From Acidisphaera sp. (lineage in GTDB: Bacteria > Pseudomonadota > Alphaproteobacteria > Acetobacterales > Acetobacteraceae), in assembly GCA_019240395.1 (NCBI GenBank), contig JAFAYM010000056.1:1-50854 (forward strand): a DNA stretch of 50,854 bases. The letters are read 5' to 3'. The position numbers and the translations under genes were made by a program. Shown here piece by piece: positions 1 to 50,854 of this stretch. Each line of letters starts with the position of its first letter. Positions within the stretch are counted from its first letter, which is position 1. The notes beneath the pieces are model-generated. The model ran no database searches. It saw nothing but the letters and a program-made list of their open reading frames with translations, and had not been told where the DNA came from.

Positions 1-1554
1 GACAGTGCGCGGCCAAGCCGCCAGGCGGCGGATCAGCGCCAACTCCGGCTCCGCCTGCAGGCTGCCGAGCGGCGCCGCGGCCAGGGCTGCCTCGCCGGTC
101 TCGGCGGTGCCGAACTGCTCGGCGGCCAAGCGCAGCACCGAGCGGCAGCGGGCGTGGGCGTACTGCACATAGAAGACCGGGTTGTCGCGAGTCTGGGCCA
201 CCGCGAGATCCAGATCGAACTCCATCTGCGCGTCGTTCTTGCGCATCAGCATGGTGAAGCGCACCGCGTCCCGCCCGACCTCGTCGAGGAGGTCGCGCAA
301 GGTCACGTAGGTGCCGGCGCGCTTGGACATGCGCAGCGGCGCGCCACCCTTCATGACGTGCACGATCTGGCACACCACCGCCTCGAAGCGCACCGGACGC
401 TCGCTGCGGAGCGCCTGCACGGCGGCGCGCATGCGCGGCACGTAGCCGCCGTGATCGGCGCCGAGCACGTCGATCAGGATGTCCGCGCCGCGCCGGATCT
501 TGTCGGCGTGGTAGGCGATGTCGTTGGCGAAATACGTGTTGCTGCCGTCGGATTTGCGGAGCGGCCGGTCGACGTCGTCGCCGAAGCGGGTGGAGCGGAA
601 CAGCGTCTGCTCGCGCGGCTCCCAGTCCTCCGGCTGCTTGCCCTTCGGCGGTTCCAGCGTGCCGCGATAGATCAGCCCGTCGCGTTCGAGCTGTGCGATC
701 ACCTGCTCCACCGCGCCGGCTTCGAGCAGGCCGCGTTCGGAGGTGAAGACGTCCTGCATCACCCCGAGTGCCGCCAGATCCTCGCGTATCGAGCGCAGCA
801 TGGCGTCGACCGTGAAGTCGCGCACCTCGTCGAGCCAGAGTGCCGGGTCGGCGATCGTCAGATCCGGTCCGGCGAGGGCAGCACCCCGCTCGGCAGCCAG
901 CGCCGCGCCGACCGGGACCAGGTACTCGCCGGGATACTGCAAGCCGCCCGGCACCAGGGCCGCGAAGGCGTCTTCGGTCAGCGACGTGCCGAGCGCCTGC
1001 AAGTAGCGCCAGTACGCGGCCCAGGCGAGCGCCGTGACCTGGGCGCCAGCGTCGTTGACGTAGAATTCCCGGGTGACGGCGAAGCCGGTCTTGGCGAGCA
1101 GGTTGGCCAGAGCGTCGCCCACCACCGCGCCGCGGCAGTGGCCGACATGGATCGGGCCGGTCGGATTCGTCGAGACGTATTCAACGTTCACCGGCACCGC
1201 GCCGCCGATCCGGCTGTCGCCATAGCCGGTGCCGGCGCGCAGAATGGCCGGCAGCACGGCGCGCAGCGTGTCCGGTCGCAGGCGCAGATTGACGAAGCCG
1301 GGGCCCGCCGCCTCGGCACCGGCGACCTCCGGCAAGCACGCGAGCTCGGCCGCCAGTGCGGCGGCGATCCGCGCCGGCGGCTGGCGCGCTTGGCGGGCGA
1401 CCACCAGCGCCGCGTTGGTCGCCATGTCGCCATGGGCGGGATCGCGGGTGGGCGTCACCTCGACGCGCTCGGCGGCTGCCTCGGGCAGGTCCGGCAGCAC
1501 CGCCCGCACCGCCTCCAGCACGCGCAGCCGGATGGTGGAGAAGATGTCGGTCAT
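1..1554 (-). CDS. argS: arginyl-tRNA synthetase (3' end cut by window edge)
   Basis: Charges tRNA-Arg with arginine in the cytoplasm. The reading frame is open from ATG at 1554 to the window edge, about 518 codons; the family is usually near 580-590, so the end of the anticodon-binding domain is missing. Visible motifs are the class I HIGH equivalent in PIHVGH (around residue 135), the preceding NVEYVSTNPTGP stretch typical of ArgS, and the MSKRAGT element that replaces KMSKS. The N-terminal Add1 tRNA-recognition domain precedes HIGH. The start lies 3 nt after the stop codon of the dGTPase gene, so the two are almost certainly co-transcribed, an arrangement familiar in alphaproteobacteria. 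No frameshift was seen. Confidence 0.95.
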   Translation of the reverse strand, partial: MTDIFSTIRLRVLEAVRAVLPDLPEAAAERVEVTPTRDPAHGDMATNAALVVARQARQPPARIAAALAAELACLPEVAGAEAAGPGFVNLRLRPDTLRAVLPAILRAGTGYGDSRIGGAVPVNVEYVSTNPTGPIHVGHCRGAVVGDALANLLAKTGFAVTREFYVNDAGAQVTALAWAAYWRYLQALGTSLTEDAFAALVPGGLQYPGEYLVPVGAALAAERGAALAGPDLTIADPALWLDEVRDFTVDAMLRSIREDLAALGVMQDVFTSERGLLEAGAVEQVIAQLERDGLIYRGTLEPPKGKQPEDWEPREQTLFRSTRFGDDVDRPLRKSDGSNTYFANDIAYHADKIRRGADILIDVLGADHGGYVPRMRAAVQALRSERPVRFEAVVCQIVHVMKGGAPLRMSKRAGTYVTLRDLLDEVGRDAVRFTMLMRKNDAQMEFDLDLAVAQTRDNPVFYVQYAHARCRSVLRLAAEQFGTAETGEAALAAAPLGSLQAEPELALIRRLAAWPRTV

Positions 1555-1557
1555 CGG

Positions 1558-2736
1558 TCAGCCCGGAATTGCGAGGTCTGTGAGGCGCCGGTACTCGTCG
1601 AGTGCGAAGCGATCGGTCATGCCCGCAATGTAGTCGGTGACGATCAGGGCGGCGCGCGGCGATCCGCCGGCCTCGCCGGCGCGGGCCCGCCACTCCCCCG
1701 GGAGCAGCGCCGGCTCGGCGTGCAGCAGGCGGAACAGCGCCTCCGTCAGCTTGCGCGCCTTGCTGGTCATCCGGTTGACCCGCCAGTGGTGGTACATGCG
1801 GGCGCGCAGGAAGTCCTTGATCACCGCGTTGGCCTCCGCCATCGCCGGGCTGAATCCCACGACGGGGCGCCTGGCGTGACGGATCGCATCGACGCCGGCG
1901 GGGTCAAGCGCGGTGATCCGCCGTCGGGTCTCTTCGAGCAGGTCGACGACCAGGGCGTCGATCACCCGCCGGATCGTCTCGTGGCGCAGGCGCGGCGGCG
2001 GCAGATCGGGGCCGGAGCGCCGCGCCGCCTCCAGCGCCTCGGAGACCACGGGCAGGTGGGCGATGTCGTCCGGCCCGAACAGCTCGGCGCGCATGCCATC
2101 GTCGAGGTCGTGGCTGTGATAGGCGATGTCGTCGGCCATCGCCGCGACCTGTGCCTCGGCCGAGGGATAGCTGGCGAGGTCGAGCTTGAGGACCTGGTCG
2201 TACTCCGCGAGGTAGGGCGGCGGCTTGTGCACCGGGCCATTGTGCTTGGCCATGCCCTCGAGCGTCTCCCAGGTGAGGTTAAGCCCGTCAAAGGCGGCGT
2301 AGCGGCCCTCCAGCCGGGTGACCACGCGCAGCGCCTGGGCGTTGTGGTCAAAGCCGCCAAACGGCTTGTTCATCGCCGCCAGCGCGTCCTCGCCGGCATG
2401 GCCGAAGGGCGGATGGCCGAGGTCGTGGGCCAGCGCCAGCGCCTCGGCAAGGTCCTCGTCCAGCCCGAGGGCGCGGGCGATCGAGCGGGCGATCTGCGCC
2501 ACCTCCAGGCTGTGGGTGAGGCGGGTGCGGAAGAAGTCCCCCTCGTGGTTGACGAAGACCTGGGTCTTGTATTGCAGGGTGCGGAAGGCGGAGCTGTGGA
2601 TGACGCGGTCGCGGTCGCGCTGCCAGGGGCTTCGTGTGGGACTCTCCGGCTCCGGATGGAGCCGGCCGCGCGAGGTCTCGGGGCGGACGGCCCACGGCGC
2701 CAGGAAGGATGGGGCGGCCAGGGAGGGTGGGCGCAT
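1558..2736 (-). CDS. dgt: deoxyguanosinetriphosphate triphosphohydrolase-like protein
   Basis: HD-domain dNTP triphosphohydrolase, expected to cleave dNTPs to deoxynucleoside and triphosphate and so influence dNTP pools. The 392-residue product shows the N-terminal RDRDRVIHSSAFRTLQYKTQVF block and then the metal-binding HD signature in THSLEVAQIAR and ALAHDLGHPPFGHAGEDAL, in the order expected for the dGTPase family. I chose ATG 2736 (MRPPSLAAPS); the open frame continues further upstream but runs into the divergent erpA gene and the extra residues resemble nothing. The start lies 78 bp from the divergent erpA start, so both promoters must sit in that short gap. It is followed after 3 nt by argS. 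Confidence 0.93.
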   Translation of the reverse strand: MRPPSLAAPSFLAPWAVRPETSRGRLHPEPESPTRSPWQRDRDRVIHSSAFRTLQYKTQVFVNHEGDFFRTRLTHSLEVAQIARSIARALGLDEDLAEALALAHDLGHPPFGHAGEDALAAMNKPFGGFDHNAQALRVVTRLEGRYAAFDGLNLTWETLEGMAKHNGPVHKPPPYLAEYDQVLKLDLASYPSAEAQVAAMADDIAYHSHDLDDGMRAELFGPDDIAHLPVVSEALEAARRSGPDLPPPRLRHETIRRVIDALVVDLLEETRRRITALDPAGVDAIRHARRPVVGFSPAMAEANAVIKDFLRARMYHHWRVNRMTSKARKLTEALFRLLHAEPALLPGEWRARAGEAGGSPRAALIVTDYIAGMTDRFALDEYRRLTDLAIPG

Positions 2737-2814
2737 GGCCGGCGGCTTACACCGCGCCCCCTGAAGCAGCAACGCTCCCTTCAATGCGGACCCGGCCTGT
2801 CCTATGTTCAGGAC

Positions 2815-3153
2815 ATGGAGACGCAGGCCGAGTTCGCCGTCAGCCCCCGAGCCGCCGCCCGGATCGCCGAAATCGTCGCCGCCCAGCCCGCGGCGGCAGC
2901 GCTGCGCGTCTCGGTGCTGGCCGGCGGCTGCAGCGGCTTTCAGTACCGCTTCGAGCTGGACACGCAGCGCCAGCCCGATGACCTGGTCATCGAGCGCGAC
3001 GGCGCCCGCGTGCTGGTGGATCCGGCGAGCCTCGATCTGCTGGGCGGCGGCGAGCTCGACTACACGGACGAGCTGATGGGCAGCCACTTCGCCGTGCGCA
3101 ACCCGAACGCCACGTCGGCCTGCGGCTGCGGCACCAGCTTCGCCATCGAGTGA
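2815..3153 (+). CDS. erpA: iron-sulfur cluster insertion protein, ErpA/IscA type
   Basis: A-type carrier that binds a nascent Fe-S cluster and passes it to apo-enzymes. The 112-residue protein has the three conserved cysteines of the HesB/IscA/ErpA family: Cys39 in LAGGCSGFQY, and Cys103 and Cys105 in the C-terminal CGCGTSF motif. The spacing (63 residues between the first two) is canonical. ATG 2815 is the only sensible start; a much longer open frame in the same phase extends upstream through dgt and argS, but that part is an antisense artefact of high GC. It is followed 13 nt later by xthA, with which it probably forms a two-gene operon. ErpA versus IscA cannot be separated by eye, but the dgt-argS context favours ErpA. 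Confidence 0.88.
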   Translation: METQAEFAVSPRAAARIAEIVAAQPAAAALRVSVLAGGCSGFQYRFELDTQRQPDDLVIERDGARVLVDPASLDLLGGGELDYTDELMGSHFAVRNPNATSACGCGTSFAIE

Positions 3154-3166
3154 AGTTTCCGATCGA

Positions 3167-3937
3167 GTGAAGATTGGCACCTGGAACGTCAACTCCATCC
3201 GCAGCCGCGCCGGCCATGTGCGGCGGTGGCTGGAACGCGCCGCTCCGGACGTCCTGCTGCTGCAGGAGATCAAGTGCGAGGCGCCCGCCTTTCCCTGCGA
3301 CAGCTTCGAGCCGCTCGGCTACCGCTGCGAGATCGTCGGCCAGAAATCCTATAACGGCGTGGCGGTGCTCTCTCGCCTACCCTGCGAGATCAGGCTGCGC
3401 GCGCTGCCCGGCCTGCCGCAGGACGATGCGCAGGCCCGCTACGTCGAGGCGGTGTGCGAGGGCATCGCGATCGGCGGCATCTATCTGCCGAACGGCAATT
3501 CGGGGGGCGAGGCCGGCTACGCCTACAAGCTCGCCTGGATGGACCGGCTGATCGAGAGGGCCGCGGCGCTGCTGGAGGCCGACACGCCGACGGTGCTGGC
3601 TGGCGACTACAACGTCTGTCCGGGGGATGATGATTTCTCCCCCGGCCTGCTGGCGCCGGGGGATGCGCTGATCCGCCCGGAGACCCGGGCGCGGTTCCGC
3701 TCCCTGCTCTGGCTGGGCCTGACCGACGCGATACGGGCGCTGCAGCCGACCGGGCGCGCCTTCACGTTCTGGGACTATCAGGCGGGCTGCTGGCCGCGCG
3801 ACAAGGGGTTGCGCCTCGATCACGCGCTGCTCTCGCCGACGCTTGCCGAGCGCCTGATCGCCGCGGTGCCCGACCGGCGCGAGCGCGGCGAGGATCAGCC
3901 CTCCGATCATGTCCCGGTGCTGATCGAGATCGCCTGA
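3167..3937 (+). CDS. xthA: exodeoxyribonuclease III
   Basis: Class II AP endonuclease and 3'-5' exonuclease of base-excision repair. The 256-residue length fits the family. Visible landmarks in order are the N-terminal GTWNVNSIRSR (active-site Asn), LLLQEIKC (metal-binding Glu), GGIYLPNG, LAGDYNVCP (catalytic Asp/Asn pair) and the C-terminal SDHVPVLIEI (catalytic His). The start is GTG 3167; the reading frame begins MKIGTWNV, so nothing further upstream is needed. It is the second gene after erpA and ends 11 bp before the convergent hydrolase gene. No truncation or missing catalytic residue was seen. Confidence 0.93.
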   Translation: MKIGTWNVNSIRSRAGHVRRWLERAAPDVLLLQEIKCEAPAFPCDSFEPLGYRCEIVGQKSYNGVAVLSRLPCEIRLRALPGLPQDDAQARYVEAVCEGIAIGGIYLPNGNSGGEAGYAYKLAWMDRLIERAAALLEADTPTVLAGDYNVCPGDDDFSPGLLAPGDALIRPETRARFRSLLWLGLTDAIRALQPTGRAFTFWDYQAGCWPRDKGLRLDHALLSPTLAERLIAAVPDRRERGEDQPSDHVPVLIEIA

Positions 3938-3948
3938 CGGCCTCTGCC

Positions 3949-5205
3949 TCACGTCTGGCGTTGCAGCCAGCGGAGGATGGCGGGAATGCAGTCGCGGTGG
4001 GCGTACAGGCCATGCTTGAAGCGATAATCGCGTGTCCGGATGTTCCATTCGCGCACGCCGGCGGGCGCGTCGCGAACCAGGCCGATGCTGGGACTGCCCG
4101 GCAGTGTCGTGACGGTGACGTCGCCCTCGGCGTCCGGGGCGGAATTGACGCTGATGCCGACCAATCCGCCCATCAGCAGGAACTCCCGTCCGGCGGCGGA
4201 ACGGCCGATCGCTTCCAGCAGCGAGCCGCAGAGAAACAGCGAGAGCGTGCCGAGGATCGCCAGCAAGCCGATGTGCGTCCAGACGCCCCGCAGCGCGAGC
4301 AGCGGGACAAAGAACAGGCTGAGGATCGCCAGCGCGAAGGTGGCGACGCGCGAGACGCCTGACCCGAGGATCGCCTGGATGGCGCCCCCGGCGAGTGCCA
4401 TGCCGGCCTCGTCGTCGGTGCCGCGGAGCACCAGGATGCGGCACCGCGCCAGGCCCGGCACCCTCGGCGCATCGAGGCGCGGCACCCGCATCAACGCGTC
4501 CTCTCGCGCCCCGGTGCTCGTCAGCAGCAGGCCGAGCAGAAGATCGACGAGTGGAAACGGGAGCACGTACCAGAAGCTCGGCTGCGCGAGCATCGCCGGG
4601 ATCGGCGGCAGCAGGCCGACGCTGCCGGCGACCAGGAAACCCCCGACCGTCACGGTAAAGCTGGCGACGGTGCGGCGCAGCCTGGTGAGGCCGGCGCGCC
4701 TGGCAAACGCCTTGCCGTACGCCTCGGTGTAGCGGCCGTCCTCCTGCACGTTCATTGCGGTCCACAGGTCGATGAACGGGGTTGCGAGCGTGACGATGTG
4801 AAGGTCGGTTTCGGTGCGGCGGTAGCGGCGCGCCGCCTCGAGCGCGATATTGCCGCCGTGGCTATGGGCGATGACGATCTGCAGGCAGGCCGGGTCGACT
4901 GCCGCGTCCTCATCGAGCCGCTTGCCGAGCTGCTGTGCCATCCGGTCGCGCTCGAGGACGGAGTTGCTGCCCGACCAGTTCACGGTGTTCATGCGCGGCC
5001 GGAAGCCATGGGCCGACAGCGCCTCCTTCAGGTCGTCGTGGAAATAGCCGCCCGGCTCGGACCAGATCGGCCGGGCGAGCCGGCGTCCCAGCAAGGTCTT
5101 TCCCGGACGGAAGCCGCGGCCCCAGGTGCCGTGCACGAGATAGACCTGCGCCAGCCGCTCCGCCTGCAACTGCATGCCGCACCGATCTCCGCGGAAAAAT
5201 CGCAT
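3949..5205 (-). CDS. membrane-spanning alpha/beta hydrolase (lipase-like)
   Basis: A 418-residue protein that looks like a lipase-fold serine hydrolase with inserted membrane segments. Near the N-terminus it has the HGTWG oxyanion-type turn, then a nucleophile elbow in IVIAHSHGGN (Ser in an AHSHG context), and a candidate catalytic His in the C-terminal YAHRDCIP. Between residues about 180 and 340 there are several hydrophobic stretches, including LLGLLLTS and the run around FALAILSLFFVPLLAL, suggesting three or more transmembrane helices that split the hydrolase core. The start is either ATG 5205 or the internal ATG at 5175; I give the longer form. It is transcribed away from the SDR gene and convergent with xthA. 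The substrate is unknown; an ester or lipid is a guess from the fold. Confidence 0.75.
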   Translation of the reverse strand: MRFFRGDRCGMQLQAERLAQVYLVHGTWGRGFRPGKTLLGRRLARPIWSEPGGYFHDDLKEALSAHGFRPRMNTVNWSGSNSVLERDRMAQQLGKRLDEDAAVDPACLQIVIAHSHGGNIALEAARRYRRTETDLHIVTLATPFIDLWTAMNVQEDGRYTEAYGKAFARRAGLTRLRRTVASFTVTVGGFLVAGSVGLLPPIPAMLAQPSFWYVLPFPLVDLLLGLLLTSTGAREDALMRVPRLDAPRVPGLARCRILVLRGTDDEAGMALAGGAIQAILGSGVSRVATFALAILSLFFVPLLALRGVWTHIGLLAILGTLSLFLCGSLLEAIGRSAAGREFLLMGGLVGISVNSAPDAEGDVTVTTLPGSPSIGLVRDAPAGVREWNIRTRDYRFKHGLYAHRDCIPAILRWLQRQT

Positions 5206-5371
5206 TCGATCATGCGGGTGCAGCTGACGCCACCGGCCGGCGGCCGAGCGGGGATCGGCGCCGCTCGGCGCCGACGCGAAGCGGCGCGACCGCTTGGGAG
5301 CGTCCTTGATGCGACCCGTGTCGCCGGGCCACGCTCAAGGGGCTGGGCGCCCTCAGGAAGTGAGCAACGCA

Positions 5372-6145
5372 ATGGAACAGGCCTCGATGAACCTGCTGCG
5401 CGGAGACCATGCCCTGGTGACAGGCGCCGCGTCGGGTATCGGCCGCGCCATCGCCGTGACGCTTGCACGAGAGGGCGCCAGTGTCGTCCTGGCCGATATC
5501 GTGGCGGATCGGAACGCGTCGGTCGCTCGGGAGATCGCCGATGCCGGCGGAAGCACCGAAGCCGTCACTGCCGATCTCTCGACCCGGGACGGGTGGCGCG
5601 GGCTGCTGGACGGCTTCGGGGACAGGCTGCCCAGCATTTTCGTGCATGCCGCCTGCCCTCCGCGGCACGAGGCGGACACGCCGCTGGCCGTCGCCGAGGA
5701 GATATTCGATGCGATGATCACCACCAACATCCGCTCCGGGTTTTTCCTCGGGCGAGAGCTCGGCCGCCGCATGAAGGCGGAGAAGGTATCCGGGCGGATG
5801 CTGTTCGTGACCTCGCTGCACGCGCAATCGCCCCGCAACCTCCCGCATTATTCGGCGGGGAAGGCCGGCATGACGATGGTGATGAAGGAGCTGGCGCGCG
5901 AGCTCGGCCCGGCGGGGATCCGCGTCAACGCCCTGGCTCCCGGGGCTGTGCCGGGCGGGGGTGCCGAGATCCCGGCCTCATTCGCCGACAAGATACCGAT
6001 GCGGCGGACCGGCTCGCCCGACGATCTCGCGGGCATGGCGCTGGCTCTCCTGGCGGACCGCTTTTCCCGGTATGTCACCGGCACCACGATCGTCGTCGAC
6101 GGCGGGATTTCGCTCTATAACTGGATACCGTTCACCGAGGACTGA
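5372..6145 (+). CDS. short-chain dehydrogenase/reductase family oxidoreductase
   Basis: NAD(P)-dependent Rossmann-fold oxidoreductase of 257 residues. It has the cofactor motif TGAASGIG near the N-terminus, catalytic Ser in VTSLHAQ and the YSAGK pair (Tyr-x3-Lys), followed by RVNALAPGAV and a C-terminal VVDGGIS, all standard for classical SDRs. One departure is that the usual NNAG structural motif reads HAACPP here. I chose ATG 5372, which has AGGAAG about 12 nt upstream; the frame is open further up but that segment is low-complexity. The gene stands 108 bp before the Baeyer-Villiger-type monooxygenase, so the two may work on the same alcohol/ketone, although the gap leaves room for a separate promoter. 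Confidence 0.85.
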   Translation: MEQASMNLLRGDHALVTGAASGIGRAIAVTLAREGASVVLADIVADRNASVAREIADAGGSTEAVTADLSTRDGWRGLLDGFGDRLPSIFVHAACPPRHEADTPLAVAEEIFDAMITTNIRSGFFLGRELGRRMKAEKVSGRMLFVTSLHAQSPRNLPHYSAGKAGMTMVMKELARELGPAGIRVNALAPGAVPGGGAEIPASFADKIPMRRTGSPDDLAGMALALLADRFSRYVTGTTIVVDGGISLYNWIPFTED

Positions 6146-6148
6146 CGG

Positions 6149-6178
6149 TTGGGCGATTGACGCTTGGGCGATTGACGC
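6149..6178. repeat. two tandem copies of a 15-bp unit
   Basis: The unit TTGGGCGATTGACGC occurs twice in perfect tandem (6149-6163 and 6164-6178) directly after the SDR stop codon and 75 bp before the monooxygenase start. It is intergenic, so the duplication is unconstrained. Each copy contains TTGAC, so a duplicated promoter element is possible, but no convincing -10 follows. Polymerase slippage is the simplest explanation. Confidence 0.8.
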
Positions 6179-6253
6179 GGGCGGAGCCCTCGCCTTGGCC
6201 GCGGCGCGACCGCAGCATAGACTGGGAATACGACGAAGGGAGCGATCGCGCAG

Positions 6254-7861
6254 ATGTCCACGGCCAGCACTGAGTTCGATGCGATCATCGTGGGCGCCGG
6301 CTTCGCGGGTCTGTATCAGCTGCATCTGCTGCGCGACCGGCTTGGGCTGCGCGCCCGCGTGCTGGAGGCGGCCGAGGGGGTCGGCGGCACCTGGTACTGG
6401 AACCGCTACCCCGGCGCGCGCTGTGACTCCGAGAGCTTTTACTACTCCTACAGCTTCTCGCATGAGCTGGAGCAGGAGTGGGAGTGGACCGAGCGCTATC
6501 CCGAGCAGCCGGAGATCCTGCGCTACCTCAATCATGTGGCCGATCGCTTCGCGCTGCGGCCTGACATCCAGCTCGGCACCAGGGTCGTCGGCGCGCAATT
6601 CGATGCAGAGCGGCAACGCTGGCGGGTGACGACCCAGGACGGCGAGGCGTTCTCGGCGCAGTTCCTGATCACCGCCGTCGGCTGCCTGTCCACCGCCAAC
6701 CTGCCCGCCCTCCCCGGGATCGACAGCTTCACCGGGCAGGTCTTGCACACCGGCTTGTGGCCGCATGAGGGCGTGGATTTCTCGGGCAAGCGGGTCGGGC
6801 TGATCGGCACCGGATCGACCGGCATCCAGGCGGCCCCGGTGATCGCCCAGACGGCGAAGCAGCTCGTGGTGTTCCAGCGTACACCGAATTACAGCGTCCC
6901 CGCCCGCAACGGCCCGCTCGATGCGCAGACGCAACGGGAGACCAAGGAGAACTACGCCGAGATCCGCCGCAAGTCGCGCTCCTCGACAAACGGTCACCCC
7001 TTCAGCGTCGCCCCCGAGGGTGCGTTGGAGGTGTCCGAAGCTGAGCGCGCGGCGCGATACGAGGCGGCGTGGCAGCGCGGCGGGTTGTGGTTCCGGGCCT
7101 CCTTCAAGGACATCATGACCTGCCCGCGGGCGAACGAGACGGCCGCCGAATTCATCCGCGCCAAGATCCGCGAGGTGGTCAAGGACCCGGAGGTAGCGGA
7201 GCGGCTGACGCCGCGCGATTATCCGTTCGCGGCCAAGCGCCCGCCGATCGACACCGATTACTTCGAAACCTTCAACCGCGACAACGTCCTGCTGGTGGAT
7301 CTGCGCAAGGCGCAGATCGATGCGATCGTGCCGCAGGGGGTGCGGACCGGCGAGGCGGTGTACCCGCTCGACGTGATCGTGTTCGCCACCGGGTTCGATG
7401 CGTTGACCGGGCCGCTGCTGGCGTTGAACATCGAGGGCGAAGGCGGCGTGAGCCTGCGGAAGCGCTGGGCGGCCGGTCCGCGCACCTATCTCGGCCTGCA
7501 GATGCCGGGGTTCCCCAACCTGTTCACCATCACCGGGCCGGGCAGCCCGTCCGTGCTGACCAACATGCCGATCGCCATCGAGCAGCACGCCGAGTGGATC
7601 GCCGACTGCATCGCCCACCTGCGCGCACAAGGCTTGCGCCGAATCGAGGCGACGGAGCCGGCGAGCGAGGCCTGGGCGGCGGAGGTGAACCGGGCAGCAG
7701 AGGCCACCCTGCTGCCCATGGCGTCGTCATCCTGGTACCTCGGCGCCAACATCCCGGGCAAGCCGCGCGTCTTCATGCCTTACGCCGGCGGAATGGCACA
7801 CTACGCCAGGCTGTGCCAGGAGGTCGCGGCCGAAGGCTACCGCGGCTTCGAGCTGAGCTGA
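6254..7861 (+). CDS. Baeyer-Villiger-type FAD-containing monooxygenase
   Basis: Flavin- and NADPH-dependent monooxygenase expected to insert oxygen next to a ketone carbonyl, giving an ester or lactone. The 535-residue protein begins with the FAD-binding GAGFAG (residues 14-19), then the GVGGTWYWNRYPGARCDSES block shared by cyclohexanone monooxygenase relatives. It carries the full fingerprint FxGxxxHxxxW as FTGQVLHTGLWP (Phe159, Gly161, His165, Trp169) and a second dinucleotide motif GTGSTG (185-190). Length fits the class. ATG 6254 follows GAAGGGAGCG. It ends 49 bp before a hairpin and is convergent with the acyl-CoA dehydrogenases. The preceding SDR could supply the ketone. The natural substrate cannot be told; cyclic or aryl ketones are typical of the family. 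Confidence 0.9.
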   Translation: MSTASTEFDAIIVGAGFAGLYQLHLLRDRLGLRARVLEAAEGVGGTWYWNRYPGARCDSESFYYSYSFSHELEQEWEWTERYPEQPEILRYLNHVADRFALRPDIQLGTRVVGAQFDAERQRWRVTTQDGEAFSAQFLITAVGCLSTANLPALPGIDSFTGQVLHTGLWPHEGVDFSGKRVGLIGTGSTGIQAAPVIAQTAKQLVVFQRTPNYSVPARNGPLDAQTQRETKENYAEIRRKSRSSTNGHPFSVAPEGALEVSEAERAARYEAAWQRGGLWFRASFKDIMTCPRANETAAEFIRAKIREVVKDPEVAERLTPRDYPFAAKRPPIDTDYFETFNRDNVLLVDLRKAQIDAIVPQGVRTGEAVYPLDVIVFATGFDALTGPLLALNIEGEGGVSLRKRWAAGPRTYLGLQMPGFPNLFTITGPGSPSVLTNMPIAIEQHAEWIADCIAHLRAQGLRRIEATEPASEAWAAEVNRAAEATLLPMASSSWYLGANIPGKPRVFMPYAGGMAHYARLCQEVAAEGYRGFELS

Positions 7862-7909
7862 CCGGCGGCGCCGAAGAGGTGCAATTCCCGGATCTCAGAA
7901 TGCCCCAAA

Positions 7910-7931
7910 CGACAGTGCAGTTTCACTGTCG
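7910..7931. terminator. hairpin between convergent genes
   Basis: CGACAGTG, a 6-nt loop, then CACTGTCG form a perfect 8-bp stem in the 98-bp gap between the monooxygenase (plus) and the acyl-CoA dehydrogenase (minus). There is no T-run on either side, so this is a candidate bidirectional terminator rather than a textbook intrinsic one. Confidence 0.5.
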
Positions 7932-7959
7932 GACCACTGGGACGGCATGACCATTCGAA

Positions 7960-9129
7960 TCACTTGGCTAAGCCCGACCCTGAAGGCAAGTCGCCAAGCA
8001 AACCGCCCGACGCGGTCACCTCGCGCAGATGGTGCTCGGTGTCGCCGAACAGACTCTCGATGATCGTCAGGCGCTTGAAGTAGTGCCCGGCCAGGTACTC
8101 CATGGTCATGCCGATCCCGCCATGCAGCTGGATCGACTGCTGGCCGACGAAGCGTGCGGAGCGGTTCACCTGCACCTTGGCGCCGGCGACGGCCGCATGT
8201 CCCTCCGGCGTGCCGGCCATCATCGTCGCATACATCGCCATGGAGCGCGCCTGCTCGATCGCCACCACCATGTCGACGGCGCGGTGCTGCAGCACCTGGA
8301 AGCTGCCGATCGTCACGCCGAACTGCTTGCGCGTCTTCAGATACTCCAAGGTGAGCGCGTGTAGCGCGTCCATCGCGCCGACCGCTTCGGCCGACAATGC
8401 CGCCAGCGCCGCATCCACCGCCAGCCGAATCGGCGCCGCGGCGCCGCCGACCGGCCCCAGCACGGCGTCCGGGGTCAGCTCCACCCCCTCCAGCAGAATC
8501 TCGGCGGCGCGCTGTCCATCCTGCGTGGGATAGCCGCGCCGCGAGACGCCGGGCACCCCGGCTTCGACCAGAAAGAGAGTAATGCCGTCACGATCCCGCC
8601 GCTCGCCGCCGGTGCGCGCGCTCACCACCAGCAGGTCGGCGCAGTCGCCGTGCAGCACCACGCTCTTGGCGCCGTCGAGCCGCCAGCCGTCGCCGGCCCG
8701 GCGCGCTGTCGTCGCGACATCGTCGAGATCGTAGCGCGCTTGCGCCTCGCCATGCGCGAAGGCCAGCTTCAGCGAGCCGTCCGCCACTCTCGGCACCAGC
8801 CGCGCCTGCTTCGCCTCGCTGCCGGCGAGACGCAGCAGGCCGCCGCCGAGCACCACGGTCGCCAGATAGGGCTCCAGCGCCAAGCCGCGGCCGAACGCCT
8901 CCATGACGATCATCAGCTCGACAGCGCCGCCGCCGAACCCGCCATGCCGCTCGGCGAACGGCAACCCGAGCAGGCCGAGCTCGGCATACTGCGCCCAGAC
9001 CCGCTCGCTCCAGCCATGCGGCTCGGCGGCATGGGCGCGGCGCTTCTCCAGGCTGCCATAGGCATCGCCCATCAGCCGCCCGACGCTGTCGGCGAGCAGA
9101 CGCTGTTCGTCGGTGAGGTCGAAATCCAT
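7960..9129 (-). CDS. acyl-CoA dehydrogenase family protein
   Basis: FAD-dependent alpha,beta-dehydrogenation of an acyl-CoA thioester. The 389-residue product begins MDFDLTDEQRLLADSVGRL, has an acyl-CoA dehydrogenase middle domain with LAFAHGEAQARYDL, and ends with the LHGGIGMTMEYLAGHYFKR element typical of this family. The open frame extends 18 codons further upstream, but ATG 9129 aligns with relatives and lies 7 nt after the stop of the neighbouring dehydrogenase gene. Two adjacent, divergent acyl-CoA dehydrogenase genes of this type often encode the two subunits of a heterotetrameric enzyme, as known for actinobacterial steroid side-chain dehydrogenases. That is an inference here. Confidence 0.9.
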   Translation of the reverse strand: MDFDLTDEQRLLADSVGRLMGDAYGSLEKRRAHAAEPHGWSERVWAQYAELGLLGLPFAERHGGFGGGAVELMIVMEAFGRGLALEPYLATVVLGGGLLRLAGSEAKQARLVPRVADGSLKLAFAHGEAQARYDLDDVATTARRAGDGWRLDGAKSVVLHGDCADLLVVSARTGGERRDRDGITLFLVEAGVPGVSRRGYPTQDGQRAAEILLEGVELTPDAVLGPVGGAAAPIRLAVDAALAALSAEAVGAMDALHALTLEYLKTRKQFGVTIGSFQVLQHRAVDMVVAIEQARSMAMYATMMAGTPEGHAAVAGAKVQVNRSARFVGQQSIQLHGGIGMTMEYLAGHYFKRLTIIESLFGDTEHHLREVTASGGLLGDLPSGSGLAK

Positions 9130-9136
9130 CGCGGCC

Positions 9137-10333
9137 TCAGAGTCCCAGGATGGCTTTGGCGACGATGTTGCGCTGAATCTCATTGGAGCCGCCGTAGATC
9201 GTCGTCTTGCGCCAGTTGAAATAGGTCGGCGCCGCGGTGTCCGCCCAGTCGGGCCCGACCGGCGGCTCGTTGCTGCCCTCCACCGCTTCGCGATACGGCA
9301 AGGCGTACGGACCGACCATTTCGAGCAGCAGCTCCGTCGTCGCCTGCTGGATCTCCGACCCGCGAATCTTCAGTATCGAGGAGGCCGGGTCCGGCTTGTT
9401 GCCCTGGCGATGACGCTCGTTCGACACGACGCGCAGCTGGGTAATCTCCAGCGCCTTGAGCTCGATCTCCAGGGAGGCCACTTTCTTGCGGAACTCGATA
9501 TCGTCCCACACCGTGCCGTCGCCGGATGGCATCTGCCGCGCCAGCTCCTTGATGCGGCGCACCCGCAATTTCGAGAGACCGACGCGGGCAATGCCGGTGC
9601 GCTCGTGCCCGAGCAAATACTTCGCGCAGTCCCAGCCCTTGTTCTCCTCGCCGACCAGGTTCTCCAACGGCACGCGCACCTCGTCGAGGAACACCTCGTT
9701 GACCTCGCGGCCGCCGTCGATGGTGACGATCGGGCGCACCGTCACGCCGGGCGAGCGCATGTCGATCAGCAGGAAGCTGATGCCCTGCTGCTTGCGCGCT
9801 GCCGGGTCGGTGCGCACGAGGCAGAAGATCCAGTCGGCGTACTGGGCGAGCGTGGTCCAGGTCTTCTGGCCGTTCACCACCCACTCGTTGCCGTCGCGCT
9901 TGGCGCTGGTGCGCAAGCCGGCGAGATCGGAGCCCGCCCCCGGCTCGGAGAAGCCCTGGCACCACCAGTCGTCGAGATTGGCGGCGCGAGGCAGGAAGCG
10001 TTCTTTCTGCTCCTGCGTGCCGAAGGCGGCGATCACCGGTCCGACCATGGAGACGTTGAAGCCGAGCGGCTGGGGCACCGCGTTCTGTTGCAGTTCCTCG
10101 GTGAAGATGTAGCGCTGCACCGGCGACCAGTCCTGCCCGCCCCACTCGCGCGGCCAGTGCGGCACCGCCCAGCCCCGACGGTTGAGGATGCGTTGCGAGG
10201 TGACGATGTCCTCGCGCGCCAGTGGCCGGCCGTCGGCGACCTTCGCTCGGATCGGCTGCGGAATTTCCGCGGTGAAGAACTGTCGCACCGTGTCGCGGAA
10301 GCTGTTTTCCTCGGGCGTGAAGCGCAGGTCCAT
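9137..10333 (-). CDS. acyl-CoA dehydrogenase family protein
   Basis: A second FAD-dependent acyl-CoA dehydrogenase, 398 residues. It shows MDLRFTPEENSFRDTVRQF, the FSEPGAGSDLAGL flavin-binding loop, QKTWTTLAQYADWIF, and the C-terminal TTIYGGSNEIQRNIVAKAIL. At the place where medium-chain enzymes carry the catalytic Glu (YEGT) this protein has YGGS, so the base must lie elsewhere or be supplied by the partner subunit. ATG 10333 has a strong GGAGG 6 nt upstream; the longer open frame is rejected. The gene is third in the minus-strand series CoA-transferase, yjbQ, dehydrogenase, dehydrogenase. Confidence 0.9.
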   Translation of the reverse strand: MDLRFTPEENSFRDTVRQFFTAEIPQPIRAKVADGRPLAREDIVTSQRILNRRGWAVPHWPREWGGQDWSPVQRYIFTEELQQNAVPQPLGFNVSMVGPVIAAFGTQEQKERFLPRAANLDDWWCQGFSEPGAGSDLAGLRTSAKRDGNEWVVNGQKTWTTLAQYADWIFCLVRTDPAARKQQGISFLLIDMRSPGVTVRPIVTIDGGREVNEVFLDEVRVPLENLVGEENKGWDCAKYLLGHERTGIARVGLSKLRVRRIKELARQMPSGDGTVWDDIEFRKKVASLEIELKALEITQLRVVSNERHRQGNKPDPASSILKIRGSEIQQATTELLLEMVGPYALPYREAVEGSNEPPVGPDWADTAAPTYFNWRKTTIYGGSNEIQRNIVAKAILGL

Positions 10334-10346
10334 CGTTTCCTCCGGT

Positions 10347-10763
10347 TCAGTCGCCCAGCAGGTGCAGGGCAAGCTCGCGCCGGTGCGGTGCCCGTCGATG
10401 CTCGAACAGATAGATGCCCTGCCAGATGCCGAGCAGCGGACGGCCGCCCTCGACGGGAATGCTGAGCTGCGTCTGCGTCAGCGCCGCACGGATGTGCGCC
10501 GGCATGTCGTCCGCGCCCTCCGAGTCGTGCCGGTAGAAATCCCCCTCCGGCACGAGGCGCTCGAAGAACGCCTCGAGGTCGGCGCGCACGTCCGGGTCGG
10601 CGTTCTCCTGCACCAGCAGGGAAGCCGAGGTGTGCCGGCACCAGATGGTCAGCAGCCCGGTCGCGATCCCCTGCGCCTCCGTCCACGCGCAGATCGGCTC
10701 GCCCACCGCGACCAGGCCGCGGCCGCGTGTGGCGATGGTGATGCGGTGCAGTGCCTGTCGCAT
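10347..10763 (-). CDS. yjbQ: YjbQ family protein (UPF0047)
   Basis: A 138-residue protein with the full pattern of the UPF0047/YjbQ family: CRHTSASLLVQENADPDV near residue 45 and the C-terminal LLGIWQGIYLFEHR. Conserved His and Asp residues form the presumed active site. Members have been reported to show weak thiamine phosphate synthase activity, but the physiological role is unsettled. It lies 13 nt upstream of the acyl-CoA dehydrogenase gene, so it is probably co-transcribed with it; no functional link is evident. Its own start is separated from the CoA-transferase stop by a palindromic repeat. Confidence 0.88.
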   Translation of the reverse strand: MRQALHRITIATRGRGLVAVGEPICAWTEAQGIATGLLTIWCRHTSASLLVQENADPDVRADLEAFFERLVPEGDFYRHDSEGADDMPAHIRAALTQTQLSIPVEGGRPLLGIWQGIYLFEHRRAPHRRELALHLLGD

Positions 10764-10775
10764 CTCGGCATCAGA

Positions 10776-10900
10776 AAGGCGGGGGGCTTCGCCCCCTCGA
10801 CCCCCACGAAGGGCAATGCCCTTCGAACCCCTTACTCAAGTAAATGGGGCCTTGGGGTCGACGGACCCCAGCGGGGTCGAGGGGCAGAGCCCCTCGCCTT
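10776..10900. repeat. composite G/C-rich palindromic intergenic repeat, copy 1
   Basis: The gap between the CoA-transferase and yjbQ is almost wholly filled by nested inverted repeats. The outer arms run AAGGCGGGGGGCTTC on the left and GGGGCAGAGCCCCTCGCCTT on the right. Inside are a GAAGGGCAATGCCCTTC hairpin and a GGGGTCGACGGACCCC hairpin around the core CCTTACTCAAGTAAA. The same building blocks recur at 23676-23733 and 29889-29981, so this is a dispersed chromosomal repeat family. It may act as a transcription attenuator or mRNA stabiliser between the two genes. Confidence 0.85.
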
Positions 10901-10901
10901 C

Positions 10902-12113
10902 CTACACTACCCCCCTCTCACGCATCCGCGCGATCGCCGCGTCCTCATAGCCCGCCCATCGCAGCACCTCGTCGGTGTTGGCGCCGGCCTCCGGCGTCGG
11001 CGTGCGGATATCCTTCGAGATCCCGGAAATATTGATCGCCGAGGCCACCAGCTCGGTGCGGCCGAGCTTCGGATGCTCCACCGGCCGCGCCATGCGCAGG
11101 TGCTTCACCTGCGGGTCAGCGAACACCTGGTCGATGGTGTAGATCGGCCCGCAGGGAATGCCGGCCTCCTCGAACAGCTCGATCCAGTGCGTCGCCGGCC
11201 TGGTACTGGTGATCTCGCCGATCGCCGCGTTGATGGCTTTGCGATCGGCGCTGCGGCCGGCCTGGTTCTGCCATTCCGGCTTCGCCTTCCAGTCCGGCTT
11301 GTCGACGGTGTCGCAGAACCGGTCCCATAGCCGGCCAGAGCTGGCGGCGATGTTGATGTATCCGTCACTGGTCGGAAAAACCCCGGTCGGAATGCCGGTG
11401 GGGTGGTCGTTGCCGGCCTGCTGCGCTACCTCGCCCTCCATCAGCCAGCGCGAGGCCTGGAAATCCAGCATGAAAATCTGCGCCTCGAGCAGGCTGGTGG
11501 TCACCCAGCGCCCCTCGCCGCTGTGCTCGCGATCGAACAGCGCCACCATGATGCCGAGCGCCAGCAGGTTGCCGGCGGTGAGGTCGGCGATCGGGATGCC
11601 GACCCGCACCGGTCCCTGCCCCGGCAGTCCGGTGATCGACATCAGCCCGCCCATTCCCTGCGCTATCTGGTCGACGCCGGCCCGCTTGCCGTACGGCCCG
11701 TCCTGGCCGAAGCCGCTGATGCTGCCATAGACCAGCCGCGGATTGATCGCGTGCACGTCCTCCCAGGCGATCTTAAGCCGGTGCTTTACCGCGGCGCGCA
11801 TGTTCTCGACGATGACGTCGGCGCGGGCGGCCAGCTTCATGAAGGCGGCGTGGCCGTCGGGGTCCTTCAGGTTCAGCCGGATCGCCCGCTTGTTGCGGTG
11901 CAGGTTCTGGAAATCGAAGCCATGCCGCTTGCCCGAGATCTCCTCGCCCCCGGTGTCCGGCGGCTCGATGCGGATCACCTCGGCCCCCCAATCCGCGAGG
12001 TGGCGCACGCAGGTCGGACCGGCGCGGGCCAGGGTCAGGTCGAGCACGGTGATCCCCGACAGCGGCAGGCGGGTGGCGGCCGGCGGCTTGAGGTCGGCGG
12101 CGGTATCCGGCAT
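10902..12113 (-). CDS. CaiB/BaiF family CoA-transferase
   Basis: Class III CoA-transferase that moves CoA between carboxylic acids. The 403-residue protein has the family N-terminus GITVLDLTLARAGPTCVRHL, ADWGAEVIRIEPP, the NKRAIRLNLKDPDG block, and the catalytic Asp148 in KRAGVDQIAQG, followed by GNLLALGIMVALFDRE. Length is normal. ATG 12113 has a good GGGGAGGAG Shine-Dalgarno. It is the first gene of the minus-strand group and could activate the acid later oxidised by the two acyl-CoA dehydrogenases. The 106-bp gap to the divergent cyclase gene must hold both promoters. The acid and CoA donor cannot be named. Confidence 0.92.
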   Translation of the reverse strand: MPDTAADLKPPAATRLPLSGITVLDLTLARAGPTCVRHLADWGAEVIRIEPPDTGGEEISGKRHGFDFQNLHRNKRAIRLNLKDPDGHAAFMKLAARADVIVENMRAAVKHRLKIAWEDVHAINPRLVYGSISGFGQDGPYGKRAGVDQIAQGMGGLMSITGLPGQGPVRVGIPIADLTAGNLLALGIMVALFDREHSGEGRWVTTSLLEAQIFMLDFQASRWLMEGEVAQQAGNDHPTGIPTGVFPTSDGYINIAASSGRLWDRFCDTVDKPDWKAKPEWQNQAGRSADRKAINAAIGEITSTRPATHWIELFEEAGIPCGPIYTIDQVFADPQVKHLRMARPVEHPKLGRTELVASAINISGISKDIRTPTPEAGANTDEVLRWAGYEDAAIARMRERGVV

Positions 12114-12219
12114 GGCGTTCTCCTCCCCGGTCGCCGAGCCTCGACACCCGGCATGGATCGTAGTGTAGTCGGCCGGCGGAAAAGCGGAAGCGACCGCGGG
12201 TCCTGACGGGGGGGAGCCG

Positions 12220-15501
<3,282 letters not shown>

Positions 15502-15619
15502 CCATTGCCGCGGGAGGCCGGCGACACCAGTGGAAGCTCGCGTATCAACGGTTTCTTAACCGAGCTGCCCGCCTGTTCGCGGCTTGCCGGAATGCCTATC
15601 ACTGCCGCGGAGCCGACGC

Positions 15620-16717
15620 GTGGAGATCATCGCCTTGGAAGAGTTTCGCGAGGCAAGGCGCGGCAGCAGGCTGCCTGGACCGGTCATCGTCCGGGCACGG
15701 GCGCCGCTGCGGCTCGGGCTTTGCGGCGGCGGCACCGACTTGCCAGCCTACGCCGAGCGCTTCGGTGGCGCGGTGCTGAACGCGACGATCGACCGCTATG
15801 CCTTCGCCTTCATCCGGCCGCGCAGCGACGGCCTCGTCGCCTTCCGCGCCCGCGATCTCGGCGTCGAGGAAACCCATCCCGCCCGTCCGGCCATCACCGG
15901 CTCGCGGCTGGCGCTGCATCACGGGGTCTATGACCGGATGGTGCGCCAGTTCAACGGCGGCGCACCGCTGCCGATCACCGTGACGACGTCGGTGGACGCG
16001 CCGATGGGGTCCGGCCTGGGCTCCTCTTCCGCCCTCGTCGTCGCCCTGATCGAGGCCTACCGCACCTACCTGAACCTGCCGCTCGGCCGCTACGACGTGG
16101 CCCACCTCGCCTACGAGATCGAGCGGCTCGACCTGGCGCTCGCCGGCGGCAAGCAGGACCACTATGCCGCCGCGTTCGGCGGCGTGAACTACATCGAGTT
16201 CATGGCCGGCGATCGGGTCATCGTCAATCCGCTGCGCTTTGCCGACGGCACCCTGAATGAACTGGAAACCTCGCTGGTGATCTGCTTCTCCGGCCAGTCG
16301 CGGGCCTCGGACGCCATCATCGGCGAGCAGAACGCGCGCCTGGCCGCGCGCGACCCGGCGACGCTGACCGCCATGCATCAGCTGAAGGACGACGCCGCCG
16401 ACATGAAGGCGGCGATGCTGGCCGGACGCATCACCGAGGTCGCCGCGGTGCTGAACCGCTCCTGGCTGGCCAAGAAGCGCACCGCGGCGGGGGTGTCCAG
16501 CGGCGCCATCGAGGCAGCGGTCGCCTGCGGCATGGCGAACGGCGCGCTGGCCAGCAAAGTCTCCGGCGCCGGCGGCGGCGGCTTCGTGATGTTCATCGTG
16601 CCGCCGGAGGAGCGTTTCGTGCTGATCTCCGCCCTGCAGGGCGCCGGCGCGGCCGCGCATCCCGTCAAGCTCAGCGACAAGGGCAGCGAGACCTGGGTGC
16701 TGACCGAGACCGGCTGA
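15620..16717 (+). CDS. hddA: GHMP kinase, D-glycero-alpha-D-manno-heptose 7-phosphate kinase type
   Basis: Predicted to phosphorylate C1 of D-glycero-alpha-D-manno-heptose 7-phosphate. The 365-residue protein has the GHMP pattern throughout: RAPLRLGLCGGGTDLPAYAE at the N-terminus, ATP-binding GSGLGSSSALVVA, LAYEIERLDLALAGGKQD, and C-terminal KVSGAGGGGFVMFIVPPEER. These blocks closely resemble what I recall of characterised HddA proteins. I chose GTG 15620, with CGGAG 8 nt upstream; a TTG at 15584 in the same frame is possible. It sits alone, 118 bp after the cyclase gene and 10 kb from the other heptose genes (26.3-29.3 kb), which include a second, more divergent GHMP kinase. The preceding gap holds only a weak 5-bp stem. 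Confidence 0.82.
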   Translation: MEIIALEEFREARRGSRLPGPVIVRARAPLRLGLCGGGTDLPAYAERFGGAVLNATIDRYAFAFIRPRSDGLVAFRARDLGVEETHPARPAITGSRLALHHGVYDRMVRQFNGGAPLPITVTTSVDAPMGSGLGSSSALVVALIEAYRTYLNLPLGRYDVAHLAYEIERLDLALAGGKQDHYAAAFGGVNYIEFMAGDRVIVNPLRFADGTLNELETSLVICFSGQSRASDAIIGEQNARLAARDPATLTAMHQLKDDAADMKAAMLAGRITEVAAVLNRSWLAKKRTAAGVSSGAIEAAVACGMANGALASKVSGAGGGGFVMFIVPPEERFVLISALQGAGAAAHPVKLSDKGSETWVLTETG

Positions 16718-16724
16718 GCAGGCT

Positions 16725-17795
16725 TCAGGAACTGCCGAACACCTGCATCAGGAAACGTCCGAAATCGCGGTTGGACTGCGCCCGCACCGCCGGATCGCGG
16801 CCGATCGGATAGGGCCGGTCGGCGACGCAAAGCGCCAGCAGCAGCTTGCGGGTCAGTCCGCCGCTCATCGCGATGCCGGTATCGGCGTCATGGATCGTGC
16901 CGTCGCGTGCCACCTCGAAGCTGCAGGCCGACAGGTTGCGGCCGATCATGCGGCGCGACAGGCCGCCATCCCATTGATGCACCGCGCCGGGATAGGAAAT
17001 GATCGTCACCTGACTGCCGCCGTGCCGCAGGTCGTCGGCGATCTGCGCGCAGCGCTCCGGGCGGATCAGCTCGTCCTGCTGGCCGTACAGCATGAGCAGC
17101 GGCGCGCCGGTGGTGCGGCTGTCGCGGAAGCGGGCGATGCACGGGCCGTAGAACGAGACGAAGCCGGCAAACCGGAGGTTCGGCGGGCTCGCACGGTCGG
17201 CCAGCTGCGCGTACATCGAATACATCGTCGCCATGCCGCCGTAGGAGAAGCCGGCCAGCACCACACGGTGCGCATCGATCTCCGGCCGCGCCACGAGATA
17301 GCGCAGCCCGGCATAGGCGTCGGCGACGAACATGGTCTCGGTGATGGCGAGCAGCCGCTCGTTGAAGCCGGTCGCCATGTCGCGCCGGGAGCCGAAGGTG
17401 TCGATCACCAGCACCGCCACGCCCATCGCGGCAAGCTGCGGGCCATAGGTCTCGCCGCGCTCGGCAACCAGGCCAGCGGCGCCGTGCAGCAGGATCACCG
17501 CCGCGGTCGCATGGTCCGGGCCGGCTTGCGGCGGCAGGTACAGCTCGGCGATGGCGGTCGCCGGCGGCGCCTCGCTGGTGCCGAGCATCGCCGGACCGAA
17601 CGGGCTGCTGCTGGGAAAAGTGACCCGCTCCAGCCGCGGCGCCGGCAGGCGGGCGGGATCCGGCCAGGGATCGACGATGTGCGGATCGACGATGTGCGGC
17701 GCCGCTGCGGCAGCGCTCACGCGCAGGCAGAGCAGCAGCAGCGCCAGACAGGATGCGACGCCCGAGGACCGCATGCGCGTGATGATACGAGTCAT
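16725..17795 (-). CDS. exported dienelactone-hydrolase-like alpha/beta hydrolase
   Basis: A 356-residue serine hydrolase with an N-terminal signal peptide (hydrophobic core CLALLLLCLRV, then SAAAAAPH), so it is probably periplasmic. It shows the oxyanion segment ILLHGAAGL, the nucleophile elbow VVLAGFSYGG (Ser in GFSYG), an acid region GQQDELIRPERC, and catalytic His in PGAVHQWDGG, the order expected for dienelactone hydrolases. A 15-bp tandem duplication just after the signal peptide makes a repeated HIVDPHIVDP. It is followed by no clear partner; the unknown gene 17816-18478 lies 20 bp upstream on the same strand. The substrate is unknown. Confidence 0.8.
   Translation of the reverse strand: MTRIITRMRSSGVASCLALLLLCLRVSAAAAAPHIVDPHIVDPWPDPARLPAPRLERVTFPSSSPFGPAMLGTSEAPPATAIAELYLPPQAGPDHATAAVILLHGAAGLVAERGETYGPQLAAMGVAVLVIDTFGSRRDMATGFNERLLAITETMFVADAYAGLRYLVARPEIDAHRVVLAGFSYGGMATMYSMYAQLADRASPPNLRFAGFVSFYGPCIARFRDSRTTGAPLLMLYGQQDELIRPERCAQIADDLRHGGSQVTIISYPGAVHQWDGGLSRRMIGRNLSACSFEVARDGTIHDADTGIAMSGGLTRKLLLALCVADRPYPIGRDPAVRAQSNRDFGRFLMQVFGSS
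17669..17698. repeat. 15-bp tandem duplication inside a coding sequence
   Basis: GATCGACGATGTGCG occurs twice in perfect tandem, encoding the pentapeptide repeat HIVDP-HIVDP on the minus strand, just after the signal peptide of the exported hydrolase. It is in frame and in a presumably flexible linker, so it should be tolerated. Confidence 0.85.
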
Positions 17796-17815
17796 CGCCG
17801 GAACTTCGGGACGGA

Positions 17816-18478
17816 TCAGGAGACGTCAACCTTGGCCCACAGCCGGTCGAACACCGGCCGCCCCTGCGCGCCCTGCACATGGGTGCGGTCGAGCGCGCGG
17901 ATCGTCACGTGCGCCCCGGCGGGCAGTGCCGAGAGGACCTTCGCTTGCCAGTGCGGCTCGGTATCCGCGACCAGCCGGGCGCTGGCACGCAGCACCAGCG
18001 TCTCTCCCGGCTTGATGGCAGCGTAGGGCTCGTCGACCTTGCGGGCGGGGCCGGGCCGCAGCTCGTCCGCGCCCGGCTCCAGGGTGCCCAGCAGGACCCA
18101 GCCCTGCCGCGGGATCAGCGACGGGTCCGCCTGATGCAGGGCGGTGCCGATGCTCGCCAGCACGTCGGTCAGGGCGGCCTCGGCCGGATTGTCGGCCGCC
18201 GCGGCGCCCGCCGCCTCGTCGCTCTGGCTCTGCTGCGACACCGCGTTCAGCGCGTCCTTCACTTGGTTGAACTGATCGAGCGCCACATGCACGCCCATCA
18301 CGTCGACGTCATGCACCCCGCGCTGCGCCAGGAACGTGCCGACGGCGGTCGGGTCCAGCATGAAGAACAGGATCACCCCGACGATCGCCGCCTCGCGCAG
18401 GATGGCGAAGGCGTCGCGCAGGATCGCGATCACCCCGGCGGCGCCGGGCCCCGCGGATCGGCTGCTGTTGTCGCTCAT
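17816..18478 (-). CDS. membrane-anchored protein of unknown function
   Basis: A 220-residue protein I do not recognise. Residues about 15-27 are mildly amphipathic, and a hydrophobic helix, AAIVGVILFFML, spans roughly 28-48. The remainder is soluble: an Ala/Gln/Asp-rich linker with QQSQSDEAAGAAAADNP, then a C-terminal half of beta-type character (GWVLLGTLEPG, GETLVLRASARLV, GAHVTIRALDRTHVQ) that might be an SH3-like small barrel. I chose ATG 18478 (MSDNSSRSAG); the frame is open 32 codons upstream but would run towards the divergent permease. It lies 20 bp upstream of the exported hydrolase, so a two-gene unit is likely. Confidence 0.7.
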   Translation of the reverse strand: MSDNSSRSAGPGAAGVIAILRDAFAILREAAIVGVILFFMLDPTAVGTFLAQRGVHDVDVMGVHVALDQFNQVKDALNAVSQQSQSDEAAGAAAADNPAEAALTDVLASIGTALHQADPSLIPRQGWVLLGTLEPGADELRPGPARKVDEPYAAIKPGETLVLRASARLVADTEPHWQAKVLSALPAGAHVTIRALDRTHVQGAQGRPVFDRLWAKVDVS

Positions 18479-18609
18479 GCCTGCCCCGCTGCCTGCCGCG
18501 GCCGAGACTATGGTGAGGCCGGCCGCGGCGAAAGGGATCGGACCTCTGGGAAAGCTGTCGGGTGCACACCACATCCCCGCCGCGCTGCGCCGGGGCGACG
18601 GGGACAGAT

Positions 18610-20397
18610 TTGACGCTGCACGAGGCCATCGCCTTCGCGATCATCGCCGCCATGCTCACCGCGTTCATCTGGGGCCGCCTGCGCTATGACGTCATCGCCG
18701 GCATCGCCCTGGTCGCCGGAGTGGCGACGCGGGTGATCCCGGCGGAAAAGGCGTTCTCCGGGTTCAGCAATCCGGTGATCGTCATCATCGCCTCGGTGCT
18801 GGTGCTCAGCCGCGCCATCGCCGTCTCCGGCGTCATCGAGACGACGCTCAGCCGCATCATGCCGCATCTGCCGCGCGCCGGACAGCAGATCGGCGTGCTG
18901 ACGGGATGCGTCACCGCGCTCTCGGCCTTCATGAAGAATGTCGGCGCCCTCGGCATCTTCATCCCGATCGCCGTCCGCGCCGCCCAGCGCAGCGACCGCT
19001 CGCCCTCCTACTATCTGATGCCGCTGGCCTTCGGCTCGCTGATCGGCGGCACCATCACCGAAATCGGCACCTCGCCCAACCTGCTGATCTCCGTGGTGCG
19101 CGAACAAGTGCTCGGCAAGCCCTACACGCTGTTCGACTTCACGCCGGTCGGCCTGCCGCTCTCGCTGCTGGCGGTCGGCTTTCTCGCCTTCGGCTATCGG
19201 CTGCTGCCCGGGCGCAAGGGCAGCGCCGGCGGTGCGGGCTTCACCATCGAGAACTATCTCAGCGAAGTGCTGCTGCCCGAGGGCTCGCCGCTGGTGGACA
19301 AGACCGTGGATGCGCTGGAGGCGCTGGCCCGGCACGAAGTGTCGGTCGTCGGCATCGTGCGCGATGGCGGCCGGCGCTACATCCCAAGCGGGCACTGGAC
19401 GATGTTCAAGGGCGACGTGCTGGTGCTGCGCGCCGATCCCGCGGTGCTCGACGAACTGGTGGCGCAGGCCGGGCTCGACGTGGTCGGGGCGGCTGGTCTG
19501 CAGCGTGGCGACAGCGCGGCGGCGGATCGGGGCAGTGCCGAGACGCAGACCGTCGAGGCCATCGTGACGACCGACTCGCCGCTGGTCGGCACCACCGCCG
19601 AGCGGGTGCATCTGCGCCAGCGCTATGAGGTGAACCTGCTGGCGATGCGCCGCGCCGGGCGGCAGATTGCGACGCGGCTGAGCCGGACGGTGTTTCAGCC
19701 CGGCGACATCCTGCTGCTCCAGGGCTGGCAGTCGGCGGTACCGGACACCGTCGCCAGCCTCGGCCTGCTGCCGCTCGCCGGCCGCGCCCTCGGGCTTGGC
19801 CGCCGGCGCCGCCGGGTGCTGCCGCTGGTCATCCTGATCGCCGCGATGGCGCTGGTGACGGCGCGGCTGCTGCCGGTGGAGGTCGCGTTCTTCGCCGGCG
19901 CCGTGCTGGTCGTGCTGTTCGGCCTGCTGAGCGGCAGGGAGGCCTACGAGGCGATCGAATGGCCGATCCTGGTGATGCTGGCCTGCCTGCTCCCGGTAGG
20001 CGAGGCGCTGAAGGACACCGGCGGCACCGAGCTGATCGCCCACGGGCTGACCGCCCTGGGCAGCCAGATGCCGCCGTTGCTCGCGGTCGGGCTGGTGCTG
20101 GTCGCCGCCCTGCTGCTGACCCCGCTGATGCATCACGCCGCTGCGGTGGTGGTGCTCGGCCCGGTGGCGGCGACGGTGGCACAGAATCTCGGGCTCGCCG
20201 CCGATCCGTTCCTCATGGCGGTGGCGCTCGGCGCGTCCTGCGATTTCCTGACGCCGATCGGGCATCAGAACAACATCCTGGTGATGGAGCCGGGCGGCTA
20301 CCGTTTCGGCGATTACTGGCGGCTCGGGCTGCCGTTGTCATGCATCGTCGCGTTCGTAGGCACGCCGCTGATCGTTTCGGTGTGGCCGCTGCATTAG
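18610..20397 (+). CDS. SLC13/DASS family permease with TrkA-C domains
   Basis: An inner-membrane anion transporter, about 595 residues. An N-terminal membrane half contains the first SLC13-type signature region SAFMKNVGALGIFIPIAVRA and the substrate-site TEIGTSPNLL. Two RCK/TrkA C-terminal domains follow (roughly 212-285 and 316-390: LPEGSPLVDKTVDALEAL and TTDSPLVGTTAERVHL). A second membrane half carries HHAAAVVVLGPVA and the GHQNNILV site. This architecture is seen in putative sulfate or dicarboxylate transporters. I chose TTG 18610 because GGGGA lies 6 nt upstream; GTG 18562 in the same frame is the alternative. It is divergent from the unknown gene and convergent with livF. The substrate cannot be decided. 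Confidence 0.85.
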   Translation: MTLHEAIAFAIIAAMLTAFIWGRLRYDVIAGIALVAGVATRVIPAEKAFSGFSNPVIVIIASVLVLSRAIAVSGVIETTLSRIMPHLPRAGQQIGVLTGCVTALSAFMKNVGALGIFIPIAVRAAQRSDRSPSYYLMPLAFGSLIGGTITEIGTSPNLLISVVREQVLGKPYTLFDFTPVGLPLSLLAVGFLAFGYRLLPGRKGSAGGAGFTIENYLSEVLLPEGSPLVDKTVDALEALARHEVSVVGIVRDGGRRYIPSGHWTMFKGDVLVLRADPAVLDELVAQAGLDVVGAAGLQRGDSAAADRGSAETQTVEAIVTTDSPLVGTTAERVHLRQRYEVNLLAMRRAGRQIATRLSRTVFQPGDILLLQGWQSAVPDTVASLGLLPLAGRALGLGRRRRRVLPLVILIAAMALVTARLLPVEVAFFAGAVLVVLFGLLSGREAYEAIEWPILVMLACLLPVGEALKDTGGTELIAHGLTALGSQMPPLLAVGLVLVAALLLTPLMHHAAAVVVLGPVAATVAQNLGLAADPFLMAVALGASCDFLTPIGHQNNILVMEPGGYRFGDYWRLGLPLSCIVAFVGTPLIVSVWPLH

Positions 20398-20403
20398 GCA
20401 GTT

Positions 20404-21126
20404 TCAGGCCACGCCGAGATAGATCCGCTGCACCTCGGCATTGCCGGCGAGTTCCTCGGCGGGGCCGGCGAGCACGGTGCGGCCGGTCTGCAGCACGTAG
20501 GCGTGGTCGGCGATTTCCAGCGCCAGCTCCACGGATTGCTCGGCCAGCAGCAGCGGCAACCCTTCCCTGTTGAGCTTCGCCAGCGCCTCGTACATCCGCT
20601 CCACCACCGCCGGCGCCAGCCCGAGGCTCGGCTCATCCAGCATCAGCAGCTTCGGGTCGCTCATCAGGGCACGGCCCAGCGCCAGCATCTGCCGCTCGCC
20701 GCCGGACAGCGTGCCGGCGCGCTGCCGGCGCCGTTCCGCGAGACGGGGAAACAGCTCGTAGACGCGCGCCAGCAGCTCCGACGCGCGCGCCCGGTCCGCC
20801 AGCACGGTGGCGCCGAGACGCAGATTCTGCTCCACCGTCTGCTGCACGAACAGCCGCCAGCCCTCCGGCGAAAGCGCCAGTCCGGATCGGACGATCTCAT
20901 GCGCCGGGCGTCTGGCGATGTCGCGGCCGCGCCAGTCGATCGTGCCGGAAGCCGGCGGCACCAGGCCGGCGATCGCGTTCAGGGTCGTGGTCTTGCCGGC
21001 GCCATTCGAGCCCAGCAGCGCCACGACGGCACCTTCGGCCACTGCGAGCGAAATATCGGACACGCCGACCAGATCGCCGTAGCGCACCGCCAGATTCTGC
21101 ACCCGCAGCAGCGGCGCCGCTGTCAT
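20404..21126 (-). CDS. livF: branched-chain amino acid-type ABC transporter ATP-binding protein LivF
   Basis: One of two ATPases of a HAAT-family importer at the inner face of the cytoplasmic membrane. The 240-residue length is typical. It has Walker A in LLGSNGAGKTTTLNAIAG, signature LSGGERQMLALGRAL, Walker B LLMLDEPSLGLAP and the switch His region LLLAEQSVELAL. Its ATG overlaps the stop of livG by 4 nt (ATGA), and it is the last gene of the minus-strand series binding protein, livH, livM, livG, livF. It ends 6 bp from the convergent SLC13 gene. The transported compound may not be an amino acid; this family also handles aromatic acids, urea and amides. Confidence 0.93.
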   Translation of the reverse strand: MTAAPLLRVQNLAVRYGDLVGVSDISLAVAEGAVVALLGSNGAGKTTTLNAIAGLVPPASGTIDWRGRDIARRPAHEIVRSGLALSPEGWRLFVQQTVEQNLRLGATVLADRARASELLARVYELFPRLAERRRQRAGTLSGGERQMLALGRALMSDPKLLMLDEPSLGLAPAVVERMYEALAKLNREGLPLLLAEQSVELALEIADHAYVLQTGRTVLAGPAEELAGNAEVQRIYLGVA

Positions 21127-21869
21127 GGCGGCGCCGTGCGTCGGCGCATGGAGCGGCCAAGATACGCCTCGATCACCGCCGGATCGTCCACCACCGCGCG
21201 TGGCGGCCCCTCGGCGATCACCCGGCCCTGGTTGAACACCACGGCGCGCTCCGCGAGGGAGAGAATGACCTCCATGATGTGCTCGACGATGATCAGCGTG
21301 ATGCCGCGCGCATGAATGCTGCGCACCAGGCCGATCGCCTCCTGCACCTCGGTCGGCGTCAGCCCGGCCAGCGCCTCGTCGAGCAGCAGCAGCCGCGGCT
21401 CGGTGGCGAGCGCGCGGGCGATCTCCAGGCGCTTGCGGCCGGGCGTGCCGAGGCTGCCGGCGCGCGTGTCGGCGAGCCGGGTCAGCCCCGTCGCTTCCAG
21501 CATTTCCCGCGCTCGCGCCCGCGCATCGTTGCGATGGGATTGGCGCAGGAAGGCGCCGACCATGACGTTCTCCAGCACCGTCATGTCCTCGAAGGTCACC
21601 GGCACCTGGAAGCTGCGGGCGATGCCGGCGCGGGCATGCGCATCGGCCGGCGCGCGGGTGACATCCTTGCCGGCGAAGACGATGCGACCGGCGGTGGGCT
21701 GCGCATCTCCGGCGAGGCAGTTGAAGAAGGTGCTCTTGCCGGCGCCGTTCGGACCGATCAGGCCGACGATCTCGCCCTCGCGCACCGCGAGCCCCGCATC
21801 GTCTACCGCGCGGAATGCACCGAACGCCTTGCCGATGCCAGTCGCCTCGAGCAGGGGTTCAGGCGACAC
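21123..21869 (-). CDS. livG: branched-chain amino acid-type ABC transporter ATP-binding protein LivG
   Basis: Second ATPase of the importer, 248 residues. Walker A reads GLIGPNGAGKSTFFNCLAG and Walker B LLLLDEALAGLTPTE, with the Liv-specific helical insert around RSFQVPVTFEDMTVLENVMV and the switch region LIIVEHIMEVI. The signature motif is degenerate (LGTPGRKRLEIARAL rather than LSGGQ), as happens in some LivG proteins. It starts 11 nt inside the end of livM and its stop overlaps the livF start, so translation is tightly coupled. Confidence 0.92.
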   Translation of the reverse strand: MSPEPLLEATGIGKAFGAFRAVDDAGLAVREGEIVGLIGPNGAGKSTFFNCLAGDAQPTAGRIVFAGKDVTRAPADAHARAGIARSFQVPVTFEDMTVLENVMVGAFLRQSHRNDARARAREMLEATGLTRLADTRAGSLGTPGRKRLEIARALATEPRLLLLDEALAGLTPTEVQEAIGLVRSIHARGITLIIVEHIMEVILSLAERAVVFNQGRVIAEGPPRAVVDDPAVIEAYLGRSMRRRTAPP

Positions 21870-22806
21870 GCCGCCGCCTCCAGTGCAGGAGCTCGAGCAG
21901 GCCGCCCGGCCGGAAGCGCGCGATCAGCAGGATGATGGCGCCGTAGACGATGTAGGTGAGGCCGGTGCCGCCGCCGCCGAACAGCGCGTTGGTGGTCTCC
22001 TGCAGCGGGATCAGGATAGCCGCGCCGAGCAGCGGGCCGAATAGCGTGCCGGCCCCACCCAGCGCGGCGATGATCACCATCTGCACGGAAATCAGGATGC
22101 CGAGCGCACTCTCCGCGTCGACGAAGCCGACCATGACGGCATAGAGCGAGCCCGCCAGCGCAGTGAAGCCGGCCGAGAGCAGCAGCGCCAGGAGTTTGTA
22201 GCGCAGCACCGGGACGCCGAGGCTGAGCGCCGCGCGCTCCCCCGCGCGGATCGCGCCGAGATAAAAGCCCATCCGACTGCGCTGCATCTGCCAGGTCAGG
22301 AAGAGCAGCACCGCCAGCACCGCGGCGAACAGATAGAAATACGGCAGCGGGCTGAGGAAGGAGAGGTCGGCGAGGGAACGCGGCACCGCCGGGCCCATCA
22401 GCCCGACGGCGGCGCCGACAAACTGCCAGTTGCTGACGACAATGCGGATCAGCTCGGCCACCGCGATCGTCGCCATCGAGAAATAATGGCCGCGCAGCCG
22501 GAAGGTCGGCAGGCCGATGACGCAAGCCAGCAGCAGGCTCACCGCGACACCGACCGGCGCGCCGGCGATCGGCGGCCAGTCCGTGAGCTTGTACACCAGC
22601 AGTGCCGAATAGGCGCCAGCGCCGAAGAAGACGGCATGGCCGATCGAAACCTGCCCGGCATAGCCGCCGATCAGGTTCCACGCGGAAGCCGAGATCGCCG
22701 CCAGCATGACCAGCGCCGCCACACGCTGCAGAAAGGCGTTGCCGAGCAGCAGCGGCGCCGCGAGCAGCACCGCGACGACCACCAGTGCGGTGAAGCGGCG
22801 GCTCAT
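21859..22806 (-). CDS. livM: branched-chain amino acid-type ABC transporter permease LivM
   Basis: Transmembrane subunit of the importer, 315 residues and very hydrophobic. Diagnostic stretches are NLIGGYAGQVSIGHAVFFG near the N-terminus, LRGHYFSMATIAVAE in the middle, and ALGGAGTLFGPLLGAAILIPL near the C-terminus, all characteristic of LivM. ATG 22806 overlaps the livH stop (ATGA); the open frame extends 11 codons upstream but this overlap start is favoured. About eight to ten membrane helices are expected. Confidence 0.92.
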   Translation of the reverse strand: MSRRFTALVVVAVLLAAPLLLGNAFLQRVAALVMLAAISASAWNLIGGYAGQVSIGHAVFFGAGAYSALLVYKLTDWPPIAGAPVGVAVSLLLACVIGLPTFRLRGHYFSMATIAVAELIRIVVSNWQFVGAAVGLMGPAVPRSLADLSFLSPLPYFYLFAAVLAVLLFLTWQMQRSRMGFYLGAIRAGERAALSLGVPVLRYKLLALLLSAGFTALAGSLYAVMVGFVDAESALGILISVQMVIIAALGGAGTLFGPLLGAAILIPLQETTNALFGGGGTGLTYIVYGAIILLIARFRPGGLLELLHWRRRRVA

Positions 22807-23660
22807 GCGCGCCCGAGCAGCCCCTGCGGACGCACCCACAGCACCAGCACGAACAGCGCGTACACCACGACGTCCTGATAAACCGGGCCGATCAGATAGG
22901 CCGACAGGCTCTCGATGACGCCGATCGCCAGCCCGGCGAGCAGCGCGCCCGGAACGCTGCCGAACCCGCCGAGGCAGACAGTCACGAACGCGATCAGCGC
23001 CAGGGATTCGCCGACCGTGGGGGAGATGTAGAAGAAGAGCGCGATGAGGCCGCCGGCGATTCCGGTGCTGGCCGCGCCGATGCCCCAGGCCAGCGCCTGC
23101 ATCCGGTCCGGCCGGATGCCGACGAGCTGTGCCGCCGCGCGATCCTCGGCCACCGCCAGCAGCCGGCCGCCGAGTGCGGTGCGCGTCAGCAGCAGGTCGA
23201 GGCCGATGGTCAGCAACAGCGCGGTCGCGCCGGCGACCAGCCGCGAGGCCTGCAGGCGCAGGCCGCCGATGGCGAAATTGCCGCCGACGAGAGTGTCGGG
23301 GAGGGTCACGAAATTCGCCGAGAACACCCAGAAGGCGCTGTAGCGCAGCAGCAGCGCCAGGCCGAATGTCGAGAGAATCTGCGCCAGCATCGGCCCGCGG
23401 CTGACATGACGGATCAGCGCGAAATAGACCAGCAGGCCGAACAGGAACATCACCGCCGCCGCCAGCGGGATGAACCAGGCAGGGCCCAACCCGAGCACCG
23501 TGTAGCCGAGGAAGGCGACGTACATCGCCAGCATGACGAAATCGCCGTGGGCGAAGTTGACCACGTTCATCATGCCCCAGATCAGCGTGAGGCCGGAGGA
23601 GAACAGCGCGTAGACGGCGCCCAGCAGCAGGCCACCGACGACGACCTGCAGCAGGATCAT
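22803..23660 (-). CDS. livH: branched-chain amino acid-type ABC transporter permease LivH
   Basis: Transmembrane partner of LivM, 285 residues. It shows the LivH hallmarks VVGGLLLGAVYALFSSGLTL and GMMNVVNFAHGDFVMLAMYV at the N-terminus and AFVTVCLGGFGSVPGALLAG towards the C-terminus. ATG 23660 was chosen from alignment with relatives; upstream codons belong to a palindromic repeat that separates this gene from the binding-protein gene by 80 bp. Such a gap could reduce transporter expression relative to the abundant binding protein. Confidence 0.93.
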   Translation of the reverse strand: MILLQVVVGGLLLGAVYALFSSGLTLIWGMMNVVNFAHGDFVMLAMYVAFLGYTVLGLGPAWFIPLAAAVMFLFGLLVYFALIRHVSRGPMLAQILSTFGLALLLRYSAFWVFSANFVTLPDTLVGGNFAIGGLRLQASRLVAGATALLLTIGLDLLLTRTALGGRLLAVAEDRAAAQLVGIRPDRMQALAWGIGAASTGIAGGLIALFFYISPTVGESLALIAFVTVCLGGFGSVPGALLAGLAIGVIESLSAYLIGPVYQDVVVYALFVLVLWVRPQGLLGRA

Positions 23661-23675
23661 CGGTTCAAGGGAAGC

Positions 23676-23733
23676 AAGGCGAGGGCTCTGCCCTCGACCC
23701 GGCAAGGGCCGGTGGGCCCTTGCATCCCTTCAC
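23676..23733. repeat. G/C-rich palindromic intergenic repeat, copy 2
   Basis: Between the binding-protein gene and livH there is GGCGAGGGCTCTGCCCTCG followed by an AAGGGCC...GGGCCCTT hairpin and ATCCCTTCAC. These are the same blocks, in the same order, as one half of the repeat at 10776-10900. The stems could form in the mRNA between the two cistrons. Confidence 0.75.
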
Positions 23734-23740
23734 CAAGGCT

Positions 23741-25003
23741 TCACTTCCACCCGGCGTAGGGAAGTTGGAGACTGCCGGTCGCCTCCGCCTGCGGCCACAC
23801 CGCGACATAATCCTTGCCCTGCAGCTGCGTCAGCAGCATCGCGCTCTCGGTGTTCTGGCCCTTGTCGTCAAATTTCACGCCGTTGTAACCGGTAAAGAGC
23901 TGCGCCGGCTTCATGTCGGTCGCCCGCAGCGCCGCCTGGATCTTCCCGGGATCGGTCGAGCCGGCGCGGTTGATCGCGTCGACCAGAACGAAGAAGCCCT
24001 GCAGCGACCGCGCCGAGGTCTCGTCGAGATCCCGCCCGAACCGCTGGTGATAGAGTGCGTTCATTTTGTAGCTCAGCGTCCCCGGCCTCCCCGGGGCGAA
24101 GGCGCTGCGGTTGATTGCACCCTGCACCAGATCGCCGACGCTCTCGATGAAGGACGGATCGGAGAAACCGGAATCATCGCCGATGACGATCGGCGGGCGA
24201 TAGTCGAGGTTCTTCATCGTCCGCGCATAAAGGATCGCGTCCGAGGTGTAGCTGATGAAGATCACCAGGTCGGGGCTGGCCTGCTTGAGCTGCAGCACCT
24301 GTGAGGAGACGTCGGTGGCATTGACGTTGTAGGTGACGTTCTGCGTCACCTTCACTCCTTCGGCGTCGGCCTGCTTCTTGATCACTTCGGCGATCGACGT
24401 GCCGTACTCCGTCGTGTCGTTGACGATCGCCACGCTGTCGATTTTGCGGCCCTGCTTCCGCTGATCGAGCACGAAGCCGATATAGGCTCGCGCGATGTCC
24501 GGACCGATCGGCGTGGTGCGGAAGAACCATTTGAAGCCGCGCTCCGTCAGGTTGGTCGCAACCGATTCCGGGGCCAGGAACGGAATGCCGTAGCGCTCTG
24601 CGACGGCGCTCGTGGTGAGGGTGATGCCGGACTGGTAGGCGCCGAACAGCGCGACCACGTGGTCCTGAGTGATCAGGCGCAGCGCCTGGTTCTGGCCGAC
24701 CGCCGGGCTACCCTGATTGTCGGCGTAGTCGAGCTCCAGCTTGCGTCCGCCGAGGCCGGGGAAGCCTGTCCCAGCGGCGAGCGGCAGCCCTTGCATGTCG
24801 GGATACGGCGTGTTGACGATTTCGGTGCCGAGCTCGAGAGCCGCCTTGATCGCCTGGCCGGCAGAGGCGGCCCCGCCGCTGAGCGGCTCGATAACGCCGA
24901 TCTTCACCGTGTCCTCGGCGGCCGCCGGCGGGGCGATCACCGGCAGGGAAGGGGCGGCCAGGAGGCCGGCGAGAAGCAGCAATCGGCGACGTACGTTGGG
25001 CAT
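23741..25003 (-). CDS. periplasmic substrate-binding protein of a Liv-type ABC transporter
   Basis: A type I periplasmic binding protein of 420 residues that delivers a solute to the downstream LivHMGF. The N-terminus MPNVRRRLLLLAGLLAAPSL followed by PPAAAED is a signal peptide with likely cleavage after AAA. The mature part opens with VKIGVIEPLSGGAASAGQ, the usual start of the Peripla_BP_6 fold, and has SAVAERYGIPFLAPESVATN and IVNDTTEYGTSIAEVIKK. I chose ATG 25003; the 12 codons above it are not signal-like. It is the first gene of the minus-strand transporter operon, with its promoter in the divergent AT-rich region. The ligand is unknown. Confidence 0.9.
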   Translation of the reverse strand: MPNVRRRLLLLAGLLAAPSLPVIAPPAAAEDTVKIGVIEPLSGGAASAGQAIKAALELGTEIVNTPYPDMQGLPLAAGTGFPGLGGRKLELDYADNQGSPAVGQNQALRLITQDHVVALFGAYQSGITLTTSAVAERYGIPFLAPESVATNLTERGFKWFFRTTPIGPDIARAYIGFVLDQRKQGRKIDSVAIVNDTTEYGTSIAEVIKKQADAEGVKVTQNVTYNVNATDVSSQVLQLKQASPDLVIFISYTSDAILYARTMKNLDYRPPIVIGDDSGFSDPSFIESVGDLVQGAINRSAFAPGRPGTLSYKMNALYHQRFGRDLDETSARSLQGFFVLVDAINRAGSTDPGKIQAALRATDMKPAQLFTGYNGVKFDDKGQNTESAMLLTQLQGKDYVAVWPQAEATGSLQLPYAGWK

Positions 25004-25112
25004 GCTGTGGTCCCCCGAGCGGCCTGGCCGGCCGGACATGCGTCGACCTGCGACCGGGATGCTTGCACGTTCGCCGCGAGGGCGTCGAGGGAGTCCCGGC
25101 TCCGAAAAGCAC

Positions 25113-25127
25113 TCAACCCCGGGTTGA
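25113..25127. promoter_or_regulatory. perfect 15-bp palindrome, candidate operator for the liv operon
   Basis: TCAACCCCGGGTTGA has 7-bp perfect arms around a single central C. It lies 110 bp upstream of the minus-strand binding-protein gene and 115 bp upstream of the plus-strand promoter candidate. Its size and symmetry suit a dimeric repressor. No cognate regulator gene is visible nearby. Confidence 0.45.
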
Positions 25128-25189
25128 ATGACCGGGGATAAGCGTTGCGAGTTCGCTCCTTTTCGAACGGAAGTTTACGGAGAGTTAAC

Positions 25190-25304
25190 AAACCGCCGGT
25201 TTCGCTTTATTGGACGTTTACGAAATAATTTGACAACCTCCGGTTTCTTTGGCATTAACAGTGGCGTCGAAACGAAGTACATCGAACCCGATACGAAACC
25301 GGTT
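25190..25304. promoter_or_regulatory. three AACC/GGTT inverted repeats, candidate operator array
   Basis: Within an unusually AT-rich stretch there are three short palindromes of the same type: AAACCGCCGGTTT (25190-25202), AACCTCCGGTT (25235-25245) and AACCGGTT (25297-25304). The middle one falls between the -35 and -10 hexamers of the promoter candidate at 25230-25258, and the others lie on either side. A regulator binding two or three of them could block or loop the transaldolase promoter. The protein is unknown. Confidence 0.4.
25230..25258 (+). promoter_or_regulatory. sigma-70-like promoter candidate for the transaldolase gene
   Basis: TTGACA at 25230-25235 is a consensus -35 box. After a 17-nt spacer comes CATTAA (25253-25258), a weak -10. 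Transcription from about 25265 would give a leader of roughly 127 nt containing a 7-bp hairpin (CTTGCCG/CGGCAAG, 25322-25342). Confidence 0.45.
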
Positions 25305-25391
25305 GTTAAGCAGAGCGGCGCCTTGCCGCCGATGCCGGCAAGAGCGGGTCAAAGTCAGTCCGGTCATCCCCGGGGAAGCAGGAACCAGGTC

Positions 25392-26135
25392 ATGTATGTC
25401 GCGTCCGCGAATGCCACCATCAGCAAGCCGGTCACCCGGGGCCTCAAGCTGTTCGCCGATGGCGCGAACATCCAGGACATGCTGAGCATCTACGCCGCCG
25501 GCCGGGCCGACGGCTTCACCACCAATCCGACGCTGATGCGCAAAGCCGGCATCACCGACTACGCCGGTTTCGCCCGGGCGGTGCTCGAGCGGATTAACGA
25601 TCTGCCGATCTCTTTCGAGGTATTCTCCGACGAGTTCGAGGAAATGGAGGCGCAGGCCCGTCTCCTGGCCTCATGGGGCGAGAATGTTTACGTCAAGATC
25701 CCCGTCACCAACACCAAGGGCGCCAGCGCCGCCCCGCTCATCCGCAACCTGGCGCGCGACGGCGTCAAGGTGAACGTCACCGCCATCATGACCCTGCGGC
25801 AGGTCGCCAATACGCTCGAGGCGCTCACCGATGACGTCCCGGCGATCGTCTCGATATTCGCCGGCCGCATCGCCGATACCGGCCGCGACCCGGTGCCGGT
25901 GATGAGCGCCGCGGTCGCCATGGCGGAGACCCGTCCGGGCCTCGAGATCCTCTGGGCCAGTCCGCGCGAGGTGTTCAACATCCATCAGGCGCAGGCCTGC
26001 GGCTGCCACATCATCACCGCCACACCCGACATCCTGAAGAAGCTGGATATGGCCGGAATGGATCTCGACCAGCTCTCCGAAGACACCGTGCGCATGTTCC
26101 ACAACGATGCGCTGGCCGCCGGCTTCCGGCTCTAA
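25392..26135 (+). CDS. tal: transaldolase family protein
   Basis: Class I aldolase of 247 residues that interconverts fructose 6-phosphate plus erythrose 4-phosphate with sedoheptulose 7-phosphate plus glyceraldehyde 3-phosphate. The short length places it in the small-transaldolase/fructose-6-phosphate-aldolase group. Visible motifs are KLFADGANIQDML, DGFTTNPTLMRKAG, and the Schiff-base Lys102 in NVYVKIPVTN, then KVNVTAIMT and the phosphate-binding IFAGRIADTGRDP. ATG 25392 (MYVASANATI) has GGGGAAGCAGGAA upstream; the frame is open further up but only through the AT-rich control region. It heads the heptose gene cluster, for which sedoheptulose 7-phosphate is the starting material, so a dedicated supply role is a reasonable inference. 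Confidence 0.88.
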   Translation: MYVASANATISKPVTRGLKLFADGANIQDMLSIYAAGRADGFTTNPTLMRKAGITDYAGFARAVLERINDLPISFEVFSDEFEEMEAQARLLASWGENVYVKIPVTNTKGASAAPLIRNLARDGVKVNVTAIMTLRQVANTLEALTDDVPAIVSIFAGRIADTGRDPVPVMSAAVAMAETRPGLEILWASPREVFNIHQAQACGCHIITATPDILKKLDMAGMDLDQLSEDTVRMFHNDALAAGFRL

Positions 26136-26154
26136 CGCTTCGACACATCCGCTG

Positions 26155-26294
26155 AAACCATTTGAGAATGCGCTACGGCAAGTCAGCTGGCGTGGCTTTC
26201 GAGAACCGGAGCGGAGCGGCCGTTCTGGCCGTGAGCACCGGAAGCGCAGAAAGCCGCGTCAGATGGCCGCCGTAGTAGCATTGTCAAACGGTTT
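26155..26294. mobile_element. MITE-like foldback element, about 140 bp, no coding capacity
   Basis: The ends are imperfect inverted repeats: left AAACCATTTGAGAATGC (from 26155) and right, reverse-complemented, AAACCGTTTGACAATGC (to 26294). Similarity continues inward (GCCGTAG blocks, then GGCTTTC/GAAAGCC). Most of the element is therefore one long imperfect hairpin. It is flanked by CTG on both sides (26152-26154 and 26295-26297), a possible 3-bp target duplication. It fills the gap between tal and hddC. No transposase is present; a larger relative elsewhere would be needed for mobility. Confidence 0.6.
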
Positions 26295-26311
26295 CTGAGG
26301 ACCCGAGCCCG

Positions 26312-27055
26312 ATGATCCCTGCTCTGGTCCTCGCCGCCGGCCTCGGCACGCGCATACGTCCGGTGGCCGGCGCGCTGCCCAAGCCGCTCATCCCCTTCGG
26401 CGGCCCGCCGATCCTGGTGCACAATCTGCGCTGGCTCGCCGCCTCCGGTGTGCGCACGGTGTGGATCAACCTGCACTACCAGGCCGCGTCGATCACCGCC
26501 GCCATCGGCAACGGCGCGGCGCTCGGCCTCGACATCGCGTATCTGTTCGAGCCCGACCTGCTCGGCACCGCCGGCGCCTTCGGCAATCTCGGCGATCGGG
26601 CCTCCGGCACGGCGCTGGTCGTCTATGGCGACAATCTCCTGCGCTTCGATCTTGCGGCCCTGTTGGCGCGGCACCGGGCGACCGGCGCGGCGGCCACCAT
26701 CGCGTTGTTCGACCGGGCCCGGCACACCCATACCGGCATCGCCGGCGGTCGCGTCGACGTCGACACCGACGGGCGCGTGCTCGGCTTCATCGAGGGCGGC
26801 GCGCCGCCGCCACCCGGCGCGCCTGACCTGGTCAATGCCGGCGTCTATGCCGTCGAGCCGGAGGTGCGCCGCCTGATCCCGCCCGGCCGCGCCGTCGATT
26901 TTGGCCGCGAGGTGTTCCCCGCCATGCTGCACCGGGGCGACGAGCTCTTCGGCCACGTCATCGAGAGCGGCGGCTACTGCCTCGGCCTGGATACGCCGGA
27001 AAGCCATCGGGCCGGCACGGCGCTGCTCGAAGCCGGCGCCATCGCCCTCGCCTGA
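26312..27055 (+). CDS. hddC: nucleotidyltransferase, D-glycero-alpha-D-manno-heptose 1-phosphate guanylyltransferase type
   Basis: Sugar-1-phosphate nucleotidyltransferase of 247 residues. The N-terminal signature LAAGLGTRIRPVAGALPKPL (residues 7-26) binds the nucleotide; VVYGDNLLRFD holds the metal-binding Asp, and GGAPPPPGAPDLVNAGVYAV and FGREVFPAML complete the pattern. Sugar and base specificity cannot be read directly. I infer GDP-heptose synthesis because gmhB, gmhA and a GHMP kinase follow on the same strand. A mannose-1-phosphate guanylyltransferase-like enzyme is the main alternative. It begins 17 bp after the foldback element, which may therefore affect its promoter or separate it from the transaldolase transcript. 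Confidence 0.8.
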   Translation: MIPALVLAAGLGTRIRPVAGALPKPLIPFGGPPILVHNLRWLAASGVRTVWINLHYQAASITAAIGNGAALGLDIAYLFEPDLLGTAGAFGNLGDRASGTALVVYGDNLLRFDLAALLARHRATGAAATIALFDRARHTHTGIAGGRVDVDTDGRVLGFIEGGAPPPPGAPDLVNAGVYAVEPEVRRLIPPGRAVDFGREVFPAMLHRGDELFGHVIESGGYCLGLDTPESHRAGTALLEAGAIALA

Positions 27056-27092
27056 TGCGTCCCCCCTGATGAGCCCCCCCTGATGCGTCCCG
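27051..27092. repeat. three tandem 14-bp copies across the hddC-gmhB junction
   Basis: CCTGATGCGTCCCC, CCTGATGAGCCCCC and CCTGATGCGTCCCG follow one another with a period of exactly 14 bp (27051, 27065, 27079). Each carries TGATG, a stop codon overlapping a start codon. Copy 1 contains the hddC stop and copy 3 the gmhB start; copies 1 and 2 also open four-codon frames (MRPP, MSPP) that end in the next copy's TGATG. Confidence 0.9.
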
Positions 27093-27670
27093 CTGTGTTC
27101 CTCGATCGCGACGGCGTGCTCAACACGGTCATCTATCGCGACGGCCGGCCGGCTTCGCCTCGCGGATTGGAGGAGTTCGTGCTGGAGCCCGGCGCGCCCG
27201 AGGCGCTGGCCCGGCTGCGCGACGCCGGCTGGCTGCTCTTCGTCGTCACCAACCAGCCCGACATCAGCCGCGGCCTGCTGCAACCATCGATCCTTGCCGC
27301 CATGCATCGCGAGCTGGCCCGGTGCCTGCCGCTGGACGAAATCCTCGCCTGCCCGCATGACGACGCCGACGGCTGCACATGCCGCAAGCCGCGTCCCGGC
27401 ATGCTGCTCGACCTCGCCCGCCGCTGGCGCGTGTCGCTCGACCGCTCCTTCATGATCGGCGACCAGGATCGCGACATGCAATGCGGCCGCGCGGCCGGCT
27501 GCGCCACTATCCAGCTCGCCCGGCCGTACAACACCGGGCAGGGCGCAGATCATCGCGTCGCCTGCCTCGATGCGGCGGTCACGCTGGTGTTGGGAGCAGA
27601 GTTCAGTGACCCGCGCCGCACGCAGTTGCATGGCGACCGGGTTCATGGTCCGTTAGCGGCCGGCGACTAG
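27083..27670 (+). CDS. gmhB: D-glycero-D-manno-heptose 1,7-bisphosphate 7-phosphatase (HAD family)
   Basis: HAD-IIIA phosphatase of 195 residues that removes the 7-phosphate of heptose 1,7-bisphosphate. It shows FLDRDGVLN with the nucleophile and acid/base Asp pair at residues 8 and 10, VVTNQPDISRG, the zinc-binding set Cys90, His92, Cys98, Cys100 in CPHDDADGCTCRKPRPGM, and FMIGDQDRDMQCG. These are typical of GmhB, though the zinc loop is shorter than in E. coli. There is no obvious Shine-Dalgarno; the start lies in a TGATG unit of the tandem repeat, so translation is probably coupled to the upstream frame. The C-terminal 25 residues have no family similarity that I recognise. Confidence 0.85.
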   Translation: MRPAVFLDRDGVLNTVIYRDGRPASPRGLEEFVLEPGAPEALARLRDAGWLLFVVTNQPDISRGLLQPSILAAMHRELARCLPLDEILACPHDDADGCTCRKPRPGMLLDLARRWRVSLDRSFMIGDQDRDMQCGRAAGCATIQLARPYNTGQGADHRVACLDAAVTLVLGAEFSDPRRTQLHGDRVHGPLAAGD

Positions 27671-27701
27671 AACGCCGGGCGCACCAGCGGGATACACTCT
27701 C

Positions 27702-28307
27702 ATGTTCGCGAACCGCTTCCTTGCGGCGTTCGGCACGGCAATGGAGCGGCTCGACCGCAGCGCCATCGAGCGGATGGCGGGCGACCTGGCCCAGGTGCGC
27801 CAGCGCGGCGGGCGGCTGTTCATCCTCGGCTCGGGCGGCGGCGCCGGCCATGCCAGCCATGCCGTGAACGACTTCCGCAAGATCTGCGGCTTCGAGGCCT
27901 ACAGCCCGAGCGACAACGTCTCCGAACTGACCGCGCGCATCAACGACGAGGGCTGGGACGATTGCTACGCACGCTGGCTCGAGGGCAGCCGGCTGCGCGC
28001 CGCGGACGGGCTGCTGGTGTTCTCGGTCGGTGGCGGCAGCGAGGTGCCGGCGGTCAGCATCAACCTGGTGCGCGCCATGCAGCGTGCCCGCGCCGTCGGC
28101 GCCACGATCACCGGCATCGTCGGCCGCACCGGCGGCTTGACCGCCGAGCTCGCTGACAGCTGCTGCGTCGTGCCGACCGTCGAGGACGGGCTGATCACGC
28201 CCATCGTCGAGGGCATGCAGGCGGTGGTATGGCACCTGCTGGTGGCGCACCCCGCTCTCTCGCGCCAGGCCGGCCGGTGGGAGCAGCTCGCGGCCGCCAC
28301 GGCCTGA
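27702..28307 (+). CDS. gmhA: SIS-domain sedoheptulose 7-phosphate isomerase
   Basis: Aldose-ketose isomerase that converts sedoheptulose 7-phosphate to D-glycero-D-manno-heptose 7-phosphate. The 201-residue SIS-domain protein has the phosphate-binding segment LFILGSGGGAGHASHAVND, FEAYSPSDNVSELTARIND, a second Ser-rich turn FSVGGGSEVPAVS, and VGRTGGLTAELAD. Length and motif order match the GmhA group. It lies 31 bp after gmhB and 5 bp before the GHMP kinase. It would be fed by the transaldolase product. Confidence 0.85.
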   Translation: MFANRFLAAFGTAMERLDRSAIERMAGDLAQVRQRGGRLFILGSGGGAGHASHAVNDFRKICGFEAYSPSDNVSELTARINDEGWDDCYARWLEGSRLRAADGLLVFSVGGGSEVPAVSINLVRAMQRARAVGATITGIVGRTGGLTAELADSCCVVPTVEDGLITPIVEGMQAVVWHLLVAHPALSRQAGRWEQLAAATA

Positions 28308-28312
28308 CCGCC

Positions 28313-29314
28313 ATGATGATCAGCACCCGCACTCCGCTGCGCGTCACCCTGGGCGGCGGCGGCACCGACCTGCACAGCTATTACCGCCATGCCGGCGGCT
28401 TCATCTTCGCGATGGCGCTCGACAAATACATCCACGTGCATTGTCATCGGCCGGTCTTCGATCGGCGGGTCGTGGTGAACGGCGCCGACCTGGAGGCCGC
28501 CGACCTGCAGGCGCACCCGCTGGTGCGCGCGGCGCTGCGCCGCCACGACATCGTCGACCGCTTCGAAATCGCTTCGCTGGCCGACATCGCCGGAGGCACC
28601 GGTCTCGGCTCATCGAGCTGCTTCCTGGTCGGGCTGCTGCATGCGCTGCACGCGTTGCGCGGCGAGCACCCCGGCCCCGCCGCGCTTGCCGAAGAGGCCT
28701 GCGAAATCGAAGTCAACGCCGCAGCCGACGGCATCGGCAAGCAGGACCAGTACATGGCGGCATTCGGCGGGCTGACAACGCTGGAAATAGCGTCGGACGG
28801 CAGCGTGAGCGCCGAGCGCGTCGTGCTCGACGAGGATGTCGAGGCCACGTTCCTGCGCCAGACCCATATCTACTACACCGGGCTGCGACGCGACGCGGCG
28901 ATCGTGCTGGCCGAGCAGAACACGGCGATGGCCGACGAGGACAGCGGTCGCCACCATGAGGTGCAGGACAGCCTCGATTTCATCCGCGATCTCGGCTATC
29001 GCATCCTGGCCGCCTGGCGCCGCGGCGATGCCGAGGCCTGGGGCGCGCTGCTCGACGAGCATTGGCAGCAGAAGAAGCGCCTCTCCAGCCGCATCAGCTG
29101 GCCGAAGGTCGATGCGCTCTATGAGCACGTGAAGCGCGAATACCGCGTCAGCGGCGGCAAGGTGATCGGCGCCGGCGGCGGCGGCTTCCTCATGCTGTTC
29201 TGCCCAGGCGACGGCAGCGCCCTCGAAGCCTACATGCACGAACAGGGATTGCCGCGGCTGAACTACCGCGTCGACCGCACGGGCAGCCGCCTGGTAAGCC
29301 CCGCCGAGGTCTGA
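28313..29314 (+). CDS. hddA: GHMP family sugar kinase (heptose 7-phosphate kinase-like)
   Basis: A 333-residue GHMP kinase with STRTPLRVTLGGGGTDLHSY at the N-terminus, ATP-binding GGTGLGSSSCF, EVNAAADGIGKQDQYMAAFG, and C-terminal KVIGAGGGGFLMLFCPGD. In this operon it is the natural candidate to make D-glycero-alpha-D-manno-heptose 1,7-bisphosphate. It is clearly diverged from the kinase at 15620-16717, which looks closer to characterised HddA proteins, so one of the two may act on another sugar. Start: two adjacent ATG codons (28313, 28316), 5 nt after the gmhA stop; the longer open frame inside gmhA is rejected. Confidence 0.78.
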   Translation: MMISTRTPLRVTLGGGGTDLHSYYRHAGGFIFAMALDKYIHVHCHRPVFDRRVVVNGADLEAADLQAHPLVRAALRRHDIVDRFEIASLADIAGGTGLGSSSCFLVGLLHALHALRGEHPGPAALAEEACEIEVNAAADGIGKQDQYMAAFGGLTTLEIASDGSVSAERVVLDEDVEATFLRQTHIYYTGLRRDAAIVLAEQNTAMADEDSGRHHEVQDSLDFIRDLGYRILAAWRRGDAEAWGALLDEHWQQKKRLSSRISWPKVDALYEHVKREYRVSGGKVIGAGGGGFLMLFCPGDGSALEAYMHEQGLPRLNYRVDRTGSRLVSPAEV

Positions 29315-29315
29315 C

Positions 29316-29888
29316 ATGCCGGGACATCGGCTTGCCGTCGAGCTGACCGATTTCGGCAACATCGCCGTTGCCGGGCCGATGGTGATGGTCCTGGTGCTGT
29401 GGTTCTGGGTCGCCCGCCAGCGCCGGTTGGCGCAGATCATCGCCATCAACACCGCCTGCGCCATCGCCGCCGACATCGTGCTGAAGGAGGTCTCGCGCAC
29501 GCTCGGCGGCGAGTTCTTCGGCACGCCGTTCCAGCTCTCGACCGGGGCGCCGAGCGGGCATGCCGTGATGAGCATGGTCACCTACGGCAGCGTCGCCGTG
29601 CTGTTCGCCATCGGCAGCGCCGGCGTGCTGCGCTTCGCCGCGATCGGGCTGGCGCTGGCGCTGATCGCCGCCGTCGCGATCACCCGCGTCACCCTGCACG
29701 CGCACACACCGGCCGACGTGGCGACGGGCCTGCTGCTCGGCGCGCTGTTCACCGCACTGACCGCGGTAGCGGCCCGGCGCATGCGCGGCGGCTGGCCGGC
29801 GATGGCGCCGCTGCTGGTCGGCGTGCTGATCGTCGGGCTGCTGATGCAGGTATCGGGGCTCCGATTGACCAGCAGCGAAGTGATGTAG
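29316..29888 (+). CDS. PAP2-family membrane phosphatase
   Basis: A small polytopic membrane protein (190 residues, about five or six hydrophobic helices) with two of three PAP2 motifs: PSGH at 79-82 and Arg124-x5-His130-x3-Asp134 (in TRVTLHAHTPAD). The first motif KX6RP is only partly present (KEVSRTLGG). Such enzymes hydrolyse lipid phosphates or diphosphates, for example undecaprenyl diphosphate, at the membrane. It begins 1 nt after the kinase stop, so it belongs to the heptose operon and may act on a lipid-linked intermediate of the polysaccharide. It ends 20 bp from the convergent EamA gene. Confidence 0.78.
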   Translation: MPGHRLAVELTDFGNIAVAGPMVMVLVLWFWVARQRRLAQIIAINTACAIAADIVLKEVSRTLGGEFFGTPFQLSTGAPSGHAVMSMVTYGSVAVLFAIGSAGVLRFAAIGLALALIAAVAITRVTLHAHTPADVATGLLLGALFTALTAVAARRMRGGWPAMAPLLVGVLIVGLLMQVSGLRLTSSEVM

Positions 29889-29981
29889 GAGGGCGGCCCG
29901 GACCGCCTTACTCGAGTGAAGGGCTTCGGGGGCCGCTGACCCCGGCGCATGCGCCAGCGGTGGGGGACAGAGCCCCTGGTC
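29889..29981. repeat. G/C-rich palindromic repeat, copy 3, overlapping the EamA 3' end
   Basis: This copy contains a GGCGG-n6-CCGCC hairpin (29892-29907) serving both convergent genes, then CCTTACTCGAGTGAAGGG and GGGGACAGAGCCCCTGG. It shares the core CCTTACTC and the GG-CAGAGCCCCT block with copy 1. Unlike the others it reaches into a coding frame: the last 22 codons of the EamA gene lie in it. Confidence 0.78.
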
Positions 29982-30858
29982 TTGCTTCGCTGCGCCATTC
30001 CCCCGCCACGACGACCAGACCCCCGAACAGGATGAGGCCCGCCCCGCCAAGCACGGCCCAATCCGGGAAATTGCCCCAGATGAGATAGCCGAGCCCCACC
30101 GACCAGGCCAGGCTGGTGAACTCCAGCGGCGCGGCGACGCTGGCCGGCGCGCGCTTGATCCCCTCGTATAACAGGAACTGTGCTCCGGCCCCCAGCAGGC
30201 CGACCACCATCAGCAGCAGTGTCTGCGACAAGTCGGGCGTGCGCCAGAACCACGGCAGCGTCGCGCCGCAGAGCACCAGAAACACCGAGTTGGCGAGCAG
30301 CATCTGAATCACGCTGGGCTCATGCCGCGCGATCTGCCGGATCAGGATGATGGCGTAGGCCCACAGGACCGCCGCCAGCAGGTCGAGGCCGATCGCCACG
30401 GGATGGTGCAGATTGCCCGGACGGCAGGCCAGCACGACGCCACCGAAGCCGATGGCGATCGCCGCCCAGCGCGTCCATGTCACGCGCTCTCCGAGCATCG
30501 GCACGGCAAGCGCTGCGACGATCAGCGGCGAGGCGTAGTAGATCGTCACCAGTTCGGCGAGCTGAAGGTATCGGGCGGCGGAATAGTAGGAGAGCCAGGC
30601 CGCCAGCAGGATGAGGCCGCGCGCCAGCAGCGCACCGCGCACCCGCGAGGCCACGGCGCGTGCCGGCGAGCGGCGGTCGGCGAGCATGCAGATGGCGAGG
30701 ATCATGGCACTGCGGATGAACAGGATCTGCGTCGTCGGCAGATTCGCGACGAGCAGCTTGACGCAGGCATCGTGCAGCGCCAGCACAGCGTAGGCACCCG
30801 CCACCACCGCAATGCCGAGGACTGCCGGGCGGATGCGCCGGACGCTTGTTCCCCTCAC
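29908..30858 (-). CDS. EamA/DMT-family transporter
   Basis: An inner-membrane protein of 316 residues with about ten hydrophobic helices in two homologous halves, as in the EamA drug/metabolite transporter fold. Typical stretches are ALHDACVKLLVANLPTTQIL, AELVTIYYASPLIVAALAVP and LGERVTWTRWAAIAIGFGGV in the first half and AAPLEFTSLAWSVGLGYLIW in the second. The start is GTG 30858, only 45 bp from the divergent flavin monooxygenase; no better start was seen. The last 22 residues (ALSPTAGACAGVSGPRSPSL and flanks) are encoded by the palindromic repeat and are not membrane-like. The exported metabolite is unknown. Confidence 0.85.
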   Translation of the reverse strand: MRGTSVRRIRPAVLGIAVVAGAYAVLALHDACVKLLVANLPTTQILFIRSAMILAICMLADRRSPARAVASRVRGALLARGLILLAAWLSYYSAARYLQLAELVTIYYASPLIVAALAVPMLGERVTWTRWAAIAIGFGGVVLACRPGNLHHPVAIGLDLLAAVLWAYAIILIRQIARHEPSVIQMLLANSVFLVLCGATLPWFWRTPDLSQTLLLMVVGLLGAGAQFLLYEGIKRAPASVAAPLEFTSLAWSVGLGYLIWGNFPDWAVLGGAGLILFGGLVVVAGEWRSEARPGALSPTAGACAGVSGPRSPSLE

Positions 30859-30903
30859 CTCGACAGGTTATCACCCGCTGCCGCTGCGGCGAAAGGTGCT
30901 TCG

Positions 30904-32034
30904 GTGAACCCGCGACAATCCCACCCGATGTTCGGCCCCAACCGCTTCAAGCTGGGTCTGTTCAACGCGAATTGCGACGGCGGGCTTTCGATGAGCCTGG
31001 CGCCGGAACGCTGGCGCGCCGAGTGGGAGGAGATCGAGCAGCTCGCCATCCTCGCCGACGAGGCGGGGATCGACTTCATCCTGCCGGTGGCGAAATGGCG
31101 CGGCTTTGCCGGCCAATCCAACAACAACGGCCGCTCCTTCGAGACGCTCACCCACGGCGCGGCGCTGGGCGCGCTGACCAGGCGGACCGCCATCTTCTGC
31201 ACCGTCCATGTGCCGCTGGTCACGCCGGCTTTCGCGGCGAAAGCGATCGCCACGGTGGACCACGTGACGCGCGGCCGCGTCGGCCTGAACATCGTCTGCG
31301 GCTGGAACCAGGACGAGTTCGACATGCACGGCGTGTCGATCGACCCGGAGCGGCGCTACGACCAGGGCCTCGAATGGTTCCGCATCTTCGCCCGGCTGCT
31401 GGAAGGCGGCGAGCCGTTCGACTGGGACGGCGAGTTCTACCATCTCAAAGGGCTGCAGACCGATCCGCTGAGCCTGCAGCGGCCGTGGCCGGTGATCATG
31501 TCGGCCGGCTTCTCGCCGAAGGGGCGCGCCTTCGCCGGCCAGGCCGCCGACGTGCTGTTCACCAATCTGACGGAGATGGAACAGACGCGCGGCCTGGTCG
31601 ACGACGTCGATCGGGTCGCCGCCGCGTACGGAAGGCGCATCGCGGTCTACACGCTGTCCCACGTCGTCTGCCGGCCGACGCGCAAGGAGGCCGAAGACTT
31701 CTATTTCTATTTCGCCGAGGAGATGGCGGATCGCGAATCGCTGGACTACTATCGCAGGCAGAAGGGCCTGACCTCGCGCGCGGACCCGCGCTATATCGAC
31801 CGGCCCTTGATGACCCGCTTTTCGCGCAGCACCGGCAAGAGCTATTCCGGCTCCTATCCCGGCGCCTATCCCCTGGTCGGGGCGCCCGACGATATCGCCG
31901 GAGAGATGGCGCGCATGCACGAGGGCGGCCTCGCCGGAACCTCGATCGCCTTCCTCGACTATCTCCGGGAAATGCCGTACTTCAATGCCGAGGTCTTGCC
32001 GCGGCTGCAGCGCGCGGGATTACGCACGGGATAG
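30904..32034 (+). CDS. LLM-class flavin-dependent monooxygenase
   Basis: A bacterial luciferase-like, FMNH2-dependent monooxygenase of 376 residues. It shows FKLGLFNANCDGGLSMS, LPVAKWRGFAGQSNNNGRSF, GRVGLNIVCGWNQDEFDMHG and the YDQGLEWFRIFARLL helix, which resemble RutA and other LLM oxygenases acting on N-heterocycles or sulfonates. I chose GTG 30904, which has AAAGG 7 nt upstream; ATG 30928 in frame lacks a ribosome-binding site. It is the first gene of the long plus-strand locus and lies 27 bp before a substrate-binding-protein gene. It probably carries out the first attack on the imported compound, but the substrate cannot be told. Confidence 0.85.
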   Translation: MNPRQSHPMFGPNRFKLGLFNANCDGGLSMSLAPERWRAEWEEIEQLAILADEAGIDFILPVAKWRGFAGQSNNNGRSFETLTHGAALGALTRRTAIFCTVHVPLVTPAFAAKAIATVDHVTRGRVGLNIVCGWNQDEFDMHGVSIDPERRYDQGLEWFRIFARLLEGGEPFDWDGEFYHLKGLQTDPLSLQRPWPVIMSAGFSPKGRAFAGQAADVLFTNLTEMEQTRGLVDDVDRVAAAYGRRIAVYTLSHVVCRPTRKEAEDFYFYFAEEMADRESLDYYRRQKGLTSRADPRYIDRPLMTRFSRSTGKSYSGSYPGAYPLVGAPDDIAGEMARMHEGGLAGTSIAFLDYLREMPYFNAEVLPRLQRAGLRTG

Positions 32035-32061
32035 AAGCCGGCGACCATCGGGAGGAAAGCG

Positions 32062-33276
32062 ATGCTACGGACACCAGTCCTCAGGGTCTGCCTGACGCTC
32101 GCGGTTTCGGCACTCGCGGTCTTGGCGCTGGCGCCGCTGCGCGCCTCGGCGGCGGACGTGGCGGGGGTGACCGCGGACAGCATCACGATCGGCATGTTCG
32201 GGCCGATCTCCGGCTCCTATTCGGCGCACCGCGTCGTCTATGACGGGGCGCAGGCCGTCTACAAGCAGGTCAACGACCAGGGCGGCCTGTTCGGGCGCAA
32301 GATCAAGGTGGTCTTCGAGGATGATGGCTGCGACATCGGCCGCGCCCGCGCCGCCGTCAAGAAGCTGATCTCGCGCGATAAGGTGTTCCTGCTGCATGGC
32401 GGCGTCTGCAGCGCCTCGGCCTACGCGGTGCGCCAGGAGGCGATCGATGAAGGCGTGCCATTCATGGTCATGGCGGCGACCATGGACAAGATCACCGAGC
32501 CGGTGAACCACTTCGTCTTCACGACGACGCTGACCGGCAGCAAGAGCGGCCAGACCATCGGCGACTTCATCCGCAGCATGCCCGAGGTCAAGAAGGTGGC
32601 GATCGTCAAGCATCCCGACGACTGGTCGGAGGTGCAGGTGACATCGCTCGATGCGCGCCTGGCCGACGCGGGCATCAAGGTCGCCAGCACCGTCGAGGAG
32701 GAGCGCAACGCGGCGGACGCCACGACGCAGGTGCTCTCGATAAAGGAAGCGGCACCGGATGCCACGGCGGTGATCCTCTATCCCGCGGAGATGGCGGTGT
32801 TCCTGCGGGACTCCTTGAAATACGGCCTCAAGGGACCGTTCATCACCCCAGTCGTCGGCATGGACATGCACGAGATCGAGGATCGGGCAGGCAGCCTGAA
32901 GGCGGTGTCGGACGTGTACACCGGTTCCTTCCTGATCGGCGCGCCCGGCAGCAAGCAGGCGCAGCCCTATGTCGACCTGTTCAAGAAATACTACCCCGAC
33001 GAATCCGTGCAGGCGCTGGATTTCTACGGCATGTCCGGCGCCTACGCGATCGTCGAGGCGCTGCGCCGCGCCGGCCCGGATCTGAGCCGCGAGAAATTCA
33101 TCGCCGCCCTCGAGACCCTGAAGGACTTCAATGCCGGCCCCTCGGCCTGCACCATCACCATCACCCCGGAGAACCACCAGGGCTGCGAGTCCGGCACGAT
33201 CTGGACCCTGGTCGGCAACGACATCGTCGCCATCGGCCCGACCTGGAAGGCGGTGAAGGGCGGCGCCACGAACTGA
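32062..33276 (+). CDS. Liv-type periplasmic substrate-binding protein (paralogue 1)
   Basis: A 404-residue secreted binding protein with signal peptide (MLRTPVLRVCLTLAVSALAV then LRASAAD). The mature N-terminus ITIGMFGPISGSYSAHRVVY starts the Peripla_BP_6 fold; AAVKKLISRDKVFLLHGGVC and ITITPENHQGCESG follow. ATG 32062 has a clear GGGAGGAAAG. It is very similar over its length to the second binding protein two genes downstream (34129-35310), so the operon encodes two paralogues for one LivHMGF set. Several paired Cys (DGCD, GGVCS, SACT, QGCE) may form disulfides. Confidence 0.9.
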   Translation: MLRTPVLRVCLTLAVSALAVLALAPLRASAADVAGVTADSITIGMFGPISGSYSAHRVVYDGAQAVYKQVNDQGGLFGRKIKVVFEDDGCDIGRARAAVKKLISRDKVFLLHGGVCSASAYAVRQEAIDEGVPFMVMAATMDKITEPVNHFVFTTTLTGSKSGQTIGDFIRSMPEVKKVAIVKHPDDWSEVQVTSLDARLADAGIKVASTVEEERNAADATTQVLSIKEAAPDATAVILYPAEMAVFLRDSLKYGLKGPFITPVVGMDMHEIEDRAGSLKAVSDVYTGSFLIGAPGSKQAQPYVDLFKKYYPDESVQALDFYGMSGAYAIVEALRRAGPDLSREKFIAALETLKDFNAGPSACTITITPENHQGCESGTIWTLVGNDIVAIGPTWKAVKGGATN

Positions 33277-33295
33277 GCGCAGGGAGCGCAGCACG

Positions 33296-34105
33296 ATGAC
33301 GCGGATCTGGCACCAGAGCTTTACCGTCCTCGAGGATCTTCCCGCCTACGCTGAAGGCATGCGCCGGCACGTCGCCAAGGTGGTGCGCCCGGATACCGAA
33401 GTCGTGCTGCATGGCCAGCTTCCCGGCACCTATCCCACCAGCTACCCCGGCGACGATATCGGCTTTTCCGCGCTGTTCGCCTTGCACGGCCAGCAATGGA
33501 TCGCCCGCGCCCGGCAGGCGGAGCGCGAGGGCTTCGACGCCTACGCCATGTGCACCCTGCCCAACCCGATGATCCGCGAGGTACGCACCTTGGTGGACAT
33601 TCCGGTTCTCGGGTATGGCGAGACGAGCTTCCACGTCGCCTGCATGCTCGGCCACCGCTTCGGCATGCTGGTGTTCATCGAGCGGATGATCCCGCTCTAC
33701 TGGGAGCAGTTGACGCAACACGGTCTGAAGGACCGCTGCACCGCCATCGAGGGGGTCGGCTTCAGATTCCACGACGTGCAGGAGGCGTTCAGCAATCCCG
33801 GCCCGTTGATCGATCGCTTCCGCGTCGCCGCGCGCCGCCTGATCGCCGCCGGCGCCGGCGTGATCATTCCGGGCGAGATGCCGCTGAACTTGCTGCTGGC
33901 GAACGAAGGCGTCGACCGGGTCGACGACGCGCCGGTGCTCGACGGACTGGCGGTGACCCTGAAGATGGCGGAGTGCATGGTCGAGCTGAAACGCAGCACC
34001 GGCCTGTCGGCGAGCCGCGAAGGCTGGTTCAATGCGGCGCCGAAGCGCGAACGGGTGCAGGAAGTGCTGGCATTCTACGGCCTCGATCGGCTGGGTGCGG
34101 AATAG
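33296..34105 (+). CDS. Asp/Glu/hydantoin racemase-superfamily protein
   Basis: A 269-residue cytoplasmic protein with the Asp/Glu racemase fold. The first catalytic Cys is present (Cys86 in DAYAMCTLPNP), followed by VDIPVLGYGETSFHVACMLG. Where racemases have the second Cys (GCxG type) this protein reads IIPGEMPLN, with Glu194. One-cysteine members include decarboxylases, isomerases and hydrolases as well as racemases, so a cofactor-free isomerase, decarboxylase or hydrolase is possible. It lies between the two binding-protein genes (20 bp after one, 23 bp before the other), which ties it to the imported compound. Confidence 0.78.
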   Translation: MTRIWHQSFTVLEDLPAYAEGMRRHVAKVVRPDTEVVLHGQLPGTYPTSYPGDDIGFSALFALHGQQWIARARQAEREGFDAYAMCTLPNPMIREVRTLVDIPVLGYGETSFHVACMLGHRFGMLVFIERMIPLYWEQLTQHGLKDRCTAIEGVGFRFHDVQEAFSNPGPLIDRFRVAARRLIAAGAGVIIPGEMPLNLLLANEGVDRVDDAPVLDGLAVTLKMAECMVELKRSTGLSASREGWFNAAPKRERVQEVLAFYGLDRLGAE

Positions 34106-34128
34106 GCGGCGAAACGGAGGGGATGACG

Positions 34129-35310
34129 ATGCGCGGACCAATCGGGGCGTGGCTGGCGGCGCTGACGATCCTGCTCGCCGCCGGCGCTGCGGCAGCCGAG
34201 ACCGGGGTGACCAAGGATACCATTAAGCTCGGCATGTTCGGGCCGCTGACCGGGCCGGTCGCCGTCTTCGGCTACCCCATCAACGACGGCGCGATCGCCA
34301 TCTACGACAAGGTCAACGACGAAGGCGGCATCTACGGCCGCAAGATCGAGATCATCGACGAGGACGGCGCCTGCGACCCGGCGAAGACCCGCGCCGCCGT
34401 CAAGAAGCTGATCAGCCGCGACCAGGTCTTCGCGGTGCATGGCGGCAATTGCAGCGCCGCTGCGTTCGCCACGCGCCAGGAGTTCAGCGACGATCACGTG
34501 CCCTGGATGGTGATGGCGGCGACGCTCGACAAGATCAGCGCGCCGCTGGACCGCTACGTCTTCACCACCACCCCGCCGGGCAGCACCGACAGCGCCGAGA
34601 TCATCCGCTTCATCCGCTCGATGCCGAACGTCAAGCGCGTCGCCGTGGTCCGCCACACCGATGAGTGGGCGAACTACAAGCTCGAGACCATCCGCCGCGA
34701 GCTGACTGGGCCGGATCTGCAGCTCGTCGCCGACGAGGTGCTCGACCGGAACGCCACCGACGCGACGACGCAGGTGCTGAAGATCAAGGAGGCGAAGCCG
34801 GACGTGGTGCTGTTCATCACCTACCCCGGCGAGAGCGCGGTGTTCCTGCGGGACTCCCGCAAATACGGTCTGGACGGCCCATTCGTTGGCACCAATGCGA
34901 CGATGGACCTGCTCGACCTCGCCGACCGTGCCGGCGGTTTCGAGAACCTCAAGGACGTCTATGCCGACGCCTTCCTGGCCGGCCCGATCGGCAGCCCGGA
35001 AATGCAGGGATCGACCGACATCTTCAAGAAATACTTCCCCAACGAGAAGCTGCAATCGCTGTCCTTCTACGGCATGTCCGGCGCCTATACGATTGTCGAC
35101 GCGCTCCGCCGCGCAGGCCCTGACCTGACCCGCGACAAATTCATCGCCGCGCTGGAATCGACGAAGGACCTGTCGGTCGGTCCCTCGTACTGCAAGGTGA
35201 CGATCACGCCGGAGAACCATCAGGGCTGCCTCGCCCAGCACATGTGGACCGTGCGCGACGGCAAGATCGCGGTGGTCGGCGAGACATGGAAGCCCCCCGT
35301 CACGCAATAG
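34129..35310 (+). CDS. Liv-type periplasmic substrate-binding protein (paralogue 2)
   Basis: A 393-residue secreted binding protein: signal peptide MRGPIGAWLAALTILLAAGA followed by AAAETG, then IKLGMFGPLTGPVAVFGYPI. It shares long blocks with paralogue 1, for example RAAVKKLISRD, VMAATLDKIS against VMAATMDKIT, and VTITPENHQGC near the C-terminus. I chose ATG 34129, 8 nt after GGAGG; ATG 34123 two codons earlier is too close to it. It is directly followed, 7 bp later, by livH. Retention of two diverged paralogues suggests two related ligands. Confidence 0.9.
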   Translation: MRGPIGAWLAALTILLAAGAAAAETGVTKDTIKLGMFGPLTGPVAVFGYPINDGAIAIYDKVNDEGGIYGRKIEIIDEDGACDPAKTRAAVKKLISRDQVFAVHGGNCSAAAFATRQEFSDDHVPWMVMAATLDKISAPLDRYVFTTTPPGSTDSAEIIRFIRSMPNVKRVAVVRHTDEWANYKLETIRRELTGPDLQLVADEVLDRNATDATTQVLKIKEAKPDVVLFITYPGESAVFLRDSRKYGLDGPFVGTNATMDLLDLADRAGGFENLKDVYADAFLAGPIGSPEMQGSTDIFKKYFPNEKLQSLSFYGMSGAYTIVDALRRAGPDLTRDKFIAALESTKDLSVGPSYCKVTITPENHQGCLAQHMWTVRDGKIAVVGETWKPPVTQ

Positions 35311-35317
35311 GCCGCGG

Positions 35318-36190
35318 ATGAATCTCGTCACGCTGCTGGTCGCGGGCCTGGCGAACGGCAGCCTCTATGCGCTGGTCGCACTCGGCCTGGTGCTGATCTA
35401 CAAGACCCACGACCTCGTCAACTTCGCGCATGGCGAGATCCTCATGGCCGGCGGGTTCATCGGCTTCACCGCCTATCAGACGATGCACCTGCCCTATCCC
35501 GTGGCGTTCCTGCTGGCGATCGCGCTGGGCGGCCTGCTCGGCGCGGTGATCGAGCTGGTGGCCTTCCGGCGGGTCGCCGACCAGCACCACATCACCCTGG
35601 CGATGGTAACGGTAGGGCTGTCGGTGTTCATGAAGGGCATCGCGCGCGTGCCGTTCGGCACCGACATCTACACCTTCCCCCCGGCCTTCTCCGCGGATCG
35701 CATCACCCTCGGCTCGGCGGTGATCGCGCCGCAGCATTTGCTGACCATCGGCATCGCGGCGCTGCTGACGCTGCTGCTGTTCCTGTTCTTCCGCTACACC
35801 ACGCTCGGCAAGCAGATGCGCGCGACGCAGCAGAACATCACCGGCGCGCGGCTGGTCGGCATCAACACAGGGCGGGTCTTTTCCTCGACCTGGAGCCTCG
35901 CCGCGGCGCTCGGCGCTGGCGCCGGCGTGCTGGCGGCGCCGCTATCCCTGCTCTACCCCGACATGGGCACGAATTTTCTGCTGAAGGGCTTCGCCGCGGC
36001 GGTGCTCGGGGGTTTCGAGAGCGTGCCGGGCGCGATCATCGGCGGCTTTCTCGTCGGCATCATCGAAATGCTGTTCGGCGGCTACGTGTCCACGGCGTTT
36101 CAGCAGGTCTCCGCGTTCTTCATCATCATCGTCATCCTGTTCATCCGGCCGAACGGGCTGTTCGGCCGCCGCGCCGTGGCCCGGGTCTGA
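35318..36190 (+). CDS. livH: branched-chain amino acid-type ABC transporter permease LivH (second set)
   Basis: Transmembrane subunit of 290 residues. Hallmarks are VAGLANGSLYALVALGLVLI, THDLVNFAHGEILMAGGFIG and, near the end, FLLKGFAAAVLGGFESVPGA. The ATG lies 7 nt after the stop of the second binding-protein gene and 3 nt separate its stop from livM, so the transporter genes form one transcript. This LivH is distinct in sequence from the one at 22803-23660, so the two sets are not a recent duplication. Confidence 0.93.
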   Translation: MNLVTLLVAGLANGSLYALVALGLVLIYKTHDLVNFAHGEILMAGGFIGFTAYQTMHLPYPVAFLLAIALGGLLGAVIELVAFRRVADQHHITLAMVTVGLSVFMKGIARVPFGTDIYTFPPAFSADRITLGSAVIAPQHLLTIGIAALLTLLLFLFFRYTTLGKQMRATQQNITGARLVGINTGRVFSSTWSLAAALGAGAGVLAAPLSLLYPDMGTNFLLKGFAAAVLGGFESVPGAIIGGFLVGIIEMLFGGYVSTAFQQVSAFFIIIVILFIRPNGLFGRRAVARV

Positions 36191-36193
36191 CAT

Positions 36194-37177
36194 ATGGAGC
36201 GCTTGCCCTGGCTGCGGCGCGGCTTTGCGCCCGTACTCTGCGTGTTGCTGGTGCTGTTGGCGCAGGTGGCCGACAGCTACACCCAGTACATCGTCAACCT
36301 CGCCTTGATCTACGTCGTCATCGGGGTCGGGCTTAATTTTCTGCTCGGTTACGCCGGGCAGTTCGCCTTTGCGCATGCCGCGTTGATGGGGATCGGCGCC
36401 TACACCACCGCCCTGCTGACCAGCCGGCTATATTGGTCGTTCTGGCTTTGCCTGCCGCTCTCCGGCGTGGTCGCGGCGGCGCTGGGCGCGCTCGGGGCAT
36501 TGCCGGCCATGCGCATGAAGCGGGTCTACCTGGCGCTGGTGACACTGGCCTTCGCCCAACTCGTGGTCTGGGTCCTGGTGAACTGGAATGTCGTCACGCT
36601 CGGCACCGACGGCGTCGACGTGCCGGCGCCGATGCTGTTCGGCTGGCGGGTGAAGGGCGACACCAGCGTCTTCTACGTCGTCCTGCCCTGCACTGCGCTG
36701 ATGTACTGGCTGGCCAAGCGCATCCTGGAATCGCGGATCGGCCGCGCCTTCGTGACGATCCGCGAGAATGAGATCGTCGCGCGCTGCAACGGCATCAACG
36801 TCGCGCGGACGAAGACCGTGGTGTTCGCGCTGTCGGCCTTCTATGCCGGCATCGGCGGCAGCCTCTATGCCCTCACCCTAGGCTTCATCGTGCCCGATGC
36901 CTTCGGCCTGTCGCAACTGGTGCTGCATTTCTCGATCGTGGTGCTCGGCGGGCTGCTCAGCCTGTCCGGCGCGGCGATCGGCGCGGTGGTGCTGACCGCG
37001 CTGCCCGAGCTGCTGCGCGACCTGCAGGCGCTGCAGGAGATCATCTACGGCCTGGTGCTCATGGTGGTGATCCTGGTTATGCCGCAGGGCATCGCCGGCC
37101 TGCTGAAGCGCTGGGGCGTGCTGCCGCGCGAAGTGCTGGCGCGCAACTGGCGCGCGCTCGCCCGCGAAACGCCGTGA
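36194..37177 (+). CDS. livM: branched-chain amino acid-type ABC transporter permease LivM (second set)
   Basis: Transmembrane partner of LivH, 327 residues. It has VGLNFLLGYAGQFAFAHAAL, MKRVYLALVTLAFAQLVVW, the cytoplasmic EAA-like loop around VTIRENEIVARCNGINV, and VVLGGLLSLSGAAIGAVVL. The stop overlaps the GTG start of livG (GTGA). The C-terminal tail is basic and cytoplasmic. Membrane topology of about eight to ten helices is expected. Confidence 0.92.
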   Translation: MERLPWLRRGFAPVLCVLLVLLAQVADSYTQYIVNLALIYVVIGVGLNFLLGYAGQFAFAHAALMGIGAYTTALLTSRLYWSFWLCLPLSGVVAAALGALGALPAMRMKRVYLALVTLAFAQLVVWVLVNWNVVTLGTDGVDVPAPMLFGWRVKGDTSVFYVVLPCTALMYWLAKRILESRIGRAFVTIRENEIVARCNGINVARTKTVVFALSAFYAGIGGSLYALTLGFIVPDAFGLSQLVLHFSIVVLGGLLSLSGAAIGAVVLTALPELLRDLQALQEIIYGLVLMVVILVMPQGIAGLLKRWGVLPREVLARNWRALARETP

Positions 37178-37947
37178 ACGCACCGTTGCTCGACGCGCGC
37201 GACGTCACCGTGCGCTTCGGCGGGCTCATCGCCGTGGACGCCGTGTCGCTAGCGATTCCCGAGCGCGAAATCCGCGGCCTGATCGGGCCGAACGGCGCCG
37301 GCAAGACCACGTTTTTCAACGCGATCTCCGGTCTCGTGCCGCATGGCGGCGCCGCCTTGCGCTTCGACGGGCGGGACATGCTGCACCTGCCGGCGCACCG
37401 CCGCGCCGCTGCCGGCATGCGCCGCACCTTCCAGTCGGTGCAGCTGGTGCCACAATTCACTGTCCTGGAGAACGTGCTGGTGGGCATGCACACCGGCATC
37501 GCCGACAACCCCGCCGCCAGCGTGCTGGGACTGCCGGGCGGCAACCGCGGCGAGCTCGGCGCGCAACGCGCGGTCATCGAGGTGCTGGAGTTCCTCGGCA
37601 TCGGCGAGACGCTGCTGCAGCGGGTAAACCAGCTGACCTTCGCGCAGCAGCGCTATGTCGAGATCGCCCGGGCGATTGTCGGGCGGCCGAAGCTGCTGAT
37701 GCTCGATGAACCGGCGGCTGGCCTCAGCCCCGGCGACGTGAAAATGCTCGATGCGCTGTTGCGCCGACTGCGCGACGAGTGGGGCATGACGATCCTGCTG
37801 GTCGAGCACGTGCTGTCGCTCGTGCTGGAGATCTCCGATCGCGTGACCGTGCTCGACAACGGCCGGATGATCGCCGAGGGGTCGCCTGCCGAAGTCGCCG
37901 ACGACCCGGCCGTCAAGACCGCCTATCTCGGCAACGAGAATGTCTGA
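37174..37947 (+). CDS. livG: branched-chain amino acid-type ABC transporter ATP-binding protein LivG (second set)
   Basis: Importer ATPase of 257 residues starting at GTG 37174, inside the end of livM. Walker A is GLIGPNGAGKTTFFNAISG, the Liv-type insert MRRTFQSVQLVPQFTVLENV follows, and Walker B is LLMLDEPAAGLSPGD with the switch region ILLVEHVLSLVL. The signature position reads LTFAQQRYVEIARAI, one of the usual LivG variants. It overlaps livF by 8 nt. Confidence 0.92.
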   Translation: MNAPLLDARDVTVRFGGLIAVDAVSLAIPEREIRGLIGPNGAGKTTFFNAISGLVPHGGAALRFDGRDMLHLPAHRRAAAGMRRTFQSVQLVPQFTVLENVLVGMHTGIADNPAASVLGLPGGNRGELGAQRAVIEVLEFLGIGETLLQRVNQLTFAQQRYVEIARAIVGRPKLLMLDEPAAGLSPGDVKMLDALLRRLRDEWGMTILLVEHVLSLVLEISDRVTVLDNGRMIAEGSPAEVADDPAVKTAYLGNENV

Positions 37948-38668
37948 GGCCGCTGCGTCAATGACGATGCTGAGCATCCGCAATCTGGAGGCCGGTTACG
38001 GCTCGCTGAAGGTGCTGCGAGGGTTGAGCCTGGAGGTGCCGCGCGGTCGCGTCGTCGCGCTGCTCGGCGGCAACGGCGCGGGCAAGACGACGACGATGAA
38101 CGCCATCGCCGGGCTGTTGCCGGCGGCCGGCGGCGAGATCCGCTTCGAGGACCGCGAGCTGCGCGGGCTCCCCTCGCATCGCGTGTTCGCCCGCGGCATC
38201 GCCCTGGTCGCGCAGGGGCGGGCGCTGTTCGCGGAAATGACGGTGCGGGAAAACCTCGAGCTCGGGGCGCTGGCGGCGCGCAGCCGCCCCGACATCGTCG
38301 CCCTGACCGAGGATGTGTTCCGCCGCTTTCCGCGGCTGCGCGAACGCGTCGAGCAGCGCGCCGCATCGCTCTCGGGGGGCGAGCAGCAGATGCTGGCGAC
38401 CGGGCGGGCGCTGATGTCTCGACCATCGCTGCTGCTGCTCGACGAGCCGACTACCGGGCTGGCGCCGATCATCGTCAGCGAGCTCGGCCGCATCATCCGC
38501 GAGCTGAATGCCGGCGGGCTGACCATCCTCCTCGTCGAGCAGAATGTCCGCATGGCGCTGCAGGTGGCGGATGAGGTCTATGTCATGCGTAACGGCGAGA
38601 TCGTGCTGCACGGCGCTGCCGCCGAGCTGCAGAACAGCGACGAAATGTTCAGCTCCTATCTCGGGTGA
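37940..38668 (+). CDS. livF: branched-chain amino acid-type ABC transporter ATP-binding protein LivF (second set)
   Basis: Second ATPase, 242 residues. Walker A GGNGAGKTTTMNAIAG, QGRALFAEMTVRENLELGAL, signature LSGGEQQMLATGRAL, Walker B LLLLDEPTTGLAP and LLVEQNVRMALQ are all present. I use ATG 37940, overlapping the livG stop; an internal ATG 24 nt later is also possible. After its stop there are 68 bp before the HMG-CoA-lyase-like gene, the widest gap in the locus, so a second promoter could lie there, although I see none that is convincing. Confidence 0.92.
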   Translation: MSEAAASMTMLSIRNLEAGYGSLKVLRGLSLEVPRGRVVALLGGNGAGKTTTMNAIAGLLPAAGGEIRFEDRELRGLPSHRVFARGIALVAQGRALFAEMTVRENLELGALAARSRPDIVALTEDVFRRFPRLRERVEQRAASLSGGEQQMLATGRALMSRPSLLLLDEPTTGLAPIIVSELGRIIRELNAGGLTILLVEQNVRMALQVADEVYVMRNGEIVLHGAAAELQNSDEMFSSYLG

Positions 38669-38736
38669 ACCGGCCGTTTCATTGACCCCCGCTGATGCCC
38701 GGATTAGGCTCGCACCCGCCCGCAGAGGAGCTTTCC

Positions 38737-39693
38737 ATGGCCTTGCCGAGAAAAATCGCCATCCACGAGCTCGGCCCCCGCGAGGGCATGCAGATCGAGA
38801 AGAACCCGGTGAGCACCGAAGACAAGATCCGGCTGGTCGATCTCCTCTCGGAGTGCAATTTTCCGGAAATCGAGGTGACCTCGTTCGTCAGCCCGAAATG
38901 GGTGCCGCAGATGGCCGACGCGGAGCAGGTCGTCGCCGGCTTCACGCGCCGCCCGGGGACCCGCTACACCGCGATCTACCTGAACACGCAGGGCATCGCT
39001 CGGGCGCTGGCGACCGGCAAGCTCGATATGGAAGGCGTGCTCAGCGTCACCGCCAGCGAGGCGTTCTCCAAGAAGAACACCAACCGCACCATCGAGGAGA
39101 CGTTTGCCGAGACGGAGAAGCGCATCCCCGTGCTGCGGGAATACGGCATCACCACCGACCAGATCAGCGTCATGGCGGCGTTCGGCTGCAACTACCAGGG
39201 CATGGTGGAAGCGGAGCATGTGGTGCGCCTCGTCGCGCGGCTCATGGAAATGGCGGAACAGCACGGCCTCCCCATTTCGCTCATCCAGCTTGCCGACACC
39301 ATGGGCTGGGCGACGCCAAGTTCCATCCGGCGCCTGGTCGGCATGGTGCAGGACCGCTGGCCGGACCAGGTGATCAACCTGCATCTGCACGACACGCGCG
39401 GGCTTGGCATCGCCAACGCCTACGCCGCGCTGGAGATGGGTGTCACGGATTTCGATTCCGCTGTCGGTGGTCTCGGCGGCTGCCCTTATGCCGGGTTCAA
39501 GGGTGCCGCCGGCAACATCGCGACCGAGGATCTCGTGCATCTCTGCCACGAAAGCGGCGTGGAAACCGGCGTCGATCTCGACCGGCTGCTGGATGTCGCG
39601 CGCGAGGCGGAGGCCATCGTCGGTCACGATCTGCCGGGCAAGGTGATGCGCGGCGGCAATCTCGGCGCGTATCGCCTCCAGCACGCGGCCTAG
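38737..39693 (+). CDS. hydroxymethylglutaryl-CoA lyase-like enzyme
   Basis: A TIM-barrel, metal-dependent acyl-CoA lyase of 318 residues that should split a 3-hydroxy-3-alkyl acyl-CoA by a retro-Claisen/aldol reaction. Key residues: Arg15 in ELGPREGMQ, metal ligands His216 and His218 in NLHLHDTRG, and Cys249 in the signature VGGLGGCPYAG. In true HMG-CoA lyases the residue after the active-site Arg is Asp (GPRDG); here it is Glu16, a sign of a different subfamily or substrate. ATG 38737 has AGAGGAG 7 nt upstream. It heads a tight group (gaps of 2-3 nt) with the MaoC-type and ligase genes, pointing to CoA-ester catabolism. Confidence 0.87.
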   Translation: MALPRKIAIHELGPREGMQIEKNPVSTEDKIRLVDLLSECNFPEIEVTSFVSPKWVPQMADAEQVVAGFTRRPGTRYTAIYLNTQGIARALATGKLDMEGVLSVTASEAFSKKNTNRTIEETFAETEKRIPVLREYGITTDQISVMAAFGCNYQGMVEAEHVVRLVARLMEMAEQHGLPISLIQLADTMGWATPSSIRRLVGMVQDRWPDQVINLHLHDTRGLGIANAYAALEMGVTDFDSAVGGLGGCPYAGFKGAAGNIATEDLVHLCHESGVETGVDLDRLLDVAREAEAIVGHDLPGKVMRGGNLGAYRLQHAA

Positions 39694-39696
39694 ACC

Positions 39697-40224
39697 ATGC
39701 CGGAGACGGAAGATTTTTCCGCCTTCGTCGGCACGACGATCGCGCCGAAGACCGCGCCCATGCCGCTGGAACAGGACACGATCCGCCGCTTCGTGCAGGC
39801 GATCATGGACGCCGATCCCGTCTATTACGACGAGGCAGAGGCGCGCCGCACCCGGTTCGGCGCGATCATCGCCCCGCCGCTCTATCCCGTGCACGCCTTC
39901 CGCCACCCGGCGGGGGCGCCCGACCCGCTTGCGGCCATTCAGCGCGATCCGGACTCCGACGGAACCGAAGGCAGCGACGCCGTGGGCTTCGGCCTGCCGC
40001 CCATCCCCTCGCCGTTCAAGCGCATGCTGAACGGCGGCAACGAAATCGAATTCTTCCGCTGCCTGCGCGTCGGCGAGACCGCAGTAGCCCGGCCGCGCTA
40101 CGCCGACGTCTCGGTCAAGCACGGCAAGAGCGGCGATCTGCTGCTGGTGGTCATCGAGACGGCGTTCAGCACCACCGAAGGCGATCCCCTGCTGATCAAC
40201 CGCCAGACCCTGATCTGGAGATAG
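39697..40224 (+). CDS. MaoC-type N-terminal (FAS1-like) dehydratase domain protein
   Basis: A hot-dog-fold protein of 175 residues resembling the N-terminal half of MaoC/HTD2-type hydratases. The motif region IMDADPVYYDEAEARRTRFG corresponds to the hydratase-2 pattern GDxNPxHxD, with the Asp kept but Tyr in place of the catalytic His. IIAPPLYPV follows, as in relatives. It lies 3 nt after the lyase gene and 2 nt before another hot-dog gene, so the two probably form a heterodimeric or heterotetrameric enoyl-CoA hydratase/3-hydroxyacyl-CoA dehydratase. Confidence 0.82.
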   Translation: MPETEDFSAFVGTTIAPKTAPMPLEQDTIRRFVQAIMDADPVYYDEAEARRTRFGAIIAPPLYPVHAFRHPAGAPDPLAAIQRDPDSDGTEGSDAVGFGLPPIPSPFKRMLNGGNEIEFFRCLRVGETAVARPRYADVSVKHGKSGDLLLVVIETAFSTTEGDPLLINRQTLIWR

Positions 40225-40226
40225 AA

Positions 40227-40730
40227 TTGCAACGCCCGTGCTTCGAGGATTTCGCGGTGGGCATGGCGATCGGGCCGGTGGCAAAGGGCCAGATCACCAC
40301 GGCGCACATCATGCGCTGGTCGGCGTCCGTGGAGAACTGGCACCGCATCCATTACGACCAGCGCTTCGCCACCGCGCATGACGGCCTGCCCGACGTGCTG
40401 ATCAACGGCTCCTGGAAGCAGCACGTGCTGGTGCAGCTGATGAAGGATGCGCTGGGGCCGGACGGATGGCTGTGGAAGATCCGCTTCCGCTATCAGCGCA
40501 TGGATGTTGCCGGCGATTCGATCACGGCACTCGGCGAGGCGATCGCCACGCAGGAGGTCGACCGGCTCGGCTTCGTCACCTGCCGCATCCGTCTGGAGAA
40601 CCAGCGCGGCGAAATCTCCACCTCCGGTGCGGCGCTCGGGGTGGTGAAGCTGCGCGACGGACCGGACGTGCCATATCCGTTCGTCGTCAAGCCGGAGTAT
40701 CGGGGGCTCGCCCTGCCGGCGGACGCCTGA
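40227..40730 (+). CDS. MaoC-type hydratase subunit
   Basis: Second hot-dog-fold subunit, 167 residues, opening QRPCFEDFAVGMAIGPV. The hydratase motif reads SVENWHRIHYDQRFA: the catalytic His is kept, while Asn stands where Asp is expected. Its partner immediately upstream has the opposite pattern. I chose TTG 40227 because GGAG lies 6 nt upstream and relatives begin at this point; ATG 40263 would remove the FEDF motif. It ends 2 nt before the acyl-CoA synthetase gene. A very long open frame in the same phase covering the lyase gene is an artefact. Confidence 0.83.
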   Translation: MQRPCFEDFAVGMAIGPVAKGQITTAHIMRWSASVENWHRIHYDQRFATAHDGLPDVLINGSWKQHVLVQLMKDALGPDGWLWKIRFRYQRMDVAGDSITALGEAIATQEVDRLGFVTCRIRLENQRGEISTSGAALGVVKLRDGPDVPYPFVVKPEYRGLALPADA

Positions 40731-40732
40731 CG

Positions 40733-42277
40733 ATGCCGCCCTCGCTGAGCGACATCCTTGCCCATGATGTGCGGCACTTTCCGTCGGCGACGGCGCTGAC
40801 CGTCGACGGCGACGTTCATAGCTATGCCGAACTGGCGAGGCGTGTCGCAGCGGTGCGCGATCGGCTCGCGCCCTGCATTGCAGCCGGCGACCGGCTGGCG
40901 ATCTGGCTGCCAAACTCGCTCGACTGGGTGGCGGGGTTCCTGGCTGCCGCCGAGCTTGGGGCGATCACGGTGCCGGTCAACACGCGCCTGGTCGGGCGCG
41001 AAGTGCGCGACATCGTGGAAGATGCCGGCGCCCGCGCGCTGCTGACCGTCGCCGCGTATCGGGGCAGGCGGTATTTCGAGGAGAGTGCCGACGTGTTCGC
41101 CGGCAGTGCCGCGGCACCGGCTCTGTTCTGCGGCGATCCGGCTAGCGCTCCCGGGGAGTGGCGGTTCTGTGCGGGATCGCAATCGCCGGCGCGGGACATC
41201 GTCGATGTTCCCGACCTGCTCTGCATCCAGTACACCTCCGGCACGACATCGCGGCCGAAAGGCGTGATGCTGACCAACGCCGCCTACGTGCGGACCGCCG
41301 CCTATGTGGCTCGGGCACAGCTGCTGACACCGTCAAGCCGGTTCATGAGTGCAGCGCCGTTCTTTCATTGCAGCGGCAGCATGCACGCCATCACCGTCTG
41401 CCTATTCGCGGGCTGCGGCCTGCACACGATGACCGCGTGGGACCCCGAGCTGGCGACCGAGCTGGTGGCGAGACTGGGCTGCACCGTGTCCCACGCCCTG
41501 TTTCTGCGCGACGTAATGGAGCTGCCGTCGCCCGGGCTGGCTGAGAAATGGTGCACCATGACGAGCGCGGTGACGGTCGGCACGCCGGAGCTGCTGATGC
41601 GCGCGCATGACGAGCTCGGCATCGCCGGCATCGCCAATGTGTATGGGATGACGGAGACCGCGGGCAATTTCACGATGTGGTATCCGGACGATCCGCTCGA
41701 CGATCGGGTGTCCGGCAACGGGCGCGCCATGCCTGGGAATCTGTTGCGCATCGGGGACCCGGCGACCGGGGAGGCCTCGCCCGCCGGCCCGGAGGGGGAA
41801 ATCCAGATGCATGGCCCGACCGTGTTCCCGGGTTACTTCAAGAACCCCACAGCGACCTGCCAAGCCTTCACCGCCGACGGCTGGCTGCGCTCCGGCGACC
41901 TGGGCCGACTCTCCGACGAGGGCGCCCTGACCTATGTCGCCAGGCTCAAGGATGTGATCCGGGTCGGCGGCGAAAACCTGTCGCCGGCGGAAGTGGAAGA
42001 GGCGCTTCTCGGTTTCTCCGCCGTGCAGGAAGTCTGCGTACTTGGCATCCCGGACGAGCGCCTGGACGAGGTTCCCGCTGCCGTCATCGTCCTCGATCCC
42101 GGCGCGCAGCCGGATTGGGGGACGGTGATGGCAGGGTTGAAGGCCCGTCTTGCCGGCTACAAAATTCCAAAACAGGTGTATGTCGCAGACGCCTTGCCGA
42201 AGACCGCGACGAACAAAGTACAACGCGCGGCGCTGAAGCAGCTGATCGGCACACCAGAACTGGCCCGAGTGGTTTAG
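40733..42277 (+). CDS. AMP-dependent acyl-CoA synthetase/ligase
   Basis: ATP-dependent CoA ligase of the ANL superfamily, 514 residues. It shows the phosphate-binding loop YTSGTTSRPKG (around 167-177), the adenine motif VYGMTETAGNF, the hinge region TADGWLRSGDLGRLSDEG, GGENLSPAEVEEAL, and the catalytic Lys in PKTATNKVQR at the C-terminus. All core motifs are present, so the enzyme should be active. It would activate the carboxylate generated by earlier steps to its CoA thioester. It lies 2 nt after the MaoC gene and 2 nt before the PrpD gene. The acid is unknown. Confidence 0.92.
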   Translation: MPPSLSDILAHDVRHFPSATALTVDGDVHSYAELARRVAAVRDRLAPCIAAGDRLAIWLPNSLDWVAGFLAAAELGAITVPVNTRLVGREVRDIVEDAGARALLTVAAYRGRRYFEESADVFAGSAAAPALFCGDPASAPGEWRFCAGSQSPARDIVDVPDLLCIQYTSGTTSRPKGVMLTNAAYVRTAAYVARAQLLTPSSRFMSAAPFFHCSGSMHAITVCLFAGCGLHTMTAWDPELATELVARLGCTVSHALFLRDVMELPSPGLAEKWCTMTSAVTVGTPELLMRAHDELGIAGIANVYGMTETAGNFTMWYPDDPLDDRVSGNGRAMPGNLLRIGDPATGEASPAGPEGEIQMHGPTVFPGYFKNPTATCQAFTADGWLRSGDLGRLSDEGALTYVARLKDVIRVGGENLSPAEVEEALLGFSAVQEVCVLGIPDERLDEVPAAVIVLDPGAQPDWGTVMAGLKARLAGYKIPKQVYVADALPKTATNKVQRAALKQLIGTPELARVV

Positions 42278-42279
42278 CC

Positions 42280-43632
42280 GTGACAGAGCTGACGCAGCAG
42301 ACCGGCGCATTCATCGCGGCACACCGTTTCGGCGCCCTGCCCGAGCAAGCCGTGGCAATCGCCAGGCTGGGCTTCACGGATTGCCTGTCGGTGATGATCA
42401 CCGGCCGCACCGAGCCGGTGGTGCGCATCGTGCGCGAGACGATGACGCGGTTGAAAGAGACGGAGGATTGGCGCCTCTGGCTCGGCGCCGAGCGGGCGAG
42501 CGCGCCGGATGCGGCGCTGGTGAACGGCGTCGCGGCGCACGCGCTGGACTATGACGACGTGGCGCTCGGCGGCCATCCGAGTGCGGTGCTCGTCCCGGCG
42601 ATCCTGGCCGAGGCCGAGGCGACCGGCGCCGACGGTGAGGCGATGGTCACCGCCTATGTGACGGGATACGAGGTGTGGGCGGAACTGCAGGCCCGGGATC
42701 GCGACCCGCATCATGGCAAAGGCTGGCATCCGACCGCGGTGTTCGGCGTGATCGCCGCCGCGGCCGCCGGCGCTTCCCTGCGCCGGCTGGATGCCGAGCG
42801 CGCGGCAACAGCAGTCGGCATCGCGGCCTCCTGCGCTGCAGGCCTGGTGGCGAATTTCGGCACCATGGTGAAGCCGTTCCATGCCGGGCGCGCGGCGCGC
42901 GACGGATTGGTCGCAGCCCGACTGGCGGCTGCCGGGATGAGCGCCGCGCCGGATGCGCTGGAGCACCCCCTCGGTTTCCTCGCCGCCATCTCGCCGCACG
43001 GCAATGCGGATCGCGAGAGCGAGGCGCTGCTCGGCCGTCGATGGCGGATCCTGGAGAACGGCCTGAACGTGAAGAAGTATCCCATCTGCTACGCCACGCA
43101 TCGGACGATCGACGCCATGCTCGACCTGGCGCAGGAGCGCGGGCTGCAGCCCGGCAACATCGTCGGCATCGAGGCCGAGCTCGGCGCCACCCAGGCGGCG
43201 ATGCTGCGCAACCACGCCCCGCAGACCGGGCTGGACGCCAAGTTCAGCGAAGAATTCGCCATGGCCGCCGCCGTGATCGCTCGCCGCGTCGGCCGGGGCG
43301 AGCTGAGCGACGCGTTCGTCCGCCGCCCGGACGTGCAAGCGCTGATGAGCCGAGTGCAGGTCAACGGAACCAAAGCGGCCGATCCTGAGGACCCGACCTT
43401 CGCGCTCGAGGACGGCATCGCGGTGACGCTGGCCGGCGGCGAGACGCTGCACCGCACCGTCCGCTACGCGCGCGGCCATGCGCAGTCGCCGCTTCGGGCG
43501 GATGAACTCTGGCAGAAATTCCGCGACTGCGTCGAAGAGTACGCCGGCGCAGACCGCACGCACGCCCTGTTCGACGCGCTGCAGCGGCTGGAGCGTCTGC
43601 CGAATGCCGCCTCGCTCGCCGCCACGGCATGA
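42280..43632 (+). CDS. MmgE/PrpD family protein
   Basis: A 450-residue member of the MmgE/PrpD fold, which includes 2-methylcitrate dehydratase, cis-aconitate decarboxylase and other lyases or isomerases of polycarboxylates. Family landmarks are LVNGVAAHALDYDDVALGGH, GWHPTAVFGVIAAAAAGASL, GTMVKPFHAGRAARDGL and KKYPICYATHRTIDAMLDL. The start is GTG 42280, 2 nt after the ligase stop. Its end overlaps the hydrolase start (ATGA). A second, distantly related PrpD gene lies at 48080-49483. Confidence 0.9.
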   Translation: MTELTQQTGAFIAAHRFGALPEQAVAIARLGFTDCLSVMITGRTEPVVRIVRETMTRLKETEDWRLWLGAERASAPDAALVNGVAAHALDYDDVALGGHPSAVLVPAILAEAEATGADGEAMVTAYVTGYEVWAELQARDRDPHHGKGWHPTAVFGVIAAAAAGASLRRLDAERAATAVGIAASCAAGLVANFGTMVKPFHAGRAARDGLVAARLAAAGMSAAPDALEHPLGFLAAISPHGNADRESEALLGRRWRILENGLNVKKYPICYATHRTIDAMLDLAQERGLQPGNIVGIEAELGATQAAMLRNHAPQTGLDAKFSEEFAMAAAVIARRVGRGELSDAFVRRPDVQALMSRVQVNGTKAADPEDPTFALEDGIAVTLAGGETLHRTVRYARGHAQSPLRADELWQKFRDCVEEYAGADRTHALFDALQRLERLPNAASLAATA

Positions 43633-44471
43633 TCGCGCTACGCCGCGGCTTCGTCGATCTGCCGCACGGCCAGATGCATTACCGCGTGTGCGGCGATCCG
43701 GCGCTGCCCCCGCTGGTCATGTTCCACGGCTCGCCGGGTTCCGGCTTCAGCCTCATGCCGCTCGCCGGACATCTCGCCACCGCACGGCGGGTGATCGCGA
43801 TCGATACTCCGGGAAACGGCGATTCCGAGCCGCTGCCTCTCGAGATGCCGGAGATCGCCGACCTCGCCGACGCACATTGGCACACCATCGAGGCGCTCGC
43901 TCTGGAGCCGGTCGATCTCTATGGCTATCACACCGGTGCTGCCATCTGCACCGAGCTTTCCATTCGCCACGGCGCGCAGATCCGTCGCATCGTCATGGAC
44001 GGCATTTCCGTGTTCGATCCTGCCGAGAGCGGCGCGCTCGTCGCCAACCAGCACGCCCCGGACCTGCCGGCAGATTTCGACGGCGGCCAGCTCGCCCGCG
44101 CCTGGTCCATGGTGCGCGACGCACACCTGTTCTGGCCCTGGTGGGACCGGCGCAGCGAGACGCGGCGCGCGCTGGGGCTGCCCTCCGCCGACTATCTCCA
44201 CGGCGAAGTGCTCGAAGTCCTCAAGGCGAACCGGACCTATCACCGCTCCTACCTCGCGGCCTTGCGCTATCCCAAGCGCGAGAAACTCCCGCAAATCCGC
44301 AATCCCGTGCTGGTCACGGGCTGCCCCACCGATCAGCTGTTCAGCCACATGGACCGGGCGGCGGCTCTCATTCCGGGTGCGGTCAAGCAGATCTCGGCTG
44401 AGCGCGGGAATGGCGGCGATCTCGCAAAAGCGGCCGCAGCCATGCTGGGATTCCTCGATCGGCAGAACTAG
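43629..44471 (+). CDS. alpha/beta-hydrolase-fold protein lacking the usual nucleophile
   Basis: A 280-residue alpha/beta-hydrolase with the oxyanion-type FHGSPGSGFSLMP and the fold-typical RVIAIDTPGNGDS. At the nucleophile elbow, where GxSxG is expected, it reads LYGYHTGAA, placing His101 in the nucleophile position. Near the C-terminus the usual GxGH loop reads AERGNGGDL, so the catalytic His also appears absent. It is therefore either a non-hydrolytic member (lyase or oxygenase-type chemistry without a triad) or catalytically dead. The start overlaps the PrpD stop by 4 nt, and the SDR gene follows after 11 nt. Confidence 0.85.
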   Translation: MIALRRGFVDLPHGQMHYRVCGDPALPPLVMFHGSPGSGFSLMPLAGHLATARRVIAIDTPGNGDSEPLPLEMPEIADLADAHWHTIEALALEPVDLYGYHTGAAICTELSIRHGAQIRRIVMDGISVFDPAESGALVANQHAPDLPADFDGGQLARAWSMVRDAHLFWPWWDRRSETRRALGLPSADYLHGEVLEVLKANRTYHRSYLAALRYPKREKLPQIRNPVLVTGCPTDQLFSHMDRAAALIPGAVKQISAERGNGGDLAKAAAAMLGFLDRQN

Positions 44472-44482
44472 GGCGAGCGCAC

Positions 44483-45247
44483 ATGCGGTTCAGCAAAAGG
44501 ACGGCACTGGTGACCGGGGCGAGCGGCGGCATCGGCAGCGCGATCTGCCGGCTCCTGGCGTCAGAGGGGGCAAGTCTCTGTCTGGCGGACATGCAAGGCA
44601 CCGACGAGCTGGCCGAGGAATTGCGGGCGAGCGGCAAGCAGACCATCTCGGTGCCGACCGATGTCGCCGACCGCAGCGCCGTCGCCTCAGCGGTCGCGCG
44701 CACGCTCGAGACGTTCGGCCGCCTCGACATCCTGGTGACCGTCGCCGGCGTCGTCTCTCACGGCTCGGCGGAGCAGCTCGCCGAAGCGGAATGGGACCGC
44801 GTGCTGGACATCAATCTCAAGGGCACCTTCCTCTGCTGCCAGGCCGCCATCGCGCCGATGCGCGCGCAGCACTACGGCCGGATCGTCACCATCGGCTCGA
44901 TACTCGGCAAGAACGGCGGCAACGCGCGCCCGTGGATCGCGCGCAATGAGCAGGACCGTTCAGGCAATGTCGCCTACGGCGCTTCCAAGGCCGGCGTGCA
45001 CGCACTCACTCTGTATCTCGCCCGGGAACTCGCGGCGGACGGCATTACCGTCAACGCGGTGGCGCCCGGGCCGATCGCCTCGGCGATGACGCAAGCCTTT
45101 CCCGAGACGCTGCGCGCGCTGATCCCGGCGGGACGGCTCGGCCAGGCCAGCGAAGTGGCGGAAGCCGTCGCCTTCCTGGCCAGCGAGAGCGCCGGCTTCA
45201 TCACCGCCGAGATCCTCGACGTCAACGGCGGCATGTGGGGGGATTAG
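44483..45247 (+). CDS. short-chain dehydrogenase/reductase family oxidoreductase
   Basis: Classical SDR of 254 residues, with cofactor motif TGASGGIG, structural Asn-type segment TVAGVVSHG, ILDINLKGTF, Ser in VTIGSILGKNGG and the YGASK pair, then VNAVAPGPI and C-terminal DVNGGMWGD. An 11-residue insertion (ARPWIARNEQD) lies between the catalytic Ser and Tyr. The residue after the first beta-alpha unit (ADMQGTDE) carries Asp, which would favour NAD(H). It is the last plus-strand gene of the catabolic group; the stop is 26 bp from the convergent crotonase-fold gene. Confidence 0.9.
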   Translation: MRFSKRTALVTGASGGIGSAICRLLASEGASLCLADMQGTDELAEELRASGKQTISVPTDVADRSAVASAVARTLETFGRLDILVTVAGVVSHGSAEQLAEAEWDRVLDINLKGTFLCCQAAIAPMRAQHYGRIVTIGSILGKNGGNARPWIARNEQDRSGNVAYGASKAGVHALTLYLARELAADGITVNAVAPGPIASAMTQAFPETLRALIPAGRLGQASEVAEAVAFLASESAGFITAEILDVNGGMWGD

Positions 45248-45273
45248 CGCAATCCGCGATACTGGGGACCCCG

Positions 45274-46062
45274 TCAGCGCCCGACGAAGCGGGCCGGCCG
45301 TTTCTTGGTAAAGGCGACACTCGCCTCGCGGAAATCCTCGCTCGAAACCGCGGCGTGCACGACCCTGTCGATCTCCGCCGCGCGCTGCTCCGCCTCGCCG
45401 CGGGCGAGCGCTTCGATCACGATCTTGCTGCCGCGGACCGAGAGCGGCGCGTTGCCGGCGATGATACGCGCCTGGGCGATCGCCTCCGGCAGCGCGCCCT
45501 CCTCCCCGACGATGTCGATCAGCCCCATGGCAAGGCAATCCTGCAGCGGAAAAATGCGCGCGGTGAACAGCACCAGCTTGGCCTTCGCCAGCCCGATCTG
45601 GCGCAGCACCAGGCTGGTGTCGAGTGGCCCGTACACCAGGCCGCGCTGCGCCGCCGGAATGCCCATCCGCGTCGTCGCATCGCCGACCCGCAGATCGCAG
45701 GCGAGCGCCAGGCCGCAGCCGCCGCCCACGCCGAAACCGTGCACCGCGGCGATGGTCGGCTTGCCGCAATCGCGGATGGCGCGCGTCGTCGCATCCGCGG
45801 CTTCATCATAGAGCTGGTTGCCGACGTCGTCGGCTCGCACGGTGGCGAACTCGGCTATGTCGGCACCCCCGCTGAAATGCCCGCCGGCGCCGGTCAGCAC
45901 GACCACGCGCACTCGCTGGTCGGCATCGAGGCCCCGGAAAACCAGGCCGAGGCGCTGCCACATCGCCAGCGCGATGGCATTGCGCTTGGCCGGCCGGTTC
46001 AAGGTCACTACGGCGATGCCGGAGTCGTCGATCTCGGTCAGGATCCAGTCGTCATCCGCCAT
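45274..46062 (-). CDS. enoyl-CoA hydratase/isomerase (crotonase) family protein
   Basis: Crotonase-fold protein of 262 residues acting on a CoA thioester. It has the N-terminal VVTLNRPAKRNAIALAMW, oxyanion hole segments GGHFSGGADIAEF and AAVHGFGVGGGCGLALACDL, and the C-terminal KKRPARFVGR. At the two positions where hydratases carry catalytic Glu it has Ala (GIPAAQRGLVYG) and a non-acidic residue (GLAKAKLVLFTAR). A simple enoyl-CoA hydratase role is therefore doubtful; isomerase, hydrolase or decarboxylase activities are alternatives. It is the last of three minus-strand genes with the deacetylase and the aldo/keto reductase, 54 bp after the deacetylase stop. Confidence 0.85.
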   Translation of the reverse strand: MADDDWILTEIDDSGIAVVTLNRPAKRNAIALAMWQRLGLVFRGLDADQRVRVVVLTGAGGHFSGGADIAEFATVRADDVGNQLYDEAADATTRAIRDCGKPTIAAVHGFGVGGGCGLALACDLRVGDATTRMGIPAAQRGLVYGPLDTSLVLRQIGLAKAKLVLFTARIFPLQDCLAMGLIDIVGEEGALPEAIAQARIIAGNAPLSVRGSKIVIEALARGEAEQRAAEIDRVVHAAVSSEDFREASVAFTKKRPARFVGR

Positions 46063-46116
46063 CGCGCCGCTCCGGAAGCTCAGGCAAGGATAGCCGATCG
46101 CGCTCCGCAGACAAGC

Positions 46117-47010
46117 TCAGGAGCCCGGCACGATCCCCGGCGCCAGGGTCTCGCAAAAACGCGCGATCTCGCCGGGCACGGTGATCCACAACCCGTCGCG
46201 GCGTGCCAGCACGTGGTCGAGCGCGCGGCGCAGCGCCTGCATGCGAAACGGCTGGCCGATGATGAAGGGATGGAGCGCGATACTGAACACCAGCGGGTAT
46301 TTCTCCGAGCGGCGCAGCAACTCGTCGAACTGGTCGATGATCATCGCCTCGAACTCGCGCGCGGAATGCTGGCGCGCGATCAGCGCGGGGCTGTCGTTGA
46401 TCTCGATGGGATAAGGCACCGACAGGATCGGGCCGGCGCGGGTGCGCATCCAGAACGGCTGGTCGTCCGCCGGCCAGTCCATGACGTAGCGGTAGCCCGC
46501 CTCGACCAGCAGGTCGAGCGTGCAGGCGCTTTGCGCGATCCACGGGCCGAGCCAGCCGAGCGGCTTGCGGCCAGCGAGGCGCGTCAGCACTTCGGTGCAT
46601 TCCGCGATCAGCCGCGCCTCGTCCTCCTCCCACAATCCGTCCTGCCGCTCGGCGTTGCTGCGACCATGTCCGATATACTCGTCGCCGCGCGCATTCAGCC
46701 GCTCCACGAGGTCGGGGCAGGCCTCGAGCACGGCCGAGTTGATGTTGTGCGACGCCGGCAGGCCGTATCCGTCGAGCAGGTCGAAATAGCTCCAGATGCC
46801 GACGCGATTGCCGTAATCGCGCCAGGCGTAGTTGCGATGGCTTTGCGGCGCGCCGGTCACGGCGCTGTCGCTGCCTAATCCGGCGCGGAAGGCGAAGTGC
46901 TCGATGTTGTTGCAGATCGTGAACGCCAGCCGCGTGCCGTTCGGCCACTCGTAGGTCGGCCGCTTGTGGATCGGGCTGTAGTCGTAGCGGTCGTGCTGCG
47001 GCAGCTTCAT
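46117..47010 (-). CDS. polysaccharide deacetylase family protein (PuuE-like)
   Basis: NodB-fold protein of 297 residues. The N-terminus YDYSPIHKRPTYEWPNGTRL and ICNNIEHFAF place it near the cyclic-amide/PuuE-type members rather than chitin deacetylases. The canonical motif 1 (TFDDG) is replaced by NNIEH (34-38), and the HxxxH motif reads GHGRSN, with only one His, so metal binding must differ. There is no signal peptide, so it is cytoplasmic. It starts 19 nt after the aldo/keto reductase stop and is probably co-transcribed with it. PuuE-like enzymes hydrolyse allantoin or similar C-N bonds; here the substrate is unknown. Confidence 0.82.
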   Translation of the reverse strand: MKLPQHDRYDYSPIHKRPTYEWPNGTRLAFTICNNIEHFAFRAGLGSDSAVTGAPQSHRNYAWRDYGNRVGIWSYFDLLDGYGLPASHNINSAVLEACPDLVERLNARGDEYIGHGRSNAERQDGLWEEDEARLIAECTEVLTRLAGRKPLGWLGPWIAQSACTLDLLVEAGYRYVMDWPADDQPFWMRTRAGPILSVPYPIEINDSPALIARQHSAREFEAMIIDQFDELLRRSEKYPLVFSIALHPFIIGQPFRMQALRRALDHVLARRDGLWITVPGEIARFCETLAPGIVPGS

Positions 47011-47029
47011 GGAATGGCTCTTCCCCGCA

Positions 47030-47995
47030 TCAAGGCAGTGGTCGCCACAACGCGGCTTGCGGCAGCGGCCCCTTTTCGGCGCCGCGCACTGCCGCTTCGA
47101 ACTGCGCGGGAGTGGCGATGCCGATCAGGGTGGTGCTCATCGCGGGATGGCCGATGGCGAAGCGGATCGCCGCCTCGGCAAGCGTCTCCGCGTGCCCTTC
47201 CCTGACCAGCGGCAGCAAAGTCTGCGCCCGGGCGACGTCGGCGGCGTAGTCGGGGCCGGAGCCGATCGGCTCGGGCGGTGGGCCGGCGATGGGGTGGCGC
47301 TCCGCCGACCCGGAGAGCGCACCGCCGGCCAGCACGCGAATGCCAATCGCCCCCATGCCGGCACGCTGCAGGCGGCCGAGCAGATCGCCGTAATCCTGTC
47401 CGGAACTGCCCGGCGGCATGGCCCCGCCGGCACTGGGATTGAGCAGATTGTAGGGCACCTGCGCGGTATCGAAGAGGCCGGCGTCGATCACCGCATGCAG
47501 CGCGGCGGTATCGCCGATCGCGGTGATGCCGAGCCAGCGCGTCTTGCCCTGGCGCCGCAGCGCCTCGAACGCCGGGACCACCTCCTCCAGCACGCTGCGT
47601 GGAGTCAAGCTCTCGCCGGAGCCGTCCGCGGTGATCGGGTTGTGCAGCTGGTAGAGGTCCACCCGGTCGCGGCCGAGCCGCTGCAAGCTGGCCTCCATGC
47701 CGGCGGCGACGGCCCCCGCGATGCCGGTCTTCTCCGCCGGCTTGAGGCGCAGCTTGGTGCCGACGATCACGTCCGGCCGCAGCTTGCCCAGCACCCGGCC
47801 GAGATTGCGTTCGGACTGGCCGTCGCCATACTGCGGCGCGGTGTCGAAGTAGTTGATGCCGCGCTCGATAGCCAACGCCACCGCGCGTTCCTGGTCGGCG
47901 GGATCGCCGCGCACCATCAGGCCGCCCACCGCGCCGCAGCCGAAGCCGAGCACCGAGACCGTCAGGCCGGTCCGGCCGAGAGTGCGCGTCTGCAT
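47030..47995 (-). CDS. aldo/keto reductase
   Basis: NADPH-dependent oxidoreductase with a TIM barrel, 321 residues. The catalytic tetrad is visible in order: Asp and Tyr in YFDTAPQYGDGQSE, Lys in VGTKLRLKP and His in LYQLHNPI. MQTRTLGRTGLTVSVLGFGC at the N-terminus is typical of the group. I chose ATG 47995; the open frame runs 137 codons upstream through the divergent PrpD gene, which is an artefact. It is first in the minus-strand trio and divergent, with an 84-bp gap, from the second PrpD gene. Confidence 0.9.
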   Translation of the reverse strand: MQTRTLGRTGLTVSVLGFGCGAVGGLMVRGDPADQERAVALAIERGINYFDTAPQYGDGQSERNLGRVLGKLRPDVIVGTKLRLKPAEKTGIAGAVAAGMEASLQRLGRDRVDLYQLHNPITADGSGESLTPRSVLEEVVPAFEALRRQGKTRWLGITAIGDTAALHAVIDAGLFDTAQVPYNLLNPSAGGAMPPGSSGQDYGDLLGRLQRAGMGAIGIRVLAGGALSGSAERHPIAGPPPEPIGSGPDYAADVARAQTLLPLVREGHAETLAEAAIRFAIGHPAMSTTLIGIATPAQFEAAVRGAEKGPLPQAALWRPLP

Positions 47996-48079
47996 CGATG
48001 CGTCCTTTGTCCCGGGGAGATTGCGCGCCCGCCGCCGGGCGATCAACGTCCGGATCGTCGAGGTCTGGAGGGACGGAGG

Positions 48080-49483
48080 ATGACAGAACCCGCATCGTCG
48101 GCGAACCCCTACACGCGGGGCATCGCGGAATTCGTCTCGGCGCTGCGCTATGACGCCATTCCCGCCGAGGTGGTCAGCCGGATCAAGCTGCTGATCCTGG
48201 ACTCGTTGGGCTGCGCCATCTTCGGCGCCCAGCTCCCGTGGAGCCGTATCCTGGCCGACACGCTCTGCCGGCTCGACACCACGGCGCCGGGCTGCGCGGT
48301 CTGGGGCACCGTACGACGCCTGTCGGCACCGCAGGCCGCGCTGGTGAACGGCACGCTGGTGCAGTCCTTCGAGCTCGACGACGTGCACCGCGTCGGCGTG
48401 ATGCATGTCGGCGCGGTGACCTTGCCGGCGGTGCTGGCCGTAGCGGAGCTGCGGCCGGAGATGACGGGGCGGGAGTTCATCGCCGCTTCCGTCGCCGGCT
48501 ACGAAATCGGGCCGCGTGTCGGCCTATGCATGGGGCCGGAGCATATCGGCCAGGGCTGGCACTCCGGCGCCACGCTCGGGGTATTCTCGGCGGCAGCCGG
48601 CGCCGCGGCGGCGCTGCGCCTGTCCCCCGAGCAGGCGGTGCATGCGCTCGGCATCGCCGGCACGCAATCCGCCGGGCTGATGGCGGCGCAGTTCGGCGCC
48701 ATGGTCAAGCGGATGCACGCCGGCCGGGCGGCGCAGAGCGGCCTCTATGGCGCGCTGCTGGCCGCCGAGGGCTTCACCGGCATCGCCGACGTCTTCGAGA
48801 ACGAGTACGGTGGCTTCTGCACGACCTTCTCGCGCTCCACCGACCGCTTCGACCGCCGTGAACTGGTGAGCGGCCTGGGCGAGCGGTTCGAGGTCATGCG
48901 CATCGCCTTGAAGTTCTATTCCTGCGTCGGCAGCAATCACACGACCCTGGACGCCGTGCGCACCATGCAGGCACGCCATAAATTCGGACCAGCGGACGTC
49001 GAGAGCATCACCGTGCATGGCTCGAAGATCACCGTCGATCACGTCGGCTGGCCGTATCGGCCGGAGGGAATGACTTCGGCGCAACTGAACCTGCCCTATT
49101 GCGTCGCCACCCTGCTGCTTGAGGGCGATGTGTTCGTCGAACAATTCTCCGATGCCATGCTGGCCGATCCCGCGCGCCTGGCGCTGTCGCGGCGAGTGGC
49201 GGTGGTGGAGGACCCGGCGATCACCGCACGGGGACGCCGCTCCCGCCACATGGTGCGCGTCGGCGTCGCGCTGCGCGACGGCACCCAGCTCGAGGAGACG
49301 GTGGAGGCGCCGCGGGGCAGCGAAGAGTGCTTCGCCACGGCCGACGAGGTGATCGGGAAATTCCGCAAGCTGGTCTCCCGCCGCATGCCGGACGCAGCCG
49401 CTGATCGGCTGGTGACACAGGTGATGGGGGCGGAGGATCTGCACAGCGCGGCTGAGCTGGTGCGCACGATGACCGGGTCGTAA
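48080..49483 (+). CDS. MmgE/PrpD family protein (second)
   Basis: A 467-residue MmgE/PrpD protein: LLILDSLGCAIFGAQLPWSR, LVNGTLVQSFELDDVHRVGV, GWHSGATLGVFSAAAGAAAA, AQFGAMVKRMHAGRAAQSGL and KFYSCVGSNHTTLDAVRTM are family hallmarks. It shares the fold and general motif order with the protein at 42280-43632 but differs enough that the two are not a recent duplication. ATG 48080 has GGAGGG 7 nt upstream. It is monocistronic as far as can be seen: 153 bp of intergenic sequence follow. Confidence 0.9.
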   Translation: MTEPASSANPYTRGIAEFVSALRYDAIPAEVVSRIKLLILDSLGCAIFGAQLPWSRILADTLCRLDTTAPGCAVWGTVRRLSAPQAALVNGTLVQSFELDDVHRVGVMHVGAVTLPAVLAVAELRPEMTGREFIAASVAGYEIGPRVGLCMGPEHIGQGWHSGATLGVFSAAAGAAAALRLSPEQAVHALGIAGTQSAGLMAAQFGAMVKRMHAGRAAQSGLYGALLAAEGFTGIADVFENEYGGFCTTFSRSTDRFDRRELVSGLGERFEVMRIALKFYSCVGSNHTTLDAVRTMQARHKFGPADVESITVHGSKITVDHVGWPYRPEGMTSAQLNLPYCVATLLLEGDVFVEQFSDAMLADPARLALSRRVAVVEDPAITARGRRSRHMVRVGVALRDGTQLEETVEAPRGSEECFATADEVIGKFRKLVSRRMPDAAADRLVTQVMGAEDLHSAAELVRTMTGS

Positions 49484-49563
49484 ACACGCTGCGGGCACGC
49501 CGAATTTCGCCAAGAAGTTGAAGATCAGAGCTGGCAACTCCATCGTTCTCAGCAAGACATTCG

Positions 49564-49590
49564 TTGACTTCGAGGTGACGGCAAAATAAT
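49564..49590 (+). promoter_or_regulatory. promoter candidate for the repeat-protein gene
   Basis: TTGACT (49564-49569) and AATAAT (49585-49590, five of six matches to TATAAT) are separated by 15 nt, shorter than ideal. They lie in the AT-richer part of the 153-bp gap between the PrpD gene and the large repeat protein. Confidence 0.38.
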
Positions 49591-49602
49591 GATTTGGGAA
49601 CT

Positions 49603-49617
49603 GGGTCCTTGAGACCC
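49603..49617 (+). promoter_or_regulatory. small hairpin in the leader of the repeat-protein gene
   Basis: GGGTC, a 5-nt loop and GACCC form a 5-bp stem that would sit close to the 5' end of the mRNA from the promoter at 49564-49590, 20 nt before the ATG. It might stabilise the message or modulate ribosome access. Confidence 0.4.
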
Positions 49618-49636
49618 GCGTAACCGGGGGGCAGAC

Positions 49637-50854
49637 ATGTCTAACAATGTGCAGACGCTGAGCGGTGGCGAGTTCGCCAACGGTGCCGCAACCGACAACA
49701 GCCAGACCGACCAGTTCGCGGTCTATGGCGCCGACAACGTCATCGAGGAGAACGGCGGCAACCTGACCGTCGTCGGGGAAGCGGACCCCGGGTTCAAGCC
49801 GAAGGGCAACTACGACACCGCCACCACCATCTATCTCGGCAGCGCCAACGGCAATTCTTCGCCGGCGAACCAGACCACCGACACCATCACCCTCGACGGC
49901 TCGGGAAACAGCGTCCTCAGCGGCCCGTACTCGTCGAACCCGGATCTCGGCCACCTCTACAAGTCCACGATCAGCATCACCCTGACCGGCAAGGGACCGC
50001 AGGGCAGCACCAATGCCGTCGATTCGACCTACAACAACATCGTCGAGCTCGTGAACGATCTCGGCAATACCAGCGTGACGCTGACCGGAGCGAACAACGA
50101 GATCCGCCTGAATGGCGACGCAACCAATACGGTGGTCGCCGGTTCGGGCAGCGACATCGTGGCGATCGGCGGCAACGACGACAATCTGTTCGGCTACAAG
50201 ACCAAGATCACCCTCGCCGGCAACAGCAACATTGTCAACGTGGACGACGTGAACGCCACGGTCAGCGGGGGGGACAGCGACAACAGCATCGAGCTGGGCG
50301 ACGGCACGAACAATGTGAGCGTGACCGGAACCGGCAACTACATCGAGGTGCGGGGCGGCAACAATACGATCAATGCGGGCAGCGGCAGTGCCACGGTCCA
50401 GATCACCGGCATCGACGGCACCAATGGCGTCGCCTTCGTCCCCGATCCTGACGACGCACCGGTGCCGTCCAGCCCGAACGACACCGTCACCATCGCCGGC
50501 AGCGGCGACCTGGTGCAGGCGACCTACGAGAACGTCACGGTGAACGGCACCGGCGTGACCGGCGGGGCCACCATCGACCTGGGCAATGGCAACAACGCCG
50601 TCAACCTCGGCGGCAATGCCAGCACGGTCTCTCTCGGCAACGGCTCCAACACCGTCACCCTCACCGGCGCCGACAATCTGGTGCAGGTAACCTCGACCAA
50701 GGGGACCCCCGGCACCGACACCGTCAGCGTCGGCAGCAAGGACGGCAACACCGTCAACCTCAGCTTTGCCGGCGGTTCGGTGACCGGCAGCGGCGGCGCC
50801 AAGACCACCACCACGGTGACGCAGGACCCCACAGCCACCACCAACGTCACGGTC
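49637..50854 (+). CDS. large Gly/Asn/Thr-rich repeat protein, probably secreted or cell-surface (3' end beyond window)
   Basis: An open frame of at least 406 codons running off the window, starting at ATG 49637 after GGGGGGCAGAC. It begins MSNNVQTLSGGEFANGAATD, without a Sec signal peptide. The visible part contains no cysteine, is rich in Gly, Asn, Asp, Thr and Val, and repeats short degenerate units of beta type such as NGNNAVNLGGNAS, LGNGSNTVTLTGADN and VSGGDSDNSIELGDG. This composition and the lack of a signal peptide resemble type I-secreted adhesins or haemolysin-like proteins, whose secretion signal is C-terminal. The name is inferred from composition only; no calcium-binding nonapeptide (GGxGxDxUx) is perfect in the visible part. 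Confidence 0.7.
   Translation, partial: MSNNVQTLSGGEFANGAATDNSQTDQFAVYGADNVIEENGGNLTVVGEADPGFKPKGNYDTATTIYLGSANGNSSPANQTTDTITLDGSGNSVLSGPYSSNPDLGHLYKSTISITLTGKGPQGSTNAVDSTYNNIVELVNDLGNTSVTLTGANNEIRLNGDATNTVVAGSGSDIVAIGGNDDNLFGYKTKITLAGNSNIVNVDDVNATVSGGDSDNSIELGDGTNNVSVTGTGNYIEVRGGNNTINAGSGSATVQITGIDGTNGVAFVPDPDDAPVPSSPNDTVTIAGSGDLVQATYENVTVNGTGVTGGATIDLGNGNNAVNLGGNASTVSLGNGSNTVTLTGADNLVQVTSTKGTPGTDTVSVGSKDGNTVNLSFAGGSVTGSGGAKTTTTVTQDPTATTNVTV

Follow-up and report, generated by a model that had tools for sequence, protein, structure and literature searches.

The five-gene itaconate/methylsuccinate cluster of P. aeruginosa and C. necator encodes Ict, Mcd, Ich, Ccl, and Msi (PMC12290011; PMC9875883). 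It brings CoA activation, a hydratase, a C-C lyase, and an MmgE/PrpD enzyme together in one cluster, as does a block of genes at 30904-45247 of the window, which is the whole 50,854-nucleotide stretch of Acidisphaera sp. DNA analyzed here. Ich is MaoC-like, and Ccl is CitE-like rather than HMG-CoA-lyase-like (HMGL-like). In the window, an acyl-CoA synthetase replaces the CoA transferase, there is no dehydrogenase, and the lyase is of the HMGL type; neither a CoA transferase (Ict) nor an acyl-CoA dehydrogenase (Mcd) was found in 30904-45247. The window set also has a flavin monooxygenase, a racemase-fold enzyme, a hydrolase, an SDR, and an ABC importer, and its MmgE/PrpD protein is without the epimerase Tyr. 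Of the described systems found, this cluster is the nearest, and the window set is a variant of it whose probable route is similar but not identical. This parallel went unnamed in an earlier note on the same DNA. That note knew of no described pathway with exactly this set, and we likewise found none with this gene combination in the literature searched (judged in part by title and the start of the abstract).

Fifteen plus-strand genes form one tight block from 30904 or 30928 to 45247, spanning 14.3 kb with intergenic distances of -8 to +27 bp. In order, they encode an LLM monooxygenase, binding protein PBP1, the racemase-fold enzyme, binding protein PBP2, LivH, LivM, LivG, LivF, the HMGL-like enzyme, the MaoC N-terminal half, the MaoC second half, an acyl-CoA synthetase, MmgE/PrpD, an alpha/beta-hydrolase, and an SDR. 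The earlier note counted fourteen, although every gene type it named lies where it placed it, as profile matches and translations show. Pfam and NCBIfam profiles account for eleven of the 15 identifications, that of the second MaoC half resting on a match slightly below the cut-off; the four Liv genes were identified from their translations and similarity to Liv genes elsewhere, with no Pfam scan of their own. Between 30600 and 45500 there were no promoter-like sites (1.4 in shuffles) and four terminator-like sites (6.0 in shuffles), all on the minus strand. Neither the Rfam nor the tRNA scan gave a match anywhere in the window.

Only one other genome was found to carry nearly the full set. 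At locus L102 (genome G677, another genus), 13 of the 15 genes lie within 14.2 kb, reordered and with 53-79% identity; MmgE/PrpD and the alpha/beta-hydrolase were not found on this 17-kb contig. The CoA module is accompanied there by the LLM, racemase-fold, and SDR genes. Recurrence of 13 genes together, in a new order and in another genus, indicates that the set exceeds a chance neighborhood. Together with the tight block, it supports the single uptake-and-catabolism unit proposed in the earlier note, and we consider the 15 genes very likely to be one functional unit. Linkage, which that note had suggested checking, is conserved, because L102 keeps the transporter and enzyme halves together. 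In addition, a racemase-fold gene lies directly before an HMGL-like gene in 12 of the 15 genome-collection loci found with a racemase-like protein, and directly before HMGL-MaoN in 11. Gene calls outside the window came from a codon-usage script, so starts and small genes there are approximate.

The importer includes two LivK-type periplasmic binding proteins that are 54% identical to each other, PBP1 (32062-33276; Peripla_BP_6, 183.9 bits; 69-72% identity in L102) and PBP2 (34123-35310; 195 bits; 70%). Their closest solved relatives are Leu/Ile/Val-binding proteins and 4ey3, which does not fix the ligand class. They are followed by LivH-type (35318-36190; 78% in L102) and LivM-type (36194-37177; 78%) permeases and by LivG-type (37174-37947; 66%) and LivF-type (37940-38668; 74%; LivF-like cluster F9) ATPases.

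The first gene (30904-32034, start GTG at 30904 or ATG at 30928) encodes an LLM (bacterial-luciferase-like) flavin monooxygenase (Pfam Bac_luciferase, 169.9 bits). NCBIfam scores place it between the SfnG, RutA, and NtaA families: 143.7 bits against a cut-off of 382.95 for SfnG dimethylsulfone monooxygenase (TIGR04021), 107.5 against 498.3 for RutA (TIGR03612), and 129.8 against 279.7 for NtaA/DmoA. Homologues occur in L102 (74%), where the contig edge cuts the gene, and in L033 (65%), where the gene adjoins a racemase-fold gene. The Rut pyrimidine pathway is similar in having an LLM monooxygenase of the RutA/SfnG group and an alpha/beta-hydrolase, but the window LLM falls far below the RutA cut-off and the second half of the window set is CoA-based. 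Apart from the hydrolase (RutD, 22.8 against 238.5 bits), no further Rut-type gene was identified in the operon.

The racemase-fold enzyme (33296-34105) matches Pfam Asp_Glu_race (PF01177; 68.3 bits, cut-off 31). Its predicted model (pLDDT 86.0) has allantoin racemase 3qvj as best PDB match (Foldseek E 2.8e-13, query TM 0.75). Hydantoin and allantoin racemases (HpxA 3qvj, AllR 5lfd) share this fold and Pfam family, but they use catalytic Cys79 and Cys184, a role described for KpAllR in excerpts of PMC12661438, whereas the window protein has Thr87 and Glu194 at these positions. None of 30 aligned racemase-fold sequences has Cys at either position (rows under 220 aa were dropped, then 18 of 48 rows below 46% identity; L041, the same gene as L012 with an in-frame TGA, gave no called gene and is absent from the set). 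Judging from these residues, the enzyme probably does not work as a Cys-Cys racemase, although it has the racemase fold named in the earlier note. Maleate isomerase was considered and rejected, as it ranked 35th in Foldseek and Cys is missing at both aligned catalytic positions. Counting the window, 23 of 30 loci have a transport gene immediately next to the racemase-fold gene. Because its homologues usually adjoin a transporter gene, the enzyme is probably early-acting.

These first genes bear on an alternative that concerns the identity of the starting compound and leaves the CoA half as it is. In the manner of RutA, the LLM could open or oxidize a ring resembling a hydantoin, imide, or pyrimidine; the racemase-fold enzyme could isomerize this ring or its product, a PuuE/imidase-like gene could assist, and the CoA module could finish the carbon skeleton. 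The proximity of the LLM to RutA and SfnG fits such a route, as do racemase-fold homologues (60-62%) that in L036 have a Liv importer on one side and HyuA/HyuB hydantoinase genes on the other, an arrangement that L037 shares at the level of gene families. Plasmids of Salipiger and Paracoccus are annotated with a racemase-family gene, HyuA, HyuB, and MmgE/PrpD consecutively. The PuuE-like hydrolase (polysaccharide-deacetylase family, a possible accessory) has a homologue (66%) in L109, and excerpts of PMC9304392 relate HxnM and a P. putida cyclic imide hydrolase to the PgdA/PuuE group. However, the PuuE-like gene (46117-47010; PuuE 117.9 bits, cut-off 424.6; Pfam 22.8 bits, cut-off 23.1) lies outside the operon on the minus strand, the operon yielded no gene like RutB, RutC, or RutF and no amidase or hydantoinase, and the LLM score is far below the RutA cut-off. 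We regard such a ring-opening start, which the earlier note also proposed, as possible but rather unlikely. The earlier note suggested that PuuE-like, aldo/keto reductase, crotonase, and PrpD genes nearby may extend the locus. All are present, but in the compared loci the crotonase has at best 31-33% matches and the aldo/keto reductase has none, leaving the PuuE-like gene as the one of these three with a close homologue.

The HMGL-like enzyme (38695-39693; 78-79% in L102) scores 304.6 bits against PRK05692 (cut-off 246). Alignments show the motifs GPREG, HLHDT, and GGCPYA...GN, and it thus shares with HMG-CoA lyases (PRK05692; PDB 2ftp, 1ydo) the Arg, HxH, loop Cys, and Asn residues that we take to be catalytic. 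It does not have the normal loop length with GPRDG: there is a two-residue insertion in the catalytic loop (GLGGCPYAGFKGAAGN), and Glu replaces Asp after the catalytic Arg. The protein belongs to a separate 29-row clade (100/99) in which every member has the insertion, by tree and loop alignment, and all members but one have GPREG where that end is present (proteins under 255 aa, hence L120, were left out). The leucine-type HMGL L119 (479 bits) adjoins genes read as methylcrotonyl-CoA carboxylase subunits and lies outside this clade. The profile score agrees with the "HMG-CoA-lyase-like" of the earlier note, but the enzyme does not group with leucine-type HMG-CoA lyase in the tree.

If the enzyme were a normal HMG-CoA lyase, the pathway would run through 3-methylglutaconyl-CoA-like intermediates, as the breakdown of leucine or of acyclic terpenes does. 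Such an ordinary HMG-CoA branch would explain the PRK05692 score and the 41% identity between L119 and the window protein. The position of L119 outside the clade argues against it, as does the operon itself, where no methylcrotonyl-CoA carboxylase or other carboxylase gene is found among the 15; to our knowledge, MmgE/PrpD is not required in that route either. We consider this explanation improbable. When HMGLs were collected independently of MaoN, the MaoN-PrpD module lay near one of eight with the loop insertion and none of 12 others (the three HMGL places of the window's own genome were excluded, and L120 was placed among the 12 by family score alone, 452 bits). This gives no support to a clade specific to the module, an idea we rejected; the clade is therefore wider than the pathway.

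The hydratase is encoded by two genes. The MaoC-type N-terminal half (MaoN, FAS1_DH; 39697-40224) matches FAS1_DH_region with 78.3 bits and is 64% identical in L102. The second half (40227-40730; 66%) has a weak FAS1_DH match of 20.5 bits, under the cut-off of 22; outside the window, 21 of 25 MaoN loci have a homologue of it immediately next to the N-half. The acyl-CoA synthetase (40733-42277; AMP-binding, 218 bits) is 53% identical in L102. Among solved structures, IDS-epimerase 2hp3 is closest in sequence (E 2.1e-57) to the MmgE/PrpD enzyme (42280-43632; MmgE_PrpD_N 183 bits, MmgE_PrpD_C 106.1 bits), whose carboxylate-binding residues and catalytic His line up with 2hp3. IDS epimerase and methylsuccinate isomerase Msi are of the same family, but these two-base epimerases have a catalytic Tyr that is His in the window protein and in nine relatives (48-57% identity); Tyr is kept in L106_12, L109_5, and L047_3. 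Compared by the residue list in excerpts of PMC12290011, without an Msi alignment, the acidic residue is Asp here and Glu91 in Msi.

A search at E 1e-12 through the called proteins of the compared loci gave no homologue of the alpha/beta-hydrolase (43629-44471; Abhydrolase_1, 51.4 bits), and its single-sequence fold (pLDDT 36.7) was unusable. The SDR oxidoreductase (44483-45247; adh_short_C2, 193.2 bits) has homologues of 54-68% identity that recur near the racemase-fold gene in other loci. In relatives, a TcuA-like flavoprotein precedes the SDR; the best match in the window's own genome is only 34%, so it does not complete the pathway.

Related modules were compared across 25 MaoN loci outside the window, several of them from the same genome. 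A loop-insertion HMGL is present in 12, any HMGL-family gene in 16, and PrpD in 10. Nine have the full set of CaiB, acyl-CoA dehydrogenase, MaoN/MaoC, PrpD, and HMGL; with a CaiB CoA transferase and a dehydrogenase, these nine cover all five roles of the itaconate/methylsuccinate cluster, and their lyase is HMGL-like. No HMGL is seen in nine of the 25, and for three of these (L077, L172, L181) the stretch is short or cut at an edge. Related loci are not independent, and L077, L172, L173, L145, L155, and L159 are short stretches. Uniqueness of MaoN was rejected: a class-wide search gave 1/385 at a strict E of 1e-25, and a laxer family search gave 21/397, including the window's own genome. In L114, the MmgE/PrpD assignment comes from annotation alone, and comparison with the window protein gave no match.

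ThDP-dependent enzymes often act on 2-oxo acids. They occur in the HMGL loci of L102, L111, L112, and L114, but none of the nine full-set loci gave a hit with the ThDP profile, and no ThDP enzyme is present in the window operon. A ThDP partner is therefore not a general part of the module, and the 2-oxo acid could be pyruvate. The missing ThDP gene, which a pyruvate product would lead one to expect, and the five-role parallel with the described cluster would fit plain itaconate, mesaconate, or methylsuccinate utilization with replaced parts, in which the LLM and racemase-fold genes would be peripheral. Two observations weigh against this explanation: the L102 locus keeps the LLM, racemase-fold, and SDR genes together with the module, and the window operon has neither a CoA transferase nor an acyl-CoA dehydrogenase. 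We consider it improbable.

The probable role of the block is to take up a small organic compound and degrade it to acetyl-CoA by a CoA-dependent route. Our preferred route, in which a branched 1,4-dicarboxylate is activated with CoA, hydrated, and cleaved to acetyl-CoA and a 2-oxo acid, is plausible but tentative, and its steps are candidate activities. By homology, the two LivK-type binding proteins would feed the LivHMGF importer. The imported compound, probably cyclic or bearing an amide or carboxylate, would be converted by the LLM, racemase-fold enzyme, alpha/beta-hydrolase, and SDR to a branched 1,4-dicarboxylic acid. A 1,4-dicarboxylate backbone is common to known MmgE/PrpD substrates, according to excerpts of PMC12290011, and MmgE/PrpD, from its family, may act at C2 of the free dicarboxylate, either shifting a proton or removing a group. 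The synthetase would then form the CoA ester, and the two-subunit MaoC-type enzyme may hydrate it to a tertiary 3-hydroxyacyl-CoA. Finally, the HMGL-like enzyme could split this ester into acetyl-CoA and a 2-oxo acid, like citramalyl-CoA lyase; excerpts of PMC6689899 give an M. tuberculosis CitE-type enzyme both citramalyl-CoA and HMG-CoA lyase activities. The CoA activation, hydration, and retro-aldol cleavage suggested in the earlier note agree with this gene set, which fits CoA activation, hydration, and retro-aldol/Claisen cleavage.

More speculatively, the locus might encode an undescribed pathway with two new activities. The Thr/Glu racemase-fold enzyme would be an isomerase or decarboxylase of the imported compound, and the loop-insertion HMGL family would cleave 2-substituted malyl-CoA esters to acetyl-CoA and 2-oxo acids. 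Such proteins are filed under "hydroxymethylglutaryl-CoA lyase" and "aspartate/glutamate racemase" labels, and if the parallel holds, these family labels mislead for this group. Parts of the pathway recur in the family of the window organism and in betaproteobacterial loci. If true, itaconate/methylsuccinate-type chemistry would have been solved a second time in evolution, here with an HMGL and for a wider range of branched dicarboxylates.

The window is the complete contig C244 of a 4.5 Mb genome (303 contigs, 97.85% complete), and the plus-strand gene block that the earlier note placed between 30904 and 45247 is present, with 15 genes, all on that strand, rather than the fourteen counted before. 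The enzyme and binding-protein types are backed by Pfam and NCBIfam; a match slightly under its cut-off is the sole profile support for the second half of the two-gene MaoC hydratase, and the four Liv genes were assigned from their translations and relatives. Intergenic gaps are, in gene order, 27, 19, 17, 7, 3, -4, -8, 26, 3, 2, 2, 2, -4, and 11 bp. No sigma-70-like promoter was found between 30600 and 45500, and the four terminator-like sites there all lie on the minus strand; shuffled sequences average more of each. The block is bordered by two minus-strand genes, a divergent EamA transporter gene upstream (29908-30858) and a convergent enoyl-CoA hydratase gene downstream (45274-46062). As read from sequence, this geometry is that of a single operon. 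No flavin reductase for the LLM flavin monooxygenase was identified among the 15 genes.

The N-terminal half of the MaoC hydratase (MaoN) was searched in 397 genomes of the family (E ≤ 1e-15) and matched 21, own genome included; there was no match in the only other genome of the genus (72% complete). A stricter class-wide search (E ≤ 1e-25) matched the own genome alone (1/385). The notable case among MaoN-positive genomes is G677, which belongs to a different genus. Contig C47 of G677 (locus L102) encodes homologs of the LLM (74% identity), racemase-fold protein (72%), HMG-CoA-lyase-like enzyme (HMGL; 78%), SDR (66%), MaoN (64%), MaoC (66%), and acyl-CoA synthetase (53%), and of the importer proteins PBP1 (69%), PBP2 (70%), LivH (78%), LivM (78%), LivG (66%), and LivF (74%). 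The linkage that the earlier note suggested looking for is seen in this other genus, the set being kept together but reordered, with HMGL and SDR at shifted places in the block. The LLM gene of L102 is truncated by the contig edge, and neither PrpD nor the alpha/beta-hydrolase turned up on the 17-kb contig. L102 additionally encodes an NtaA/DmoA-type LLM and an 801-aa ThDP-type E1 protein (aceE model 180.6 bits, cut-off 859.9).

The CoA module was scored in 25 MaoN loci outside the window, which are all contigs listed in the family MaoN search. An HMGL with the loop insertion occurs in 12 of them, any HMGL-family gene in 16, and PrpD in 10; HMGL is absent from nine (for example L103 and L110), some on short contigs. 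Nine loci (L106-L109, L142, L168-L171) have the full set of CaiB transferase, acyl-CoA dehydrogenase, MaoN/MaoC, PrpD, and HMGL. The described itaconate/methylsuccinate cluster fills these five roles with a CoA transferase, an acyl-CoA dehydrogenase, a hydratase, an (S)-citramalyl-CoA lyase, and an MmgE/PrpD methylsuccinate isomerase (PMC12290011, PMC9875883). According to PMC12290011, a 1,4-dicarboxylate backbone is common to the known MmgE/PrpD substrates. One CitE-type enzyme has been shown to act on (S)-citramalyl-CoA as well as on (R)-HMG-CoA (PMC6689899), so both esters can be cleaved at the same active site. Because of this five-role parallel, the shared backbone, and the dual-substrate enzyme, the window HMGL is probably a lyase of a 2-substituted malyl-CoA; an ordinary HMG-CoA branch is less likely.

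A ThDP-dependent enzyme next to HMGL would be in keeping with a 2-oxo acid product that is not pyruvate. Plasmid loci L111 (Variovorax SRS16) and L114 (Diaphorobacter HDW4B) have annotated PrpD, HMGL, acyl-CoA dehydrogenase, MaoC parts, and CoA transferase, with ThDP-dependent enzymes alongside; the L111 MaoC parts are short and lie on the opposite strand, and the L114 PrpD did not match that of the window on comparison. Locus L112 (Caballeronia SBC2) combines HMGL and MaoN with a fragment of an acyl-CoA synthetase; a ThDP enzyme is encoded roughly 12 kb away from its HMGL. Support for a non-pyruvate product is partial, because the window operon has no ThDP enzyme and not one of the nine full-set loci gave a match to the ThDP profile. 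The missing gene speaks for plain C5-dicarboxylate utilization, which is nevertheless considered less likely.

In a 42-row HMGL tree, the window protein falls in a 29-row clade (100/99) and within it a 13-row subclade (100/100). In all 29 clade members the loop from GGCP[YF]A to the closing GN is longer by at least two residues, and those with the N-terminal part present read GPREG, except L123 (GPRDG). The leucine-type HMGL of L119, which adjoins genes that were assigned by reading to methylcrotonyl-CoA carboxylase subunits, falls outside the clade. Among HMGLs of 15 relatives picked without regard to MaoN, a MaoN-PrpD module lies near one of eight clade members and none of 12 others; the clade is therefore wider than the window pathway, and other members may act on other substrates. 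L173, L176, and L180 encode, beside MaoC pairs, a third kind of HMGL-like protein with the loop GIGGCPYCGN (called length 386-398 aa). In PrpD, the window protein and nine relatives (48-57% identity) have His instead of the Tyr that is the second base in IDS epimerase and methylsuccinate isomerase; more distant PrpDs (L106_12, L109_5, L047_3) retain Tyr.

The racemase-fold protein matched 26 of 250 genomes of the order, own included (E ≤ 1e-20), and 15 loci in the genome collection. In 12 of these 15, most of which carry the label Comamonadaceae or one of its genera, the very next gene encodes an HMGL that shares 74-77% identity with the window HMGL (tblastn), and in 11 MaoN comes after it (L065 stops at HMGL). 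All 12 have a Bug-type binding-protein gene immediately upstream of the racemase-fold gene, and six have an SDR (54-67% identity) approximately 3-5 kb upstream, preceded in five loci by a TcuA-like flavoprotein. A GlcD-like FAD oxidase (F8) occurs in seven of the 12 loci, and a lactonase-like metallo-hydrolase (F12) and another racemase-fold protein (F13) occur in six; L063 has all three. These names come from one representative per family. Among 30 loci with racemase-fold genes at ≥46% identity, window included, a binding-protein or Liv ATPase gene adjoins in 23; at a distance of at most two genes, 13 loci have HMGL and 12 have some kind of SDR. These figures are counts rather than tests, because related loci are not independent. 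No HMGL lies near the homologs in the other order-sample genomes examined (L033-L052), so the racemase-fold gene is common to several kinds of cluster.

TcuA-like flavoprotein, SDR, and racemase-fold protein recur together in L039, L040, L042-L045, and L068. Frequent companions are Bug receptors, an isochorismatase-like hydrolase that scores below the cut-off of the RutB model, additional flavoproteins, and electron-transfer flavoprotein genes assigned by reading. By annotation, L068 (Variovorax SRS16 plasmid 4) has an argH-like lyase, three tricarboxylate-type binding proteins, MmgE/PrpD, TcuA, and two racemase-family genes, and looks like another polycarboxylate or amino-polycarboxylate locus. 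Plasmids of Salipiger abyssi (L166) and Paracoccus yeei (L167) are annotated with Asp/Glu racemase, hydantoinase A, hydantoinase B, and MmgE/PrpD in identical order. The racemase-fold homolog in L012 carries one in-frame TGA.

An AlphaFold model of the racemase-fold protein (17 sequences, pLDDT 86.0) has allantoin racemase 3qvj as its best structural match (E 2.8e-13, query TM 0.75). Catalytic Cys79 and Cys184 of allantoin racemase (PMC12661438) align with Thr87 and Glu194, in alignments at about 23% identity that are ungapped at the first site. None of 30 sequences, window included, has Cys at either position; Thr87 is kept in 28 and Glu194 in 29. The window protein has Cys one residue ahead of Thr87, where several homologs have Ala, Met, Thr, or Ser. 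In paralog F13, aligned in the same register, the residue at the first catalytic position is Cys. For the first half of the pathway, the leading alternative is an N-heterocycle or cyclic imide as starting compound, with which the same second half is compatible. In its favor, racemase-fold homologs are linked to hydantoinase genes (in L036 and L037 the gene is flanked by a Liv importer and hydantoinase A/B genes), and a PuuE/imidase-like gene lies near the operon (46117-47010, minus strand, below both family cut-offs).

Other window genes may be noted. A 66% homolog of the PuuE/imidase-like protein is encoded in L109, next to a further PrpD/HMGL/MaoC module. At 48080-49483 there is a second MmgE/PrpD gene, only distantly related to the operon's PrpD (32% identity); the open frame that follows it (49637-50854) has no Pfam match at E 1e-5. 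In a second CoA-type cluster (6254-12113), two acyl-CoA dehydrogenases and a family III CoA transferase accompany a flavin monooxygenase whose best model is PtlE (273 bits against a cut-off of 1100). A gene group at 25392-29311, with transaldolase-like, nucleotidyltransferase, GmhB-like HAD phosphatase, SIS protein, and GHMP kinase genes, has heptose-pathway matches below cut-off, and a 1062-aa protein (12313-15501) combines adenylate/guanylate cyclase and AAA_16 ATPase domains.

In the proposed route, LivHMGF and two binding proteins would import a compound that the LLM enzyme would oxygenate. The racemase-fold enzyme may perform an early isomerization or decarboxylation, the alpha/beta-hydrolase and SDR would contribute hydrolysis and NAD(P)-dependent oxidation, and PrpD may act on the free branched dicarboxylate by proton transfer, dehydration, or decarboxylation; the order of steps ahead of CoA activation is a guess. 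CoA activation, hydration, and cleavage would then yield acetyl-CoA and a 2-oxo acid. Searches of open-access full text, some of them for gene combinations, found no described match to the operon. Judged from its genes, the operon is real and uncharacterized, with a gene set conserved in one other genus and parts recurring more widely, and it reads as a variant form of dicarboxylate catabolism by a CoA lyase, not as a system of a new kind.
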